Below are positions 1-64,000 of a DNA stretch of 64,000 nucleotides, piece after piece. Numbering within the stretch: position 1 is the stretch's first letter; each line of letters starts with the position of its first letter. The translations under genes and the position numbers were made by a program. Source of the stretch: Pedobacter caeni (GTDB lineage: Bacteria; Bacteroidota; Bacteroidia; Sphingobacteriales; Sphingobacteriaceae); the NCBI RefSeq assembly GCF_900129215.1, contig NZ_FQUQ01000004.1, positions 496,001 through 560,000 of the forward strand. Direction: 5' to 3'. The notes below the pieces were generated by a model. The model ran no database searches. It saw only the letters and a program-made list of their open reading frames with translations, and was not told the origin of the DNA.

Positions 1-147
1 TCCTCCTGATTGAAATCTTTAAATACCCGATACCTTACTTTCATCAGAAAATGATAAGAACATTAACCACCAACCTGTTTGCTATTCTCCCATACCTATC
101 ATCCGTTTTCATTCCGGTTGCAGCGCCATAACACATTACCGATTTCA

Positions 148-669
148 TTAACATTTGAGGATAAAACCTAAGCTGCCTTTATAGGTGATATTGTAAAATG
201 AGGCCGGTAAGACCTGTTTTTTCATATATACCAGGATTTCATCTTCCAGCTTCTTCTTATCGGTTTCGCTCATTCCGGTACAACTGATATTTTCCCCTTC
301 TTTCAGTGCGCTTTGAATTTTCCCCTGACCATCTACGACAAAAGAAAAACTGAACATGATTTTATCACAGCCGGTACAGTCGGATTTAATCCTTTTCGAA
401 GCCAGGAAAGGATTCAGGCAATTGGCCATAAAGTCAATATTGATTTCTGTCCAGTTTAAGGTTCTTGTGTCTTCGTTAACAATTACCGATACGCTATCCT
501 GGATTTTAGGCGGAGTTAAAGTATCCTTTACCGCTGCGGTTTCCGCTATGGTTTTGGCCACAGCATTTGTTTCTTTGGGAGCAGGGCTTTTAGACTGACA
601 TGCGGCTAAGATACCTAACAGGCTTAGCCAAAAAAAGAGTGATGGTTTCATCAGCATATATTTTTGCAA
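148..669 (-). CDS. Predicted lipoprotein, function unknown
   Basis: The N-terminus is a lipoprotein signal: a short basic start, a hydrophobic stretch, then a lipobox ending L-A-A-C near residue 24, followed by a Ser/Pro/Lys/Thr-rich linker. The mature part is about 120 residues with a C-x-x-C pair (SDCTGC) and two more Cys, one at the very C-terminus. The stretch FSFVVDGQGKIQS is loosely like the strand of TonB C-terminal or energy-transducer domains, but this is weak. The protein would be anchored in the inner or outer membrane. The true start may be the second or third Met (MLMKPS or MKPSLFF), since those leave a more normal signal length. No operon partner is evident. Function is not assigned. 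Confidence 0.75.
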   Translation of the reverse strand: MQKYMLMKPSLFFWLSLLGILAACQSKSPAPKETNAVAKTIAETAAVKDTLTPPKIQDSVSVIVNEDTRTLNWTEINIDFMANCLNPFLASKRIKSDCTGCDKIMFSFSFVVDGQGKIQSALKEGENISCTGMSETDKKKLEDEILVYMKKQVLPASFYNITYKGSLGFILKC

Positions 670-826
670 TGACTATGAAGTGGTCACAACAACTTCATAG
701 TTTCATCTGAGATTAAACATATTTAATTCTTTGAGTCCCTATGGAAATTCCTCCCAATAGCAGGATCCAACCGACAGTTTCGCAATAATTTTGCGCCATC
801 GATGTTTGCCTTAAGATTAAAAAAAA

Positions 827-1000
827 TTAAGCTTCAGGCCAATCGTTAAAATTCTGATCAGTAGGAAACATGGGCTTTCGGATACAAAACCATAAAGAAA
901 TGCCAATGTTAAGGGAATGGGCCCCCGAATCCGGGGAATAGGAATCGTAGAGCACCTGGTACTCTTTTCCTGTAAAATTTAATCTCGCTTTGAAAGCCAT
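827..1000 (-). pseudogene. Remnant of a type VI secretion tube protein (TssD/Hcp-like)
   Basis: A 57-codon reading frame on the minus strand begins MAFKARLNFTGKEYQVL. This resembles the first 20 residues of Bacteroidota TssD (Hcp) proteins, which open M-[SA]-F-K-A-[KR]-L-x-x-x-G-K-E-[FY]-x-V-L. Full TssD proteins are about 130 residues; here the similarity fades after residue 22 and the frame stops at 57. The rest is probably a scrambled or frameshifted tail. No other T6SS gene is in the window. The match is from recognition of the N-terminal pattern only, so confidence is limited. It also accounts for much of the otherwise empty stretch 670-1095. Confidence 0.4.
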
Positions 1001-1095
1001 AGGTTTAAAATTTCAAGGTAAAATGTATAATTATCCTAATATACAAATTATCTCAATACACTGACAAAAAGCAGATTAACAAATCATTGTTTTTT

Positions 1096-1695
1096 TCAAT
1101 AATGATATTCGAAGTCAATCATCGGCAATAAACTACGGGTACTGATATCAGATATTTCATCACTGAGCAGGGGATTGTGCTCATTGCTAAAGAATCCGTT
1201 CGAAAAAGTGACTACATGCTGTTTTAGCGGATATACCGGAGCTCCTTCTTTATTGCTCAGCCAACCAATATAATCGGTCATGTTATGATATGGCCCTCCA
1301 CCGATATAGGTCCTGCTGATATAATAGGTTTGCTCCGGAGAAATTGCCACCGGGTTTTTCAGGGTAAAATACTGAACAGAAGAAGTGTGTTCCGGTTTCA
1401 CCAGGCAAGTACTCAGGGCCTTTGTTCTGCCCACCTGCCATAAAGCAATGCGGTAGGTGATCCCGGGCTTCCATGCCTGATATCCGACTTTAGTAATCAG
1501 AATAGGCTGTTCTGCATTAAACTGGCAGGCATGGGTTTTCAGGTCCATGGCCACAATACTGCGGTAATCTTTGTTCGAGAGGAAGAGCGCAACCCATGTT
1601 CTGAGTGCATAAAAGCACATCGGTGCTTCAGGAAATTGCTGGGCCAGTACAGAAAAAGGAATGCCGGCAAGAGAGGAGATCAACTTTTTCATCAT
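1096..1695 (-). CDS. Secreted DUF4082-like beta-sandwich protein
   Basis: A short hydrophobic N-terminus (MKKLISSLAGIPFSVLAQ) looks like a Sec signal peptide. The body has a pattern typical of DUF4082-type domains: a line with ITKVGYQ, then YRIALWQV, then SSVQYFTL and a segment PVAISPEQTYYISRTY, which suggest a beta-sandwich often attached to carbohydrate-active proteins. Here the domain is nearly the whole protein (199 residues). It may bind sugars at the surface, but no binding residues can be pointed to. The second Met is the more likely start because it gives MKKLI. It stands alone between a degraded locus and a nuclease-family gene. Confidence 0.6.
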   Translation of the reverse strand: MMKKLISSLAGIPFSVLAQQFPEAPMCFYALRTWVALFLSNKDYRSIVAMDLKTHACQFNAEQPILITKVGYQAWKPGITYRIALWQVGRTKALSTCLVKPEHTSSVQYFTLKNPVAISPEQTYYISRTYIGGGPYHNMTDYIGWLSNKEGAPVYPLKQHVVTFSNGFFSNEHNPLLSDEISDISTRSLLPMIDFEYHY

Positions 1696-1777
1696 TTTCG
1701 TTGTAGGTTTATACGTTCATATCCACCAAAAACAAAAATTGTTACCCTCTGCTTATGATTTTCAGCTCTTCTGCAGA

Positions 1778-2608
1778 TTAATTTAAAGAAAACTCCAGGT
1801 ATACCGGCACATGATCAGAGATGCGTCTGGCTTCTTTCAGATCAAGGAAATCGGTATAAAAAGGAACGATTCCGGCATCAGTTACCCTCAGCTTGTCTTC
1901 CGGATAAAAGAAATTATCATATTCCGAAGCCAGGCAATCATCGTTAATGCAACGTTGCTTCAGCGAGGTTTTCTGTTTTACCATCGCTGAGGTATAGCCC
2001 ATCTTTCGTAAAGGGTTAAAGACAGTATGAGACTGCGGGAGGTTAAAGTCTCCGCAAAAGATCAGGAGATCATCCGGATAAAGATCAGGAAGGAATTTGA
2101 AATACTTGATCTCTGTTTCCGGTTGTTTGGATTTCGGTCGGGCATGGAAAGAGCTTAACGTAAAAGTTTTCTTTCCCGCTTTAAATCTGGCAAAATAAGG
2201 CTCTCTGTCGATCATCAGATGATAGTCTTTTTCCAGCCAGGCCTCCCCTATCTTTTTCAGTTTACGGCTCTTCCAGATAAAGGCGTATCGTTCCTTACTA
2301 TAGCGATCGCTGGAAGTTCCATGACTAAAAGTATATTCCCAGATTGCCCCGTTACGGTTTAACTCTTCTGCCAAGCGGATGACTGCCCTTGGCCCACCAT
2401 AACCCACTACCACCTCCTGTATGGCCACCACATCGAAATTTCTGATGGTATTGGCAATGAAGGTCAGCTGTTCATCGGTTTTGGACTGACCAAAATCTTT
2501 CAGGTTCCAGGAACACACCCTGATTTTTTGCGCGGAAACTTGAAAACAACATAAAACGAACAGGAAAAGCATCGCATTCCTACGAATGCACGAAAAGGAC
2601 TGTATCAA
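1778..2608 (-). CDS. Endonuclease/exonuclease/phosphatase family protein, exported
   Basis: This belongs to the DNase I-like metal-dependent phosphoesterase superfamily. Visible family motifs in order are SWNLKDFG near the N-terminus of the mature protein, IQEV (metal-binding Glu), GDFN in the second half (Asp/Asn), and SDHVPVY close to the end (catalytic Asp-His). A hydrophobic segment FLFVLCCFQVSAQ before the domain marks a signal peptide, so it acts outside the cytoplasm. The listed start (MIQSFSC) adds 12 residues before MLFLFVL; the internal Met gives a better signal peptide. Length (276) is normal. Substrate cannot be told from sequence: secreted members include nucleases and lipid phosphatases. 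Confidence 0.85.
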   Translation of the reverse strand: MIQSFSCIRRNAMLFLFVLCCFQVSAQKIRVCSWNLKDFGQSKTDEQLTFIANTIRNFDVVAIQEVVVGYGGPRAVIRLAEELNRNGAIWEYTFSHGTSSDRYSKERYAFIWKSRKLKKIGEAWLEKDYHLMIDREPYFARFKAGKKTFTLSSFHARPKSKQPETEIKYFKFLPDLYPDDLLIFCGDFNLPQSHTVFNPLRKMGYTSAMVKQKTSLKQRCINDDCLASEYDNFFYPEDKLRVTDAGIVPFYTDFLDLKEARRISDHVPVYLEFSLN

Positions 2609-2638
2609 TGAAAACTGGGGTTAAGCGAATATAAAAGG

Positions 2639-3859
2639 TTATTTAATGGTATTCAACTTCATTTTCTTCATGACAAAGAAAAATCCGATAGCGGTCAGGA
2701 GCAATACAATTGCTGTTCCCCACCACAACACAGGAAAGCCGTATAAAGCGGCCACACGGGTTCCCACAAATGGAGAAAACACATGTGCTGCGGAAACGGA
2801 AAGTGCATTGATGCCCATATAGGCACCTCTGGTTTTTATGGTAGACCTTTGCAGCGTAATCGTGGCCATAAAAGGCATCGCCAGAATTTCTGCCAGACAC
2901 AGGACAAACATGGCCATATACAAGACCCACATTCCATGCGCCAGGTTAAGGATCAGGAAGGAAAAGCCACACAACAAGGTTCCCAGCACAATGATATCCC
3001 GGGGTGATAAGCGTTTTTCTGCGATGTGCACCAACAGCATTTCCAACAGGAAAACCACCACTCCACTGAAAGCCAGAATCACTCCGATATTGGCTTCAGT
3101 CATTTGGTAAACTGCTCTGTAATATAATGGTAAGGTGCTTAAAAGCTGGAAAAAGCAAATGGTAAAGATGGAGCAAAGCAAGCTGAACAGCATAAACAGT
3201 ACATCCTTATAAGGAGAACGTTCCTTTACCACAGTTTCCTCAACGGTATCGTCAACCGCTTTCTTTTCTACTCCTTTTCTATTCCTGAAATAAATGAAAA
3301 ACAAAACGGCAGAGAAAAAGGCGGCAACGGCATTTCCATAAAACAGAAAGGTATAGGAAATTGCAGCCAGAAAACCTCCTAATGCGGGACCGATAGAAAA
3401 GCCAAGGTTCATCGCCATTCTATTTAAAGAAAAAGAGCGGATGATGTTATCCGGCTTGGAATAGTAGGCAATGGAAACAGAGTTTGCCGGTCTGAAAGTT
3501 TCTGAGATCAGGCTGAGTACAAATACGCCCACCGCCAGTTTTACAACCGTATTGAGTTCAGGAAGCAGGAAAAACATAGGTACGGTAAGGATCAGACTAA
3601 ACAGCTGAACCTTAAAATGTCCTACTTTATCCGTTAGCCATCCTCCGGCAAAAGACCCTGCAACAGCACCAATTCCAAAACAACTCAATACTGTTCCGGT
3701 ATCTTCCAATGAAAAACTCAAATGATTGATCATGTATACCCCCAGGAAAGGGATCACCATAGCCCCACTCCTGTTGATCAACATCACTAATGCCAGCATC
3801 CAGGCTGGCGCCGACAGGCCACGATAAGCATCTAAATATAAACGTAAAAACTCCTTCAT
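2639..3859 (-). CDS. Major facilitator superfamily transporter
   Basis: A 406-residue integral membrane protein with about twelve hydrophobic segments and a charged cytoplasmic loop in the middle (KGVEKKAVDDTVEETVVKERSPYKD), the usual layout of a 6+6 MFS carrier. The loop after helix 2 carries GGWLTDKVGHFK, the MFS motif A (G-x-x-x-D-[RK]-x-G). Such proteins exchange or pump small solutes by proton coupling. It looks most like drug/efflux MDR-type members, but substrate is inferred only from general form. The downstream end lies 30 bases from the nuclease-family gene on the same strand, and the DUF1801 gene is 17 bases upstream, so the three may be one transcript. Confidence 0.85.
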   Translation of the reverse strand: MKEFLRLYLDAYRGLSAPAWMLALVMLINRSGAMVIPFLGVYMINHLSFSLEDTGTVLSCFGIGAVAGSFAGGWLTDKVGHFKVQLFSLILTVPMFFLLPELNTVVKLAVGVFVLSLISETFRPANSVSIAYYSKPDNIIRSFSLNRMAMNLGFSIGPALGGFLAAISYTFLFYGNAVAAFFSAVLFFIYFRNRKGVEKKAVDDTVEETVVKERSPYKDVLFMLFSLLCSIFTICFFQLLSTLPLYYRAVYQMTEANIGVILAFSGVVVFLLEMLLVHIAEKRLSPRDIIVLGTLLCGFSFLILNLAHGMWVLYMAMFVLCLAEILAMPFMATITLQRSTIKTRGAYMGINALSVSAAHVFSPFVGTRVAALYGFPVLWWGTAIVLLLTAIGFFFVMKKMKLNTIK

Positions 3860-3876
3860 CTCTTCTCCTCTGTAAG

Positions 3877-4218
3877 CTATAAATTCAATGCCTGTTGTAA
3901 AATGCTTTCGATCATTTCTACTTCCAGGTCTTTGTTTGGGTCTATCAAAAGGATTTTCATTCTTGCCCTTTTCTCTGTTAACAGTGCGGGGTGATCAAGT
4001 TGATTTCCATTGGCCATTCCGATATAAGGTTGTCCGTATTTCTTATGAATCCAGAGGTAACAGTACATTTTACCTTTGACATAGAAAAAGGGCATCCCAT
4101 ACTTCCATTCCGGTTTGATCCTGGAATCCTGCTTTAAGATCAGATCGCTCAAGGCAAGTAAACATCCTCTGATGGGTTCTTCTTTTTTTAAATAAAAGTT
4201 TTCCAGGGGAGTCAGCAT
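3877..4218 (-). CDS. DUF1801 family protein
   Basis: A 113-residue soluble protein with the DUF1801 (YdhG-like) pattern: a helical N-terminus, then IKPEWKYGMPFFYVKGKMYCYL, a glycine-bearing turn AYIGM-like (QPYIGMANG), and a C-terminal helical segment. DUF1801 proteins are small alpha/beta domains related to the frataxin-like/iron-chaperone fold; their biochemical role is mostly unproven. It is complete and of normal length. It is the first gene of a likely three-gene minus-strand unit with the MFS carrier and the nuclease-family protein; no functional link between them is obvious. Confidence 0.8.
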   Translation of the reverse strand: MLTPLENFYLKKEEPIRGCLLALSDLILKQDSRIKPEWKYGMPFFYVKGKMYCYLWIHKKYGQPYIGMANGNQLDHPALLTEKRARMKILLIDPNKDLEVEMIESILQQALNL

Positions 4219-4377
4219 ACCGATCGATTTAAATATCTTTCTGAAGGCGCAAATTTAAGAAGAAAATATCGCCTTTCGGGGCTGAAATGCAATCATTATC
4301 GGAAATCAGGATAAATTTCTGATAACGATTACAAAAAGATTTGAGTACATTTATTGATGACCTCATTTTCCTTTAAT

Positions 4378-4467
4378 ATGGATCCTCTGGAACTGGGTAC
4401 TTTGGTAGTCGCGCTGCTGCTCATTGTCTATAGTATAAGGAGAATCCGGGCAAGAAAAAACAGGTAA
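4378..4467 (+). CDS. Possible 29-residue single-span membrane peptide
   Basis: A short frame starts at ATG and encodes about 29 residues: an acidic N-terminus (MDPLEL), a hydrophobic run LVVALLLIVYSI, then a strongly basic tail RRIRARKNR. The layout, one transmembrane span followed by positive charges, is what a real small membrane protein looks like. There is no clear ribosome site and no known family, so it could be chance. It lies alone in the 400-base gap between the DUF1801 gene and clpB. Confidence 0.25.
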   Translation: MDPLELGTLVVALLLIVYSIRRIRARKNR

Positions 4468-4616
4468 AGTACTGATCACAAAGGAATTATCAGACAAAAT
4501 TTCAGCATAAACCACTATTTATCAGACAATTAGTCATCTCTTTTTAATTCCGGCAGACATATTTTCCGATATTTCCTCAAAGAACAATATGGCATTTACT
4601 TTGTTTATCTGATAGC

Positions 4617-7211
4617 ATGAACTTCAACAACTTTACTATAAAAGCACAGGAGGCGATTCAACAGGCCTCTGAAATAGCTCAGGGCAATCAGCAGCAGGCT
4701 ATTGAAACAGCACATATCCTGAAAGGGTTGCTCACTGTTGATGAAAATGTAGTTTCTTATGTTTTAAAGAAATTAAATGTAAACCTGAATGTCTTAAGTC
4801 AGCATTTAGACAGTCAGATTGCCAAATTCCCCAAAGTGAGCGGCAGCAGTCCGTACTTAACTTCAGGAAGCAATTCTGCTTTGCAAAAAGCACAGTCTTA
4901 CCTGAAAGAATTTAAAGATGAATTCGTTTCCGTAGAACACTTATTACTGGGTTTACTCTCGGTAAATGACCATACTTCCAAATTATTAAAAGATCAGGGC
5001 GTAACAGAAAAAGACCTTAAAAAAGCAATTGTTGCTCTGAGAGGATCAAGCCATGTAACTGATCAAAATGCGGAAGCCACATACAATGCATTAAACAAAT
5101 ATGCCAGAAACCTGAATGAATATGCAGAATCAGGGAAACTGGATCCGGTAATCGGCCGTGATGAGGAGATCCGCAGGGTGATCCAGATCCTTTCGAGAAG
5201 GACAAAAAATAACCCGATCCTGATCGGTGAACCAGGTGTTGGTAAAACAGCCATTGCCGAGGGGATCGCTTTCCGGATCATTAAGGGCGATGTTCCTTCA
5301 AATCTGAAGACAAAAACGGTGTTCTCTTTAGATATGGGTGCCTTAATTGCAGGTGCCAAATACAAAGGTGAATTTGAAGAACGCTTAAAAGCAGTGGTAA
5401 AAGAGGTGACACAAAGTGATGGTGACATTATTCTGTTTATCGATGAGATCCATACCCTGGTTGGTGCCGGGGGCGGTGAGGGTGCAATGGATGCGGCAAA
5501 CATTTTGAAACCTGCTTTGGCCCGTGGAGAATTACGTGCGATTGGTGCAACGACCCTGGATGAGTACCAGAAGTATCTGGAAAAAGATAAAGCTTTAGAG
5601 CGTCGTTTCCAGAAAGTAATGGTCAATGAACCGGATACCCAGGATGCGATTTCCATCCTCCGCGGATTAAAAGAACGCTATGAGACCCACCATAAGGTGC
5701 GGATTAAGGATGAAGCAATCATTGCCGCGGTAGAATTGTCGCAACGTTATATTGCAGATCGTTTTTTACCGGATAAAGCCATCGATTTAATGGATGAAGC
5801 GGCTTCTAAACTCCGCCTGGAAATGGACAGTGTTCCTGAAAAGGTAGATGAACTGGACCGTAAAATCATGCAGCTGGAAATTGAACGCGAGGCGATCAAA
5901 AGAGAGAACGATGATAAAAAAGTGAAATCTCTTGGAGAGGAGATTGCCAACCTATCTGCAGAACGTGATGAACTGAAAGCCAAATGGCAAAGTGAAAAAG
6001 ACCTGGTAGACGGAATAAATACGGAAATCGAGCAAATAGAAAATTATAAACTGGAAGCTGAGCAGGCTGAACGTGCAGGTGATTATGGCAAGGTAGCGGA
6101 AATCCGTTATGGGAAAGTTAAAGAGGCTCAGGATAAGGTAGAAAAGCTGAAAGCAGAACTGGAAGGTCAGCAGACAGAAAGCAGGATGCTGAAAGAAGAA
6201 GTAACGGCAGATGACATTGCAGGTGTGGTTGCCCGCTGGACAGGCATTCCGGTTACTAAACTGGTATCCAGTGAAAGGGAAAAACTATTACACCTTGAAG
6301 ATGAGTTGCACAAACGTGTAGCAGGTCAGGATGAAGCCATAGAAGCGATCTCTGATGCCATCCGCAGGTCGAGGGCCGGATTACAGGATAAACGTAAACC
6401 TATTGGCTCTTTCATCTTTCTTGGAACGACCGGGGTCGGTAAAACAGAGCTGGCCAAAGCATTGGCGGAATTCCTCTTTAATGACGAGAATGCGATGACG
6501 AGGATTGACATGAGTGAATATCAGGAACGCCATGCCGTATCCAGACTGATCGGAGCGCCTCCGGGATATGTGGGGTATGATGAAGGCGGACAACTGACAG
6601 AAGCTGTACGCAGAAAGCCCTATTCAGTGGTGTTATTGGATGAGATTGAAAAAGCCCATCCGGATGTATTCAATATCCTGTTACAGGTGCTGGATGATGG
6701 CCGTTTAACAGATAACAAAGGCCGGGTGGTGAATTTCAAAAACACGATCATTATCATGACTTCCAATATTGGTTCTCATTTGATTCAGGATAACTTTAAA
6801 AAACTGGACGATGAAAACCGTGATGAGGTGATTGCCAAGACCAAAAACGAATTGTTCGAACTGCTGAAACAAACCATCAGACCGGAGTTTCTAAACCGGA
6901 TAGATGAACTGATCATGTTTACTCCATTGAACCGCAGCGAAATCAGGAACATCGTTGACCTGCAGTTCAGACATGTCCAGGAAACCCTGGCCGAAATGGG
7001 GGTTGAGATTGAAGCTTCAGTAGAAGCCCTGGATTGGCTGGCAGAACTGGGATATGATCCTCAATTTGGTGCAAGGCCTTTAAAACGGGTGATTCAGAAA
7101 AGAATTCTGAATGAACTGTCTAAGGAGATATTATCCGGAAAGATCGATAAGGACAGCAAAATCAAACTTGACACATTTGATCACAAATTTGTCTTTTTAA
7201 ATAACGAATAA
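4617..7211 (+). CDS. clpB: ATP-dependent disaggregase ClpB
   Basis: A full-length (864 residue) Hsp100 ring ATPase that threads aggregated proteins through its pore with DnaK. Domains in order: Clp N-terminal repeat domain (1-145), AAA+ module 1 with Walker A GEPGVGKT near 204 and Walker B LFIDEIH, the long coiled-coil M domain (about 400-525, rich in Glu/Lys/Asp), and AAA+ module 2 with Walker A GTTGVGKT near 602 and Walker B VVLLDEIEKAH. The pore motifs KYKGEFEER and GYVGYDEGG are present. ClpB, not ClpA/ClpC, is indicated by the M domain and lack of a ClpP-binding IGF loop. It stands alone with its own terminator; a weak -7-like TTACTTTG lies 14 bases before the ATG. Confidence 0.97.
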   Translation: MNFNNFTIKAQEAIQQASEIAQGNQQQAIETAHILKGLLTVDENVVSYVLKKLNVNLNVLSQHLDSQIAKFPKVSGSSPYLTSGSNSALQKAQSYLKEFKDEFVSVEHLLLGLLSVNDHTSKLLKDQGVTEKDLKKAIVALRGSSHVTDQNAEATYNALNKYARNLNEYAESGKLDPVIGRDEEIRRVIQILSRRTKNNPILIGEPGVGKTAIAEGIAFRIIKGDVPSNLKTKTVFSLDMGALIAGAKYKGEFEERLKAVVKEVTQSDGDIILFIDEIHTLVGAGGGEGAMDAANILKPALARGELRAIGATTLDEYQKYLEKDKALERRFQKVMVNEPDTQDAISILRGLKERYETHHKVRIKDEAIIAAVELSQRYIADRFLPDKAIDLMDEAASKLRLEMDSVPEKVDELDRKIMQLEIEREAIKRENDDKKVKSLGEEIANLSAERDELKAKWQSEKDLVDGINTEIEQIENYKLEAEQAERAGDYGKVAEIRYGKVKEAQDKVEKLKAELEGQQTESRMLKEEVTADDIAGVVARWTGIPVTKLVSSEREKLLHLEDELHKRVAGQDEAIEAISDAIRRSRAGLQDKRKPIGSFIFLGTTGVGKTELAKALAEFLFNDENAMTRIDMSEYQERHAVSRLIGAPPGYVGYDEGGQLTEAVRRKPYSVVLLDEIEKAHPDVFNILLQVLDDGRLTDNKGRVVNFKNTIIIMTSNIGSHLIQDNFKKLDDENRDEVIAKTKNELFELLKQTIRPEFLNRIDELIMFTPLNRSEIRNIVDLQFRHVQETLAEMGVEIEASVEALDWLAELGYDPQFGARPLKRVIQKRILNELSKEILSGKIDKDSKIKLDTFDHKFVFLNNE

Positions 7212-7232
7212 CATTTAGATACATAAATTTTA

Positions 7233-7282
7233 GTCAGGATAATTAAGGTTTCGTAATCACCTTAATCATCCTGACTTTTTTT
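7233..7282 (+). terminator. Rho-independent terminator after clpB
   Basis: GTCAGGAT-ATTAAGGT pairs with ACCTTAAT-ATCCTGAC around a short TTCG-containing loop, and is followed by a run of seven T. It ends the clpB transcript. Confidence 0.85.
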
Positions 7283-7368
7283 ATGATTTGTTTATACAAT
7301 TTTCACAACAGCATATTTAATTCAATAAATTTTAATTAATATTGCTATACACAAATGAAATCAACAGT

Positions 7369-8043
7369 ATGAACAAAAAATTAATCATCGCGGCCGCGCT
7401 ATGCGGTCTCGCGCTCGGTTCCCGCGCGCAAACAGAAAAAGGGAGTTTCCTCTTAGGTGGGGATTTCAATTTCCACAGTAAAAGGGACAAGGATGATGCT
7501 CCCCGAACCAACTCTTTCGGGCTGGGGCCAAAATTCGGTTACTTTATCAGTGACAATTTTGCCATTGGTTTGGGTGCCTCTTATTTTTACAGTAATCAGG
7601 AATCATGGACTACAGATGATCAGGGACCAGAAGGACCTATCAGGAAATTCAACAATGGATTTCGGCAATCTGGTTTTAACATCGCCCCTTTTGTCCGTCA
7701 TTATATTGATTTAAATGCTAAGTTTAAATTCTTCAGTAACCTTTCAGTTTCTGCAGGAAAAAGCTGGGGTAGATCTCTGGGTGAACCAACAACAAATAAC
7801 TATTTATCAAAGTTTGAGTTAAAGTATTACGGAGCAACTCTCTCGCCTGGCTTTGTCTTCTTCCCTACAAAAAAAATAGCCATCGAACTTTCCACGACTT
7901 TGATCAGTTACCATAGGTCTGAAGACACTTTTAAGTACGATCCGAACAATGTCAATACCTTATACGTACCTCAGATAAGGCATATGTTTCAGTTTGGGTT
8001 AAGTACCATTCAACCTGCCATTGGCGTAAATTATCATTTTTAA
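7369..8043 (+). CDS. Outer-membrane beta-barrel protein (paralog 1 of 3)
   Basis: A 224-residue protein with a Sec signal (MNKKLIIAAALCGLALGSRAQ) and alternating hydrophobic/polar strands ending in YHF, the aromatic C-terminus typical of barrel proteins. Conserved with its two window paralogs are TEKGSFLLGG after the signal, FGYFISDNFAIGLG, ISPF/IAPFVRHY, SPGFVFFPTKKIAIE and a final GVNYHF. This is the porin-like OmpW/OprF-barrel type seen in many copies in Bacteroidota; function is structural or unknown. The upstream TTG in the same frame would add nine residues but the ATG at 7369 gives a proper signal peptide, so it is preferred. Confidence 0.85.
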   Translation: MNKKLIIAAALCGLALGSRAQTEKGSFLLGGDFNFHSKRDKDDAPRTNSFGLGPKFGYFISDNFAIGLGASYFYSNQESWTTDDQGPEGPIRKFNNGFRQSGFNIAPFVRHYIDLNAKFKFFSNLSVSAGKSWGRSLGEPTTNNYLSKFELKYYGATLSPGFVFFPTKKIAIELSTTLISYHRSEDTFKYDPNNVNTLYVPQIRHMFQFGLSTIQPAIGVNYHF

Positions 8044-8135
8044 TTTCTATCCGACAAATTCACAGGACTACCCTAATGCTACGAAAACAGCATTTAAAGG
8101 CGTAGATCTCAAAATTAAACACACAAAATCAATAT

Positions 8136-8795
8136 ATGAAAACAAAATTAGTGATCACCCTTGCACTCAGCATTTTTACATTAGCTTCAAATGCTCAAAC
8201 AGAAAAAGGAAACTTTTTAATAGGAGGCAGTATAGGCTATTCTACAGCTAAGAGCAGCGCAGGTAGTAGTAGTCAGTCCCACAGGTCAACCGCTTACACC
8301 ATCTCCCCTAAAATAGGTTATTTCATAGATAACAATTTTGCCATAGGAACCAAATTACAGTATTCAGCAAATAAATCCAACTACAGTAATCGTAATTACC
8401 AAAATGGAATACCTGGTGAATGGACATATAACGTAGACCGAACCGATTCTTACGGGATCAGTCCTTTTGTCCGTTACTACGTTAACATTACGGATATATT
8501 AAAGTTTTATGGAGAATTCGAGATGTCTTTTGAGACTGGAAAATCAAAAAGTAAAAACGACAAGGGTGAAATGATCACCAAAGACAAGTTCAATAATTAC
8601 CGTCCGGCAATCAGCCCGGGTCTGGTCCTTTTCCCTTCAAAAAAATGGGCTATTGAATTTTCTTTCCCCTTAGTTAGTTATGAAAAAAGAACTTTTTCCA
8701 GAATTTCAGGGCAGGAGGAAAAAGCCAGTACTAACTCGTTTAACTTCGGCTTGAATACATTTGCTCCAAAATTAGGCCTGAACTATCATTTTTAG
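8136..8795 (+). CDS. Outer-membrane beta-barrel protein (paralog 2 of 3)
   Basis: Clear paralog of the preceding gene, 219 residues. Signal peptide MKTKLVITLALSIFTLASNAQ, then TEKGNFLIGGSIGYS, KIGYFIDNNFAIG, ISPFVRYYVNI, SPGLVLFPSKKWAIEF and a terminal LNYHF. It lies 92 bases after paralog 1 on the same strand and ends in a strong terminator, so the two may be one transcript. Sequence divergence in the surface-facing strands (for example the Ser-rich run KSSAGSSSQSHRS) is what is expected of loops exposed outside the cell. No ligand can be inferred. Confidence 0.85.
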   Translation: MKTKLVITLALSIFTLASNAQTEKGNFLIGGSIGYSTAKSSAGSSSQSHRSTAYTISPKIGYFIDNNFAIGTKLQYSANKSNYSNRNYQNGIPGEWTYNVDRTDSYGISPFVRYYVNITDILKFYGEFEMSFETGKSKSKNDKGEMITKDKFNNYRPAISPGLVLFPSKKWAIEFSFPLVSYEKRTFSRISGQEEKASTNSFNFGLNTFAPKLGLNYHF

Positions 8796-8840
8796 TCCGA
8801 AAACTGATCTGAACGATTGTTTTTTCAATCTTCAGCTCCC

Positions 8841-8879
8841 AAAAAAGCCGGATAGCAAGAGTGCTATCCGGCTTTTTTT
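8841..8879. terminator. Bidirectional terminator
   Basis: A-run, then GCCGGATAGCA paired perfectly with TGCTATCCGGC around AAGAG-type loop, then a T-run. The symmetric A and T tracts let it end both the barrel gene on the left and the MFS gene on the right. Confidence 0.93.
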
Positions 8880-8904
8880 AAAGCAATAAGTGCTCAGCAA
8901 AGGC

Positions 8905-10107
8905 TTATTTTTTCGCTTCAATATTGGGAAGAAATCCGGTAAGCAATCCAATCAATGGAAGAAATGAACAGATGTGGAATACATATTCAATGCTTGTGTT
9001 ATCTGCCAGTTTACCCAGCAAAGCAGAACCTATCCCTCCCATTCCAAAAGCAAATCCAAAGAATAGTCCGGCTACCAGCCCCACTTTCCCCGGAATCAGC
9101 TCCTGTGCATACACCAGGATGGCAGAAAAAGCAGAAGCAAGGATCATCCCTATCGGAACGATCAGCACACCTGTCCAGAATAAATTGGCATAAGGGAGCA
9201 ATAAGGCAAAAGGGGCTGTTCCCAATATAGAGAACCAGATCACGTATTTACGCCCAAAACGGTCTCCAACGGGGCCGCCAACTAAAGTTCCGGCAGCTAC
9301 AGAAAACAGGAATACAAACAAATATATCTGTGAGCTCTGCACCGATACATGAAACTTATCGATCACATAAAAGGTAAAATAACTCGTCAGACTGGCCATA
9401 TAAAAATACTTTGAGAAGATCAGCACCAATAAGATCGCTACTGCAAAAATCACTTTATTTCTGGAGAAAGTATTGACTACTGTTTCTACTTTAACCCCTT
9501 CTTTGGCTTTTTTCAGCATATGTCCTTTATACCAGTTCCCTACCCTGCTTAAGATCAGAATGGCCAATAAAGCAATCAATGAAAACCAGATGACACTGAA
9601 TTGTCCGTAAGGAACAATGATCCAGGCCGCAAGTAATGGTCCAAGCGAGCTACCTGCATTTCCACCCAGCTGAAAGATGGACTGTGCCAGCCCCCTTCTT
9701 CCGCCAGATGCCGCATGTGCCATTCTGGAAGCCTCAGGATGAAAAATTGAAGATCCTGTTCCGATCAAAGCAACCGCGACCAGCATCATGTAAAAGCCGT
9801 TGGAAACAGACAGGATCACCAGACCAAGCAAAGTGAAGCCCATTCCGATCGCCAGGGAATAAGGTTGAGGTTTTTTATCGGTATACATCCCTACAAAAGG
9901 CTGGAACAGCGAAGCTGCCATTTGAAACATTAATGTAATCAGTCCGATTTGAGAGAAACTAAGGTGGTAACTTTTTTTAATTACGGGATATATAGCCGGG
10001 ATTAAAGATTGAATGGTGTCGTTTAAGAGGTGCGAAAAACTAATGGCAAAGAGGATCGGGAAGACAGTATTTTCAACCATTTTCCCCGTAGAAGGAGCAG
10101 TATTCAT
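8905..10107 (-). CDS. MFS transporter, fosmidomycin-resistance (Fsr) type
   Basis: A twelve-helix MFS carrier. It resembles the Fsr group: a start FPILFAISFSHLLNDTIQSLIPAIYP, then GLITLMFQMAASLFQPFVGMYTDKKP (motif A region), and IGTGSSIFHPEASRMAHAASGGRRGLAQSIFQLGGNAGSSLGP, with the F-H-P-E and G-G-N-x-G signatures of this group. Family members expel fosmidomycin or related small molecules; the real substrate is unknown. The start at 10107 (MNTAPSTGK) is chosen over a frame open to 10197, because a perfect -7 box (TACCTTTG) lies at 10128-10135 inside the longer version and the first 30 residues of that version do not look like family sequence. Confidence 0.87.
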   Translation of the reverse strand: MNTAPSTGKMVENTVFPILFAISFSHLLNDTIQSLIPAIYPVIKKSYHLSFSQIGLITLMFQMAASLFQPFVGMYTDKKPQPYSLAIGMGFTLLGLVILSVSNGFYMMLVAVALIGTGSSIFHPEASRMAHAASGGRRGLAQSIFQLGGNAGSSLGPLLAAWIIVPYGQFSVIWFSLIALLAILILSRVGNWYKGHMLKKAKEGVKVETVVNTFSRNKVIFAVAILLVLIFSKYFYMASLTSYFTFYVIDKFHVSVQSSQIYLFVFLFSVAAGTLVGGPVGDRFGRKYVIWFSILGTAPFALLLPYANLFWTGVLIVPIGMILASAFSAILVYAQELIPGKVGLVAGLFFGFAFGMGGIGSALLGKLADNTSIEYVFHICSFLPLIGLLTGFLPNIEAKK

Positions 10108-10127
10108 GTCAAAATTATTGTTAGACA

Positions 10128-10135
10128 CAAAGGTA
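10128..10135 (-). promoter_or_regulatory. -7 promoter box for the Fsr-type MFS gene
   Basis: TACCTTTG on the minus strand matches the Bacteroidota -7 consensus TAnnTTTG at every fixed base, 20 bases before the preferred ATG. It decides the start of the gene. Confidence 0.6.
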
Positions 10136-10245
10136 TAAACTATTTTGTTTAAGATTTTAACGTTTTTGATACATAAAACAGCAAGAAAAACAAACATTCC
10201 CTATTTAGAATTGTTATTAAAGTAGTTCATTCAAATCATATACAC

Positions 10246-12531
10246 ATGAAAATCGCTTATATCTCTTCTTATCCACCACGTGAATGCGGAATCGCTACGT
10301 TTAATCATAACCTGCTTCGTGCAATAGGTCATGATAAAGTTGCGGTATCCGACGATAGCTTTGTAGTGGCGATGAATGATGCAGAGGGTTTAGATGAATA
10401 TGAATACCCGAAGGAAGTAAAATACATCATTCGTCAGGAAAACCAGAAAGACTATATCCGCGCGGCAGATTATATCAATACCAGTTTGGCTGATGCCTGT
10501 ATCCTGGAACACGAATTTGGAATTTATGGTGGTGAAAGCGGCGTTTACATCCTTCCGCTCATTGCCAGATTGAAAAAACCGCTGATCACCATTTTCCATA
10601 CGATCTTAAAAGATCCCAATTATATGCAGCTGACCATCATCAGGGAGATTGCAAAACACTCTTCCAGAATTGTCGTAATGAGTCATCGGGCTGTTCGATT
10701 CTTAACCAGTATTTACGGAATTCCCTTTTCGAAAATACAACTGATAGAACATGGGGTACCTGATCTGGAAGCGAAAGTGGAAAATCCGGTAAAGCAGTCG
10801 CTTGCATTCAAAAATAAAAAGGTCTTGTTCACCTTTGGATTGATCAGCAGAAATAAAGGATTAGAGACCGTTATAGAAGCATTGCCTGCAATTGTTGCCC
10901 GGCATCCGGATGTGATGTATGTGATCCTGGGTACTACACATCCCGGAGTCGTGAAGAATTCCGGTGAGGAATACCGCGATAGCCTGAAGCGGCTTGCAAA
11001 GAAGCTCAATGTAGAAGCCAACCTTACTTTTATCAATAAATTTGTCTCTGAAGAGGAATTGTTCGACTACCTCACCGCAGCAGACATGTACATCACCCCT
11101 TACCTGAACGAAGCACAGATCACCAGCGGAACCTTATCTTATGCTGTAGGCTCCGGCGCTGCGGTCATCTCTACCCCTTACTGGCATGCACAGGAACTAC
11201 TGGCAGAAGACAGAGGCAGGTTATTTGATTTCAGAGATTCTGAAGGACTGTCTGTCATTGTCAATGAATTGCTTTCAGATGAGGAAAAGCTGAATTTGTT
11301 AAAATCCAACGCCTACGAATACGGTTTACATTTACGCTGGCCAAGTACCGGTCAGGTGTTTATTGATGTGCTGGACGAAGCAGTATCGAAATACTTGTCG
11401 GAAATGGAAAAAGCGGGTAAGCAAATCATTGATCCGGATATGATGCCTGCCTTTAGTCTGGCTCACATCCAAAGATTAACAGATGATACCGGAATTGTAC
11501 AACACGCTAAATATGGGATTCCCAACCTGAAAGAAGGATATTGCCTGGACGATAACTCCAGGGCATTGATCCTGGCCATTCTGGCCTATCAGCAAAACAA
11601 AAGCAAGGGCGCCCTGGACCTGCTTCCCATTTACCTTAGTTTCATCCAGTACATGCAATGTGAGGACGGGAACTTCAGGAATTTCCTGAGTTTCAAAAGA
11701 GAATATCTGGATGAGGTGGGTTCTGAGGATTCTTTCGGCCGTACCGTTTGGGCTTTGGGATACCTCATCAGCAATGCGCCTAACAATTCTTACCGGGAGT
11801 TTGCCAAAGACCTGTTCTTAAAATCCGCTGATCACTTTAAAAGATTAACTCACCTGAGAGGGATTGCCAATACCATTATCGGATTGGCGAAATACGTTGA
11901 AGCACATCCTTATGATGGCCATATACGGGAACAGATGGACTTGCTTGTTGCTCCTTTAAAGGCTTCCTATAAAGTAAATAAAACCAGTGAATGGCATTGG
12001 TTTGAAGAAAAAATGACCTACGACAACGGTATTCTTCCACTCGCTTTGTTTTGCCATTATGAAGTCAGCAAGGACCAGGAATCGCTGGATATTGGTTTGG
12101 AAAGCATGGCATTTCTTTCCAAAAAAACATTAGCTGACGGGTATTTAAATCCTGTAGGAAATGATGGATGGCTCTTTAAGGAAAGTCCGGAAATGGCTTT
12201 GTACGATCAGCAGGCTATAGAAACCATGGCCATGGTGCTGATGTATTTCAAAGCCTATGAGATCACGGGCAACCTGGATCACATCAAACAAATGTATTTG
12301 TGTTACCAGTGGTTCTTAGGAGAAAACAGCCTCCACCTGCCATTGTATGACCACGAAACCAAAGGTTGCGGGGATGGTTTGCAGCCTCATGGTGTGAACC
12401 GGAATCAGGGTGCGGAAAGCACGCTGGCCTATTGGATTTCGCACCTGATGGTCCTTAAAGCTTTAGAATCTGAGTACGAGTACATTCAGAGCGGAGATTT
12501 GCTTTCTTTTCAAAAAGAAGCCAATATTTAA
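10246..12531 (+). CDS. GT4 glycosyltransferase fused to an (alpha/alpha) barrel domain
   Basis: A 761-residue two-part protein. Residues 1-380 are a GT4 (GT-B fold) transferase: N-terminal AYISSYPPRECGIATF, then TFGLISRNKGLETVIEALP and the donor-binding region ITPYLNEAQITSGTLSYAVGSGAAVISTPYWHAQELL. Residues about 400-761 are an all-helical part with LDDNSRALILAILAY, EDSFGRTVWALGYL, WHWFEEKMTYDNGILPLALF and YDQQAIETMAMV, similar to (alpha/alpha)6 glycosidase-like barrels. Such fusions occur next to GH130 phosphorylases in Bacteroidota. It is likely cytoplasmic and makes a mannose-type oligosaccharide or glycan with the GT4 gene that follows two bases later; the sugar is inference. Confidence 0.85.
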   Translation: MKIAYISSYPPRECGIATFNHNLLRAIGHDKVAVSDDSFVVAMNDAEGLDEYEYPKEVKYIIRQENQKDYIRAADYINTSLADACILEHEFGIYGGESGVYILPLIARLKKPLITIFHTILKDPNYMQLTIIREIAKHSSRIVVMSHRAVRFLTSIYGIPFSKIQLIEHGVPDLEAKVENPVKQSLAFKNKKVLFTFGLISRNKGLETVIEALPAIVARHPDVMYVILGTTHPGVVKNSGEEYRDSLKRLAKKLNVEANLTFINKFVSEEELFDYLTAADMYITPYLNEAQITSGTLSYAVGSGAAVISTPYWHAQELLAEDRGRLFDFRDSEGLSVIVNELLSDEEKLNLLKSNAYEYGLHLRWPSTGQVFIDVLDEAVSKYLSEMEKAGKQIIDPDMMPAFSLAHIQRLTDDTGIVQHAKYGIPNLKEGYCLDDNSRALILAILAYQQNKSKGALDLLPIYLSFIQYMQCEDGNFRNFLSFKREYLDEVGSEDSFGRTVWALGYLISNAPNNSYREFAKDLFLKSADHFKRLTHLRGIANTIIGLAKYVEAHPYDGHIREQMDLLVAPLKASYKVNKTSEWHWFEEKMTYDNGILPLALFCHYEVSKDQESLDIGLESMAFLSKKTLADGYLNPVGNDGWLFKESPEMALYDQQAIETMAMVLMYFKAYEITGNLDHIKQMYLCYQWFLGENSLHLPLYDHETKGCGDGLQPHGVNRNQGAESTLAYWISHLMVLKALESEYEYIQSGDLLSFQKEANI

Positions 12532-12533
12532 GG

Positions 12534-13547
12534 ATGAAGATCGCTGTATTAGCACCCGTAGCCTGGAGGACACCTCCAAGGCACTACGGGCCCTGGGAAC
12601 AAATGGCCTCTAACTTAACGGAAGGATTATTAAACGCCGGGATCGATGTGACGCTCTTTGCTACCGGAGACTCCCTGACTTCCGGAAAGCTGGATGCGGT
12701 AATCGGGGAAGGATATGAGGAGAACCGGGAACTGGATGCCAAAGTGGTAGAATGTCTGCACATCAGTAACCTGATGGAAAAAGCCGGGGATTTTGACCTG
12801 ATCCACAACCATTACGACTTTCTTCCGCTGAGTTATTCGGGTTTGATCAAAACACCTCTGATCACGACTATTCATGGATTTTCTTCTGAAAAGATCATTC
12901 CTGTCTATCAGAAATATAATGATCGCGGGTATTACGTTTCCATCAGTGATTCCGACCGTCATCCTTCCCTAAAATATATGAAAACGGTGTATAACGGCAT
13001 CGACACTTCTGCATTTGTCTTTAATGGGCATCCGGAAGATTATCTTTTATTTTTTGGCAGGATCCATCCGGACAAGGGGACAGCGGAGGCGATACAGATT
13101 GCCATTCAAAGCAATAGAAAACTGATCATTGCGGGGATCATTCAGGACCAGGACTATTTCAGAGATCGTGTAGCGCCATTTTTAAACGCCGACATTGAAT
13201 TTGTAGGTGCAGCCGGACCTGAGCAACGGAACGATTATTTAAGGGGCGCCAGCGCTTTGTTACATCCCATCAGCTTTGAAGAACCTTTTGGATTGAGTGT
13301 TGCGGAAGCCATGCTTTGCGGCACTCCTGTGATCGCTTACCAGCGGGGATCGATGCCGGAACTGATCAAACATGGAAAGACGGGATTTTTAGTGAAAGAT
13401 GTGGAAGCTGCAGTGAATGCGGTAGCCCGGTTGGGAACGATAAAAAGGAAGGATTGCCGGGAATGGGCAATCAGCAGGTTTTCTCAGGAGAGGATGGTAA
13501 AGGACTATCTTAACCTCTACCATCAGATCTTATCTTCTATTTCTTAA
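12534..13547 (+). CDS. GT4 family glycosyltransferase
   Basis: A 337-residue GT-B glycosyltransferase. The N-terminus MKIAVLAPVAWRTPPRHYGPWEQMASNLTEGLL has the Gly-rich acceptor-side entry (RHYGPWE) of the GT4 group. The C-terminal half has FFGRIHPDKGTAEAI, and the E-x7-E donor motif in FEEPFGLSVAEAMLCGTPVIAYQRGSMPELI. It starts two bases after the fused GT4 gene, so the two are translationally linked, and its stop region overlaps the convergent GH130 gene by 11 bases. The likely substrate is a nucleotide-mannose or -glucose; this is drawn from the neighbours. Confidence 0.88.
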   Translation: MKIAVLAPVAWRTPPRHYGPWEQMASNLTEGLLNAGIDVTLFATGDSLTSGKLDAVIGEGYEENRELDAKVVECLHISNLMEKAGDFDLIHNHYDFLPLSYSGLIKTPLITTIHGFSSEKIIPVYQKYNDRGYYVSISDSDRHPSLKYMKTVYNGIDTSAFVFNGHPEDYLLFFGRIHPDKGTAEAIQIAIQSNRKLIIAGIIQDQDYFRDRVAPFLNADIEFVGAAGPEQRNDYLRGASALLHPISFEEPFGLSVAEAMLCGTPVIAYQRGSMPELIKHGKTGFLVKDVEAAVNAVARLGTIKRKDCREWAISRFSQERMVKDYLNLYHQILSSIS

Positions 13548-15087
13548 CTTCTTCTTTTAATGTTGTTGTTTCTTTCATTACTACTTTGTCCTTTAATGCT
13601 GCTTTTTCCTGCGCGGCAATGGCACATGCAGAGCTTTTCAATTTGTCCAGGACAAGATCGATCTTTACCGAAGCAAAAGAGGAGCAATAATCAGATAGTC
13701 CATAAGGAATGATCAGTTCATCATTGTGAATGATCGAGCCGCAGGAATACAGAACATTGGGTACATAACCTTCTCTTTCATCAGTATTAGGAACAACCAA
13801 TGGCTCATCTAACCTGCCTATTTCAATTGATGGGTCATCGAGGTTAAACAAACTCGCACCTAAACAATAACGGCGCATTGGCCCAACGCCATGGGTAATC
13901 ACCAGCCATCCGTCTTTCGTTTCTATCGGAGATCCGCAATTGCCGATCTGGATGAATTCCCAGGGGAACATTGGTGACTGCAGTTTTACAGGATTATCCC
14001 AGACCGTTAACTTATCAGAGTACATGAGGTAATTGTTCCAGCCATCAATTCTGGACATCATGGCGTATTTCCCATTTATTTTACGCGGGAAAAGTGCAAG
14101 GTTCTTATTCTGAGCACCAATTCCATGCAGCGGGCTGATTTTAAAATCATAAAAATCCGTGGTCTGCAGGAGTTTTGGCATAATCATCGCCCCGTCAAAA
14201 GCAGTATAGGTGGCGTAATAGATCACCGAACCATCACTTTTCACAAAACGCACAAAGCGGGCATCTTCAATTCCTTTACGCTCAAACTCTGAGATCGGAA
14301 AAATAACCCGGTCCGAAATGTCGGTATCCCTCGAAAAGCTGATCTCATGATAGGTATCCGATAACCACAGGATTTTATCGTACTCCAGCTTTCTCAAGTC
14401 ATCTTCCTGGAGGTTTTTAGTATCAAGAATGATCCTTCTTAAAGTAGCATAATCAAACTTTTCTTCCAGCTTCTTCCCGAGCTCATCCAGGATCTCAATA
14501 TCAATTTTAGAATCTGCAGCCTTCTTGAGGAACAGTTTCTTGTTGTAGACGGCATTTTTAATGACCTCTGCTTCATCAATATAGTTTCCGGCAGGAATTA
14601 CCGTAATGTTGTTGTCTTTGTCGATCAGCGCCCTCCTGAAGACTACAGAGGAAATGTGTCCCTCACCTACTGCCCTAAAGCTGATGATGACTCTTTTTTC
14701 TCCTTCTACCAGTTCGGACTGATCAGGATCTTCTACAATGGAAGGATTAAAGAAAGCAGCTGATTCTATGGAATATTCATGTGTAAAATAGGAACCAATC
14801 AATAGCCGCTGGTATTTATCCAGGGATTCGGGATCAAAACCAGCATCTTTAATGGCATTCACTACTTTCTTACAATGTCTTGTTAAGATTTTGGTAATGT
14901 TTCTGTGGCGTTTGGAGTATTCCTGCAATAAGGGGGAAATGATCCCAAACACGTCCTTGTCGGACAGTGCCATTACATGCTTTACTACTTCAACTGCTCT
15001 TTCGTCTCCATTGAAAAAGAAACGTGCGATCACTCGTTTTGGATCAGGATATACTTTAACCGGTTTTCGTTCTACTAATAATCTCAT
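13537..15087 (-). CDS. GH130 family beta-mannoside phosphorylase
   Basis: A 516-residue GH130 protein. Core pieces are FNPSIVEDPDQ, VIISFRAVGEGHISSVVFRRA, the FERKGIEDARFVRF line with the Glu-Asp-Ala-Arg-Phe motif, YATYTAFDG, and NCGSPIETKDGWLVITHGVGPMRRYCLGASL near the C-terminus. GH130 enzymes cleave beta-mannosides with phosphate, giving mannose 1-phosphate; the long form with an N-terminal helical extension matches the beta-1,2-mannobiose/oligomannan group, but linkage is inferred. It is convergent with the two GT4 genes, overlapping the second by 11 bases. A charged tail (AAQEKAALKDKVVMKETTTLKEEVKK) may be flexible. No signal peptide: cytoplasmic. Confidence 0.88.
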   Translation of the reverse strand: MRLLVERKPVKVYPDPKRVIARFFFNGDERAVEVVKHVMALSDKDVFGIISPLLQEYSKRHRNITKILTRHCKKVVNAIKDAGFDPESLDKYQRLLIGSYFTHEYSIESAAFFNPSIVEDPDQSELVEGEKRVIISFRAVGEGHISSVVFRRALIDKDNNITVIPAGNYIDEAEVIKNAVYNKKLFLKKAADSKIDIEILDELGKKLEEKFDYATLRRIILDTKNLQEDDLRKLEYDKILWLSDTYHEISFSRDTDISDRVIFPISEFERKGIEDARFVRFVKSDGSVIYYATYTAFDGAMIMPKLLQTTDFYDFKISPLHGIGAQNKNLALFPRKINGKYAMMSRIDGWNNYLMYSDKLTVWDNPVKLQSPMFPWEFIQIGNCGSPIETKDGWLVITHGVGPMRRYCLGASLFNLDDPSIEIGRLDEPLVVPNTDEREGYVPNVLYSCGSIIHNDELIIPYGLSDYCSSFASVKIDLVLDKLKSSACAIAAQEKAALKDKVVMKETTTLKEEVKK

Positions 15088-15302
15088 GTGTTATTAACGT
15101 TTCAGAAGGGTAAAAAGGTTTTATGAAATTAGAATTATTTTCAAATAAAACAAGATTGATTCTGAGAAAGAGATTTCGTGTATACATCTATTGTCATGAC
15201 GGGTGTCAGAATATGTGTCAGGATGTGTGCCAAAAAGGACACAAAACAGGCTGACAATATTACAAAATAAGTCAAACTGACTACATCATTTCAAGACCCT
15301 AA

Positions 15303-15329
15303 AATGACAAACCTCAGGCGTTTGTCATT
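15303..15329. repeat. 10-base inverted repeat upstream of barrel paralog 3
   Basis: AATGACAAAC and GTTTGTCATT are perfect inverted arms around CTCAGGC. No T-run follows, so it is more like an operator than a terminator. It sits about 90 bases before a -7-like box (TATATTTC, 15418-15425) of the next gene; TGGCACATC also occurs twice as a direct repeat at about 15405 and 15429. The 15088-15513 gap holds nothing else that I can identify. Confidence 0.5.
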
Positions 15330-15513
15330 GCAAAATAATAATGATTTTTTAACATTTTCTTTATCCACTTATCAATTAACAAGTTAGGCAAAAACACCTG
15401 TTTGTGGCACATCAGTATATATTTCATTTGGCACATCTGTTGACTATATGACATCAATGGTCAGAATATATAAAACAAAAGATGGCCAGTTTTATCAATT
15501 AAAAAATAAGAAG

Positions 15514-16155
15514 ATGAAAAAATTATTATTATCATTAGTTGCAGTTTCTGCATTTGCTTTTAGTTCTCAGGCACAAACTGAAAAAGGAAAAATTATGGTA
15601 GGTGGTAATGTTGCATTCGATACGAAAAAGACAGATGCTTCCGGCGCAAAATCAAACACAAATTTCCAGATCGTTCCAAGCGTTGGTTATTTTGTAGCAG
15701 ATAACTTTGCAGTAGGTACTGGTATTGGTTATGGTTACAGCAAAACAAATGGCATCGCTGTAGCTGACGGTGCAGCAGCTATATTAGGCAACAAAAACAG
15801 TTCATTTATCGTAAGCCCTTTTGGTCGTTATTACGCAAACCTTTCTGAGTCTTTCAAATTTTTCGGACAATTATCAGTTCCAATGGCATTTGGTAAAGAC
15901 AAAGCAGTAGATGCTAACGGTAACACTGGTGCTAAAACAGGTACGACTACAGAAATTGGTGTTGCATTATCTCCAGGTTTTGCCTTCTACCCTACCAAGA
16001 AAATCGGTATCGAGTTTGCATTAAACGGATTGAACTACAACAACCTTCGTAAAGAAGATGGAAATGGCAACAAAGTTAAAGGTGCTGGTTATGATGAGTT
16101 CAGCTTCGGTGCGAACTTCTTCTCTCCAAAACTTGGTATACAATTACACTTTTAA
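15514..16155 (+). CDS. Outer-membrane beta-barrel protein (paralog 3 of 3)
   Basis: A 213-residue paralog of the two barrel genes at 7.4-8.8 kb. Signal peptide MKKLLLSLVAVSAFAFSSQAQ, then TEKGKIMVGGNVAFD, VGYFVADNFAVGTGIGYGYS, SPFGRYYANLSESFKFFGQLS, SPGFAFYPTKKIGIEFAL and a final LGIQLHF. The frame is open 22 residues further upstream but only the ATG at 15514 gives a signal peptide. Codon use is rich in preferred codons (GGT, GCA, AAA, TTC), suggesting high expression. It has a long untranslated region with an inverted repeat and its own strong terminator, so it is a single-gene unit. Confidence 0.88.
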   Translation: MKKLLLSLVAVSAFAFSSQAQTEKGKIMVGGNVAFDTKKTDASGAKSNTNFQIVPSVGYFVADNFAVGTGIGYGYSKTNGIAVADGAAAILGNKNSSFIVSPFGRYYANLSESFKFFGQLSVPMAFGKDKAVDANGNTGAKTGTTTEIGVALSPGFAFYPTKKIGIEFALNGLNYNNLRKEDGNGNKVKGAGYDEFSFGANFFSPKLGIQLHF

Positions 16156-16188
16156 GCAGCTCTACTTAATTTAGATTTGGTTAGATAG

Positions 16189-16224
16189 ACAGGCCCGGGC
16201 AAATTGTCCGGGCCTGTTTTTTTT
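16189..16224 (+). terminator. Rho-independent terminator
   Basis: ACAGGCCCGGGCAA pairs with TTGTCCGGGCCTGT closely around a small loop and is followed by eight T. It ends the barrel paralog 3 transcript. Confidence 0.93.
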
Positions 16225-16287
16225 ATGGATTTTTTTCTAATTTTAGCGATGAAAGCAGTTCATTGCTGCGGCTAAACTTATATATTC

Positions 16288-17391
16288 ATGAACAAAATAC
16301 TTTTAATCGCCTGTGGCATCGGGTTCTCATTTTCCGTAAATGCTCAGGAAAGTCCTTTAAAAACCATAAAGGACAACGCGACAACAACTGTTAAAAATCA
16401 GGGACAAACAGGAACCTGCTGGAACTATTCTACCACTTCATTGATTGAGTCGGAAGAAATGCGCAAAGGATTGGGCGAATTTAACCTTTCCGAGATGTAT
16501 ACGGCCCGCAACATTTACATTGAAAAAGCTAAAAATTATATACTCCGTCAGGGGAAGGCACAATTTGGAGAAGGTGGATTAGGGCATGACCTGATTCGTG
16601 CGGTTTCCTTATATGGTGCCATGCCTCAGGAAGCTTTTCAGGGAGCAACAGGGGAAATTCCTAACCATACCGGCCTGGAAGAAGCCTTAAAGACTTACCT
16701 GGATCAGGTTTTGAAAAAACGTCCTCTTGATGCGAATTGGCTAAAAGGATATGAAGAGATCCTGGATAAAAAAGTAGGTACACCTCCTGCTACTTTTGAT
16801 TATAAAGGGAAAAATTACACGGCAAAGAGTTTTGCGAAAGAGGTATTGAAGTTTGATGCAAATGATTATGTGAACATTTCTTCTTTTACCCATCATCCTT
16901 ATTATTCTTCATTTATACTGGAAGCGCCTGATAATTTCGCAAACGGATCTTTTTACAACCTTCCGCTTGATGAAATGGTAAACCTTACCAAAACGGCGCT
17001 TAAAGATGGGTATACGGTAATGTGGGATGCGGATGTGAGCAGCAAGAATTTCCAGCAAAAGAAAGGTTATGCGATGATGTTTGCAGATGATGCAGATGTA
17101 AAAGCAGAAAAGCTGAACCCTAATGCAAAAGAAACCGCTTATTCTGCAGAGTTGCGTCAGCAATTGTATGAAGACCTGACGACTCAGGATGATCATTTAA
17201 TGCACCTTACAGGATTGGATCAGTCCAGTGATGGGAAATACTTCTTTAAAGTTAAGAATTCATGGGGTGATGTAGGCCCGTTTAAAGGATATATTGAAGT
17301 TTCAGAACCTTACTTTGCGATTAACACGGTTAGTTTAGTGGTGCCGAAGGCGGCGCTGTCTAAGGAATTGAAAAAGAAATTAGGGCTGTAA
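16288..17391 (+). CDS. C1 family cysteine peptidase, bleomycin-hydrolase type
   Basis: A 367-residue papain-fold peptidase of the aminopeptidase C/bleomycin hydrolase group. The catalytic Cys is in VKNQGQTGTCWNYSTTS near residue 43, with the oxyanion Gln in the same stretch. The catalytic His is in DDHLMHLTGL (about residue 309), and the Asn in FKVKNSWGDVGPFKG near 329. A signal peptide MNKILLIACGIGFSFSVNAQ places it in the periplasm or outside, unlike the cytoplasmic PepC enzymes. Between Cys and His lies the usual large insert (YTARNIYIEKAKNY, GGLGHDLIRAVSLYGAMPQEAF). It would trim peptides. It is alone and convergent with the S9 gene through a long hairpin. Confidence 0.9.
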   Translation: MNKILLIACGIGFSFSVNAQESPLKTIKDNATTTVKNQGQTGTCWNYSTTSLIESEEMRKGLGEFNLSEMYTARNIYIEKAKNYILRQGKAQFGEGGLGHDLIRAVSLYGAMPQEAFQGATGEIPNHTGLEEALKTYLDQVLKKRPLDANWLKGYEEILDKKVGTPPATFDYKGKNYTAKSFAKEVLKFDANDYVNISSFTHHPYYSSFILEAPDNFANGSFYNLPLDEMVNLTKTALKDGYTVMWDADVSSKNFQQKKGYAMMFADDADVKAEKLNPNAKETAYSAELRQQLYEDLTTQDDHLMHLTGLDQSSDGKYFFKVKNSWGDVGPFKGYIEVSEPYFAINTVSLVVPKAALSKELKKKLGL

Positions 17392-17402
17392 GTTCTAGTG
17401 CC

Positions 17403-17496
17403 GACTTAAAATAAAATAACCAATGCGCTTTAAGGACATGCAAATCTTTCTTTCAAAGGATTTGAGGATGCAAAGCGCATTGGTTATTTTAAAGTC
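17403..17496. terminator. Large nested hairpin between convergent genes
   Basis: Outer arms GACTT...AAAATAACCAATGCGCTTT and AAAGCGCATTGGTTATTTT-AAAGTC pair over about 20 bases; inside is a second small hairpin CAAATC...GGATTTG. T- and A-runs flank the outer stem, so it can stop both the C1 peptidase and the S9 peptidase transcripts. The nested form could also be a remnant of a small repeat element. Confidence 0.75.
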
Positions 17497-17500
17497 AGGA

Positions 17501-20005
17501 TTATTTTTTCTGTTCTATTTCTCTCTGCATCTCCAACACATCTATCTGATCTGTTTGTGAAAAATCACCAATCAGGTATTTATTGAAATGATCAGCGAGC
17601 TTCCAGAAAGTATACTCTGTTAAATCGCCGAAACCATGACGCTGTCCCGGTACAATTACAAATTCAAACCTTTTGCCAGCTTTCATCAACGCATTTGCTA
17701 CCCTGATCGTATTTGCCGGGTGTACGTTGTTGTCAATATCACCAGTCATCAACATCAAATGCCCTTTCAGGTTTTTAACCAGATCAGGATTTTTATCAAT
17801 GCTGTATTTGAAAGTGGTGTCTCCCTTTGCAGAGACAATTTCTTTCACACCATGGTGTTTTTCACTCCACCAGCGGTTGTAAATGCTATTGTCGTGGTTA
17901 CCTGCATTCGATACGGCAGCTTTAAAGAAATCAGGATAAACAAGCATTGCTGCTGTTGACATAAAACCACCACCAGAGTGCCCTGTGATTCCTACCCTGC
18001 TTGCATCAATAAAAGGATTTTTATCCGCTAACTGCTCTACCGCAGCCTTTTTATCTGCCAATCCATAATCACGCAGGTTTCCATAACCAAAGGTATGGTA
18101 CCATTTAGATCTTGCAGGATTACCTCCACGGTTTCCAACAGTGATTACAATGTACCCGAATTGAGCTAAGCGCTCTGTTCTGTCCATACTCTTGCTAAAA
18201 GCCTTATTAACCGCTTCAGTTTGAGGTCCTGGATAAACATACTCTATGATTGGGTATTTCTTATTGGGATCAAAATCGAAAGGTTTGTACATCACCCCAT
18301 AAATATCGGTGATGCCATCATCTGCTTTTACTTTGAAGGGTTCAGGGAATTTATATCCGGTAGCCATCAAAAGAGACAGATCAGTAGTTTCCAGGTTCAT
18401 CACCACTCTTCCATTGTTGTCCATCACCACTGCTTTAGGTGCGGTATTTACCCTCGAGAAGTTATCTACAAAGAATTTGGCCTCATCGTTCATGCTAATC
18501 GCATGATCAAAATCACCCGGGTTTAACAGCTTTATGCCAGAACCATCAAAATTGATGCGGTATAAATGTACGTAGTAAGGATCTTCTTTGCTTTCTCTAC
18601 CATTGGCAGTAAAATACAACACCCTGTTTTTCTCATCAATATTGACGATTTCTTCACAATGGAATGCACCTTTGGTGATTTGATTTTTCAGTTTCCCGGC
18701 AGCATCAAACAGGTAAAAATGTCCCCATCCATCACGTTCAGACCAATGGATTAATTCTTTACCGTCGTTTACCAACCCAGGGCGGTTCACTTCCACATAG
18801 GTATTGAAACGCTCGTCAATCAATGGAGAAACTTTACCCGTATGGATATCCACGGTACACACATCTACCCTTTTCAAGTCTCTGCTGGTCCGGGAGAAAT
18901 AGATTTTACTGTTGTTCCCCAACCAGATGGAAGGTCTGAATTCGTTGTCTCTGTCTTTATTTAATGAAGGTGCTCCCCAGGCAGAAACACTCTGATCTTT
19001 AAAGGCAGCAGTGTTTAGTTTTTTATAGGTTTTAGCCGTAAAATCAAAAAGTAACATCTCATCGATTGGCGCTTCGGCCTCCCCCGGCATCTGGTACTTA
19101 TAAGTTTCCAATGTTGGTCTTCCTGCACTGATGTTGTTGATTACCCAAAGGTCTTTTACTTTTCGGCTATCGGTTCTGTTTAAGACAAAATATTTAGAGT
19201 TTGGCGACCATAACACATAAGCCCTTCTTCTCTTTTTGTTGTTCTTTTCATTTTCTTCGTTGTTTTCCCCATCGCCATTACTGCCGTAGGAATAGAACTT
19301 CAGTCCGTCTTTGGTCAGCTGATTTTCTACAATGGTACTATCCTCTTCGTTCTTAACCGCTTTTTTATAATTCTCTTTATCCATCCAGTACAGGTTATAG
19401 TTTCTGGTAAAGATGATGGCAGAAGAATCCGGAGCCACCGAACCCCAGGTTGGTTTTGCTTTAGGCTTCGCGTAGTTTGAAACTTCGGTTAGTTTTGCCG
19501 TAGCCAATACATAATTGAAGAAATAAATCTTTTTCTGCATGGAATCTGCAGCTTTTTTATCTTTTCTGTCCTTCTTCAGTTCATCTACAGAGCTCTTCAA
19601 TTCAAAAGTAACCGCTTTCTCATCGCTGGAGAATTTCAGGTTTTCTAAAGGGAGGTGCTGTGCATCAAAGGGGTCACGAACAATCATCGTAATCTCTGCA
19701 GCAAGCTTTGCATTGTCAAATATTTTCTTTTTGGTCTTTGCAGATGGATCTACCAGATACCATTCTTTTCCTGATGGAGTTTCGTACTCATACCAAAAAC
19801 GGTTGCTCAGTTTTAGCCAATGTGGATCTACTGCGGTAGAATAGACGATCTTTTTGAGCTTTGCAGGTGAAAATCTGGAGGCCAGCTGGTAATTGGCTTT
19901 CGGTGCAGCTACTGTAGACTCTGTAATGGTAAACGTTTTTGTTTGTGCCATGGCACTATACCCCATACAAAGCGACAATAGAAGTGGTGTGTAAAGTTTC
20001 TTCAT
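17501..20005 (-). CDS. S9 family prolyl oligopeptidase (dipeptidyl peptidase IV type)
   Basis: An 834-residue exported serine peptidase. The signal peptide is MKKLYTPLLLSLCMGYSAMAQ. Residues about 60-560 form the beta-propeller, and the last 250 the alpha/beta hydrolase. Catalytic Ser lies in VGITGHSGGGFMSTAAML (near 673), Asp in MTGDIDNNVHPANT (near 755) and His in VPGQRHGFGD (near 788). The G-H-S-G-G-G nucleophile elbow differs from the more common G-W-S-Y-G-G of DPP IV. A charged run (about 235-260, EENEKNNKKRRR) is inserted in the propeller. It likely releases dipeptides from peptides in the periplasm. Single gene. Confidence 0.92.
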   Translation of the reverse strand: MKKLYTPLLLSLCMGYSAMAQTKTFTITESTVAAPKANYQLASRFSPAKLKKIVYSTAVDPHWLKLSNRFWYEYETPSGKEWYLVDPSAKTKKKIFDNAKLAAEITMIVRDPFDAQHLPLENLKFSSDEKAVTFELKSSVDELKKDRKDKKAADSMQKKIYFFNYVLATAKLTEVSNYAKPKAKPTWGSVAPDSSAIIFTRNYNLYWMDKENYKKAVKNEEDSTIVENQLTKDGLKFYSYGSNGDGENNEENEKNNKKRRRAYVLWSPNSKYFVLNRTDSRKVKDLWVINNISAGRPTLETYKYQMPGEAEAPIDEMLLFDFTAKTYKKLNTAAFKDQSVSAWGAPSLNKDRDNEFRPSIWLGNNSKIYFSRTSRDLKRVDVCTVDIHTGKVSPLIDERFNTYVEVNRPGLVNDGKELIHWSERDGWGHFYLFDAAGKLKNQITKGAFHCEEIVNIDEKNRVLYFTANGRESKEDPYYVHLYRINFDGSGIKLLNPGDFDHAISMNDEAKFFVDNFSRVNTAPKAVVMDNNGRVVMNLETTDLSLLMATGYKFPEPFKVKADDGITDIYGVMYKPFDFDPNKKYPIIEYVYPGPQTEAVNKAFSKSMDRTERLAQFGYIVITVGNRGGNPARSKWYHTFGYGNLRDYGLADKKAAVEQLADKNPFIDASRVGITGHSGGGFMSTAAMLVYPDFFKAAVSNAGNHDNSIYNRWWSEKHHGVKEIVSAKGDTTFKYSIDKNPDLVKNLKGHLMLMTGDIDNNVHPANTIRVANALMKAGKRFEFVIVPGQRHGFGDLTEYTFWKLADHFNKYLIGDFSQTDQIDVLEMQREIEQKK

Positions 20006-20147
20006 TTGTGCTTTTTAATAAACCGTCTAAATTATTGATTACAGACGGAATAGGAGCGCCTTCTTTGTAATAAATACGATAGTTTTCCAGAAACAGATCT
20101 GAACATGAAGGTTTACAGATTTTATGAGTAAATCAGGATTGATTTTT

Positions 20148-20155
20148 TAGTTTTG
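20148..20155 (+). promoter_or_regulatory. -7 promoter box for the deacetylase pair
   Basis: TAGTTTTG fits TAnnTTTG fully and lies 16 bases before the ATG of the first deacetylase gene. Confidence 0.5.
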
Positions 20156-20171
20156 TATCAAATACTTATTT

Positions 20172-21062
20172 ATGAAATATTACTTCTTACCCCTTTTCGC
20201 TGCGGCAGTAATTTTTACTGCAGGATGCCAGTCAAAATCACAGAGCAACGGCGCCGGCAAAAACACGAAAGATTCCCTGACAGCCACTACAGATGGAGGA
20301 AGTACTCCAGAGGCTGGAACCGCTCCCGCTGCTACCGGCGACATCTCTAAAATGAAAGTTGCCGATGCAAAAACTATTCTTGCACGTAAGCAGGTACCGA
20401 TCTTATGTTACCACCAGGTGCGCGACTGGAGAGCAAAAGACTCCAAAGCAGCCAAAGATTATATCATTCCTATTGCGACCTTCAAAGATCACATGAAAAT
20501 GCTGGCCGATAGTGGGTATCACACGATCCTTCCTGATCAGCTTTATGATTATTTAAACAACGGAACAGCCTTACCAAGCAAACCAGTTATGCTGACTTTT
20601 GACGATACCGACCTTGATCAGTTTACCATTGCCGCACCGGAGATGAAAAAATATGGTTTTAAAGGGGTGTTCTTTGTCATGACTGTTTCTATCGGCAGAC
20701 CGAATTATATGAGTAAAGATCAGATAAAATCTCTTTCCGATATGGGCCATGTGATTGGTTCTCATACCTGGGATCACCATAATGTTAAAAAATATCAGGG
20801 ACAGGATTGGGTAACTCAAATTGAAAAACCTACTAAAACTCTGGAAGAGATCACCGGAAAGGACATTCACCATTTCGCTTATCCATTTGGATTGTGGAAT
20901 CCTGAAGCTATTCCTGAACTTAAAAAAAGAGGGATGAAATCTGCATTTATCCTGGCCACTAAACGTGATGAAAATGATCCTTTATTTACCATCAGAAGAA
21001 TCATTGCCAGCGGTTACTGGAGTTCGAAAACATTAAGCAACAGCATTAAAAACAGCTTCTAA
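20172..21062 (+). CDS. Polysaccharide deacetylase lipoprotein, copy 1
   Basis: A 296-residue NodB-fold deacetylase. The signal MKYYFLPLFAAAVIFTAGC has a lipobox T-A-G-C, and is followed by a Ser/Thr/Gly/Ala-rich linker of about 60 residues, so the enzyme is a membrane-anchored lipoprotein. Catalytic motifs: PVMLTFDDTDLDQF (NodB motif 1, metal Asp) near residue 140 and IGSHTWDHHNVKK (metal His pair) near 195; FAYPFGLWNPEAIPEL follows. It would remove acetyl groups from N-acetylated sugars in cell wall or surface glycan. The next gene is a paralog 32 bases downstream. Confidence 0.9.
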   Translation: MKYYFLPLFAAAVIFTAGCQSKSQSNGAGKNTKDSLTATTDGGSTPEAGTAPAATGDISKMKVADAKTILARKQVPILCYHQVRDWRAKDSKAAKDYIIPIATFKDHMKMLADSGYHTILPDQLYDYLNNGTALPSKPVMLTFDDTDLDQFTIAAPEMKKYGFKGVFFVMTVSIGRPNYMSKDQIKSLSDMGHVIGSHTWDHHNVKKYQGQDWVTQIEKPTKTLEEITGKDIHHFAYPFGLWNPEAIPELKKRGMKSAFILATKRDENDPLFTIRRIIASGYWSSKTLSNSIKNSF

Positions 21063-21094
21063 GCTGATCATCTATCTCCTGAAAAAGAAATAAA

Positions 21095-21958
21095 ATGAAA
21101 AGTACCTTATTAAAACTGGCCGCATTCTCAGCATTGACCCTTTCGGCTTGTGTTGGCAATAGTCAGGCGGGCAAAGAAACTTCAGCTGCAGGAAAAGACA
21201 CTGCTGCAACAGCTGCTACAACTACAGGCAAAGACAGCCTGAGCAGCAAAGCTGCTACTCCGGCAGAAGTGATTGCAAAAAAGGAAGTTCCTGTCCTTTG
21301 TTATCACCAGATCAGGGATTGGAAAGCAAGTGATTCCAAGCGTGCGCATGACGACATCATTCCTCCGGCAAATTTCAGTCAGCATATAAAAATGCTGGCA
21401 GACAGTGGTTACCATACCATTTTACCTGATGAGCTTTATGACTACCTGAATTATGGTAAAAAGCTTCCGGAGAAACCCATCATGATCACTTTTGATGATA
21501 CCGACCTGGATCAGTATACCGTAGGTGCCAAAGAATTGAAAAAACATGGTTTTAAAGGCGTATTTTTTATCATGACGGTTTCTATTGGCAGGCCCCGTTA
21601 CATGAGCAAAGCTCAGATTAAAGAGCTTTCTGATGAAGGACATGTGATTGCCAGTCATACCTGGAACCATAAAAACTTTGCACAATTTACGGATGAAGAC
21701 TGGGAGATCCAGATTGATAAACCTACCAGAACACTGGAAGCCATCACCGGAAAAAAAGTGGAGTATTTTGCTTACCCTTATGGCGTATCCAAAGCAGAGA
21801 ACCTGCATAAGCTGAAAGAACATGGCTTTAAAGCAGCCTTTATCTTATCTACCAAAAGGGATCCAAACTATCCTTTGTTTACGATCCGCCGTATTATAGA
21901 TCCCGGAACTTATACTGCCCGAAATCTATATAACAGCATCAACAAAAGTTTTAAATAA
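21095..21958 (+). CDS. Polysaccharide deacetylase lipoprotein, copy 2
   Basis: A 287-residue paralog of the previous gene: lipobox L-S-A-C after MKSTLLKLAAFSALT, a Ser/Thr/Ala linker, then IMITFDDTDLDQY, VIASHTWNHKNF and FAYPYGVSKAENL. Core identity is high over the catalytic domain, while the linkers differ, as in a tandem duplication with relaxed linkers. Both metal-binding sets are intact, so both copies are probably active. The stop overlaps the end of the convergent GreA-like gene by eight bases. Confidence 0.9.
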   Translation: MKSTLLKLAAFSALTLSACVGNSQAGKETSAAGKDTAATAATTTGKDSLSSKAATPAEVIAKKEVPVLCYHQIRDWKASDSKRAHDDIIPPANFSQHIKMLADSGYHTILPDELYDYLNYGKKLPEKPIMITFDDTDLDQYTVGAKELKKHGFKGVFFIMTVSIGRPRYMSKAQIKELSDEGHVIASHTWNHKNFAQFTDEDWEIQIDKPTRTLEAITGKKVEYFAYPYGVSKAENLHKLKEHGFKAAFILSTKRDPNYPLFTIRRIIDPGTYTARNLYNSINKSFK

Positions 21959-22403
21959 TATCATTGAGGAGATAATCTTTGCCATTAAAAGCAAAGGTAT
22001 CTCCTTTTTGCTTTCCGATCAGCAGCTTGCCGATTGGCGAAACCGCAGAAATAGCGAAAATGCTTTCTCCGTCAAGTTGGAGCTGTCCGGCACTAATGCT
22101 GATGTAAAACGTCCCCTGGGAGGTATACGCCAGGTTCCCATTTCTCACCCTATCATTTCCAGGTGTATCTTTAATGGAGTTTAAAAGCTGCAGGTTTTGC
22201 TGTGCATCCATCAACAGGCTTTTGTTCCTGGTAATGTCCTGCTGCATCATCTCTCTTGTCGTTTCAAATTTATCGCCGGCACTGCTTTTCGTATCGTCGT
22301 TACTGGCTTCACGTGCCTGTTCCAAAGCCGTCTCTGCAGTCTGGATTCTTTGTTCTATAAAGCTCAGACAAAGGAGGTATAACTTTTCTTTAATATCCTG
22401 CAT
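21951..22403 (-). CDS. GreA/GreB-like protein (often misnamed 3-oxoacyl-ACP synthase)
   Basis: A 150-residue protein. The N-terminal half is a long coiled coil (IEQRIQTAETALEQAREASNDDTKSSAGDKFETTREMMQQDITRNKSLL) and the C-terminal part ends FAISAVSPIGKLLIGKQKGDTFAFNGKDYLLNDI. The latter is the GreA/GreB C-terminal FKBP-like domain (SP[IL]G..L.G...GD). Gre factors rescue backtracked RNA polymerase, but the coiled-coil tip acidic residues here are not clearly in the usual place. Databases often carry this type as 3-oxoacyl-ACP synthase without support. It sits three bases from the nitroreductase gene. Confidence 0.7.
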   Translation of the reverse strand: MQDIKEKLYLLCLSFIEQRIQTAETALEQAREASNDDTKSSAGDKFETTREMMQQDITRNKSLLMDAQQNLQLLNSIKDTPGNDRVRNGNLAYTSQGTFYISISAGQLQLDGESIFAISAVSPIGKLLIGKQKGDTFAFNGKDYLLNDII

Positions 22404-22406
22404 AAA

Positions 22407-22985
22407 TTATGATTCTACCCATTTGACCTTATCTTCGATTGGTGTTCTTTTGGCTTCTCTTGGTTCCTCATTATGGTATCCCATATAGAAAAGTCCGAAA
22501 CACTTCTCCCGATCGTTCAGGTTTAAGAATTCTTTCAGGTCTGCAATCATTCCAGGTGAACTCCAATAAGCACCAATGTTTAAGGCTTCAGCAGTAAGCG
22601 CCATGTTCTGCACTGCACATGCCAGCGCTGCCAGTTCCTCCCATTCCGGGATTTTATCCCCATGCAATTCAGCGTTTAAGGCAATGATGCAATTGGCTTG
22701 CGCCGCTTTTTCCAGAATGCTATCGTATTTCTTTTGCAGGAACTGATGCTCAGGCATGGTGGCTTTATACAATCTGGCCAATTCTGCTCCCAGTTTCATT
22801 TTGCCTTCATTTCTGAAAACAGTGAAACGCCATGGTTCCGTTAATTTATGTGTAGGCGCATAGTTTGCGCTTTCCAGAATTTGCCTGATCAGTTCAACAG
22901 GAATCTCCTGTGCGGTGTAGCTTACCGGGAAAATGCTGCGGCGACGTTTTATGATGCGACTAAGGATATCTATTTCTTTTTCCAT
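22407..22985 (-). CDS. Nitroreductase family protein
   Basis: An FMN-dependent nitroreductase-fold protein. Signatures are RIIKRRRSIFPVSYTAQEIP at the N-terminus (the R-R-S phosphate-binding stretch), ILESANYAPTHKLTEPWRFTVF, ENAEALNIGAYWSSPGMI-like (TAEALNIGAYWSSPGMI), and GLFYMGYHNEE near the end. It would reduce nitro groups or quinones with NAD(P)H in the cytoplasm. The start at 22985 (MEKEIDILSRI) is preferred over a frame open to 23009, because a -7 box (TATTTTTG) at 23007-23014 overlaps that upstream start. It is three bases from the Gre-like gene, so they share a transcript. Confidence 0.88.
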   Translation of the reverse strand: MEKEIDILSRIIKRRRSIFPVSYTAQEIPVELIRQILESANYAPTHKLTEPWRFTVFRNEGKMKLGAELARLYKATMPEHQFLQKKYDSILEKAAQANCIIALNAELHGDKIPEWEELAALACAVQNMALTAEALNIGAYWSSPGMIADLKEFLNLNDREKCFGLFYMGYHNEEPREAKRTPIEDKVKWVES

Positions 22986-23006
22986 AATTCTTAATGAGAA
23001 TGTTGA

Positions 23007-23014
23007 CAAAAATA
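23007..23014 (-). promoter_or_regulatory. -7 promoter box for the nitroreductase/Gre-like unit
   Basis: TATTTTTG on the minus strand matches TAnnTTTG and lies 21 bases before the preferred ATG, overlapping the longer alternative start. Confidence 0.55.
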
Positions 23015-23054
23015 GTACTTCTCCCCTCTTAATTGTTTGCCCTAAGTCATTGTT

Positions 23055-23639
23055 TTAAACATTGATTTTTTTGAGGGCTTTTTTGACTTGTTTTGCCCTT
23101 CCAAAAAAGGCAACTGTTTCCTGATCTTCCAGATGGGCGATGGTTTCCAGTAACTCGTCTTTTATCCAGGTATAACGCGGTGCAAGATTCGCTAATGTCT
23201 GCATGGCATGGACCTTTGTAGCCACCAATACTTTTTCGTCAATCAGCCAGCTGAATAAAATATCGATTACAGGCTCAAAGTTGGTTTCTGCCAACTGCCC
23301 TTCCTTTAGCCCTGTCGCATGCTTACTGGTCAGGTAGGCTAAGATCTTTCCATAATGGCGCATACAACTCGGATTTTTCTGTTCCGGGAAACGGCTGAGC
23401 AAATCGTCCAGGTGATCTCCGGCACAATGGTGGTTCATAAAGATGTATTCCAGTGTCCAGGCTGCCCTAAACCCCACCTCCTTCTTCGGATGGAAGGTAA
23501 GATCAATCAGGTCTTTGATCTGAAAATATTCTTCATCGCCTTCTGTTGAAAACTTCTGGTCTGCAATTCCGCTGAGGATTTCCATCATTCTGGCTTCCAT
23601 AGAAGCGCTCAGTCTTGCTGTTAATTTATCCCTGGTCAC
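23055..23639 (-). CDS. Hypothetical protein, HEAT-repeat-like
   Basis: A 194-residue soluble all-helical protein. Repeated helix pairs (LIDLTFHPKKEVGFRAAWTLEYIF, VLVATKVHAMQTLANLAPRYTWIKDELLETI) look like HEAT-type alpha-solenoid repeats, with the pattern of a hydrophobic helix, turn, and second helix containing A-x-x-L. Such proteins are usually binding platforms. No catalytic motif is seen. It is 46 bases upstream of the nitroreductase on the same strand but has a separate -7 box between them. Function is unknown. Confidence 0.65.
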   Translation of the reverse strand: MTRDKLTARLSASMEARMMEILSGIADQKFSTEGDEEYFQIKDLIDLTFHPKKEVGFRAAWTLEYIFMNHHCAGDHLDDLLSRFPEQKNPSCMRHYGKILAYLTSKHATGLKEGQLAETNFEPVIDILFSWLIDEKVLVATKVHAMQTLANLAPRYTWIKDELLETIAHLEDQETVAFFGRAKQVKKALKKINV

Positions 23640-23654
23640 GTCATTAAAATTTAA

Positions 23655-25352
<1,698 letters not shown>

Positions 25353-25373
25353 GCATTAAGTTTATAAGTATTT

Positions 25374-25396
25374 AAAGGGGCGTTTGCCCCTTTTTT
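25374..25396 (+). terminator. Rho-independent terminator after the ABC-F gene
   Basis: AAGGGGC-GTTT-GCCCCTT with six T. It marks the left edge of the accessory region. Confidence 0.9.
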
Positions 25397-25450
25397 CGTT
25401 GCACCTCATTTTTAGCTAAAAAACAGGCTCTATTTCTTATAAACCAATTT

Positions 25451-25495
25451 GGGACATTTGTCCCTCCAAGCAGCCAATAATCTCCCTTATATTCG
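25451..25495 (+). promoter_or_regulatory. Crp-type operator and -7 box, copy 1
   Basis: The perfect palindrome GGGACA-TT-TGTCCC (25451-25464) is centred 37.5 bases before the last base of the -7 box TATATTCG (25488-25495). If transcription starts 4-5 bases after the box, the centre is near -41.5. It drives the first GT2-like gene. This is the most symmetric of the seven copies. Confidence 0.85.
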
Positions 25496-25518
25496 TTTAG
25501 AGTATCATGACTAATATA

Positions 25519-26193
25519 ATGGAAAATTCAGCACCTCTAATTTCATGTATTTGCATCACGAATAACAGTCCACTTTCACTGCAAAGATCTTTGGCTTGTT
25601 TTGAGACCCAAGATTATCCAAATAAAGAACTGATCATATCATATCCAAAAAATGATTATTTAACTCGATTTATTGTAGATCAAATTACTTCCATTTCAGA
25701 TATTACAATTTCACGAATAGAACATTCAGAGAACGAAAACCTGGAGATCACCAGGAAGAATATCCTGGCTATAGCTAGTGGTGATTTCCTATGCACATGG
25801 AATCCAAATAGTTGGCACAACACGAACAGATTAAGCCTCCAGTATGAAGCTATCAAAAACACTCAATTTATAGCAAGTATTTTGACGCACATTACGCTTT
25901 TTGACATTAAAAGTAAACAAGCTTATTTTTCAAATCACTTTATTTTTGAAGAAACCTTGCTATTTGACAAGAGAACGCTTCGCTGGAAGGAGTCCTCGTC
26001 CGGTTATTTATCAGACAACAATCTTCTTTTTCATATTAAGAATAGCCCTTATTCTTACATCTATATTATTTCAGACACTAATCGTAATAATGAAAGAGAA
26101 TCAAGTCCTATTCTATCAGAGTTACCTACTGCAGATGAAACAACTAATCAGGAAATATATGAAATAACCAGTTTGGAATTTTACAGGCTTTAA
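25519..26193 (+). CDS. GT2-like protein with degenerate metal site, copy A
   Basis: About 224 residues. The N-terminus APLISCICITNNSPLSLQRSLACFETQDYPNKELIISYP follows the GT2 (GT-A fold) pattern P-L-[IV]-S-C-[IV]...Q-D-Y-P-N-x-E-L-I-I seen in the intact copies at 28.8 and 29.4 kb. Where those have HWDDDDWY, this protein has TWNPNSWH near residue 90, so the metal-binding D-x-D is lost. It also lacks the E-D base motif. It is probably not a working transferase of the usual kind; it may bind a partner or acceptor. The start at 25519 (MENSAP) is chosen because it leaves a leader after the predicted start site near 25500; the ATG at 25507 would leave only a few bases. Confidence 0.7.
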   Translation: MENSAPLISCICITNNSPLSLQRSLACFETQDYPNKELIISYPKNDYLTRFIVDQITSISDITISRIEHSENENLEITRKNILAIASGDFLCTWNPNSWHNTNRLSLQYEAIKNTQFIASILTHITLFDIKSKQAYFSNHFIFEETLLFDKRTLRWKESSSGYLSDNNLLFHIKNSPYSYIYIISDTNRNNERESSPILSELPTADETTNQEIYEITSLEFYRL

Positions 26194-26215
26194 CTTACCG
26201 TATATCTAATCAAAA

Positions 26216-26806
26216 TTAAACCAAACCGGCCTCAGAAATCCCAAGTACAACTTCTATCCAGCCATTTTCAATTATATTTCTATCTTCCAGAAGTTGTATA
26301 ATATACAAACTAATAAGCCTTCCATTTCCTTCTATAATTGTATATGGCCCTTTCTGGTTCTTGGCAAACAAAGTAATCCCTGACAACTGAACTGGTCTAT
26401 TATTATCTCTCATTGTTTCTGCTATATAACTAATTCGTTCATTCAGTTCAGGATTTTTTCTTAAGATATTCGCAGCATAACAAACACGGTAAGTATAATT
26501 ACTAATGGCAGCCAATTCACGTACAGGAAGTACATTTAATTGATTAAACGATATTTTATCTACCATAAGCAATGCCTTATACCATTGGGTATCCTCAGGA
26601 ATAAAATCCAATAAAGATAGATGATGCGATTTCAAAACACTGAAAATCGCTTTTCTTTCCAGTTCCAGATTACCACTTTTTAACCAGGCAAGAACCTGTT
26701 TCAAGGGCCCTTCGTTTAAAGCATTAAGAAATTCGCCACAAACTTCACCTACAGCCCAACAACGCATCATTTCCTGTTTATTAATTCTTTCAATCAGCAT
26801 CATCAA
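26216..26806 (-). CDS. Hypothetical protein with a ParB/sulfiredoxin-like EGNGR segment
   Basis: A 196-residue soluble protein I do not recognise with certainty. The C-terminal half holds KNQKGPYTIIEGNGRLISLYIIQLLED, which looks like the G-x-x-R box region of ParB/Srx-type nucleotide-binding domains (pattern EG-N/H-x-R). The N-terminal half is helical with many Leu. There are no membrane spans or signal. It is the only minus-strand gene within the GT2/WY block, convergent with GT2-like copy A (22 bases apart) and divergent from copy B. No Crp-type -7 box points its way from the nearby palindrome. It could be a modifying enzyme or a stray gene. Confidence 0.45.
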   Translation of the reverse strand: MMMLIERINKQEMMRCWAVGEVCGEFLNALNEGPLKQVLAWLKSGNLELERKAIFSVLKSHHLSLLDFIPEDTQWYKALLMVDKISFNQLNVLPVRELAAISNYTYRVCYAANILRKNPELNERISYIAETMRDNNRPVQLSGITLFAKNQKGPYTIIEGNGRLISLYIIQLLEDRNIIENGWIEVVLGISEAGLV

Positions 26807-26889
26807 TTCTAATTTACTTGTAAACCTTCATTTTAATATAAACCTAAATTAGAACAACTTTAAAAAGTTTAACAAAGGAGTTTAATTAT

Positions 26890-26934
26890 GGGACATCTGA
26901 CCCTATAATCCAAATTTCTTTAACGGTAAATTAG
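26890..26934 (+). promoter_or_regulatory. Crp-type operator and -7 box, copy 2
   Basis: GGGACA-TC-TGACCC (26890-26903) and the -7 box TAAATTAG (26927-26934), again with 37.5 bases from centre to box end. It lies before GT2-like copy B, whose leader would be about 30 bases. Confidence 0.85.
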
Positions 26935-26969
26935 ATTTAATCAAAAAATCTCTTTAAAGAATTTCCAAA

Positions 26970-27692
26970 ATGAATTCCAAGCATCCATTAATTTCGTGCA
27001 TCTGTCTTACCTGGAATAATGAAGCCAACCTTCAACGTGCTCTGGTTTGCTTTAAAGGTCAGGATTATCCCAATACTGAATTGATCATCGCCTATCCTGA
27101 CAACGATAATAAAACCAGATCGATCCTTGATCAGATTATGAATATTTCACCAATGAGGATTATACGAATAGAACATCCAAAACAAGAAAATAGAATTACC
27201 ACAAAAAACAATGCGATCAATATGGCAAATGGTTCTTTTATATGTATGTGGAAGGATGAACATTGGCATCATGTAAACAGAATTTCAGATCAATACAGAG
27301 TAATCAGGAACACCCCATTCCTTTCCAGTGTATTGATGCATATCCTGATATTTAACGTTAAGAACCAGCAGACTTTTCATTCTGGTTATCGGCCCTGGCA
27401 AGATACATTATTCTGCGAAAAACAAATGATGCTTCAGGCTTCTTATACAAAAATAGAAAGAGAAGATGACAGCGTTGTTATTGATTTCTTGTCTTATCAT
27501 AACAAATTATATCATATTACTGAAACCCCCCATTTATATGTTTTGATATACTATGGAAACAAGCATTATAAACAATCGAACTCCTATAATTATTTTCTAA
27601 AAAGCGAATTTACACCAGAAATTAACCAAACGGTGAAGGAACTTATTAATCCTGACCATTATGCGATGAATAATCAAAACTGGGACATTTGA
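26970..27692 (+). CDS. GT2-like protein with degenerate metal site, copy B
   Basis: A 240-residue paralog of copy A: HPLISCICLTWNNEANLQRALVCFKGQDYPNTELIIAYPDNDNKTRSILDQI. In place of the HWDDDDWY metal motif it has CMWKDEHWHHVNR near residue 93. The Asp/Glu pair there (K-D-E-H) is not D-x-D. A conserved block GSFICMWKDEHWHHVNRISDQYRVIRNTPFLSS lines up with copies A and C, suggesting these three form a subfamily under common selection. The protein ends N-W-D-I, with the last codons inside the next Crp-type operator. No membrane spans. Confidence 0.75.
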   Translation: MNSKHPLISCICLTWNNEANLQRALVCFKGQDYPNTELIIAYPDNDNKTRSILDQIMNISPMRIIRIEHPKQENRITTKNNAINMANGSFICMWKDEHWHHVNRISDQYRVIRNTPFLSSVLMHILIFNVKNQQTFHSGYRPWQDTLFCEKQMMLQASYTKIEREDDSVVIDFLSYHNKLYHITETPHLYVLIYYGNKHYKQSNSYNYFLKSEFTPEINQTVKELINPDHYAMNNQNWDI

Positions 27693-27726
27693 CCCTTTTT
27701 CAAACACTAGAACTTGGTTAAGTTTA
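27682..27726 (+). promoter_or_regulatory. Crp-type operator and -7 box, copy 3
   Basis: GGGACA-TT-TGACCC (27682-27695) with TAAGTTTA at 27719-27726. Spacing is again 37.5. The palindrome covers the last codons and stop of GT2-like copy B (W-D-I-stop). It would drive the first WY small protein and GT2-like copy C. Confidence 0.82.
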
Positions 27727-27748
27727 ACACAAAATTAAAACCCAAATT

Positions 27749-28009
27749 ATGGCTAAATCATGGTATGTTTATACTGGATTCGGAGACCCGCTTTTGACCA
27801 CCAGTTATGCAAAAATAAAGGTTAAACCCGTAACCTCTTGCGGTAATCAAATCTGTGCAATCTATGCAGAGGGAGAAAACTTCCGTCCCGATATTCCTCT
27901 TTCCCAAAATATGACTTCTTATATCAAAAAGGCTCTGATTACAGGGCAACTCCAACCAGAAATTCCTGATGCTAAAAAATATGTTTATCTCAGATATCGC
28001 GAACCTTAA
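27749..28009 (+). CDS. Small M-x-W-Y protein, divergent copy 1
   Basis: An 86-residue protein that starts MAKSWYVYTGFGDPLLTTSYAK and shares with the array at 30.6-32.3 kb the pattern W-Y-x-Y-x-G-x-G-D-P...S-Y, then C-G-N-Q-I-C-A-I, a helical-looking segment and a final aromatic/Leu strand (YVYLRY). It has two Cys (about 31 and 36), no signal peptide and no membrane span. I do not know the family; the role is unassigned. It stands between GT2-like copies B and C, with an 11-base gap to C, so it is likely co-transcribed with C. A fold of a small beta-rich domain is possible. Confidence 0.75.
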   Translation: MAKSWYVYTGFGDPLLTTSYAKIKVKPVTSCGNQICAIYAEGENFRPDIPLSQNMTSYIKKALITGQLQPEIPDAKKYVYLRYREP

Positions 28010-28020
28010 TTTTTAACAAA

Positions 28021-28698
28021 GTGAGACTAAGCTACCCGTTAATTTCCTGCATTTGTATGACAAGCTATAAAAGCAGTATACCTCAAAAAACTATTGATTC
28101 TTTTTCCTTACAAAATTACCTAAATAAAGAGCTCGTTATTTCCTATTCCAAAAAGGATTTACAGACAAAAGAGCTAATCAAAAAAGGATTAGACATAGGG
28201 ATTCGTATATTGGGTGTAGAACAGGAATCTAACGTCAATATATGGCATCAGGCTGTATCAAGGAGTCACGGCGATTATATCTGTATCTGGAATCCCATAG
28301 ATCTACACCATCCCAGTCGGCTTTCATTTCAATTCAATAGTATGGCGGGGCAAAATTACGACGCAAGTATTTTAACAAGGATCATATTGTTCGATCCCAA
28401 GACAGGACATTCTTATCTTTCCATTCCACATCTTTGGATAACCACCTTACTAAGTAAGAAGAGTATTTTCACAGAAATCAAAAAAAACAATATTGATGAT
28501 TGCACAAGCCTTGTAGGCCGTTTATCCTCTGCTCATCTCTTATATGAAATAGATAAGAACCCATTTCTATATGTGTACATTCCACATCATAGAATTCATC
28601 AGTTTTGTGAATCTCCGGATTTCTCCTCCTCCAAAGAGAGACCACTGACAGATAAAGATCAAAACAAGATGTTTTCTGCTGATTTTTGGGACTTTTGA
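28021..28698 (+). CDS. GT2-like protein with degenerate metal site, copy C
   Basis: A 225-residue paralog of copies A and B: LSYPLISCICMTSYKSSIPQKTIDSFSLQNYLNKELVISYSKKDLQ. The place of the metal motif reads ICIWNPIDLHHPSR near residue 90, without D-x-D. The start is GTG at 28021; it lies 11 bases after the small M-x-W-Y gene and matches the N-terminal length of the paralogs. It ends D-F-W-D-F-stop, with those codons inside the next Crp-type operator. It is the most diverged of the three (L-N-K-E replaces P-N-x-E). Confidence 0.72.
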   Translation: MRLSYPLISCICMTSYKSSIPQKTIDSFSLQNYLNKELVISYSKKDLQTKELIKKGLDIGIRILGVEQESNVNIWHQAVSRSHGDYICIWNPIDLHHPSRLSFQFNSMAGQNYDASILTRIILFDPKTGHSYLSIPHLWITTLLSKKSIFTEIKKNNIDDCTSLVGRLSSAHLLYEIDKNPFLYVYIPHHRIHQFCESPDFSSSKERPLTDKDQNKMFSADFWDF

Positions 28699-28732
28699 CC
28701 CTACAAAGCCGAACAGCAATTTATTAATTTTA
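28688..28732 (+). promoter_or_regulatory. Crp-type operator and -7 box, copy 4
   Basis: GGGACT-TT-TGACCC (28688-28701) and TAATTTTA (28725-28732), spacing 37.5. The palindrome overlaps the W-D-F-stop end of GT2-like copy C. It precedes the two intact GT2 genes. Confidence 0.82.
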
Positions 28733-28760
28733 AGGTAATCAATAATTAATCATAAAAATT

Positions 28761-29423
28761 ATGACCGAATTACCACTTGTATCTTGTATCATGCCAACTG
28801 CCAACAGGCAAAAATTCATTCCTCTGGCACTGGAGTACTTTCTAAATCAAGACTACCCTAACACAGAACTCCTGATTATAGATGATGGCATCACACCCAT
28901 AGGCAATATCATTCCCGAAAACCTTAAAATAAGATATTTCTACTCCAGTCCATTGGGAACTATTGGTACAAAGCGAAATTATGCCTGTGAAAGAGCAAAG
29001 GGTGAAATCATTATGCATTGGGACGACGACGATTGGTATGCACCAGACTGGATTAGCAGACAAGTAGCTCATATCAGCAAATCAGATGCTGATATTACTG
29101 GCCTAAATCGCGTTATGTTTTATTCTCCTTCGGTAGAAAAACGCTGGATCTATGAAGATACAGATTCAGAAAAGCCCTGGATCTGTGGAGCAACAATGGC
29201 TTATCACAAATCTTTTTGGCAAAAGCATCCTTTTATTGATATCCAGGTTGGGGAAGACTATGATTTTGTATGGAACTCAGGAGCCAAGATATCAGCTTTG
29301 GATTACACTACCGGCTTCATATCCATTCTCCATGCACACAATACAAGCATAAAACCTGTAGAAAACATCCGCCACAAAAAAACAGGAGCAACCTGGAAAG
29401 AACCAACTAAAGAAAATACATAA
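28761..29423 (+). CDS. GT2 family glycosyltransferase, intact metal motif
   Basis: A 220-residue GT-A fold transferase. ELPLVSCIMPTANRQKFIPLALEYFLNQDYPNTELLIIDDG is the nucleotide-sugar-binding entry; GTIGTKRNYACERAKGEIIMHWDDDDWYAPDWISRQV carries the metal D-x-D near residue 88; WICGATMAYHKSFWQKHPF and VGEDYDFVWNSG (E-D base motif, about 163) follow. All parts of an active enzyme are present. It is soluble, without membrane spans, shorter than most GT2 enzymes, and the tail ends just after TGATWKEP. The target sugar and acceptor are unknown; the close small proteins are candidate acceptors, but this is inference. Confidence 0.87.
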   Translation: MTELPLVSCIMPTANRQKFIPLALEYFLNQDYPNTELLIIDDGITPIGNIIPENLKIRYFYSSPLGTIGTKRNYACERAKGEIIMHWDDDDWYAPDWISRQVAHISKSDADITGLNRVMFYSPSVEKRWIYEDTDSEKPWICGATMAYHKSFWQKHPFIDIQVGEDYDFVWNSGAKISALDYTTGFISILHAHNTSIKPVENIRHKKTGATWKEPTKENT

Positions 29424-29425
29424 TT

Positions 29426-30118
29426 ATGACATCCCCACTTGTATCTTGTATTATGCCTACGGCTAACCGGCAAAAGTTTATACCGCTTACTGTCGAATAC
29501 TTCCTCCAACAGGATTATAAAAATGCAGAACTGATAATTATTGACGATGGAAAAGAATCAATAAAGTATCTAATTCCAGATCACCCCAAAATCAGATATT
29601 TTTACACATCTCCAATGAGTACTATTGGAATCAAACGTAATTACGCCTGTGAAAAGGCAATCGGGGAGATCATCATACATTGGGACGATGATGATTGGTA
29701 TGCATCAGACTGGATCAGCAGACAAGTAAAGGCATTGGAAGAGTCTAAGGCCGATATTTGTGGATTAGATAACATTACCTTCTTTTCTCCTCTGGTAGGC
29801 AAATTCTGGAAATATGTAGATAGTGGAAATGAGCGTCCCTGGTTATCCGGTGCGACGTTTGTCTATCGAAAAAGCTTCTGGAAACAACATCCCTTCAAAG
29901 ACCTGCAGGTTGGGGAAGACTATGATTATATATGGAATTCAGGAGCTTCACTTTTTGCACACAACTATCATGATGGTTTTATAGCTACCCTCCATGCAGG
30001 GAACACCACCTTGAAACCCTTTGAGGACCCAAGACACAAAAAACATGCAGAAAGATGGATGGAAGTTGAATTTCGCGGGAAAGCCGAAAACCTTGAAAAG
30101 AGTAGGCAAGACAAATAA
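29426..30118 (+). CDS. GT2 family glycosyltransferase, second intact copy
   Basis: A 230-residue close paralog of the gene two bases upstream: SPLVSCIMPTANRQKFIPLTVEYFLQQDYKNAELIIIDDG, GEIIIHWDDDDWYASDWISRQV near residue 87, WLSGATFVYRKSFWKQHPF, VGEDYDYIWNSG near 163. Both transferase motifs are complete. The C-terminus is longer and charged (DPRHKKHAERWMEVEFRGKAENLEKSRQDK). The two-base gap gives translational coupling. The pair differs mostly between motifs, so they may act on different acceptors. It is followed 11 bases later by an M-x-W-Y small protein. Confidence 0.87.
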   Translation: MTSPLVSCIMPTANRQKFIPLTVEYFLQQDYKNAELIIIDDGKESIKYLIPDHPKIRYFYTSPMSTIGIKRNYACEKAIGEIIIHWDDDDWYASDWISRQVKALEESKADICGLDNITFFSPLVGKFWKYVDSGNERPWLSGATFVYRKSFWKQHPFKDLQVGEDYDYIWNSGASLFAHNYHDGFIATLHAGNTTLKPFEDPRHKKHAERWMEVEFRGKAENLEKSRQDK

Positions 30119-30129
30119 CGAATGTATTT

Positions 30130-30417
30130 ATGCCCTGGTATCAATTTATTAACAACAACATGGACATCTGTGATCCTCAGAGTTACAAAATTCTTGAGCA
30201 GGCACCAACAACGACTGATGGCCCCTATTTATGCGCAATCTTCGCCGATGAAATCCCAGGCGATCCTGACCAAAAACCTGATCTGGAAGGAACGCCCGGA
30301 TTGTTATTTTATATTATCCGAGCACTTGCAAAAGGGAAAGGGCAACCTGTATCAGTCTTTCCACCGGTTCCATTAGAAGTAAAAATGTCTCCATTTCCTG
30401 CTTCTGGAAATATCTGA
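30130..30417 (+). CDS. Small M-x-W-Y protein, divergent copy 2
   Basis: A 95-residue protein starting MPWYQFINNNMDICDPQSYK. It keeps the M-P-W-Y start, the D-P...S-Y step, and GPYLCAIFAD that aligns with C-x-x-x-x-C-A-I of the array, but loses most of the rest. It ends Pro/Val/Phe rich (SVFPPVPLEVKMSPFPASG). No signal or span. It follows the second intact GT2 gene by 11 bases, the same gap as between the other divergent copy and GT2-like copy C, so a GT2/WY pairing recurs. Role unknown. Confidence 0.65.
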   Translation: MPWYQFINNNMDICDPQSYKILEQAPTTTDGPYLCAIFADEIPGDPDQKPDLEGTPGLLFYIIRALAKGKGQPVSVFPPVPLEVKMSPFPASGNI

Positions 30418-30444
30418 TAAAAACAAACCAAAAAGGCTTATTTG

Positions 30445-30489
30445 GGGACTTTTGACCCTATTAGAGCACTTAAAACTATCGTAAATTAG
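30445..30489 (+). promoter_or_regulatory. Crp-type operator and -7 box, copy 5
   Basis: GGGACT-TT-TGACCC (30445-30458) and TAAATTAG (30482-30489), spacing 37.5. About 95 bases of leader separate it from the first array gene; the leader is repeated before the other array genes. Confidence 0.84.
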
Positions 30490-30588
30490 TATTGTAATTA
30501 TAAAAAAGGGAAAAGCTGAAAACCTTTAACAGAGTAGGCATTCACTAAAGTTTTTGCTGTTTTTTGATTTAGAAAAACATCTTATATT

Positions 30589-30831
30589 ATGGCATGGTAT
30601 ATTTACAATGGAATAGGTGATCCTTTTATCCCCTCCAGTTACGTTAAAACCACAATAACCCCAACCTGTACAAATGGCTGTATCATCTGTGCAATTGACC
30701 TGGTAGATACCACAACTGTTCCAACCACGGCTTTTAATCAAAACAGAATTGATTATATCGCAAATGCTTATGCGAGTTCCGCAGAGCAGCCTGCGGGTTC
30801 TACAATATTTGTTAAGTTAAGGTGTACTTAA
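30589..30831 (+). CDS. M-x-W-Y small protein, array copy 1
   Basis: 80 residues: MAWYIYNGIGDPFIPSSYVK, then TPTCTNGCIICAIDLVD, TTAFNQNRIDYIANAY and a final strand TIFVKLRCT. Cys at 27, 31, 34 and near the C-terminus. The protein is Thr/Ser-rich, without signal or membrane span. The compact pattern suggests a small beta-rich domain. The family is not known to me. It has its own Crp-type promoter and a leader of about 95 bases, and is followed 62 bases later by copy 2. Confidence 0.8.
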   Translation: MAWYIYNGIGDPFIPSSYVKTTITPTCTNGCIICAIDLVDTTTVPTTAFNQNRIDYIANAYASSAEQPAGSTIFVKLRCT

Positions 30832-30893
30832 TAGAGTCACGTATTCTTGAAAGTTCTTGCAGTTTCTTTTTGATTTAGAAAAACATTTATAAT

Positions 30894-31139
30894 ATGGCTT
30901 GGTATATTTACATAGGTATAGGCGATTCTAGTATTCCATCCAGTTGCATTAAATCCACCTTAAATCCGACTTGTATAAACGATTGTATTATCTACGCAAT
31001 TGATCTGGTAGATAATACTATTGTTCCAATAACTCCTTCCAACCAAAACGGAGTCGAACGTATTTCAAATGCTTATACTAGTTCACAGGTACAACCGTTT
31101 GATTTTCAAATTTATGTTAGGCTAAAATCAAAATGTTAA
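30894..31139 (+). CDS. M-x-W-Y small protein, array copy 2, drifting
   Basis: 81 residues: MAWYIYIGIGDSSIPSSCIKSTLNPTC. Compared with its neighbours the G-D-P motif is G-D-S, the S-Y is S-C, and the C-A-I is Y-A-I (Cys34 lost). The upstream leader is cut to its 3' half and there is no Crp-type palindrome. It is still an open reading frame, so it may be at an early stage of decay or have a changed role. It likely depends on read-through from copy 1. Confidence 0.65.
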   Translation: MAWYIYIGIGDSSIPSSCIKSTLNPTCINDCIIYAIDLVDNTIVPITPSNQNGVERISNAYTSSQVQPFDFQIYVRLKSKC

Positions 31140-31144
31140 AAGAT

Positions 31145-31189
31145 GAGTCATCTGGCCCTGCTACATCACTTAAAACGATCGTAAATTAG
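31145..31189 (+). promoter_or_regulatory. Crp-type operator and -7 box, copy 6 (weaker palindrome)
   Basis: GAGTCA-TC-TGGCCC (31145-31158), with the right arm kept better than the left, and TAAATTAG (31182-31189); spacing 37.5. A stretch around it (CACTTAAAACGATCGTAAATTAG) is nearly the same as at copy 5, showing that the operator was duplicated with the cassette. Confidence 0.75.
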
Positions 31190-31298
31190 CAATAAATTAC
31201 ACTAAAGACTCCAAAAGAGGGAAAAGCTGAAACCCTGAAAAGAGTAAGCATCCATTAAAGTTTTTGCTGTTTTTTGATTTAGAAAAACAGTCTACAGT

Positions 31299-31544
31299 AT
31301 GGCTTGGTATGCATATAATGGTATAGGAGATCCTTTTATTCCATCCAGTTACGTAAAAACAACAACAAACCCGACCTGCACAACAGGGCCATTCGTTTGT
31401 GCGATTGACCTGGTAGACAGTACTACTATTCCGACTACCGCTTTTAATTACAACAGGTTGGATTACATTGCCAATGGATTAGCGACTTTAACGCCTCAAC
31501 CAACAGGCAGTCAAATCTATCTTTACCTGAAAGGGTGTTTTTAA
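31299..31544 (+). CDS. M-x-W-Y small protein, array copy 3
   Basis: 81 residues: MAWYAYNGIGDPFIPSSYVK, TNPTCTTGPFVCAIDLVD, TTAFNYNRLDYIANGLATL, ending QIYLYLKGCF. Cys at 27, 34 and one next to the end. All core positions are kept. It has a Crp-type promoter and full leader. The Ser/Thr density in the middle is high, so it could be an acceptor for O-linked sugar, but no direct sign exists. It heads the transcript that includes copies 4 and 5. Confidence 0.8.
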   Translation: MAWYAYNGIGDPFIPSSYVKTTTNPTCTTGPFVCAIDLVDSTTIPTTAFNYNRLDYIANGLATLTPQPTGSQIYLYLKGCF

Positions 31545-31697
31545 CAAAAAATTAAGATAGTACAACACCGACTATTAATAGTAAAGAATATTTTTTGCCA
31601 ACCAGCAAAAGAGAAAGGGGAAAGCTGAAAACCCTGAACAGAGTAAGCATCAATTAAAGTTTTTGTTGCTTTTTGATTTATAAAAGCACCCTATAAT

Positions 31698-31940
31698 ATG
31701 GCATGGTATGCATATAATGGTGTGGGAGATCCTTTTATCCCATCCAGTTACGTAAAAACAACAATGAATCCAACTTGCTTAGGCGGGTCTTCAGTTTGTG
31801 CAATCGATCTGGTAGACAGTACCACTATTCCGACTACCGCTTTCAACCAGAATAGATTGGACTATATCGCCAATGGATTAGCTACTTTAACAGCACAACC
31901 AGCAGGTAGTCAAATCTATCTTTACCTGAAAGGTCAATAA
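31698..31940 (+). CDS. M-x-W-Y small protein, array copy 4
   Basis: 80 residues: MAWYAYNGVGDPFIPSSYVK, MNPTCLGGSSVCAIDLVD, ending QIYLYLKGQ. It is nearly identical to copy 5 (differences at a few codons), and the leaders are also almost the same, so the pair is a recent duplication. No palindrome precedes it; expression is expected from the promoter of copy 3 unless the leader is enough. Confidence 0.8.
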   Translation: MAWYAYNGVGDPFIPSSYVKTTMNPTCLGGSSVCAIDLVDSTTIPTTAFNQNRLDYIANGLATLTAQPAGSQIYLYLKGQ

Positions 31941-32055
31941 GCTAAAGCAATACCGCTAAATAGCAAAGAATAAAGGGGAAAGCTGAAAACCCTGAACAGA
32001 GTAAGCATCAACCAAAGTTTTTGTTGCTTTTTGATTTATAAAAGCACCCTATAAT

Positions 32056-32298
32056 ATGGCATGGTATGCATATAATGGTGTGGGAGATCCTTTTATCCCA
32101 TCCAGTTACGTAAAAACAACAACAAACCCAACTTGTTTAGGTGGTTCTTCAGTTTGTGCGATCGATCTGGTAGACAGTACCACTATTCCGACTACCGCTT
32201 TTAATCAAAACAGATTAGACTACATTGCTAACGGATTGGCTACTTTAACAGCACAACCAGCAGGTAGTACAATCTTTCTTTATCTAAAAAGTTTGTAG
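32056..32298 (+). CDS. M-x-W-Y small protein, array copy 5
   Basis: 80 residues: MAWYAYNGVGDPFIPSSYVK, TNPTCLGGSSVCAIDLVD, ending TIFLYLKSL. 18 of 80 residues are Ser or Thr; Cys are at 27 and 34 only. It is the last gene of the array and is followed by a strong hairpin terminator. The nearly identical copy 4 lies 115 bases upstream. No signal peptide, so secretion by Sec is unlikely. Function unknown. Confidence 0.8.
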   Translation: MAWYAYNGVGDPFIPSSYVKTTTNPTCLGGSSVCAIDLVDSTTIPTTAFNQNRLDYIANGLATLTAQPAGSTIFLYLKSL

Positions 32299-32318
32299 TA
32301 CATTTTAACAGTTGCTTT

Positions 32319-32351
32319 AAGCCCAGGAATGAATTATTCCTGGGCTTTTTG
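32319..32351 (+). terminator. Rho-independent terminator closing the array
   Basis: AAGCCCAGGAAT pairs with ATTCCTGGGCTT around GAATT-type loop, with a T-run. It ends the array and separates it from the sigma factor gene. Confidence 0.92.
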
Positions 32352-32415
32352 TATTATACAAATAAATATTTATTATTGCTTTAAGCTCAATCTTCACAAT
32401 TTAAGCATTCACATT

Positions 32416-32994
32416 ATGAACTCATATCATTCATTAACTGATATAGAATTAACCAGCCTGCTTAAAGGAGGAGATTACAATGCTTTTAATGAAATTTACA
32501 ATAGATTCCAGGGACTTTTATTTATCTATGCTTGCAAAATAACAAAAGATAATGACGAGGCAGAAGATATTGTTCAGGAAGTATTTCTTTATTTATGGGA
32601 TAAGAGACTAAGCATAAAGCTACATTCTACCATATCTTCTTACTTATACTCTGCAGTCCGATATAAATTCTTCAACCTGCTGGACCACAAAAAAATCAGA
32701 ACGGACTATAGAGTCTCTTTTCAACACTTCCTTAATCTGGGAGAAAATATCACAGATAACTACATCAGAGAAAAAGAATTCAACACCCTCATAGAGAAAG
32801 AAATATCAGCTTTACCGGATAAAATGAGGGAAGTATTCGAGTTAAGCAGAAAATTAAATCTCTCCAGAAAAGAGATTTCAGCCCAATTAAATATCTCAGA
32901 AAAAACAGTCAAGAACCAAATAAATAGTGCTTTAAAGATCCTTAGAAAAAGATTAGGACTATTCGCTTTCTTAATCTTATTATTAAATAGATAA
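32416..32994 (+). CDS. ECF-type RNA polymerase sigma factor
   Basis: A 192-residue sigma-70 family protein of the SusC/FecR-linked ECF group. Region 2 is DYNAFNEIYNRFQGLLFIYACKITKDNDEAEDIVQEVFLYLW, including the -10-contacting D-x-E-D-I-V-Q-E-V-F-L motif. Region 4 is LPDKMREVFELSRKLNLSRKEISAQLNISEKTVKNQINSALKILRK, a helix-turn-helix. A longer reading frame begins at 32329, but the Met at 32416 (MNSYHSLTDIEL) gives the normal family length. It would be held by the FecR-like protein downstream and activate the SusC operon on a surface signal. Confidence 0.93.
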   Translation: MNSYHSLTDIELTSLLKGGDYNAFNEIYNRFQGLLFIYACKITKDNDEAEDIVQEVFLYLWDKRLSIKLHSTISSYLYSAVRYKFFNLLDHKKIRTDYRVSFQHFLNLGENITDNYIREKEFNTLIEKEISALPDKMREVFELSRKLNLSRKEISAQLNISEKTVKNQINSALKILRKRLGLFAFLILLLNR

Positions 32995-33049
32995 TTTTTT
33001 CAGTTTGACATAGGCCTAATTCCATTTATAACTTACATGATATCTATAC

Positions 33050-34219
33050 ATGAAGTTTATATTAAGTGGAAAAATGAAAAACCATCCTCCTGAAGAGCTT
33101 GTGCATAAATACAATTTGGGTATCTGCTCTGAAGAAGAGCGGGCGCTGGTGGAAAGCTGGCACCTGAAAGAGATTTCTGATGCGACCGAGTTGCCCAGCA
33201 CTAAAGATATATGGAATGCGCATAAAAGAATAAAAAAAGCATTAGCCGTACAGACCGGAAACAAAAATAAGTCCCCAAATCCCATTCGTTTATGGATTCG
33301 TCTATCTGGAATCGCTGGTGCAATTTTCATCATCTCAATAATTGCATTTCTATATCTAAAATCCAAAACAACTCCTGCAACTATTAATCATTCGACAGCA
33401 GCAAAAAATGACATTCTCCCTGGCTCTTTTAAGGCCGTTTTAACTCTCAGTACCGGACAAAAAATCACGCTAAATAAAAAGTATTCCGGCCTGATTGCCA
33501 AACAAGGAAAGACCAGCATCAGGAAAACTATCGACGGAAATTTAATTTATGACCATCATTCTCCCGGCGAGGAACCACAAATGATGAACACTTTGGAAAC
33601 CCCACCAGGAGGCGAATACCAATTAACACTACCTGATGGTACAAAAGTTTGGCTCAATGCAGGTTCTTTGCTTACCTATCCAACATTCTTTAATAACAAA
33701 GAGCGTAAAGTAGAACTCAAAGGTGAAGCTTATTTCGAGGTAACAAGGAATGTAAAATCCCCGTTCAAAGTAGTCAGCAAAAACCAGGTTGTAGAAGTGT
33801 TAGGTACACACTTTAACATTCTTGCCTACCCCAATGAAGAGAAAAACAAAACTACTTTATTAGAAGGAAGTATCCGTATTTCCAGTGGAAAAGCAAAAAA
33901 GAAATTAAAGCCGGGACAGGAGGCTATTATAACAACCTCCACAAATCAGGATATCCTGTTAGAACCAGCAGATCTTGAAAAAAATATAGCCTGGAAAAAC
34001 GGGGAATTTATTTTCAAAGGAGAAGATTTAAAAAATATCATGAAACAAATCTCCAGATGGTACAATGTGGAAATAGTCTATCAGGGGAAATATGACCAGA
34101 CGAAGTATTGGGGTGCAATTTCGAGAACAAAAAATATATCCGCAGTATTAAATATGCTACGAGCAACTGGTAAAGTTAATTTTAAAATTGAAGAAAGGAG
34201 AGTTACAGTTATGAATTAA
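33050..34219 (+). CDS. FecR-like anti-sigma factor
   Basis: A 389-residue membrane protein. The cytoplasmic N-terminus (PPEELVHKYNLGICSEEERALVESWH) binds sigma, a single span GIAGAIFIISIIAFLYL lies near residue 90-105, and the periplasmic FecR domain includes TPPGGEYQLTLPDGTKVWLNAGSLLTYPTFF and KGEAYFEVTRNVKSPFKV, followed by the DUF4974 C-terminal domain (VEIVYQGKYDQTKYWGAIS). The first Met (33050) adds eight residues over the Met at 33074; both are possible. It transduces a signal from the SusC receptor's STN domain to the ECF sigma. Confidence 0.92.
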   Translation: MKFILSGKMKNHPPEELVHKYNLGICSEEERALVESWHLKEISDATELPSTKDIWNAHKRIKKALAVQTGNKNKSPNPIRLWIRLSGIAGAIFIISIIAFLYLKSKTTPATINHSTAAKNDILPGSFKAVLTLSTGQKITLNKKYSGLIAKQGKTSIRKTIDGNLIYDHHSPGEEPQMMNTLETPPGGEYQLTLPDGTKVWLNAGSLLTYPTFFNNKERKVELKGEAYFEVTRNVKSPFKVVSKNQVVEVLGTHFNILAYPNEEKNKTTLLEGSIRISSGKAKKKLKPGQEAIITTSTNQDILLEPADLEKNIAWKNGEFIFKGEDLKNIMKQISRWYNVEIVYQGKYDQTKYWGAISRTKNISAVLNMLRATGKVNFKIEERRVTVMN

Positions 34220-34379
34220 TATCTACTCAGCAAAATGAAATAAAAACCGGAAGTGTTGACGCACTCCCGGTCTATTTGAATTTCAGCAATCAAGAAATTA
34301 AACTTACTTACCAAAGCAGTGTACCTTATACGCTCATAGACAAGGTGGTACACTTGCAAAACTCAAACAGACCAAATGT

Positions 34380-37300
34380 ATGAAATTTTACATTAATTTT
34401 TCATATAGGCCATTCGCCCGTATGACTAAAATTCTGCTCGTTATGAAACTAATCATTGTTTTAATGACCGTAGTAGGCTTGCAGATCAGCCTTGCCGCTG
34501 ATGCGCAAAAGATTAACCTCTCAGAAAAAAATGCGCCACTGGAAAAAATACTCAGACAAATCAGACAACAGACCGGGTATGATTATTTCGGGGATATAGA
34601 ATTGATAAAAAACGCCAGGAGAATAGACATTCAGGTTAGGAATGCAAGCCTTGAAGAGACCCTCCTTCATTGTTTTATTAATCAGAACCTGACTTACACC
34701 ATTGAGAGTAAAATCATTGTCATAAGAAACAGTAAATCCAACAACTCTGATGATTCCGCAGCTGTTTTGAAAGACATTGAAATCACAGGAAAAGTAGTTG
34801 ACAATAAGGGGCTTCCCCTAAGTGGTGCTACGGTGACAATAAAACGCAATAAAAAATCTGTGATGACAGATATCAATGGTATTTATAGACTAACAGTAGA
34901 GCCGGGCGACGTATTAATTATTTCATACATAGGCTATGATAACAAAGAAATTAATGTGTCTGACATTAAAGCCGGCTCTATATCTAACATCAGCCTGATT
35001 TTGGCCGCCAACAAATTACAACAAATTGAGATTGTCAGTACCGGTTATCAGGAGTTACCAAGGGAGAGAGCCACCGGCTCCTTTGAATTGATCACTAAAG
35101 AACAATTGCAACACAATACAAGCCCAAACCTGATCAAGCGCCTCGAAGGCATTACAAATAGTATGGATTTTAACAATCAGAATCAACCGAATGTATCCAG
35201 TAGTACAGGATCAAAAAGATCTCCCTTACTAAATTTAACGATTCGCGGAAAGAATACATTTCTCCCTGTGGGTACCGGAGTAGATCTAAGCAGTAATAGT
35301 GGACAACCCCTGGTCGTTATTAACGGAATTGCTACGCCCTACTCAATTGATGACATCAATCCAAATGATGTAGAGAGCATCAGTATTTTAAAAGATGCTG
35401 CATCTGCTTCCATTTGGGGCTCTAGAGCTGCCAACGGAGTGATTGTAATCACAACTAAGAAAGGAGGTTACAATCGGCCAGCTTCCGTTTCATTGAGCAG
35501 TAACTTTAACATAACGGATAAAATTGACCTGTTTGACAGAAATCTGATGACTACATCTGACTATATAGACGCACAGGTATTGGCTTACAATAATAAATAC
35601 GACCCGGCCAATCCCAATGCTTACCTGGAAGATCCTGTAGATGCCCTTTACGCACAGTCCAATATCCCCCTGGTTGCAGAAATCATGAACGACCGTAAGA
35701 TGAACAAAATCACTGAAACAGAAAAAAACGCGAAACTAGATGCCTTGAGGGGATTTGATGTTCGTCAGGATTTGAACCGTTATTTTCTCCGTAAGGCCTT
35801 TACGCAAAGTTATTCCTTAGGTGTTGAAGGCGGAACTAACCTTTTCAATTATCGTTTGTCAGGTGGATATGATGACACTAAGAACAATACGATTAATTCA
35901 GCCTCAAACCGCTACTCATTTAATCTGAATACGTCAGTCAAAGTGCTAAAAAATCTTACTACACAAGGGCTGATTAACTATACACAAAATAATAGCCATG
36001 ATCAGGCAGGTGGAAGCTTGATTATAGGAAACAGCCAAACCAATGGCTTTGAGCCCTATACCCGTCTTGCCGATGACCAGGGTAATCCACTCCCTGTGGT
36101 GAGAGGGTACAGACCTATCTATCTGAAAACATTTGCCACTGCTCATGGAAACAAAGTACTTGATATGACCTGGAAGCCTTTGGAAGATATCAATCAGGGT
36201 TATTCCAAAATAAAAAGAGAAAGCCTCAACGCGAACCTGAACCTGGCTTATCAGATCAGTCCGGTATTTTCGGCAAATTTTAGTTATAACTATAACAGGG
36301 GTCTGGAGGAACAGATCGATATGAGGGGCGCAAATACTTATTATATGCGTGAGTTGACTAATATATTTACTACTGGACCAGATTATGCTGACCCAATATT
36401 TGGGCCACAGCCCTACAAACGCTTAATTCCACTCGGAGGGATGTATACCCCACTTACCCTTAAATCAAATAACCAAACACTTCGTGGGCAACTAAATGTA
36501 GAAAAAACCTGGAATGAAAGACATCAGTTATCTGCCATTGGAGGTATCGATGTAAATCAATTCTATCAGTCCAGCAAAACTGAGCAATTTTATGGCTATG
36601 ATGAAAACACTTTGGCGACAAATAATAACATCCCATTTGGCACATTTTACATGCGCTTAATTCCTGATCCTCAAAGTGGACTCTCTATTGGCCAGATTCC
36701 TTTCGCTGCTTCACTCTCGGACTTCAGAACACGTGCTCTAAGCTTTTATTCCAATGCGGCCTATACTTTCGACAAACGGTACACCTTATCAGCAAGTGTC
36801 CGGAATGACATCTCTAGTGTGTTTGGAGAAGGTACAAATAGAAGAGGCTCTACTTACTATTCCGTTGGAGGAAGCTGGAATATTGCCAATGAAAAATTTT
36901 ATAAAGTAAGTTGGTTGCCAAATTTAAAACTAAGAACAACTTATGGATATAATGGAAATGTAAATGCAAATATCCTGGCAAAACCACTATTATCGTACAT
37001 ACAAACCCCTTCCACCGTTACTCAACTTCCTTTTGCTACGACCGCATTTGTCAACAACCCTAAATTACGACCAGAGCGCTCCGGCATTCTAAATCTCGGT
37101 CTTGATTTTGGATTAAAGAATAACCGTTTAAGCGGAAGCATAGAATATTATAACAGAAAAACAAAAGACCTGGTTGCTTCAGCTGGCTTAGACCCAAGCA
37201 CCGGATATGCCATACAGGATTATAACGCTGCAAACCTCCATGCATCTGGAACCGATATTACACTTAACTCAATCAATCTGGAAACAGGTAAATTTCGCTG

Positions 37301-38063
37301 GAATAGTAATTTACTATTTAGCCACAATCAGGTTAAAATCACCAAATTACTATCCCCTACAGCAAATACCCCCCTTGGTTTCGTCACTTCTGCCAGAATA
37401 GAAGGTTATAGCCTCTCCCGCATTGCAGCATATAGATGGGCAGGTCTTGATCCAACTACTGGTAACCCCATGGGTTATGTTAATGGGGTGGCAACACCTA
37501 TAACAGGCGACAATGCCGTTTTCATTGCTCTTAACAACTCTCCTTTAGCCAGTACTACACGCTATTTTGGCTCTGCAGTACCTGTTTATTATGGGGCATT
37601 CCGCAACACTTTCAACTATGGCAATTTCTTCGTTTCTGTAAATTTCCTCTATAAACTCGGTTATTTCACAAGAAGGCCACTCTCTGAAACAATGCGTTAT
37701 GACCTGCTCCTCAGCTCCAATATTCTGGGTGCAGGAGAATACGCAAACAGATGGCAAAAACCGGGAGATGAAAAAACAACCAATGTCCCTTCATTTTTAC
37801 TGCCAACTAATTCGAACAGAGATCTTTTCTATCAATATGCAGAAATTAATGTGATCAAAGCCGATCATATCCGGCTTCAGGAGATCAATTTCGGATATAC
37901 CTTAAAAAAAGTAAACACATTTATTAAAAACCCAAGAATCTATGCTAACATAAACAACTTGGGAATCATCTGGAGAGCCAATAAACAAGGAATTGATCCT
38001 GAAGCATCTGATTATCCTCAGCCACGCATTTATAGTTTTGGATTTAGCGCAAATTTTAATTAA
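34380..38063 (+). CDS. SusC/RagA TonB-dependent transporter with STN domain
   Basis: A 1,227-residue outer-membrane receptor. The long signal ends in ...GLQISLAADAQ; then an STN (secretin/TonB) signalling domain (INLSEKNAPLEKILRQIRQQTGYDY, about 45-125), a carboxypeptidase-like domain (ITGKVVDNKGLPLSGATV), the plug (STGYQELPRERATGSF, ...DVESISILKDAASASIWGSRAANGVIVITTKKG) and a 22-strand barrel ending FSANFN. The STN domain makes it a signalling transporter that works with the ECF/FecR pair. The plug carries a 40-residue insert between strands (TGSKRSPLLNLTIRGKNTF). Substrate unknown; with TlpA-like and NHL partners a peptide or metal-linked ligand is possible. An imperfect hairpin (ACCGGAAGTG...CACTCCCGGT) lies in the gap before it. 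Confidence 0.94.
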   Translation: MKFYINFSYRPFARMTKILLVMKLIIVLMTVVGLQISLAADAQKINLSEKNAPLEKILRQIRQQTGYDYFGDIELIKNARRIDIQVRNASLEETLLHCFINQNLTYTIESKIIVIRNSKSNNSDDSAAVLKDIEITGKVVDNKGLPLSGATVTIKRNKKSVMTDINGIYRLTVEPGDVLIISYIGYDNKEINVSDIKAGSISNISLILAANKLQQIEIVSTGYQELPRERATGSFELITKEQLQHNTSPNLIKRLEGITNSMDFNNQNQPNVSSSTGSKRSPLLNLTIRGKNTFLPVGTGVDLSSNSGQPLVVINGIATPYSIDDINPNDVESISILKDAASASIWGSRAANGVIVITTKKGGYNRPASVSLSSNFNITDKIDLFDRNLMTTSDYIDAQVLAYNNKYDPANPNAYLEDPVDALYAQSNIPLVAEIMNDRKMNKITETEKNAKLDALRGFDVRQDLNRYFLRKAFTQSYSLGVEGGTNLFNYRLSGGYDDTKNNTINSASNRYSFNLNTSVKVLKNLTTQGLINYTQNNSHDQAGGSLIIGNSQTNGFEPYTRLADDQGNPLPVVRGYRPIYLKTFATAHGNKVLDMTWKPLEDINQGYSKIKRESLNANLNLAYQISPVFSANFSYNYNRGLEEQIDMRGANTYYMRELTNIFTTGPDYADPIFGPQPYKRLIPLGGMYTPLTLKSNNQTLRGQLNVEKTWNERHQLSAIGGIDVNQFYQSSKTEQFYGYDENTLATNNNIPFGTFYMRLIPDPQSGLSIGQIPFAASLSDFRTRALSFYSNAAYTFDKRYTLSASVRNDISSVFGEGTNRRGSTYYSVGGSWNIANEKFYKVSWLPNLKLRTTYGYNGNVNANILAKPLLSYIQTPSTVTQLPFATTAFVNNPKLRPERSGILNLGLDFGLKNNRLSGSIEYYNRKTKDLVASAGLDPSTGYAIQDYNAANLHASGTDITLNSINLETGKFRWNSNLLFSHNQVKITKLLSPTANTPLGFVTSARIEGYSLSRIAAYRWAGLDPTTGNPMGYVNGVATPITGDNAVFIALNNSPLASTTRYFGSAVPVYYGAFRNTFNYGNFFVSVNFLYKLGYFTRRPLSETMRYDLLLSSNILGAGEYANRWQKPGDEKTTNVPSFLLPTNSNRDLFYQYAEINVIKADHIRLQEINFGYTLKKVNTFIKNPRIYANINNLGIIWRANKQGIDPEASDYPQPRIYSFGFSANFN

Positions 38064-38069
38064 AAAAGA

Positions 38070-39518
38070 ATGAAATCTATAAAAATACTTTTGCCTGTAT
38101 TGCTCATTAGTTTAATACTGGCTTCGTGCAAAAAGTTTGTGGACATAAAAAAGATTAGCAATCAGAGTTTTCTGACCACAGCAAATGACTGCCAGTTGTT
38201 ACTGGACAATTATGATTACATGAATACAGGCTATCCATTGGATGGAGAAGTATCTGCAGACGACTATTATGTTCTCAGTGACAGCTATAAAGAAAATGTA
38301 ATTCCGAAGATACCACTGGAAGAACAGGATCTTTATGCCTGGCGGCCCGGAGCCAAACGAAACCTGGCTGACCCAAACTGGCAAAAACCTTACTTTGTAA
38401 TCTACAATGCCAATCTGGTCCTCGAGACTCTGGCAAAAATAAACCCTGCGACAGAAGATCCAGGTCTTCTAAATACCTTAAAAGGGAGCGCCTTGTTTTA
38501 TAGAGCTTATGCTTTGTGGTTTGTTGCTCAGTTGTATACAAAGCCATATTCTGCCTCCACTGCAGATCAAGATCCTGGCGTTCCCGTAAGAACCAGCTCT
38601 GATATGAATGTTGAATCATTACGAGGAACTGTAAAAGAGACTTACAACAGTATGATCAGGGATTTGTCCGAGGCATTGAACTTACTACCATTAACCTCGA
38701 ATATTCCATCAAGGCCTAATAAAGTGACCGTTTACGCTATGTTGGCCCGCTTATATCTTTCGATGGAAGATTATCCAAATGCTTTGATTAATTCAAACGA
38801 GGCATTAAAGCTCAAAAATGACTTGTTAAATTACAATGGAATAAGTGCTGTTTCCGCCAGCCCCTTTTCTCGTTTCCATAAAGAAGTCATTTTTCATTCC
38901 ATTAATTATTATAAATCAACCAACCCTGCTGTAGGAGCAATATTGTATCAGGGTTTTGCTTTTAACAACATTGCAAAAATAGCCCCTGATCTGGTAGCAT
39001 CTTATGGAACAAATGACCTGAGAAGAACGATTTTTTTAAAAATAAATTCCGGTATCCATGCCCAAAGCTATCGGTTCACGGGAAATTATGAGCAGGCTTT
39101 TAGCCCGGCACCTACATTTTTTAACGGGTTGGCAACAGATGAAATGTATCTGATCAGCGCAGAGTGTCATGCAAGAGCTGGAAATATCCCTGAAGCGGCT
39201 AAAGCCTTAAATACACTGCTGATTACCAGATGGAAAACCGGAACCTATGTTGATATGAGTTCTACAACTCCGGCAGAGGAAGCATTGAGAAAAATCCTTG
39301 AAGAACGCAGGAAAGAATTGCTAATGCGGGGCCTAAGATGGACTGATCTCCGCAGATTAAATAAGGATAACCGATTCAAAAAAGATCTGGTAAGAAAGAT
39401 GATCATTAATGGAACAGAAACCATTATCGGCAGCCTGCCCGCGAATGATCCCAGGTATACACTGCTTATTCCAGATGAAGTCATTAAAAACAGTGGCTTA
39501 GCACAAAACTTAAGATAA
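38070..39518 (+). CDS. SusD/RagB family substrate-binding lipoprotein
   Basis: A 482-residue lipoprotein: signal MKSIKILLPVLLISLILASC with Cys in an L-A-S-C lipobox, then KKFVDIKKISNQSFLTTANDCQLLLDNYD. TPR-type helices (GSALFYRAYALWFVAQLYTKPYS; VTVYAMLARLYLSMEDYPNALINSNEAL) and a C-terminal EERRKELLMRGLRWTDLRRLNK box mark SusD. It would sit over the mouth of the SusC barrel and capture the ligand. The gene starts seven bases after SusC, as is standard. Confidence 0.93.
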   Translation: MKSIKILLPVLLISLILASCKKFVDIKKISNQSFLTTANDCQLLLDNYDYMNTGYPLDGEVSADDYYVLSDSYKENVIPKIPLEEQDLYAWRPGAKRNLADPNWQKPYFVIYNANLVLETLAKINPATEDPGLLNTLKGSALFYRAYALWFVAQLYTKPYSASTADQDPGVPVRTSSDMNVESLRGTVKETYNSMIRDLSEALNLLPLTSNIPSRPNKVTVYAMLARLYLSMEDYPNALINSNEALKLKNDLLNYNGISAVSASPFSRFHKEVIFHSINYYKSTNPAVGAILYQGFAFNNIAKIAPDLVASYGTNDLRRTIFLKINSGIHAQSYRFTGNYEQAFSPAPTFFNGLATDEMYLISAECHARAGNIPEAAKALNTLLITRWKTGTYVDMSSTTPAEEALRKILEERRKELLMRGLRWTDLRRLNKDNRFKKDLVRKMIINGTETIIGSLPANDPRYTLLIPDEVIKNSGLAQNLR

Positions 39519-39523
39519 AAAAA

Positions 39524-40909
39524 ATGCACAAAAAAATAACACTAACGCTTGTTTCCATATTTATACAAATAAGTACGATAACTGCGCAACAAACTTTGAA
39601 TATTTCTGGAAAAACGAAACCTATTGCCGGGTTGTCCAATTTAAATATTGGTGATTCTTTACCAGATTTTTCAATCCCAAAAATCATCAATACACCTAAA
39701 TCAACCGCAAAAACATCTGAATTTAAGGAGCAATTACTTATCATCGATTTTTGGTCTATTTACTGTAGCGGCTGCATAGAAGCATTGCCAAAAATGAATG
39801 CTCTGCAGAAATTATTTGGCAATAAAATCAAAATATTACCCGTGACTTATGAGTCTGAAGCATTGGTCTCTGAATTTTGGAAGAAAAATAGGAATACCAA
39901 AGGATTGGGCTTACCATCAGTTGTAGAAGATCAGATTTTTGCATCTTACTTCAGGCACCAAACTATTCCTCATGAGGTCTGGATATATAAAGGAAAAGTT
40001 ATTGCAATCACTACCTCTCAATATGTCGATGAACCCAACATTAGAAAGGTCCTCAACGGAGAATCGATCAAATGGCCTCCAAAAAACGATTTTTATCAAT
40101 TCGATGGAAATAAGGAGTCTTTGTTTAAACTACAAGATGCAGCGTCAAAAGCAAATGCAACTCACCTGAAATATGCTATAACAGGAGCATACAAAGAAGG
40201 TGTAAATTCTGAGGGTTTATCAGGCGGCGTAGGAATAGTGCGAGATTCCATCCATAAAACTGTCCGCACATTCTTTTTAAACCAGGATATTTATACAGCT
40301 TATCTCCTCAACTGGGCAAAAAAGATTAACCCATATCAATTAGTTAAACCTTCATTTTCTAACATACCGAATCAAGTGGTATGGGAAGTTGAAGATAAAT
40401 CCAGATACTTCTATGATCCTAAGACAAGCTACCTCGCGGAATGGATTCGTGGAAACGGAATATGCTTCGAATCGCTGAATCCGGATACAGGGCAAACAGA
40501 CAAAGAAATTGCTTCTACCACTATAACAGATATGAATCTCTTGCTTGGATTAAATGTGAGATGGGAAAAAAGAAAAGAAAAAGTACTTCTTCTCATCTTG
40601 AAAAGGGGAGGCGAAAAACTCAAAAGCAGCAATAACATTAAAAACAAGGAGGATCATCTGGTCAACAAAAATGGTATACAGTATTTTAGGTCCCTTCCAT
40701 TGTCAACATTAACATATAAACTAAACCAACAAAAAGAAAATCCATATGTGTTTGATGAAACAAATTATAATGAGGCTGTAGACCTTGACCTTAAAATCCC
40801 ATCCTGGACCGATATTCCGGCAATCCGTAAAGCACTTGCTAAGTACGGACTGGATTTAATAGAAGAAGAACGAATGGTAGATAAATTCGTATTCACAACA
40901 ACCAAATAA
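39524..40909 (+). CDS. TlpA-like thioredoxin-fold protein with DUF3738-like C-terminus
   Basis: A 461-residue exported protein. After the signal (ITLTLVSIFIQISTITAQQ) comes a thioredoxin fold: GDSLPDFSIPKIINTPKSTAKTSEFKEQLLIIDFWSIYCSGCIEALPKMNALQ, with C-S-G-C in the active-site position near residue 83, unusual for the normal C-x-x-C (C-P-P-C/C-G-P-C). The second half (LPLSTLTYKLNQQKENPYVFDETNYNEAVDLDLKIPSWTDIPAIRKALAKYGLDLIEEERMVDKFV) resembles DUF3738/TIGR03435. Bacteroidota Sus loci often carry such fusions next to SusC/D. It likely handles thiols or binds a ligand in the periplasm. It begins six bases after SusD. Confidence 0.8.
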   Translation: MHKKITLTLVSIFIQISTITAQQTLNISGKTKPIAGLSNLNIGDSLPDFSIPKIINTPKSTAKTSEFKEQLLIIDFWSIYCSGCIEALPKMNALQKLFGNKIKILPVTYESEALVSEFWKKNRNTKGLGLPSVVEDQIFASYFRHQTIPHEVWIYKGKVIAITTSQYVDEPNIRKVLNGESIKWPPKNDFYQFDGNKESLFKLQDAASKANATHLKYAITGAYKEGVNSEGLSGGVGIVRDSIHKTVRTFFLNQDIYTAYLLNWAKKINPYQLVKPSFSNIPNQVVWEVEDKSRYFYDPKTSYLAEWIRGNGICFESLNPDTGQTDKEIASTTITDMNLLLGLNVRWEKRKEKVLLLILKRGGEKLKSSNNIKNKEDHLVNKNGIQYFRSLPLSTLTYKLNQQKENPYVFDETNYNEAVDLDLKIPSWTDIPAIRKALAKYGLDLIEEERMVDKFVFTTTK

Positions 40910-40934
40910 CAAACTATACTAAAACCAAAAAAAA

Positions 40935-42134
40935 ATGAAACAAGTAAAACTAGCCCTTGTATGGGGCGCATTGCTCCTTATAATAAGCAGCTGCAAAAAG
41001 GGAGAAAAAATAGACGAACCTATCTTACCAAAAGTCCTAATGGTCAGTTCATTTGCAGGGGGAGAAGGAAATGCTTACCTCGACGGGCCTAAAGGTGTAA
41101 ATGCATTTTACCAACCCAATGGAATCACCACAGACCTCTCCGGAAACATGTATGTTGCTGACAAGATCAATTGTTCCATTAGAAAAATTACTCCTGACGG
41201 GACCGTGACAACTATTGCGGGCAAAGGAGGGAAAGAAGAATTTGAATTTGCCGGCCTGGTGGATGGAACAGGAGCTAATGCTCGTTTCCGTGCGCCGACA
41301 GGTATAAGATCCGATGCTTCCGGAAATTTATACGTAGTTGATCAGGGAAATAATTGCATCAGAAAAATTACATCTGAAGGGGTAGTAACGACCCTTGCTG
41401 GTGGGGCGGGAAATGGTTTTGCTGATGGACCGGGAGCGACAGCAAAATTCAACAATCCACAAGATATTGCTGTAGATGTTGCCAACAACCTATATGTAAC
41501 AGATTATGGTAATAACCGAATCAGGAAAATTACTCCTGCCGGAGTGGTAAGCACCTATGCAGGAACTGGAGTTCAATCTACATCTGATGGCCCCATTGCC
41601 ACTGCGAGAGTTAGAAGTCCGTTTGCAATAAACATTGATCCTACTGGAATTATTTATTTTTCCGAAGAAAGTGGAGGGCAGCTTCGAAAAATTGCTGATG
41701 GGATAGTCACGACTTTGGTTCCCTTTCCCGGATATGTTGATGGCCCAGTAGCACTTGCTGCAGCTGATAAAATAGCCGGAATAGCAATTGATGCTAAGGG
41801 CGACGTGTATGTCTCGGATCAAAACAATGCTTTAATCCGAAAAGTAAGTTTCATAAATGGGATTGGAGTAATAAAAACCATAGCAGGAATAAAAACAACC
41901 AGTGCTGAGCGTTCTTTGGCAGCATTTAAACCAGCCAATGGATTCGCTGATCAAACTAAATTTGTGGCAATTTTTGGACTTACTATCGATAAACAGGAAA
42001 ATCTCTACGTTGCAGATGCCGGCAGAGGTGGTCAGATTAAAAAGATCAGCTTAGAAACAGACCCAAGAGTACCACAGGAAAGTAAAGAGACCAAGGATGC
42101 CAGGCTTTGGAATAAACCAATAGGCTGGAAATAA
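40935..42134 (+). CDS. NHL-repeat beta-propeller lipoprotein
   Basis: A 399-residue lipoprotein: signal LALVWGALLLIISSC with lipobox I-S-S-C, then about six NHL repeats, each like FYQPNGITTDLSGNMYVADKINCSIRKITPDGTVTTIAGKGG. The series D-x-x-G-N-[LM]-Y-V-[AS]-D-x-x-N-x-x-I-R-K-I recurs from residue 55 to 375. The end ETDPRVPQESKETKDARLWNKPIGWK is basic. It would bind a ligand or partner at the cell surface, as NHL-type propellers do next to SusCD pairs. It is 25 bases after the TlpA-like gene. Confidence 0.85.
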   Translation: MKQVKLALVWGALLLIISSCKKGEKIDEPILPKVLMVSSFAGGEGNAYLDGPKGVNAFYQPNGITTDLSGNMYVADKINCSIRKITPDGTVTTIAGKGGKEEFEFAGLVDGTGANARFRAPTGIRSDASGNLYVVDQGNNCIRKITSEGVVTTLAGGAGNGFADGPGATAKFNNPQDIAVDVANNLYVTDYGNNRIRKITPAGVVSTYAGTGVQSTSDGPIATARVRSPFAINIDPTGIIYFSEESGGQLRKIADGIVTTLVPFPGYVDGPVALAAADKIAGIAIDAKGDVYVSDQNNALIRKVSFINGIGVIKTIAGIKTTSAERSLAAFKPANGFADQTKFVAIFGLTIDKQENLYVADAGRGGQIKKISLETDPRVPQESKETKDARLWNKPIGWK

Positions 42135-42175
42135 ACAATAAAAAAATGACAATAAATATTATAAAACATATAGAA

Positions 42176-42730
42176 ATGAAAAAACTCATACTCAGCGTTG
42201 CCTTTTCCCTCTTCATATTGTCTGTAACAGCACAAGACAAAATTGACCCTCAAAAAAAATCTCCCGAAATGAATACAAAACAAAACATCAATAGATTTCA
42301 ATTGTCAATTGGTCTGGACGAAGGTATTCCAGTTGGAGAATTATCTAAATATTCTTCTTTTGTAATGGGAGCATCAATACAGGGTGAATATGCCGTCCTT
42401 AAAGAACTTGGTTTAACTCTAAGTGCCAATTACCTTTATTTTCTTGGCAAAAATGGCAGGACAGGTTTGTCTTTTGTACCAGTTTTAGCAGGTGCCAAAT
42501 TTTACCTCAGCCGAAAAATATATATATCTGGTCAATTGGGAGCAGCAATGTATATTGGTCAGGACAGTGAAGATGACACTTATCTATCTTATGCACAAGG
42601 CATTGGATTCCAAGCTTCAAATAGAATTGACCTGTTAGCAAAATATGAAGGTATAAATATTGGAGGTTCAAGAACGTACTCTTTTGCAGGCCTTAGAATC
42701 GCCTATAATTTGTTTAAACGGAAAAAATAA
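42176..42730 (+). CDS. Outer-membrane beta-barrel protein, Sus-locus member
   Basis: A 184-residue barrel protein: signal MKKLILSVAFSLFILSVTAQ, then FQLSIGLDEGIPVGELSKYSSFVMGASIQGEY, GLTLSANYLYFLG, VPVLAGAKFYLSRKIYISGQLGAAMY, and the end GGSRTYSFAGLRIAYNLFKRKK. It is of the porin-like outer membrane protein type (PF13568-like). The frame is open 10 residues further upstream; the Met at 42176 gives the signal. It closes the Sus operon, with no strong hairpin immediately after. Confidence 0.75.
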   Translation: MKKLILSVAFSLFILSVTAQDKIDPQKKSPEMNTKQNINRFQLSIGLDEGIPVGELSKYSSFVMGASIQGEYAVLKELGLTLSANYLYFLGKNGRTGLSFVPVLAGAKFYLSRKIYISGQLGAAMYIGQDSEDDTYLSYAQGIGFQASNRIDLLAKYEGINIGGSRTYSFAGLRIAYNLFKRKK

Positions 42731-43141
42731 AAATTTCAATTACGCTCAAACAATCTCCCATGGGTCGGCAGATGCCAAACTGCCCCCATGGTTTTAATGA
42801 TCAGGTGATGAAACATTTAACAACACTTACCAGACCATCGTCAAAGAACATACTCAGGTATAAGTATGAGCGTATACAAATCATTGGCCCTGCATGCGGA
42901 GGGCGATTTAATTCCGGTGATGAAAATCCTTATACTTCTACCTTTTTCCAGTTCGGCAGTGTCATCCTGACCATAAAAAAACTGGGCTGGGCGCAGATGA
43001 GCACAAACAGTCTATGAGCAAGTTCGTCCTACCTGTAATCCTGTTTAGGAGGATAAGCCCAGTGTATAGGAGTAAATCTCATCAGCCAATTAATGGCCAC
43101 CGCAGCATGGGCCTATTTATGAATCTCTAATTCTAGAAAGC
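42731..43141. other. Stretch with no convincing gene
   Basis: About 410 bases between the barrel gene and a 5'-truncated GH78-like gene. Reading frames here are short and show no family pattern. Since the next gene lacks the N-terminal two thirds of its family, this may be the scar of a deletion or a replaced 5' end, but I cannot show any recognisable GH78 N-terminal part in it. Confidence 0.4.
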
Positions 43142-44440
43142 ATGCAAGGAGTAAAAATAAGTTATCCATTAAAAGTATCCGCTACATTTAGGTGTAGTGA
43201 CCCGATACTAAAAAGAATGTGGACATTCGGATACCGCCGGCTGCAACAAGCCGCAGCTGAGATTTGCTATAAAACACCTTATTATGAGCAATTGTATTAT
43301 ACCGGAGATACCGTGGTTCAGGGACTCAGCGCCTTATATTTATCGGGTGAAGACCGTTTAATGAAAAAAGCGATCCTGGATTTCTATCATTCCCGTTCTT
43401 CATCACAATCGCCGAACAGCTTCAACATGGGGGCTCGACTAAAAATCATTCCTACCTTTTCCTTGTTTTGGATATCTATGATACATGATTATTGGATGCA
43501 TAGAAAAGATGATGATTTTATTGTCCAGTTTTTACCGGCAATTCAGGGGATTCTGGACTGGTACGAACGGCAAATGAAAGGTGATCAGGAAATGATCGGT
43601 GCGATGAAATGGTGGAATGTGATTGACTTTGACCGCTTCGACGGATGGGGAAACAGTCCTGATGCAGGAAGCTCCAGATCTTCAGTAATATCCTTGCAAT
43701 ATGCCTATACCTTGAAACTGGCATCTAAATTATTTACTGCTTACGGAAACCCTGATCGTGGGAAAAGATATACAAATCTGGCTGAAAAGATCAATGATGA
43801 CACCATGAGGTTATGTTTCAACGATGAAAAAGCATTAATGGCAGATACGCCTGAGAAAACATCTTACAGTCAACATGCCAACATCTGGGCGGTTCTAAGC
43901 GGAGCAGTTGAAGATAAAAAAGCCAGAAAAGTCATGATCCATATGCTGCACGATAAGTCAATTGAACAGGCAACTTTCTTTTACAAATCCTATTTAATCA
44001 GAGCGTTAAAGAAAGTAGGTATTCATGATCAATACTACGGACAACTCCGGCCATGGGAACGCAGTTTAGATCTGGAACTCTATAATGCTCCCGAAAGAAT
44101 CCAACCTGGTTATTCCGAACGTAATGACTGGAGTGCTCAACCGAATTACGATTTCCTTGCTACCATTTGTGGCATTACGTCGGCTGCGCCTGCTTTTCAA
44201 CGGATACAGATTCAACCTACCCTTGGCATATTAACAGAAATTGAAGGAACCATGCAACATCCCGAAGGCATCATCTCAGTAAAATACAGAAGACTTGGAA
44301 AAACAGGTATTCACGCAGAAATAGACCTCCCTAAAACCATCAATGGAGACTTCATCTGGAACAATAGAATGCAGGAATTGCGTGGTGGAAAACAAACCAT
44401 AGAAGTTACACTTGTTAGCGAAATGATGCATGAATACTAA
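43142..44440 (+). CDS. GH78-like alpha-L-rhamnosidase, N-terminally truncated
   Basis: A 432-residue protein matching only the catalytic helical barrel and C-terminal part of GH78 enzymes, which are normally 700-950 residues. It begins ISYPLKVSATFRCSDPILKRMWTFGYRRLQQAAAEICYKTPYYEQLYYTGDTVVQGLSALYLSG; in the family the E of Y-E-Q-L/D-E-R-L in the same place is the general acid. Later parts are DYWMHRKDDDFIVQFLPAIQGILDWYE, QHANIWAVLSG, WSAQPNYDFLATICGI and the end with beta-strand modules (GTMQHPEGIISVKYRR). The N-terminal carbohydrate-binding and beta domains are missing and no signal peptide is present. It may be a pseudogene or a deliberate short cytoplasmic form. Confidence 0.65.
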   Translation: MQGVKISYPLKVSATFRCSDPILKRMWTFGYRRLQQAAAEICYKTPYYEQLYYTGDTVVQGLSALYLSGEDRLMKKAILDFYHSRSSSQSPNSFNMGARLKIIPTFSLFWISMIHDYWMHRKDDDFIVQFLPAIQGILDWYERQMKGDQEMIGAMKWWNVIDFDRFDGWGNSPDAGSSRSSVISLQYAYTLKLASKLFTAYGNPDRGKRYTNLAEKINDDTMRLCFNDEKALMADTPEKTSYSQHANIWAVLSGAVEDKKARKVMIHMLHDKSIEQATFFYKSYLIRALKKVGIHDQYYGQLRPWERSLDLELYNAPERIQPGYSERNDWSAQPNYDFLATICGITSAAPAFQRIQIQPTLGILTEIEGTMQHPEGIISVKYRRLGKTGIHAEIDLPKTINGDFIWNNRMQELRGGKQTIEVTLVSEMMHEY

Positions 44441-44441
44441 T

Positions 44442-45650
44442 ATGAATCCCAGGGTTTCCTGCATCACATCTGTTACTGATGACAATATGGCCCTCCTAAA
44501 AGCAGTTTCTATTTTTGTAAATCAGGAATATCCAAACCTCGAACTGATCATCGTTAAGTCTGGCGGAATTTCTGTGGGAGAGCTCCTGCCAGATTATGAA
44601 GGACTTCATTACATTTATAGAAGGAAACGGCTCAGCCAGGATGAAATGTTCAATTTGGCTTGCGAAAAAGCCGCAGGGGAAATTATCCTTCATTTGGATG
44701 AAGGATGTTGGTATAGCAAGACTTGGGTAAGTCGCCAGGTCAATGCCCTGATGGGCTCAAAGGCTGATATCTGTGGCTTAAACAAAGAAAATGGACTCCC
44801 CATCTCATTCGATATGGAAGAAAAAAATCCGGAACAGGTAACCTGCTGGATACTGGCTTCGACGCTATGCTACTGGAAAAGTGTCTGGACAAATTATCCA
44901 TTCAGGAAAGGTGATCAGGATACGACAACAGATTTTGTTTTGAATGCCGGAGCAGGAATCTATGTTCATAGCAACTCCGAAGGATATCTGGGAGCACAGA
45001 TTTTTATTCCGATTCCAAATAAACGAACAATGTTCCCTTTAGTGTCCTGTATCATGATGACTAAGGATCTTAAAACCTTCCATACCTATACGATTAAACT
45101 TTTTCTTGCTCAGGATTATGATAACCTGGAGCTAATCATTCTCGATGATGGAAAAAGTGCTGCACCTGAGCTGATTTCTTCTTACAAAAAACTGAAATAC
45201 TTCTATATTGACAGTAAGATGAGCACAGGGGCAAAAAAGAATATGGCCTGCGGTATGGCAAGAGGAAGCCTCATCTTACATTGGAATGATCAGGACTGGT
45301 ATGCCGACGACTGGATCAAATACCAGGTCAGCTCATTATTAACTTCAGGAGCAGACATTTCAGGACTAAACCTGGTTCGCATCTATGCTTTAGATGACAG
45401 GAGGTTCATAACCAATAAAAACGTGGAAAAGAATAATTCCTGGTTATATGGGGCAACAATGATTTATAAGAAACCAGTTTGGGAAAACAACAAATTTTTA
45501 GAAGTGCATTGTGGTGAAGATGAAGATTTCCTAAGCCAAAGCGGAGCCAAAATCTTTGCTCATAAATATCTTGATGGCTTTAACACCAATATACATGTGA
45601 AAGAGTTGGAAGATATGCCACCGGGCAATGATCATCCCTCATTGAATTAA
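44442..45650 (+). CDS. Tandem double GT2-like protein
   Basis: A 402-residue protein of two GT2 domains of about 200 residues. Domain 1: NPRVSCITSVTDDNMALLKAVSIFVNQEYPNLELIIVKSG and LHLDEGCWYSKTWVSRQV, a degenerate metal site. Domain 2 (from about 200): FPLVSCIMMTKDLKTFHTYTIKLFLAQDYDNLELIILDDG and LHWNDQDWYADDWIKYQV, plus WLYGATMIYKKPVWENN and CGEDEDFLSQSG. The W-N-D-Q-D-W keeps the D-x-D; E-D motif is present. It belongs to the same family as the genes at 25.5-30.1 kb. The start at 44442 (MNPRVSC) follows the GH78-like stop by two bases; the ATG at 44430 would overlap that gene. No Crp-type palindrome precedes it. Confidence 0.75.
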   Translation: MNPRVSCITSVTDDNMALLKAVSIFVNQEYPNLELIIVKSGGISVGELLPDYEGLHYIYRRKRLSQDEMFNLACEKAAGEIILHLDEGCWYSKTWVSRQVNALMGSKADICGLNKENGLPISFDMEEKNPEQVTCWILASTLCYWKSVWTNYPFRKGDQDTTTDFVLNAGAGIYVHSNSEGYLGAQIFIPIPNKRTMFPLVSCIMMTKDLKTFHTYTIKLFLAQDYDNLELIILDDGKSAAPELISSYKKLKYFYIDSKMSTGAKKNMACGMARGSLILHWNDQDWYADDWIKYQVSSLLTSGADISGLNLVRIYALDDRRFITNKNVEKNNSWLYGATMIYKKPVWENNKFLEVHCGEDEDFLSQSGAKIFAHKYLDGFNTNIHVKELEDMPPGNDHPSLN

Positions 45651-46019
45651 TCCATCCCTCTTTGCCAAAGCTGCATTTATTGCAGCTTTTTTATTGGCAG
45701 CAAACAGATAGACAGAAATTACCCCTTCTTCATTTTTTACCAGTTCCTGCTGTGCAAATTCGGTGTCTTCGATACTACATAATGTAAGTACTTCCAAAGG
45801 CCTGGAATTTTGTTCATCAAAACTAACCAGGTAAGGAATCCGCTCCTTATCACAAATAAAATTCGGATTAAAAGCGACTTCCATCACCTTCAACTTTTCA
45901 TTTCTTGAAAACCTCTTTCTAAATGCTTCTACTTTTTCTTTCGAGTCAAACACAGCTTCTATGTCATGCACATGCTCATAATCCCCATAGAAGACGATGT
46001 AAACCTTACGATCGCTCAT
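45639..46019 (-). CDS. Hypothetical protein
   Basis: A 126-residue soluble protein with no family I can name. The first part KVYIVFYGDYEHVHDIEAVFDSKEKVEAFRKRFSRNEKLKVMEVAFNPN is alpha/beta in pattern, with a repeat of aromatic residues at the start (V-Y-I-V-F-Y-G-D-Y), and the second part is similar in length (YLVSFDEQNSRPLEVLTL... SVYLFAANKKAAINAAL). It overlaps the end of the double GT2 gene by 12 bases and is divergent from the Crp-type gene, with a gap of 267 bases. Could be a small regulatory or modifier protein. Confidence 0.55.
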   Translation of the reverse strand: MSDRKVYIVFYGDYEHVHDIEAVFDSKEKVEAFRKRFSRNEKLKVMEVAFNPNFICDKERIPYLVSFDEQNSRPLEVLTLCSIEDTEFAQQELVKNEEGVISVYLFAANKKAAINAALAKRDGLIQ

Positions 46020-46286
46020 ACAATAAAATTAAAAATCTCCTGTCCCTACACAGGAAAACTATCCCCTATTTTGAGCGCTAAGCTATATAATTAGATTAAG
46101 TTTTTTACAAAAAAAAGCACACTGAACAGAATTGTGCAACTAATTGTAAAACAGTTGACAACCCACCTGTAAACCCGAGTGCAATCGGTCTCAACGGACC
46201 AATTCCCAGAGAAGGATTTGTTATTTTAGATAGCAGAAATCCAAGGGCATTTCTACTTATTTTAATGAACCGAATAACCTTTATAA

Positions 46287-46856
46287 ATGGAAAATGAACG
46301 TTTTTTCAATTCACTGGCAGGCACGAACAAACCAAGTAATGAACTCAAGACTCAATTTTGCAAAATGGTGGAAAAGGAAATCCGCCCAAAGAACCACACC
46401 ATCCTAAAAGCCGGACAGATTTGCGACAACATCTGGTTTCTTGCACAGGGTTTCGCAATGGCTTATATCGAAAAGGAAGACCGCAAGATCCCCTATTGCT
46501 TCTGGAATGAGAACGAAGTTATGGTTCCTGTAAACAGTTTTTTCAAACAGGTACCTGCGGATGGGTTCATAGAAATCATGGAAAAAAGCACTTTAATGGC
46601 CATTTCTTACCGGAACATGAAACAGCTAAGCGCAAATTTCCCGGAATTTAATCTCCTGATGTGTCACCTGGTGGAAGATATGCAATACGCAAGTGAAAAA
46701 AGGATTTTTAACCTCACTTCGATCAGTGCAGAAGAACGGTATGCACTACTGTTAAAGGAAGCTCCGTTTATCGTCAGAAAAACCTCTGTAGAACTGATCG
46801 CCACCTACCTTGGGGTTTCAAGAAAAACCCTGAATCGAATCCGGGCAAAAAAATAG
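46287..46856 (+). CDS. Crp/Fnr family transcriptional regulator
   Basis: A 189-residue protein: N-terminal cNMP-binding-like barrel (IRPKNHTILKAGQICDNIWFLAQGFAMAYIEKEDRKIPYCFWNENEVMVPVNSFFKQVPADGFIEIMEKSTLMAIS, about 30-125), a dimer helix, and a C-terminal winged helix-turn-helix with TSVELIATYLGVSRKTLNRIRAKK as the recognition part. It lacks the arginine/serine pair for cAMP phosphate (no R-x-A-T/S), so the ligand is probably not cAMP. Only 12 bases after its stop is a copy of the GGGACA-type palindrome in front of the MauE-like gene. It is the best candidate for the regulator of all seven sites. No such palindrome is before its own start. Confidence 0.88.
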   Translation: MENERFFNSLAGTNKPSNELKTQFCKMVEKEIRPKNHTILKAGQICDNIWFLAQGFAMAYIEKEDRKIPYCFWNENEVMVPVNSFFKQVPADGFIEIMEKSTLMAISYRNMKQLSANFPEFNLLMCHLVEDMQYASEKRIFNLTSISAEERYALLLKEAPFIVRKTSVELIATYLGVSRKTLNRIRAKK

Positions 46857-46867
46857 GAACCTATTTT

Positions 46868-46912
46868 GGGACATTTGGCCCTTTTTGCGAAGATGCCCTC
46901 ATCGTAACTTTA
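46868..46912 (+). promoter_or_regulatory. Crp-type operator and -7 box, copy 7
   Basis: GGGACA-TT-TGGCCC (46868-46881), TAACTTTA (46905-46912), spacing 37.5. It lies between the Crp-type gene and the MauE-like gene and gives the MauE-like gene a leader of about 35 bases. Confidence 0.85.
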
Positions 46913-46951
46913 GTACATCATCATTTATTAACGAAAACCTTATAGATTAAT

Positions 46952-47365
46952 ATGAATACTTATCCATTTGTCATCATCATCAGCATTTTGCTGATTATCA
47001 TGTGGGCCTATGCCGCTATTTCAAAACTATTAGAGCTAAAGGCCTTCAAACAAGCATTGGCAACCCAGGTATTTCCGGTATGGATCGGAAAGATTCTGGT
47101 TTGGGTATTACCAGTGGTAGAACTGGCTATTGTAGGCCTCCTGCTCTTCCAGAAAACCCAGATCCTGGGGATGTATGCTTCATTTGGGATGATGTTACTT
47201 TTTACCCTCTATGTTGGCGGTGCTGTATTTAATATCTATGAACGCTACCCTTGTGCCTGCGGAGGATTATTCGCAAAACTGGGCTGGAAAAAACATTTTC
47301 GCGTGAACATCTTCTTTACGCTGATCTCAATTATAGGGATTGTACTTCTGGAGTCAGGCAGATAA
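46952..47365 (+). CDS. MauE/DoxX-like redox-associated membrane protein
   Basis: A 137-residue membrane protein with four hydrophobic spans (YPFVIIISILLIIMWAYAAISKLL, VLPVVELAIVGLLLF, MYASFGMMLLFTLYVGGAVF, VNIFFTLISIIGIVLL) and a Cys-x-Cys motif in a loop, YPCACGGLFAKLGWKKHFRVNIFF. MauE-type proteins support disulfide or cofactor maturation in the envelope; the C-x-C-G-G motif with the later W-x-x-H is frequent in Bacteroidota copies near small-peptide gene sets. Here it is the only gene after a Crp-type promoter and may act on the Cys-containing WY proteins, which is inference. Confidence 0.8.
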   Translation: MNTYPFVIIISILLIIMWAYAAISKLLELKAFKQALATQVFPVWIGKILVWVLPVVELAIVGLLLFQKTQILGMYASFGMMLLFTLYVGGAVFNIYERYPCACGGLFAKLGWKKHFRVNIFFTLISIIGIVLLESGR

Positions 47366-47415
47366 AGCGGTCGCCAGGAAAACCCTCTGTCTTCCGGGCG
47401 GCCCTTTATTATTTA

Positions 47416-48615
47416 TTAAAGCATTTGCTCAAAAGGATTCTTAAATTCTTCATGCTGCGCATACCTGATCAGCTCATCATCATTCAGTAAACAGGCATTC
47501 AATTCCTCGTTGAGCTGCACTTTATCCAGATCCTGACCAATAAATACCAGTTCGTTTAAGCGGTCGCCAAAATACCGGTCCCATTTCCTTTCTATATCGC
47601 TGCGGTTATCTGCATAATCCGTATAGTTGAGTCTTTCCTGTAAGGGCATGCTCGCCCACCAGGTACCTGCATTTTCTACTTTTAACGAGCCTCCTGCCTG
47701 GGAGAAATTTAAGGCATGATCAGGCATGGGTGCAAGCCAGAACAATCCTTTTGTCCGCAGCACGTTGTTAGGAAAAGTTACATTCAGGTAATCCCAGAGC
47801 CGTTCCGGATGAAAAGGCCTGGGAGAACGAAATACGGTACTGCTGATCCCATATTCCTCTGTCTCGGGTTCATGTACACTATTCAGTTCTTTGATCCAAC
47901 CCGCACCTTGGGAAGATTCTTCAAAATCAAACAAACCGGTGTTCAAAATTTCGGAGGGGGCCACCTTACTGAAAGAAGTTTCTATCTGTTTTGCAGAAGG
48001 GTTCAGTTTCCGGATCACCGCCCTGATGAGCTTCAGGTCTGCTTCGGTGATGAGGTCTGTTTTATTCAGGAGGATGATATTGGCAAACTCGATCTGATCT
48101 GTCAACAGGTTTACAATCGTACGCCGGTCTGCACGGTCATCCACCCATTCCCGGTCCAGCAACAATTCATTGGTTCCAAAGTCCTTTTTGAAGTTAAAGC
48201 AATCGACAACAGTGACCATCGTATCCAGCCTGCTGAACCTGCTCAGATCAATTCCCATTGCCTCATCTACATAACTAAACGTTTGTGCCACAGGAATTGG
48301 TTCTGAGATGCCTGTGCTTTCAATAATGAGGTAATCAAAGCGATCTTCTTTTGCCAGTTTCTCTACTTCAGCAATCAGGTCTTCGCGAAGCGTGCAACAG
48401 ATACAACCATTACTCATTTCTACCAGTTTCTCCTCCGTTCGGGATAAAGTATGCGTGTTTTGGACACTTCGGGCATCAATATTGATTTCACTCATGTCGT
48501 TTACAATCAACGCTACCTTCAGATCCTCCTTGTTGTGAAGAATATGATTCAATAAAGTGGTTTTACCGCTCCCCAGAAATCCACTGAGCACGGTAACAGG
48601 TAATAGTTTTCTCAT
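47416..48615 (-). CDS. CobW/COG0523 family GTPase, zinc-linked type
   Basis: A 399-residue P-loop GTPase of the G3E group. Walker A GFLGSGKTTLL at residue 11-21, then the metal-binding GCICCTLREDL (C-I-C-C near 72), LIIESTGISEP, guanine site LLNKTDL, and the C-terminal CobW_C region (GLFWLAPMPDHALNFSQAGG...). These proteins hand zinc to client enzymes under zinc shortage. The frame is open to 48690, but the Met at 48615 (MRKLLPVTVLSG) is right: a perfect -7 box (48634-48641) and a palindrome lie within the extra part. It is divergent from the MerC-like gene, with a shared control region. Confidence 0.92.
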   Translation of the reverse strand: MRKLLPVTVLSGFLGSGKTTLLNHILHNKEDLKVALIVNDMSEINIDARSVQNTHTLSRTEEKLVEMSNGCICCTLREDLIAEVEKLAKEDRFDYLIIESTGISEPIPVAQTFSYVDEAMGIDLSRFSRLDTMVTVVDCFNFKKDFGTNELLLDREWVDDRADRRTIVNLLTDQIEFANIILLNKTDLITEADLKLIRAVIRKLNPSAKQIETSFSKVAPSEILNTGLFDFEESSQGAGWIKELNSVHEPETEEYGISSTVFRSPRPFHPERLWDYLNVTFPNNVLRTKGLFWLAPMPDHALNFSQAGGSLKVENAGTWWASMPLQERLNYTDYADNRSDIERKWDRYFGDRLNELVFIGQDLDKVQLNEELNACLLNDDELIRYAQHEEFKNPFEQML

Positions 48616-48619
48616 ATCA

Positions 48620-48682
48620 TTGCAATTAAGTTGCAAATATACACTCAATATTTCAAATGCAACAATATTGCTTTTATATTTG
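48620..48682. promoter_or_regulatory. Divergent promoters with two Zur-like palindromes
   Basis: Minus strand -7 box TATATTTG at 48634-48641 for the CobW gene and plus strand TATATTTG at 48675-48682 for the MerC-like gene, both perfect. TTGCAA-TTAAG-TTGCAA (48620-48636) overlaps the first box, and GCAACAATATTGC (48659-48671) lies just before the second. Both carry GCAA...TTGC arms, so a dimeric repressor that binds both would shut both promoters. The Fur-family gene at the end of the plus-strand unit is the natural candidate, and Zur the natural type. Confidence 0.7.
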
Positions 48683-48724
48683 TAATTCATTTAGCACGTA
48701 CCATTTATATTTAAAAGATCCATT

Positions 48725-49105
48725 ATGAAACCTTTGTTAAAATCCAGCCGTTTAGATCAGGTAGGAATCACCGCCTCTATTGCCTGTGCCATTCATTGTG
48801 CGGCCCTCCCCTTCCTCATCACCACCTTACCATTATGGGGACTCAGCTTCCTTGCCCATAGCTGGGTGGAAGTCAGCATGATCTGTCTTTCTCTTTTTAT
48901 TGGCACCTGGTCCCTGAGCCGCTCCTACCCTAAACATAAAAAACTGCTTCCTGTAGTGGTCCTGATTCTGGGCTTTGCCCTGATTGGCTGTGGTCATTAC
49001 CTGATTCATAACCTGGAAGCTATATTAATTCCCCTGGGAGGATTTACCATAGCCGCAGCACACTTCATCAATTGGCGCTATACCCGCAGTTGTACCCATA
49101 AATAA
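48725..49105 (+). CDS. MerC-domain membrane protein
   Basis: A 126-residue protein with four spans. The N-terminal DQVGITASIACAIHCAALPFLITTLPLWGLSF has the C-A-I-H-C-A-A-L-P motif, the typical MerC metal-pair (Cys-x-x-x-Cys) in helix 1. A second half LPVVVLILGFALIGCGHYLIHNLEAILIPLGGFTIAAAHFINWRYTRSCTHK follows, with His and Cys spread over it. MerC-like proteins move Hg or other soft metals; in this neighbourhood zinc is more likely. First gene of a unit with a small lipoprotein, ABC transporter, DUF3299-like protein and a Fur-family regulator. Confidence 0.85.
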   Translation: MKPLLKSSRLDQVGITASIACAIHCAALPFLITTLPLWGLSFLAHSWVEVSMICLSLFIGTWSLSRSYPKHKKLLPVVVLILGFALIGCGHYLIHNLEAILIPLGGFTIAAAHFINWRYTRSCTHK

Positions 49106-49148
49106 TTTAAATGAAGTAGCAAATACTTTACATCCAAACACGCAAGAC

Positions 49149-49289
49149 ATGAACAAAAAACTGATATTTGGTGTATTTTTACTTTTTGTTAGTATGATCA
49201 ACCCTGGTTGTAACCATACACAAATGGATAGTAAGCAGCTATACCTGAAATATGTAAAAAGCCGCATAATAAATAGCAAACATTTATGA
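49149..49289 (+). CDS. 46-residue lipoprotein coupled to the ABC genes
   Basis: MNKKLIFGVFLLFVSMINPGC is a full lipoprotein signal (lipobox N-P-G-C), followed by only about 25 residues NHTQMDSKQLYLKYVKSRIIN. The stop codon TGA overlaps the ATG of the ABC ATPase gene in an ATGA, so the two are translationally coupled. A short leader protein for the ABC transporter or a small partner is possible; it is also possible that it mainly serves to couple translation. It is 43 bases after the MerC-like gene. Confidence 0.5.
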   Translation: MNKKLIFGVFLLFVSMINPGCNHTQMDSKQLYLKYVKSRIINSKHL

Positions 49290-49915
49290 TCTCTTTAAAA
49301 TCTGTATCCCATAGTTATGCCGGTCAAAAAGACATTGGTTTTAGCGACTGGCAAATCAATGATGGCGAACAATGGTTGCTTCTTGGTGAATCAGGAAGCG
49401 GAAAAACCACACTTCTTCATATCCTGACCGGCATCTTAAAGCCGAAACAAGGGGAAGTAAACATCAATGACACCTCTATATACGGACTATCTTCTAAAGA
49501 TCTTGATCAGTTCAGGGGCAGGAATATCGGCATCATCTTTCAACGCCCGCACCTGATCAAAAGTCTGAGTATCTCAGAAAATCTCGTTTTAGCACAAAGT
49601 TTCGCGAAACTTCCAACAGATTTGAAACGTGTAAACGCAGTATTGGATTCATTAGGAATTGAAAATAAGAAAAATGCCTATCCTGATGAATTGAGCCAGG
49701 GCCAATTGCAACGGGTCTCTATTGCAAGAGCAGTGATCAATAAACCCGCATTGCTGATTGCAGATGAGCCGACTTCCAGTCTGGACGATAAAAATGCAAA
49801 GGTGGTATTAGACCTGCTGATGCAACAATCCGGTGCAAACCAGGCCACCCTGGTGGTTGCCACCCACGACAAAAGAGTAAAGGATGCATTTAACAATACT
49901 TACGAACTATCATGA
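49286..49915 (+). CDS. ABC transporter ATP-binding protein (LolD/MacB type)
   Basis: A 209-residue ATPase. Walker A LLGESGSGKTTLLHI near 37, Q-loop FQRPHLIKSL, signature LSQGQLQRVSIARAV, Walker B ALLIADEPTSSLD, and switch His in VVATHDKRV. The small size and the signature sequence put it with the LolD/MacB/FtsE group, which work with FtsX-like permeases. Its start overlaps the lipoprotein stop and its stop overlaps the permease start, both in ATGA. It likely powers the following permease. Confidence 0.9.
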   Translation: MISLKSVSHSYAGQKDIGFSDWQINDGEQWLLLGESGSGKTTLLHILTGILKPKQGEVNINDTSIYGLSSKDLDQFRGRNIGIIFQRPHLIKSLSISENLVLAQSFAKLPTDLKRVNAVLDSLGIENKKNAYPDELSQGQLQRVSIARAVINKPALLIADEPTSSLDDKNAKVVLDLLMQQSGANQATLVVATHDKRVKDAFNNTYELS

Positions 49916-51186
49916 GCCCTTTAAAGATCAGCTGGAAGAGCTTATGGTCAAAACCATTGTCTTCCGCACTAAATATTATGCTAATTGCTTTTGGAACAGG
50001 AATCCTGACGATTCTTTTACTGGCTTCCAATCAGATTGCACAAAAACTGGACAACAACTCCAAAGACATCGACCTGGTAGTGGGTGCTAAAGGCAGTCCG
50101 CTGCAGTTAATCCTGAGCAGCATTTATTATATCGACTTTCCTACAGGAAACATCCCTCTGAAGGAAGCTACAGCACTGGCACGCAGCCCTTTTGTAAAAA
50201 GAGCGGTTCCCCTTGCTTTAGGTGACAACTACAACGGAACCCGCATTGTAGGAACCGACAGTAATTTTGTAGGTATTTATAAGCTCAAAGTACAAAGCGG
50301 AAAGTTCTGGGACAAAGATTTTGAAACGACGATTGGCTCCGGTGTTGCCGAAAGTCAAAAACTAAAAATCGGCGATACCTTTTATGGGGCTCATGGTCTG
50401 ACAGGCAATAGTGATGTGCACAAAAGCCATAAATACACCGTATCAGGGATTCTTGAACCTCAGGGAAATGTAACCGATAACCTGATCCTGACCAACATCG
50501 CCAGCGTCTGGAAAATGCACGATGAGCATGAAGAAGGTGAAGCACATGAACATAAAGACGGCGAAGCGCATGAACATAAGGAAGCTGAAGCCCATGAGCA
50601 TAAAGAAGGCGAGAGTCATCCTAAAGATGAACATAGCGATGAAGGAAAAGAACTGACTTCTCTGCTGATCCAGTACCGCTCCCCTATGTCTGTAGCCATG
50701 TTTCCACGCATGGTCAATGAAACGACAAATATGCAGGCGGCCTCTCCTGCACAGGAAAGTACCCGTTTATTTTCTTTAATTGGTGTTGGTGTGGAAACCC
50801 TTCAATGGTTTGCCGTATTGATCATGCTGATCGCGGCCATCAGTGTCTTTGTAAACCTTTACAATTCACTTAAAGAACGTAAATACGACCTGGCCATCAT
50901 GCGTACATTAGGGGCTTCCAGAGGAAAACTCTTCCTGATCGTGATTGCTGAAGGTATTATCCTGACACTTGCAGGTACCATCATCGGTATCGTCTTAGGA
51001 CATCTTGCTTTACAGTTTATAGGAAATTACCAGGAAAGCAGTCAGGCAAGGTTAAGCGGACTCATTTTCCTCAAGGATGAAATTTATTTATTTGTTGCTG
51101 GCTTAGCTATTGGTATATTTGCAGCTATCATCCCTGCAATACAAGCTTACCGTTCCAATATTTCCAGAATACTGTCGAAGAATTAA
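49912..51186 (+). CDS. ABC transporter permease (FtsX/MacB type) with His-rich loop
   Basis: A 424-residue permease. N-terminal span LNIMLIAFGTGILTILLLAS, then a large periplasmic domain, then three C-terminal spans (VLIMLIAAISVFVNLY; IVIAEGIILTLAGTIIGIVLG; YLFVAGLAIGIFAAIIPAI). This is the MacB-PCD/FtsX layout. In the periplasmic domain (about residues 200-245) is a run of tandem EAHEHK-like units (HEHKDGEAHEHKEAEAHEHKE), a metal-binding loop that strongly suggests zinc sensing or capture. Start overlaps the ATPase stop by four bases. Zn import or Zn-linked envelope work is inferred from neighbours. Confidence 0.88.
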   Translation: MSPLKISWKSLWSKPLSSALNIMLIAFGTGILTILLLASNQIAQKLDNNSKDIDLVVGAKGSPLQLILSSIYYIDFPTGNIPLKEATALARSPFVKRAVPLALGDNYNGTRIVGTDSNFVGIYKLKVQSGKFWDKDFETTIGSGVAESQKLKIGDTFYGAHGLTGNSDVHKSHKYTVSGILEPQGNVTDNLILTNIASVWKMHDEHEEGEAHEHKDGEAHEHKEAEAHEHKEGESHPKDEHSDEGKELTSLLIQYRSPMSVAMFPRMVNETTNMQAASPAQESTRLFSLIGVGVETLQWFAVLIMLIAAISVFVNLYNSLKERKYDLAIMRTLGASRGKLFLIVIAEGIILTLAGTIIGIVLGHLALQFIGNYQESSQARLSGLIFLKDEIYLFVAGLAIGIFAAIIPAIQAYRSNISRILSKN

Positions 51187-51229
51187 AAGAAATATAAAAA
51201 CAGGCTGAGGGCCATAAACAAACACAAAT

Positions 51230-51670
51230 ATGATGAAACGAATAATCCTGATCGCGCTATTGTTTACCGGATTTGCGGTTAAAGCACAACACAATCCTGA
51301 TGATCAGATCTTATCTGACAACTGGGATGTGGTAGGAGGTGTTGATTTCAAGATTGTAAAAGATTCTGAAATGTATGCCGTCTATACGCCTGAAATCAAG
51401 AAACACGCCAACAAAACTTTCGAACTTGAAGGATATATTGTTCCCATCAAAGACGGCATGAAACAAACGAAATTCATGCTTTCTACGTTACCTATTAACC
51501 AATGTTTTTACTGTGGAAAGAACGGTGTTCCCATTATGGTACTGGTAGAAATGGCGGAGCCGATCAAATTCACCTACAAAACCATTGTAGTGAAAGGAAC
51601 GCTGAAATTAAACCCAGGCAATGCAATGGATAATCCTCCGATTTCCCTGGTAAATGCAAAATCGATATAA
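51230..51670 (+). CDS. DUF3299-like exported protein
   Basis: A 146-residue protein with a signal peptide MKRIILIALLFTGFAVKAQ. The mature part has ELEGYIVPIKDGMKQTKFMLSTLPINQCFYCGKNGVPIMVLVEMAEPIKFTYKTIVVKGTLKLN, matching the DUF3299 pattern (G-Y-[ML]-[IV]-P; then a Cys-x-x-Cys type C-F-Y-C-G). The two Cys with nearby His/Asp could bind a metal. DUF3299 genes are often next to zinc ABC systems in gamma-proteobacteria, consistent with this place. It is 43 bases after the permease and three bases before the Fur-family gene. Confidence 0.75.
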   Translation: MMKRIILIALLFTGFAVKAQHNPDDQILSDNWDVVGGVDFKIVKDSEMYAVYTPEIKKHANKTFELEGYIVPIKDGMKQTKFMLSTLPINQCFYCGKNGVPIMVLVEMAEPIKFTYKTIVVKGTLKLNPGNAMDNPPISLVNAKSI

Positions 51671-51672
51671 TC

Positions 51673-52119
51673 ATGAGACTAGATCCTGTAAATATTTTAA
51701 AAGAGCACGACCTGAAACACACCAGACAAAGGGTGCGTGTACTGGAAGAAATTGCTTTGGACACCGTTGCAATTTCACAGCCTGAGCTGGAGAAAAAGCT
51801 GGGTAAGGAGATCGATAGGGTAACTCTATACCGGATCCTGAATACCTACGAAGATAAAGGAATTCTTCACCGCATCATGGATATGAACGGCACAGCCAAC
51901 TATGCCATCTGCTCTTCCTCCTGCTCTGAAGATCATCACCATGATGAACATGTACATTTCAATTGCACTACCTGCTCCAAGATCTATTGTCTTGAGGTAG
52001 TGGTACCGAAGATAAAAATGCCAAAAGGCTTTAACGCAAAAACCGTAAACACTACTGCTTACGGTACTTGTGAAAAATGCAATGCCTTATTGGAAAATCA
52101 GGCTGCTTTACCTGCTTAG
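51673..52119 (+). CDS. Fur family regulator, probably Zur
   Basis: A 148-residue Fur-family repressor. DNA-binding winged helix: LKEHDLKHTRQRVRVLEEIALDTVAISQPELEKKLGKEIDRVTLYRILNTYEDKGILHRI. The metal region has EDHHHDEHVHFNCTTCSKIYCLE, with the H-H-H-x-x-H-x-H and the first C-x-x-C structural-zinc pair, then TYGTCEKCNALL with the second C-x-x-C. The layout with a CobW zinc GTPase, a His-rich ABC permease and DUF3299 argues for zinc control (Zur). It may repress the divergent promoter pair at 48.6-48.7 kb. Confidence 0.88.
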   Translation: MRLDPVNILKEHDLKHTRQRVRVLEEIALDTVAISQPELEKKLGKEIDRVTLYRILNTYEDKGILHRIMDMNGTANYAICSSSCSEDHHHDEHVHFNCTTCSKIYCLEVVVPKIKMPKGFNAKTVNTTAYGTCEKCNALLENQAALPA

Positions 52120-53186
52120 CCCCAGGCTTTGTAAAGGAAATTAAGCCAGTTTTGATGAAAGATATGATCCAGGTCTTCCGCAGAATAACCTTTTGCGGAA
52201 AGCATGGACACCATCTTTTGAAGATCAGAAATGGTATCCAGATCTAAAGGAGACTGCTCTGTTCCGAAAGCGCCGTCAAGATCAGAACCTATCCCAACAT
52301 GACGGGCATTCCCTGCCAGCTGACAAATATGATCCATATTAGCCACCACCTTCTCCAGATCACAATTGGTACTTTGTGGTGTAGATACTCCTCTTACCCA
52401 ATTCGGCACGAGCATCCAGGCATCTAAAGCCCCTCCAATCACCGCACCACGTTCAATTAAAGCAAGCACTTGCTCATCACTGTATTGACGGTTATGGTTA
52501 ACGAAAGCCCTGCAATTGTTATGACTCGCCCAGACCGGTCCGGAGAAATGATCCAGGGCCTGCCAGAAGGCGTCATCACAAAGATGCGTGGCATCCAGAA
52601 TGATGTTCAGGCGTTCCATCTCTTTAAGTAATGCGAGGCCAGGCTCCCCCATTTTCCCTGTCGCATCTGTTCCGTTGGCATAGCGTCCCGGTCCATAATG
52701 CGCAGGTCCGATTGCCCTTAACCCGTATTGATAAGCCTTTTCCAGATAACTGATGTCGACAATAGAATCGGCACCCTCCAGACTCAGTATATAGCCTATC
52801 GTTTTGTTTTCATTGGAAGTTCCATCGTTCCAGAGCTCATAATGGGCTTTCAATTGCACAGCATTTCTGATTTGTACCATCTCCCCTGCGGCTTCCATCG
52901 TTCTGTACCAGGCCAGTTGGGCCTGGGTCTGCGACCAGGCCTGCTCCGGAGAGTTCCAACCAGGAATCACACTCCCCGGTTTCACATAACGGGCAATCTG
53001 AGTAGCGACAACAATTCCGATGTTTCCCTTCCTGAGTTCAGGAAAGGAAACGGTAGACCTTTCCCGGTCAGGCTTATCTGTCATCCCCTTTTCCAGGGCA
53101 CGGATCGCTTGCACAGGTAACCTTAAATCTCTGTTCCATTCCATGGCATTCATGCTGAGATCAAGGTGAGCATCTAGTATAAACAT
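52116..53186 (-). CDS. Membrane dipeptidase (M19, renal dipeptidase type)
   Basis: A 356-residue zinc dipeptidase. Metal and active-site pieces in order: FILDAHLDLSMNAMEWNRDL (H-x-D near 7-9), LSLEGADSI (bridging Glu near 128), LDATHLCDDAFWQAL (His), VWASHNNCRAF (His) and IGSDLDGAFG (Asp near 292). Domain length is normal. No signal peptide is seen, so it is likely cytoplasmic and cleaves dipeptides, with possible L,D or D,D forms. It follows RidA and SusC/D on the same strand and overlaps the Fur-family stop by four bases. Confidence 0.92.
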   Translation of the reverse strand: MFILDAHLDLSMNAMEWNRDLRLPVQAIRALEKGMTDKPDRERSTVSFPELRKGNIGIVVATQIARYVKPGSVIPGWNSPEQAWSQTQAQLAWYRTMEAAGEMVQIRNAVQLKAHYELWNDGTSNENKTIGYILSLEGADSIVDISYLEKAYQYGLRAIGPAHYGPGRYANGTDATGKMGEPGLALLKEMERLNIILDATHLCDDAFWQALDHFSGPVWASHNNCRAFVNHNRQYSDEQVLALIERGAVIGGALDAWMLVPNWVRGVSTPQSTNCDLEKVVANMDHICQLAGNARHVGIGSDLDGAFGTEQSPLDLDTISDLQKMVSMLSAKGYSAEDLDHIFHQNWLNFLYKAWG

Positions 53187-53207
53187 AGGTCTTATCGGTT
53201 AAATACT

Positions 53208-53678
53208 TTATTTGTATAATTCAAAAACAGCTTCTACTTCTACCGGAATATTATCCGGCAAAGAGCCCATCCCTACTGCGCTGCGTACGCCTATTCCATT
53301 CTCATGGCCCCAAACCGATGCAAATAATTCACTGCAACCGTTGATGATATAAGGATGTCTTTCAAAGTCAGGCGTACAGTTCACCATCCCTAATACTTTG
53401 ATCACACGTTTCACCACATCAAGACTGCCAAAATTGTTCACAATCGTAGACAACATGGTCAATCCAACCTGACGGGCAGCAAGTTTTCCTGCTTCCATAT
53501 CCAGGTCTTCACCAATCCGGCCAATGATCAGCGATTTGTCTAACTGTACAGGTCCGTGTCCTGATAAATATAAATATTTACCGTCTACTAAAAATGGTTT
53601 GTAGATCCCTAAGGGTTGCGGGGCTGGAGGCAACACCAGGTCTAACTTCAAAAATGCTTCTTGGGCTGATAAATTCAT
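53208..53678 (-). CDS. RidA family protein
   Basis: A 156-residue YjgF/RidA-type protein. It reads LVLPPAPQPLGIYKPFLVDGKYLYLSGHGPVQL, VGLTMLSTIVNNFGSLDVVKRVIKVLGMVN, and RSAVGMGSLPDNIPVEVEAVFELYK; the family's R-[ST]-A-V/T-G and E-[IV]-E-A motifs are present, with an insert after the first part. RidA deaminates reactive enamine/imine intermediates of amino acid breakdown. It sits 36 bases downstream of SusD and 21 bases upstream of the dipeptidase in a peptide-use operon, so imino-acid stress from peptide use would be its load. Confidence 0.88.
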   Translation of the reverse strand: MNLSAQEAFLKLDLVLPPAPQPLGIYKPFLVDGKYLYLSGHGPVQLDKSLIIGRIGEDLDMEAGKLAARQVGLTMLSTIVNNFGSLDVVKRVIKVLGMVNCTPDFERHPYIINGCSELFASVWGHENGIGVRSAVGMGSLPDNIPVEVEAVFELYK

Positions 53679-53714
53679 GGTAGTTCTTATAAAAATTGAG
53701 TATTAAATTGTTAA

Positions 53715-55247
53715 TTATTTATCCCACCATACACGGGTGGTTAAAGTATTTGGACCCTGACGCGAAACCGCATCCTGGAAATTCTTTGAATTACTGGCAC
53801 TTTCTGCATTTGGATAAATCAACCTCCTTGGGATCGTCCCTCCGGTTACATTACCCGGGTAATTTACAGGAATAAGTACCGGATAACCTGTTCTTCTCCA
53901 ATTGGCGAATACTTCAAATTCATCGATATACAAGGCCGCCCAGATCTGGGTATGGATCTGCTCCATCTGCTGATCGAATGTCCCCGAGCTTTGGAAAGGA
54001 TGAGCAATCAGGTATTGACTGATCTTTTCCGGAGCAATGGTATAGGCACTGCCATACATTGTTGCATTGTCAAATGACCCGGTCACGCCTTTCGTATAAA
54101 ACGTACTGGCATTACCGAGGCTATTCCAGCCACGAAGTGCAGCTTCCGCAAGGTAAAGGTTGGTTTCTGCATTCCCGAGAACCAATAATGGAGCATCCAG
54201 TCTGAGCACCGTGTTTTGATTGGGTTCAGAATAGGTGCCCAGTTCATTGGCAGAAGGGGCATTGCCCGTTCCATTTGGAAAACCTTTCTGAATGGCGGGG
54301 TTAGGATCTTGTGTAGTTCCCACCCAAACACCCGAATAAACACTTAGTCTCGGATCATTATTACCCTTCAGGTAATTGATAAACGTTGCGCTTAACTTTC
54401 CACCTTCAATGTTGTTTTTACCAAAAGAATTGGCGGAGAAATCCCTGCTTCTGGTTTCTCTTGCTGTAGGATTACGGTTCAGATCCTGCGGACCATCACT
54501 GTATTTCATTACGGCATTATCTTCTTTATTCAGGATTACTCCCCCTGCAATTGCCTTTTTCACCCAGCTCTGCGCAAGTGAGGCATCCTTTTTTGTTAAC
54601 CTCAATCCAAGACGAAGCATCAGCGAATAACCAAATTTCTTCCACTTCAGGGCATCTCCACCATAAATGAAATCACTCCCTCCAAAAGTAGGTTTGGCTG
54701 CATCAAGCCCTGAAGCCGCTTCATCCAGCTCCTTCAGCATATCTTTATATATCGCTTCCTGTGTATCATATTTGGGAACAAAGTTTAAGTCAGTCAATCC
54801 TTTTCCGGCTTCACTATAAGGGACATCCCCATAAAGATCGGTGATCCTATGGTAAATATATACCCGCCAGATGCGTGCCACATTTAATTTATTGGCATCC
54901 CCGGATGTCGTTTTAACCGCCCGGATCACTTCCTCAATTTCGTTCACGGCCCCAGGATAACCATCTGTAAAGTAAGGAGCCTGATAGAAATCATTGGCAA
55001 AATACTTATCTCCAATTCCGGAGACCTCTTTATAGGTGGCATAATGCTGAATGAAACCACCCAGGTTCAATACACCGGTAAGGTAATAATTATTGCTCAT
55101 CGTGCTGAGCAGCGATTTAGAAAACAAAAATGCAGGTGTAGGTGTAGATAAAGAATTAGGATTCTTATTTAGATCGCCAAAATCTTTTTTACATCCCGAA
55201 AAGGCCAGGATCATTACCGCACTTATATAATATAGATATCTTTTCAT
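53715..55247 (-). CDS. SusD-like substrate-binding lipoprotein, peptide locus
   Basis: A 510-residue lipoprotein: MKRYLYYISAVMILAFSGC with lipobox F-S-G-C, then KKDFGDLNKNPNSLSTPTPAFLFSKSLLSTMS. This is of the SusD/RagB-2 group (PF12771-like), with TPR-type helices WRVYIYHRITDLYGDVPYSEAG and NAETNLYLAEAALRGWNSLG, and an end with YIDEFEVFANWRRTGYPVLIPV. It begins 11 bases after SusC. With RidA and M19 dipeptidase next to it, it most likely captures peptides. Confidence 0.92.
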   Translation of the reverse strand: MKRYLYYISAVMILAFSGCKKDFGDLNKNPNSLSTPTPAFLFSKSLLSTMSNNYYLTGVLNLGGFIQHYATYKEVSGIGDKYFANDFYQAPYFTDGYPGAVNEIEEVIRAVKTTSGDANKLNVARIWRVYIYHRITDLYGDVPYSEAGKGLTDLNFVPKYDTQEAIYKDMLKELDEAASGLDAAKPTFGGSDFIYGGDALKWKKFGYSLMLRLGLRLTKKDASLAQSWVKKAIAGGVILNKEDNAVMKYSDGPQDLNRNPTARETRSRDFSANSFGKNNIEGGKLSATFINYLKGNNDPRLSVYSGVWVGTTQDPNPAIQKGFPNGTGNAPSANELGTYSEPNQNTVLRLDAPLLVLGNAETNLYLAEAALRGWNSLGNASTFYTKGVTGSFDNATMYGSAYTIAPEKISQYLIAHPFQSSGTFDQQMEQIHTQIWAALYIDEFEVFANWRRTGYPVLIPVNYPGNVTGGTIPRRLIYPNAESASNSKNFQDAVSRQGPNTLTTRVWWDK

Positions 55248-55258
55248 GGGAATAGGTT

Positions 55259-58200
55259 TTAAAATTTAACACTTAGGTTTAATCCATAACTTCTGGTACG
55301 AGGCACACCAAACTGCTCAATCCCCTGGGCATTTCCGGCACTGAATACAGATTCAGGGTCCACATTCGGCGTTTTTTTATACAGAATAAAAAGGTTACGC
55401 CCAACCAGGGAAAGTGTTGCTGAACTCAGTTTAGAAAGCATTTTCACTTTGCTCACCGGCAACTGGTAACTCAATACCACCTGACGCAGCTTAATAAAAC
55501 TGGCATCATACACGAACAGGGAAGAGATATTTCTGAATCCATCACCATAATATTTCTCCAGCAAAGAAGGATCTATGACCATGTTCACAGGTTTTCCTGC
55601 CATATCTACCCCATCGATAGGCACTCCGGTATCTCTGCCACCAAGCGTCATTTTTGTTAAACCCATCCTGGTACCATACAAATCTGTTCCGGAATAAAGA
55701 CTTCCGCCAAACTTGCCATCAATCAGTACATTCAGACTGAACCTTTTGTATTTAAAATCATTGGAAAAACCAACCGACCATGGATGAACACCCTGCCCAA
55801 GCTCTTCAAGAGGTCCGGGAACAGGTGTGGCCACTCCTCCGGAAACATTGTACACTGTTTTTCCATTGGCATCTTTCAATTCTCTTCTTCCCATAATGAT
55901 ACTGTAAGGGCTACCTACCTGACTATAGATATAAGCATATCCATTCACTGCACCAGCCATGACAATAGAGTTGAGGTTTTCGGCAAGTTTTAGTACTTTA
56001 TTCTTATTATAAGCAGTATTTACACTGGTACTCCAGGAGAAATCAGGTTGATCTATGATTTTTCCGGTGATTAACAGCTCCACTCCTTTATTGCTGATCT
56101 CGCCCACATTCAACAGAGCAGTGCGATACCCGGAGCCTGTGGAGACGGTCGTTTCCACAATGTCTTTTGTGGTACTCCTATCGTACCATGCAAAATCTAT
56201 CCCCAGCCTGTTCTGAAATAAAGAGGCTTCAAATCCCGCTTCAAAAGTGGTCGAAGTTAAAGGACTTAGATTAGGATTCGGAATTCTGGTGCTGGTTACC
56301 TGTTGCAATTGCTGCCCGAGATGTCCATTCTGAATCATGGTATAGGACGGGTTTAACGCATAAGGCTCTGGTGTAGCTCCTCCTACCTGTGCCCATGAAG
56401 ACCTCAGTTTCGCATATTGAATCCAGGAAGGCATCTTAACGATCTGCGACAGGATCACACTTGTTCCCACAGAAGGATAAAAAATGGTATTATTCTTTGG
56501 TGCAAGTGTAGAAAACCAGTCCTGTCGACCGGTAACGGTCAGGAAAATCATGTTTTTATAATCAAAATCAGCCGACCCAAATAAGGATGATGTTTTGGTC
56601 TTTCCGTAGGGATAAGTCTGGTTTACAGTCCCCAGATTGGATACCGAATAAAAATCAGGGGTGATAAAATCCTTTCCCTGGATGATGACTTCATCCCTGG
56701 TGGAAGACCTGTTATTGAATCCAAACAAAGCATTTACAGAGAAATCTTTGAGCAGATTTTGCTTGTTGTAATTGATGGTGGCTTCGGTATTGATGGTGGT
56801 CAGGTTGGATCTTTCCTCCTTAGCACCTCCCAATGGGGTATACAAAGACCTGCTTGGAACCACTCCAAAGTATTTAAAGTTGTTGTAATCCTGTCCGATT
56901 CTCGCATTGAAAAACAATTCAGGCAAGACATTCAGTTTCAGATTTACCATCGATAAAAAACGGTTTCTGGTATCGTTCTTCTGAAACTTGTTGACCACAA
57001 AATAAGGGTTACTGGCAATAGGCACCGGATTCCAGGCCACTTCATCACCATTCGCATCATATCCTGGAGAAAGGTTACGGATATCCACGGTATTTCCGAT
57101 CAGATAAGTTCCCCAGTTCGGGTTACCATATGCATCATTTACTACCGTTCTGTTTTTGGCATTTTCAAGATTATACTGCATCACCGCATCAATCCTCAGC
57201 CATTTGCTCAAAACAAGCTCGCCCGCAAAGTTAAAGGTCTTTCTATTGAAATTGGTATTGGGCACAATCCCCCGGTTGTTCATATCTGAGAGGGAAAACC
57301 TTCCATTGGCAGATTCATTTCCTCCGGTAAGCGCCAGTGTATTTGTAGCTGTTGTTCCGGTCTGATAAAAATTCTGAATATTGTCTTTTTGTGGGCTGTA
57401 TGGTCTTTTTACCCCATCAAACTGAACCACTTCAGATCCATCCATTTTAGCGCCCCAGGATGAACGTCCTGCAGCAATCGCTTCGGCCTGATTGATAGGT
57501 TTAACCCCGTTTTTACCAGATCCGTATTCATATTGCCAATCCGGGATCACCAAAGGTGATTCCATCGTAAATGCAGAATTAAAATCTATGCCTAAACCTT
57601 TTTGTACCGTACCTCTTTTGGTTTTGATCAGGATCACTCCATTGGAGGCCAGGGATCCATACAGGGCAGCGGCAGTTCCACCTTTCAGGACGGTGATGCT
57701 CTGAATGTCATCAGGATTGATACCTGAAATCCCATCTCCTCTGTCGATGTTTAACCCATTGGCAATTCCATCAGAAGTATAACCTTCTGTTTGGGGAAGT
57801 CCCAGTAAAGTATTGTCGATAGGCATGTCATTCACGACATATAAAGGTTGGTTATTCCCGTTAAGAGAGCCATTCCCTCTGATAATCACCCTACTGGAGC
57901 CACTTGGTCCGGTAGCAGTACTCGTTGCATTTACGCCCGCAACTTTACCTACCAGGGCATTGGCAAGGTTTGTCTCCCTGGCCTGGGTAAATTCTGTACC
58001 TTTTACTTCTGTTAAGGCATAAGCCAGTGCTTTCCGGTCTTTCTTAACCCCCATTGCGGTTACAACCACCTGGTTTAGGGTATTCTCCTCTGCGGGAGAC
58101 AGAATCACTTCAATCGCAGTCTCGTTATTTACAGCAACCTCTTTTCTTTTATAGCCCACATAGGTAAAGATCAGGGTCTGAGGGCCATCTGGGATTCGGA

Positions 58201-58429
58201 GTACAAAATTTCCGTTTTCATCGGTCTTTGTTCCTGTTTTCGGATCTGACTTTAAGACCACAGAAACCCCTGGAATGGAAAGCTGGTCATCGGAAGCGGT
58301 TACACGGCCCCTGATCTCTCTTAAGCTTTTATGGTAAGGTAGAGAAAAGTCCGCTTTTGCAAAAACCTGTCCTGAACATACCATTAGTGGTACCAGCAAC
58401 ATTAAGCATAAATGTAGTTTTCGAATCAT
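55259..58429 (-). CDS. SusC/RagA TonB-dependent transporter, peptide locus
   Basis: A 1,056-residue outer-membrane receptor. Signal MIRKLHLCLMLLVPLMVCSGQVFAKA; a carboxypeptidase-like domain (IRGRVTASDDQLSIPGVSVVLK, 40-115); TonB-box/plug region (LNQVVVTAMGVKKDRKALAYALTEVKG ... IQSITVLKGGTAAALYGSLASNGVILIKTKRG) and a barrel ending LNLSVKF. It has no STN domain, so it is not linked to an ECF/FecR system, unlike the other SusC in the window. It is the first gene of the SusC-SusD-RidA-dipeptidase unit. Control may come from the paired 16-base sites upstream. Confidence 0.94.
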   Translation of the reverse strand: MIRKLHLCLMLLVPLMVCSGQVFAKADFSLPYHKSLREIRGRVTASDDQLSIPGVSVVLKSDPKTGTKTDENGNFVLRIPDGPQTLIFTYVGYKRKEVAVNNETAIEVILSPAEENTLNQVVVTAMGVKKDRKALAYALTEVKGTEFTQARETNLANALVGKVAGVNATSTATGPSGSSRVIIRGNGSLNGNNQPLYVVNDMPIDNTLLGLPQTEGYTSDGIANGLNIDRGDGISGINPDDIQSITVLKGGTAAALYGSLASNGVILIKTKRGTVQKGLGIDFNSAFTMESPLVIPDWQYEYGSGKNGVKPINQAEAIAAGRSSWGAKMDGSEVVQFDGVKRPYSPQKDNIQNFYQTGTTATNTLALTGGNESANGRFSLSDMNNRGIVPNTNFNRKTFNFAGELVLSKWLRIDAVMQYNLENAKNRTVVNDAYGNPNWGTYLIGNTVDIRNLSPGYDANGDEVAWNPVPIASNPYFVVNKFQKNDTRNRFLSMVNLKLNVLPELFFNARIGQDYNNFKYFGVVPSRSLYTPLGGAKEERSNLTTINTEATINYNKQNLLKDFSVNALFGFNNRSSTRDEVIIQGKDFITPDFYSVSNLGTVNQTYPYGKTKTSSLFGSADFDYKNMIFLTVTGRQDWFSTLAPKNNTIFYPSVGTSVILSQIVKMPSWIQYAKLRSSWAQVGGATPEPYALNPSYTMIQNGHLGQQLQQVTSTRIPNPNLSPLTSTTFEAGFEASLFQNRLGIDFAWYDRSTTKDIVETTVSTGSGYRTALLNVGEISNKGVELLITGKIIDQPDFSWSTSVNTAYNKNKVLKLAENLNSIVMAGAVNGYAYIYSQVGSPYSIIMGRRELKDANGKTVYNVSGGVATPVPGPLEELGQGVHPWSVGFSNDFKYKRFSLNVLIDGKFGGSLYSGTDLYGTRMGLTKMTLGGRDTGVPIDGVDMAGKPVNMVIDPSLLEKYYGDGFRNISSLFVYDASFIKLRQVVLSYQLPVSKVKMLSKLSSATLSLVGRNLFILYKKTPNVDPESVFSAGNAQGIEQFGVPRTRSYGLNLSVKF

Positions 58430-58494
58430 GTTTGGTTTTGGTTAGGTGGTTGGTTGGGTTTATTGGATTCAAATATAGAACTGTTTTTCACATA

Positions 58495-58688
58495 TTGCAT
58501 ATTTTTTGCAATAATATTTTGCAACAAAACAAAAACAGCCTTAATCAATCCAAAAATCGATAAACAACCCCATAAACAGCCTGCAAAAAAGAATAACCTT
58601 TTTGAAGAAAGAATATAAAATTTAAAAAATTATGCAGAAGTACAGGTAAAATGAAAACCAACAAACCAATTATGCAAAAAATATGCAA
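58495..58688. promoter_or_regulatory. Paired 16-base sites upstream of the peptide SusC gene
   Basis: TTGCATATTTTTTGCA occurs at 58495-58510 (plus) and its exact reverse complement at 58673-58688, 178 bases apart. Each has TGCA near both ends, so each is itself a partly symmetrical site. The gap 58430-58858 has no gene; the next gene's -7 box TATTTTTG is at 58776-58783. An AsnC/Lrp or similar dimeric regulator that bridges both sites is possible. Confidence 0.6.
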
Positions 58689-58775
58689 AATAATATAATG
58701 ATCGATTTAGCTGAAAACGGTTTCCCCTACTGCCTGATAATCAAATATTTCGGTGAAAGAAAAATAAGATTGTAG

Positions 58776-58783
58776 TATTTTTG
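58776..58783 (+). promoter_or_regulatory. -7 promoter box for the lipoprotein at 58.9 kb
   Basis: TATTTTTG fits TAnnTTTG at every fixed base. It leaves a leader of about 70 bases before the ATG. Confidence 0.5.
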
Positions 58784-58858
58784 TGATTTCACAAAATAAT
58801 ACCAAAACAATAATTAATTACATTACATTTGACCTAAACACACAAATAATTACCTAAT

Positions 58859-59776
58859 ATGAAAAAACAAAGCTTGTTTCTTGTTCCATTCCTGCTGCTA
58901 CTTGCCTGCAAGAAGAACGAAACTCCCGCACCGGTACCACCAACAGCAGACCCTACGGTAAAAGTAGACATGAAAGATCCTTTCAAAGGTCTCATTTTTG
59001 CGAACTACAAACAAACAATGGATTTCAAAATGATAGATGCAGATAACATCAGCTATCCAGGATTCATTACTGACATTAATAGCATTAAGGATAAAACATT
59101 TATCCCTTTTTTAAATGTTCAGGTCAACAACAATGAATTCGCGCTAAAAGACATCAATGATGTTGTATTCGCAAAAGCGACTATAAAAGACCATTTTGCT
59201 TTGAGCAAATTCAGAGATGAATTTAACACCTTAACACTCAACGTTAAGAAAGTGGTAAGTCCGAAGATAAGTTATGAGCTATATGCCTCTGAGGATATTG
59301 AGCACGCAACGAAGACTAACCTGACATTGATCATCAAGGCAATCTATTATTATTTAGAACTTAACCCGGTTAAAGATGAACACTTAAAGCTTGACGCTGG
59401 TCTTGAGTTAAACAAGGTAAAAGAATCAGGAGCTTATTTATCAAAAATAGGATATGGATCAACCATGATCTACACCCTGAATAGCGATAAAAGCCCTAAA
59501 GAAACGCTTCCTTATTTAAAGGCCTATCTAAATGATCAGCTAAACAATAAAGGAACAAACGCTAAAGACCTGAAAAACAAGATCGTATTCGATGCACCAA
59601 GTAAAACTTTTCTTGGTGGAGACGCAGACATCTTGTTAAACAAATATTTAGGTCTTCCTGTTGCAGAAGCCATAGAATCAGCATTCAAAGATCAATTTGT
59701 ACCTCAAACCTACCGGGGTCTTGCCCAACTTGAATTTAAATTCAAATCATTAAAAGACAACAAAGAGATCAACTAA
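58859..59776 (+). CDS. Hypothetical lipoprotein
   Basis: A 305-residue lipoprotein. MKKQSLFLVPFLLLLAC has a clean lipobox L-L-A-C, followed by KKNETPAPVPPTADP, a Pro-rich linker. The mature domain is alpha/beta with no known catalytic motif; it contains repeated stretches such as DPFKGLIFANYKQTMDFKMID and FAKATIKDHFALSKFRDEFNTLTL. I do not know the family. It has its own -7 box and terminator, so it is a single unit. Confidence 0.75.
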   Translation: MKKQSLFLVPFLLLLACKKNETPAPVPPTADPTVKVDMKDPFKGLIFANYKQTMDFKMIDADNISYPGFITDINSIKDKTFIPFLNVQVNNNEFALKDINDVVFAKATIKDHFALSKFRDEFNTLTLNVKKVVSPKISYELYASEDIEHATKTNLTLIIKAIYYYLELNPVKDEHLKLDAGLELNKVKESGAYLSKIGYGSTMIYTLNSDKSPKETLPYLKAYLNDQLNNKGTNAKDLKNKIVFDAPSKTFLGGDADILLNKYLGLPVAEAIESAFKDQFVPQTYRGLAQLEFKFKSLKDNKEIN

Positions 59777-59797
59777 GCATCAGCAATAAAATCAAAA

Positions 59798-59832
59798 AAA
59801 TAGCCTGTGTCGTAAATGACACAGGCTATTTT
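59798..59832 (+). terminator. Bidirectional terminator
   Basis: AAAATAGCCTGTGTC pairs with GACACAGGCTATTTT around GTAAAT. Convergent genes on both sides. Confidence 0.92.
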
Positions 59833-59851
59833 AATATAAATTCCGATCTGA

Positions 59852-60352
59852 TTAGTGACCTTCGTGACCGTCAGCACCATGTGCATGACCGTGGCTTAAT
59901 TCCTCTTGAGTTGCCTCACGTACAGTAAGGATTTTACCTGCAAAAATCAGGTTCTTTCCAGCCATAGGGTGATTTAAATCTACAGAAACAGCAGTCTCAT
60001 GAATAGCAGTAACACCTGCTCTGAAATGGTTGCCCTGGTTATCCTGCAAAGGAATAACATCACCTACAGCAGGTAATCCAGCTTCCTTAAACATGTCAAT
60101 TGGCAAATCAGCAAAAGCTCCCGGATCTAGCTCTCCGTAACCATCAGCTGCAGTAAGCTCAAAGCTATACTCATCACCAACATTTAATCCTGCCAAATGC
60201 TCTTCGAATTTTGGCAACATCATTCCTGTACCATATAGAAATACAAGTGCATTTTGCTCATCTGCTTTCTCTACAAAAACTTGTTGTCCTTCTTCATTAG
60301 TCGTATGCAATTCGTACGTTAATGATACTACTGTATTGGGTTTAATACTCAT
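59852..60352 (-). CDS. SlyD-like FKBP-type peptidyl-prolyl isomerase
   Basis: A 166-residue FKBP-type protein. The first FKBP part is VVSLTYELHTTNEEGQQVF; then the IF insert, FLYGTGMMLPKFEEHLAGLNVGDEYSFELTAADGYGELDP, the G-x-G-x-x-x-[IP] and aromatic pattern of SlyD; then the second FKBP part HPMAGKNLIFAGKILTVREAT. The C-terminal tail HGHAHGADGHEGH is His-rich and binds metal (Ni/Zn), as in SlyD. Folding helper in the cytoplasm. Its start is seven bases after the YyaL-type gene stop, so they are one transcript. Confidence 0.9.
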   Translation of the reverse strand: MSIKPNTVVSLTYELHTTNEEGQQVFVEKADEQNALVFLYGTGMMLPKFEEHLAGLNVGDEYSFELTAADGYGELDPGAFADLPIDMFKEAGLPAVGDVIPLQDNQGNHFRAGVTAIHETAVSVDLNHPMAGKNLIFAGKILTVREATQEELSHGHAHGADGHEGH

Positions 60353-60359
60353 TATGATG

Positions 60360-62375
60360 TTATTTAGTTATCAATTTTAATGCTTCATCAACAGTAGCTA
60401 CTGGCAACTGGCATACTTTATTTCGGCAAATATAGATTTTTGTTTCAATGCTTCCCTTATCTTTTAACAAAGGAAGTGTCGAATTTGTTCCCGACAGGAT
60501 AATTTTATTGGGAATATAATGGCCATCAATTTCCTTTTTCAGTGCTTCAGTATCCGCTCCGGCAAGCGCAATCTCATTTACGCCGAAAATCTCATTCAGC
60601 AACTGAATGGCCCAGTTCGAATAAGCAGAGCCATAAGTTTTAATCTGTGGCTGTACCGCAACAAGCATTGCAGCAGCCTGATCCAGATAGCGTTCCTCAT
60701 CAAAAAGCAAACCTAAAGTATGTAAATTCTGAGCCATGACAGAATTTGAGGCAGGGATCACATTGTCCATAATTTCATGTTTCCTTGCAATCAATGCTTC
60801 CCCTCCCGATGGCGTATAGAAAAACATCGGACTTTCAGCATCTGCAAAATCCCAGAGTACCTGCTCCGTCAGCACCCTCGCTTCATTCAGCCATTTTTCA
60901 TCAAAATCGGATTGATATAAAGCAATCAGGGCTTCAATGAAAAAGGCATAATCATCAAGGAAACCTGAAATCGTTGCTTTTCCATTTTTAAAGTTCCGGA
61001 ACAAGCCGCCTTCAGGAGTCCTCAGCCTGCTAAGGATAAAATCAGCTGCTGTCTTTGCCATAAGGTAATATTCCTTACGGTCAAAAATTCCGGCACTTTC
61101 TGCCAGGCCTTTTATGGCCATCGCATTCCAGGCAGTCAGGCATTTATCATCCAAACCAGGTCTTACCCTTTTATTTCTTTGGATCAGGAGCTTTGTTTTA
61201 ACAGAGCTGAGCTTTTCTTTTAAGTCATCCAGAGCAATACCTTGTTCCAATGCGAACGCTTCGTCTGTCTGTTTTCTAAGCAGGATATTCGTTTGTTCTT
61301 CTTCCCAGTTTCCTTCTTCAGAAAGCTGATAATAAGCGGTCATCAAGGCATAGTCCTCTCCACAGATAGCTTCAAACTCCGCTTGATCCCAAACATAAAA
61401 CTTCCCCTCCACACCTTCACTATCGGCATCCAATGCAGAATAGAATAAACCTTCAGCCGAAATCATTTCCCTTGCCAGCCAGGCAATGCTTTCTTCCACA
61501 ACCTCTTTAAACAAAGGCATCCGGCTATATTGATAAGCCTCAGCATATAAACTGATCAGCTGACCATTGTCATACAACATCTTCTCAAAATGTGGCACAT
61601 GCCAGTTTCCATCAACGGAATAACGGGCAAAACCTCCTCCGATCTGATCATAAATCCCTCCCAATGCCATCTTTTCCAGGGTCAGCAGTGTGGCCACATG
61701 ACTGGCATCATCTCCGTTCAGTAAGCTGTAACGAAGCATAAACTGCCAGTTATTCGGCATAGGGAATTTAGGTGCACGGTTATAGCCACCTTCCGACAGG
61801 TCAAAATAGGGCTTCCATGGTGCTACAATCTCCCTTAGATGCTCCAGGGAATAAGCTTCCTTTTTTACATTTGGAATAATTTTCTCTGCATTTCTGATCC
61901 CATCGGTTAAACGATCCGCATACTGCTTTGCTTTATCAGGTTCGTTTTCCCAGAGTTCTGCTACATTCTCCAAAATATTGATCCAATCTTCCTTTTTAAA
62001 ATAGGTACCTCCATAGATGGGCCGCTGGTCCGGTAAACACAGACAATTGAGCGGCCAGCCACCACTGCCAGTCATGAGTTGTATCGCCAGCATATAGATC
62101 TGGTCAATGTCCGGGCGTTCCTCACGATCCACTTTAACACAAATAAAATGGCGGTTCATCACCTTGGCAACCTCATGATTTTCAAAACTCTCCCTTTCCA
62201 TCACATGACACCAATGACAGGCAGAATAACCTATACTCACCAGAATAAGTTTGTTTTCCTGTTTTGCTTTTTCCAAAGCCTCAGGACCCCATTCGTACCA
62301 GTTCACCGGATTATGGGCATGCTGCAACAGATAAGGGGAAGAGGCTTTAATCAGACTGTTAGGTTCCATATTCAT
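60360..62375 (-). CDS. YyaL/SSP411-type thioredoxin-domain protein
   Basis: A 671-residue protein with an N-terminal thioredoxin-like domain ([32 protein letters not shown] active site near 53) and a large C-terminal (alpha/alpha) barrel (about 220-620) like N-acyl-glucosamine 2-epimerase/mannose isomerase. The segment [43 protein letters not shown] and [21 protein letters not shown] are highly conserved in this family. Function is not settled; a role in redox or sugar modification is proposed for some. No signal peptide. Alternative start at MEPNSL. Confidence 0.9.
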
Positions 62376-62424
62376 CCTATAAAGTTAAAAAGATAAAATT
62401 CCTCAGGATTTTTTATTCCATAAA

Positions 62425-62661
62425 ATGACAGAAAACACGATCGTTGGTGATATCTTTAAGGATATTTTAATACAACACATGATCAGATTGAATAAAGACA
62501 CCCCCTCAGAGGTATTACAGGAAGTGAAGAAAGGCGATTTAGTGACGGATACATTCAGTAAGACCGGCCTTGTAGAAGAGGTAGAGACTTCTGATGATGG
62601 ATTGTATAAGATTTACACCTTCCATCTCGTTACCGGAAGGTCTATTACAGTTAAAAAGTAA
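62425..62661 (+). CDS. Hypothetical small protein
   Basis: A 78-residue soluble protein: MTENTIVGDIFKDILIQHMIRLNKDTPSEVLQEVKKGDLVTDTFSKTGLVEEVETSDDGLYKIYTFHLVTGRSITVKK. The second half looks like a small beta-barrel of the Hypothetical KOW/Tudor-like or S1-like type (G-D-L-V-x-D and V-E-x-V-x-x-x-D-G-L-Y-x-I-Y). No family is named. It starts 49 bases from the YyaL-type gene and is 28 bases before the epimerase-like gene on the same strand, so it may be in one transcript with that gene. Confidence 0.55.
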   Translation: MTENTIVGDIFKDILIQHMIRLNKDTPSEVLQEVKKGDLVTDTFSKTGLVEEVETSDDGLYKIYTFHLVTGRSITVKK

Positions 62662-62689
62662 CATTCCGGCTAAAAAGTAAATTACCGCC

Positions 62690-63787
62690 ATGAAGATCAC
62701 GCATACCGAAATCTACCGCTTCAGCATCCCCATGGAGCCCTTTGTTATTGCTACAGGCACCATGCATTTTGCACAAAATGTATTGATCCGCATTCATACA
62801 GATGCCGGAATTCATGGTGTAGGAGAATGTTCTGCTTTCCCGATGATTGTCGGAGAAACCCAGGAAACCTGTCTGGCAATGGCCAAAGATTTTGCACAGA
62901 TCCTCATCGGCAGGGATCCGCTGGACATTCCTGAACGCATGAATGACCTGCTGGGTTATGCCGCTCACAATGGCACCATTAAAAGCGCGTTCGACATGGC
63001 CTTATTTGATATTGCAGCCAAACATGCCGACCTCCCCTTGTATCGCTTTCTGGGCGGCCAGAAGAGAACGATTGAAACAGACATGACCATTGGCATTGAT
63101 AGCCCTGAAAACATGGCCCTTACTGCACTAAAATATCAAAAACAAGGTTGCCGCATCCTGAAGATCAAACTTGGCAAAAAGGTACTGGAAGATATTGACA
63201 GAGTGGCCAGGATCCGTCAGGCAGTTGGAGATCAGATGATCATCCGCCTCGATGCCAATCAGGGCTGGAATTTCGACGATGCTTTATACGCATTGGGCGC
63301 ATTAGCGCCCTTTAATATTGAGTTTTGTGAGCAACCGATGCGCACCTGGTTCGATGACAGGCTACCGGAATTGAAGACCAACTCCCCTATTAAAATTATG
63401 GCAGATGAAAGCTGTTACAATCATCATGATGCCCGTAAACTGATCAACAGCCAGTCATGCGAATACCTGAACATTAAATTCTCTAAATCAGGAGGCATCC
63501 TGGAAGCCCAGAAAATCCACGAAATTGCCTTGCAAACCGGTGTAAAATGTATGATCGGCAGCATGCTGGAAAGCAGGATTGCCCTAAGCGCAAACCTACA
63601 TTTTGCTTTATCCAGTCCGAATGTGGTATTCTTTGATCTGGACACCTGCTTATTAGGACATTTGGTTGATCCGGTAATTGGTGGCCTGACATACGACGGG
63701 TATTTCCTGGATGTACCGGAAACTTCAGGAATCGGTGCCGATGCAGACCCTGCTTTTTTAAAGAATTGCGAACAATGGATCGTGTAA
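62690..63787 (+). CDS. Enolase superfamily dipeptide epimerase
   Basis: A 365-residue enolase-superfamily enzyme of the muconate-lactonizing subgroup. N-terminal capping domain KITHTEIYRFSIPMEPFVIATGTMHFAQNVLIRIHTDAGIHGVGEC; barrel with the K-x-K acid/base motif ILKIKLGKK (near 160), metal ligands RLDANQGW, EFCEQP and ADES, and the second Lys in LNIKFSKSGG. The end SGIGADADPAF matches dipeptide epimerases. It would flip L/D stereochemistry of a dipeptide such as L-Ala-D/L-Glu, in line with the peptide-use genes at 52-58 kb. Specificity is inferred. Confidence 0.88.
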   Translation: MKITHTEIYRFSIPMEPFVIATGTMHFAQNVLIRIHTDAGIHGVGECSAFPMIVGETQETCLAMAKDFAQILIGRDPLDIPERMNDLLGYAAHNGTIKSAFDMALFDIAAKHADLPLYRFLGGQKRTIETDMTIGIDSPENMALTALKYQKQGCRILKIKLGKKVLEDIDRVARIRQAVGDQMIIRLDANQGWNFDDALYALGALAPFNIEFCEQPMRTWFDDRLPELKTNSPIKIMADESCYNHHDARKLINSQSCEYLNIKFSKSGGILEAQKIHEIALQTGVKCMIGSMLESRIALSANLHFALSSPNVVFFDLDTCLLGHLVDPVIGGLTYDGYFLDVPETSGIGADADPAFLKNCEQWIV

Positions 63788-63797
63788 ATGACTATAC

Positions 63798-64000
63798 TTA
63801 CAGATGGTAAACCATAAAGACGGCCTGTTCTCCCGGTTGCTCATGATATAAAGAAAGTTGTACTCCATCTACCACAAACCCCTGCTTCTTATAAAACCGG
63901 ATGGCCGGCACATTGGTGTTTTGAGTTTCTAACATCACCAATCTGAATTGATCTGTTCTGGCATGAGCTACCACCTGTTTAATTAGAGCAGCACCAAAGC
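63798..64000 (-). CDS. GNAT family acetyltransferase, partial
   Basis: The minus-strand frame ends at 63798 and runs out of the window. Visible residues are FGAALIKQVVAHARTDQFRLVMLETQNTNVPAIRFYKKQGFVVDGVQLSLYHEQPGEQAVFMVYHL, the C-terminal part of a GNAT (the A-I-R-F-Y-x-K-x-G-F motif). The N-terminal region is beyond the edge, so substrate is unknown. Acetyl-CoA-dependent transfer is inferred from the fold. Confidence 0.85.
   Translation of the reverse strand, partial: FGAALIKQVVAHARTDQFRLVMLETQNTNVPAIRFYKKQGFVVDGVQLSLYHEQPGEQAVFMVYHL

Follow-up and report, generated by a model that had tools for sequence, protein, structure and literature searches.

Why does one short palindrome recur at a single distance from a promoter-like box before GT2-like, WY and MauE genes, and which protein would read it? 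The question arises from the window, the whole 64,000-nt stretch of Pedobacter caeni DNA that was analysed, and the gene for a Crp-type protein that directly precedes the last of the palindromes offers one possible answer (Table 1).

Palindromes and promoter-like boxes in the window

A preliminary description had placed seven palindromes at 25451, 26890, 27682, 28688, 30445, 31145, and 46868; all are present and all lie on the plus strand. At each of the seven, an octamer TAnnTT(N)R starts 23 nt past the palindrome, and the claimed phase of 37.5 nt from palindrome centre to the last base of the -7 box is kept in 7/7. The form given for the palindromes, GGGACA..TGNCCC, fits four of them; those at 28688 and 30445 begin GGGACT, and that at 31145 is GAGTCATCTGGCCC, a degenerate operator with 7/8 core bases. 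To speak of seven independent promoters was an overstatement, as 30445 and 31145 are duplicates with near-identical spacers before duplicated WY genes, and the distance from the end of crp (stop at 46856) to the last palindrome is 11 bases rather than 12. The 31145 promoter is a paralogous copy of the 30445 promoter. Two operators overlap the 3' ends of reading frames: 27682..27695 that of ORF 26970-27692, and 28688..28701 that of ORF 28021-28698. No site of their own was found among the window palindromes for the WY genes 30894, 31698, and 32056, nor was one found upstream of crp itself. An eighth GGG...CCC palindrome, at 25377 (GGGGCGTTTGCCCC followed by a T run), has no box and resembles a terminator for the ABC-transporter-type gene that lies before it.

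Table 1. Predicted operators, boxes, genes, and leader RNAs, in window coordinates
Feature	Position	Strand	Remark
Operator GGGACATTTGTCCC + -7-like box TATATTCG (25488-25495)	25451..25464	+	5' of GT2-like gene 25507
GT2-like protein	25507..26193	+	PF00535
Divergent gene, conserved family without Pfam match ('RWAIGEV' type)	26216..26806	-	proposed 38-nt target of 26890
Operator GGGACATCTGACCC, two divergent boxes	26890..26903	.	faces both strands
Box TAATTTAG of operator 26890	26851-26844	-	spacing 38
Box TAAATTAG of operator 26890	26927-26934	+	spacing 23
GT2-like protein	26970..27692	+	PF00535
Operator GGGACATTTGACCC + box TAAGTTTA (27719-27726)	27682..27695	+	5' of WY gene 27749
WY small protein, 86 aa	27749..28009	+	
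GT2-like protein, 3' of WY gene	28021..28698	+	PF00535 under cut-off
Operator GGGACTTTTGACCC + box TAATTTTA (28725-28732)	28688..28701	+	5' of GT2-like 28761
Two adjacent GT2-like genes (28761-29423, 29426-30118)	28761..30118	+	
DUF805b leader RNA (RF02914)	30074..30108	+	before 30130
MPWYQ small protein, WY-family relative	30130..30417	+	
Operator GGGACTTTTGACCC + box TAAATTAG (30482-30489)	30445..30458	+	5' of WY gene 30589
Further DUF805b copies	30506-30540, 31615-31649, 31973-32007	+	
Five tandem WY genes (30589, 30894, 31299, 31698, 32056)	30589..32298	+	
Degenerate operator GAGTCATCTGGCCC + box TAAATTAG (31182-31189)	31145..31158	+	5' of WY gene 31299
DUF805b copy	31217-31250	+	under gathering score
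Crp/Fnr-type regulator, 189 aa, recognition helix GVSRKTLNRIR	46287..46856	+	proposed activator
Operator GGGACATTTGGCCC + box TAACTTTA (46905-46912)	46868..46881	+	between crp and mauE
MauE-family membrane protein	46952..47365	+	PF07291, E = 1.1e-26

In the scan of the whole genome for motif and spacing that had been proposed, 15 copies of GGGACWNNTGNCCC were found over 7.83 Mb, six within the window and nine outside; a box stands at 23 in 6/6 of the window copies, and TA..TT at 22/23 in 0/9 of the others. Because the frequency of TA..TT in the window is only 0.0056 per base, six exact coincidences are not chance. At remote places in genomes that carry the regulator, a box at 22/23 was present in 6 of 17 (L109, L129, L130, L131, L137, and L138, the genes downstream of the last two not being recognised); the remaining 11, five copies of GGGACACGTGTCCC included, have none.

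Spacing across related loci

The comparison covered 18 loci, 16 from the genus and two from other genera, with 83 core-perfect palindromes in all; five of the loci (G006, G018, G126, G141, and G143) contribute merely one or two each. A box lies 22 or 23 nt away in 74 of the 83, and a second distance, exactly 38 nt, is seen in 33. Eight of the nine sites without a 22/23 box have the 38-nt box only, such that 82 sites keep the shorter distance, the longer one, or both to a -7-like box, and only a single site is without one at 22, 23, or 38. Control palindromes had a box at 22/23 in 0/34 strand-sites. Over 129 oriented strand-sites from 16 loci, TA..TT starts at 23 in 54, at 22 in 13, and at 38 in 20, where about 1.0 per position is expected (P values there treat orthologous sites as independent), and when the flanks were shuffled by mononucleotide 300 times, no spacing reached a count above 9, as against real counts of 61 (spacing 23) and 35 (spacing 38). 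The consensus of 67 oriented strand-sites is GGGACATTTGACCC, or TTTT-GGGACATTTGACCC-T with its flanks, ten of its positions having been fixed beforehand by the search or restricted to two letters.

Orthology of many sites, together with the mutual copies at 30445 and 31145, might suggest that a single promoter block was simply duplicated, or that the arrangement is accidental. We give this almost no credence: the 74 sites at 22/23 fall into 36 clusters of spacer sequence and the 33 sites at 38 into 14, and thus cannot be one duplicated block, the downstream families are varied, two other genera share the arrangement, and the controls are empty. The earlier claim that the fixed phase is not chance is borne out by the same 18 loci.

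The 38-nt geometry is new and goes beyond the preliminary description, as do the remote members and the DUF805b leader RNAs. Of its 33 boxes, 25 stand opposite a 22/23 box, and 29 of the sites face a divergent gene from one of five families; in the window the case is 26890, facing 26216-26806 on the minus strand.

In Flavobacterium psychrophilum, the -7 box was mapped at -12 to -5 (PMC9723704), and a spacing of 23 therefore corresponds to a palindrome centre at -42.5 and a spacing of 22 to -41.5. Counted from start sites predicted in this way, the class II position of about -41.5 that had been proposed is correct within 1 bp. That no -33 element is needed is upheld in part only: TTTG is missing from the opening 12 nt of the spacer at 61 of the 74 sites, but it is found there in 13, against a shuffled expectation of 5.1, and some promoters may thus keep a -33.

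The last figure bears on whether the bound protein might repress, for example by blocking polymerase until a ligand relieves it. Occlusion by a dimer at -41.5 is conceivable, and the 13 promoters with TTTG near -33 may be ones that keep that element, but the rigid spacing of 22/23 nt in 74/83 sites fits activation by contact. Sites of repressors tend to vary more in their position, and we regard repression as quite improbable.

Far more improbable is a role for the palindromes as hairpins in RNA or as terminators of the genes upstream. The window copies do stand behind genes, T runs follow several of the copies behind crp, and 25451 is terminator-like on the minus strand, with the scan overall at chance (5 vs 5.0). 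Nevertheless, positions 4 and 11, which would be obliged to pair, are complementary in only 16 of the 74 sites, and such an explanation leaves the constant spacing from a promoter box unaccounted for. Intrinsic termination was rejected because of these mismatched stems.

The candidate regulator

The protein encoded at 46287-46856 is assigned to the Crp type by several partial matches. Its N-terminal region gives E = 4.1e-5 to PF00027 at 23.9 bits (cut-off 27.5) and E = 2e-7 to the NCBIfam CRP model, far under the cut-off of that model, while a profile match to PDB 3dn7, entitled 'Cyclic nucleotide binding regulatory protein', spans residues 32-188 with E = 1.4e-13; a cyclic-nucleotide-binding-like domain is thus predicted by homology rather than by a curated cut-off. 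The C-terminal winged helix-turn-helix scores 13.6 bits to PF13545, under the cut-off of 27, but the tail aligns with the tails of paralogues and the 3dn7 match extends to residue 188. An AF2 model built from seven sequences has a pLDDT of 46, too low for use. Of 27 candidate orthologues compared, 25 carry the SRKTLNR of the recognition helix, and these 25 proteins form one clade with support 100/98 (52 rows).

Presence of the regulator (E <= 1e-40) and of WY genes go together over 145 genomes of the genus: both occur in 22, the regulator alone in three, WY alone in two, and neither in 118 (P = 1e-20), i.e., WY genes in 22/25 genomes with the regulator and 2/120 without. Strand-hits of the motif average 9.0 per genome with the regulator vs 0.78 without, and at least six hits are found in 16/25 and 0/120, respectively. 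Two of the regulator-positive genomes, G015 and G016, qualify by E-value but have no signature helix and fall outside the clade; both were kept in the count, where they work against the reading that the regulator is responsible. A site with a 22/23 box lies behind crp in 20 of the 23 clade members of the genus, G122 among them and two imperfectly (G084 with 6/8 and G129 with 7/8 core bases); no site was found behind crp in G006, G062, and G068. Remote members include GT2-like genes in G013, G019, G023, and G024 and WY genes in G122, and mauE-WY lies apart from crp in G062 and G068. In two other genera (G228 and G353), crp, mauE, GT2, and WY genes are all present with sites.

Because the same operator, the same spacing, broadly the same genes, and the same regulator clade recur across 16 loci of the genus and two further genera, comparison of the genomes gives strong support to a dedicated regulon, and the proposed target set of GT2-like, WY, and MauE genes recurs broadly with it. 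Linkage, co-occurrence, and the clade-specific recognition helix make the protein at 46287-46856 the best candidate reader.

The same operators and regulon might have another reader: a different paralogue of the Crp type, or some factor connected with the ECF sigma and FecR genes that belong to the conserved locus. The genome holds 39 Crp-type matches, the regulator included, and WY genes occur outside the clade in G114, where a solitary WY gene has a perfect site (22 nt) and the best Crp-type match is without the signature helix, and in G025. Against another reader, motif counts and WY genes follow the SRKTLNR clade, and the seven own paralogues whose helices were read all carry different ones. 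A BLAST search of the 18 kb available from G228 found no homologue of the window sigma or FecR, and the ECF sigma was disfavoured as reader on that account; this argument is weak because a SusD-family gene lies at the edge and more may lie beyond. Overall we consider another reader unlikely. Very probably, the palindromes are operators of the linked Crp/Fnr-type protein, which would activate the GT2-like/WY/mauE set.

The gene set and its proposed control

The PF00535 cut-off of 23.3 is exceeded by the predicted GT2s at 25507, 26970, 28761, 29426, and 44430, that at 28021 scoring 19.8. The WY mini-proteins have two conserved cysteines. Among 62 members compared with Pfam, the best E was 0.014 and at most two agreed on a family; no PDB sequence relative was found at E <= 1, no relative of the WY model by Foldseek (best E = 5.6) or VIA-align, and no WY relative in plasmid records at E <= 1e-3. 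Many WY genes have Rfam DUF805b leaders. In the window region, four copies score 43.9, 43.9, 40.5, and 36.2 bits against a threshold of 35.6, and one more 27.7; in nine stretches of relatives, 42/42 matches have a WY-type ORF no more than 170 nt downstream, and in the P. caeni genome 3 of 11 precede other short peptides. In one library of open-licence papers, none was found with DUF805b, 'DUF805 RNA motif', or any of three operator sequences, nor any joining Pedobacter, MauE, Crp, and glycosyltransferase; among the papers listed, judged by titles and the starts of abstracts, the regulon was absent.

By comparison, then, the operator keeps a spacing of 22/23 nt to the Bacteroidota -7 box before GT2-like, WY, and mauE genes and of 38 nt to the one before divergent genes. 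Its reader would be the SRKTLNR clade, presumably as a dimer on the two half-sites. At about -41.5/-42.5 such a dimer may activate in the manner of class II Crp, by supporting a -33 contact that is weak or absent or by taking its place; at the divergent promoters it would sit at about -57 and probably activate those too. The output would be a single unit comprising the GT2-like enzymes, the WY mini-proteins, and MauE, which from its gene content plausibly makes modified small proteins, although this is a guess.

The canonical cAMP-CRP operator is TGTGA-N6-TCACA, unlike the Pedobacter GGGACA-N2-TG.CCC, and whereas Crp of E. coli is a global regulator, the regulon here would be small and have its own paralogue. 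To our knowledge, little has been mapped of how activators act at Bacteroidota promoters, which carry a TAnnTTTG box at -7 and whose -33 element is weak or not seen. Class II Crp promoters of Escherichia coli have the palindrome centred at about -41.5 and class I Crp-dependent promoters at -61.5 (PMC5957442). The arrangement described here resembles class II in the position of the palindrome and in having a Crp-type protein as proposed activator, and differs in its Bacteroidota -7 TAnnTTTG-like box. It resembles class I and divergent promoters in that one palindrome lies upstream of a second, divergent promoter, but about -57 is not the standard class I distance as given there, and 25 sites combine the 38-nt with the class II-like geometry.

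A more far-reaching proposal is offered only tentatively, as we think it rather less than even in likelihood. One operator with a single Crp-type dimer might activate both ways, class II-like at -41.5/-42.5 and from a non-canonical position about -57, as a promoter ruler for the Bacteroidota polymerase, and thereby switch on a new system in which WY mini-proteins, encoded in tandem under DUF805b leaders, bearing cysteines and matching no fold, would be made together with paired GT2-like enzymes and MauE as glycosylated or oxidised secreted products.

Natural variation thus provides a measure of activator spacing at Bacteroidota promoters, from which start sites can be predicted with single-base precision and a candidate activator named. 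The predicted co-regulation would define a gene system that has gone unannotated, of WY mini-proteins, GT2-like enzymes, and MauE, and the Rfam family DUF805b is now tied to it.

Palindromes and the spacing of the -7-like box

The seven palindromes of the preliminary description were all confirmed (see table), each with a TAnnTT(N)R octamer, the Bacteroidota -7-like box, 23 nt downstream. They had been counted as seven independent promoters, but there are at most six independent cases because the palindrome at 31145 is degenerate (GAGTCATCTGGCCC) and the promoters at 31145 and 30445 are paralogous duplicates. A further palindrome, at 25377, lacks the box and resembles a terminator belonging to the upstream ABC-type gene. 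Genome-wide (7.83 Mb), GGGACWNNTGNCCC occurs at 15 places, and the box accompanies six of six in the window and none of the nine elsewhere.

For the comparison of loci, palindromes were picked by their core sequence and not by the box, and loci by the regulator or a WY gene. Across 129 oriented strand-sites (16 loci), TA..TT follows at 23 nt in 54, at 22 nt in 13, and at 38 nt in 20, other positions averaging about one. Expressed as distinct sites (n = 83, from 18 loci that include G353 and G228 of other genera, five of the 18 giving just one or two sites apiece), 74 have a box at 22/23 nt and 33 at 38 nt; 25 have both, on opposite sides, and one has neither. Mononucleotide shuffling of the flanks (300 shuffles) gave a count of at most nine at any spacing. 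The 22/23-nt box was found in none of 34 control strand-sites with the same pattern elsewhere in the own genome and in other genomes, among them G015, which is regulator-positive by E-value, yet outside the clade of Crp-type proteins defined by the recognition helix SRKTLNR. The spacers form 36 clusters among the 74 sites and 14 among the 33, and descent from one block therefore does not account for the spacing. In its extended form the operator has an orientation, with T at positions -4 to -1 ahead of GGG in 59, 68, 60, and 63 of the 74 sites, and directly after CCC in 68.

A called gene within 250 nt is faced by 29 of the 33 sites with a 38-nt box, the remaining four lying near stretch ends or having no called gene. 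Five families are involved: RWAIGEV proteins (7, including one in the window), LILSYAQ GT2-like proteins (8), GT10-like proteins (PF00852; 8), and two further families with no Pfam match (2 and 4). If the box occupies -12 to -5, the operator on this side would be centred at about -57.5.

Features of the window and DUF805b matches elsewhere in the own genome
Feature	Position	Strand	Remark
Palindromes with 23-nt box	25451, 26890, 27682, 28688, 30445, 31145, 46868
RWAIGEV protein gene	26216-26806		faces a 38-nt box
Second -7-like box	26851-26844	minus	exactly 38 nt from operator 26890-26903
DUF805b leaders	30074-30108, 30506-30540, 31217-31250, 31615-31649, 31973-32007		before the MPWYQ gene (a WY relative) and four WY genes; 31217 below gathering score
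DUF805b before short peptides (L245, L247, L249)	G000:C22:243186, C16:58220, C22:242489		L249 just below cut-off
Crp-type regulator gene (crp)	46287-46856

The putative Crp-type regulator and its loci

The crp product is Crp/Fnr-like by homology, with scores below curated cut-offs. SRKTLNR occupies the recognition helix of 25 of 27 candidate orthologues (23 in the genus, two in other genera), and these 25 make up one clade (support 100/98) among 52 rows, although "25 of 25" is partly circular because the label rests on that signature. A [ST]..[TS]LSR helix was read in 21 parsed paralogue loci and likewise in six of seven own paralogues. With regulator presence set at E <= 1e-40, 22 of 145 genus genomes hold both regulator and WY genes, three the regulator only (G015, G016, G129), two WY genes only (G114, G025), and 118 neither. 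Motif strand-hits average 9.0 per genome in the 25 with the regulator versus 0.78 (maximum 5) in the 120 without, as raw counts that ignore genome size and kinship. These comparisons make a strong case for the SRKTLNR-type protein as the putative reader of the regulon.

Orthologue loci with taxon names (12) came from P. polysacchareus, P. cryoconitis, P. hartonius, P. westerhofensis, and other Pedobacter, plus one Sphingobacteriales MAG. Loci holding an orthologue of the regulator are similar in make-up, with GT2-like, tandem WY, MPWYQ, crp, and mauE (MauE-family) genes, and also carry SusC- and SusD-type, FecR, ECF sigma, thioredoxin-like, and alpha-L-rhamnosidase-like genes. A site with a 22- or 23-nt box lies behind crp in 20 of the 23 clade members of the genus (two imperfect; G122 counted). 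The G006 locus is a reduced version in which mauE is absent behind crp; in G062 and G068, mauE is away from crp. There, a tandem pair of palindromes spaced 36 bp from each other precedes mauE and WY genes, and CGAAATTAG takes the position expected for the TA box. In several relatives, a T run directly follows the crp-side palindrome (46868 orthologues), so this palindrome could also serve as a weak terminator of crp.

At 32329-42730, separating the WY genes from crp, the window holds ECF sigma, FecR, SusC-type TonB-receptor, SusD-type, thioredoxin-like, NHL-repeat, and barrel genes, kept in several relatives; in the window, no operator stands in front of them. Beside crp, 45639-46019 (minus strand) encodes a conserved 126-aa protein with no Pfam match, also present in G122, G153, G159, and both other genera.

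Probable target genes and leader RNAs

Reading downstream from the 74 sites that have a 22/23-nt box, the first gene is WY in 21, GT2-like type B in 17, GT2-like type A in 11, mauE in 14, and another gene in nine (one WY-family by BLAST); two sites have no called start within 330 nt. Remote sites, far from the main locus, stand at a GT2-like gene in G013, G019, G023, and G024, and at WY genes in G122. In genomes that bear the regulator, 17 remote places were read, and six of them have the box.

WY proteins are 80-95 aa long; across 62 members, W3 and I36 never vary, and C27 and C34 are kept in >=90%. The AF2 model has a pLDDT of 92.6, and searches returned no convincing Pfam match and no PDB-sequence or Foldseek match. 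We infer that they are modified secreted products. A leader matching the Rfam cis-regulatory RNA DUF805b (RF02914) precedes many tandem WY genes; in relatives, 42 of 42 matches (nine stretches) lie ahead of a WY-type ORF. Of the 11 matches in the own genome (eight above cut-off), the window holds five; of the others, two precede WF-type ORFs, one precedes a WY-like reading, and three precede short peptides. The latter are unlike WY proteins and look like GG-leader precursors, and DUF805b may thus mark secreted peptide genes in general.

Predicted mode of action

E. coli Crp sites are centred at -41.5 (class II) or -61.5 (class I), according to PMC5957442. The -7 element of Bacteroidota promoters is TAnnTTTG; they also have TTTG near -33, which was not identifiable in Flavobacterium johnsoniae (PMC7366714). 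A -33 element had been judged unnecessary here if an activator sits at about -41.5. TTTG is absent from the first 12 spacer nt in 61 of 74 sites; it is present in 13, more than the shuffled 5.1, and -33 may therefore be weak rather than gone. Contact activation would fit the exact spacing and the class II-like position. Counting against activation by the clade are G114, where a lone WY gene (L237, about 8498) has a perfect site and no SRKTLNR-type regulator was found, the nine sites without a 22/23-nt box, and three WY genes of the window that have no operator of their own. The regulon and its geometry have as much support as a comparison of sequences can give, and activation by the regulator is likely.
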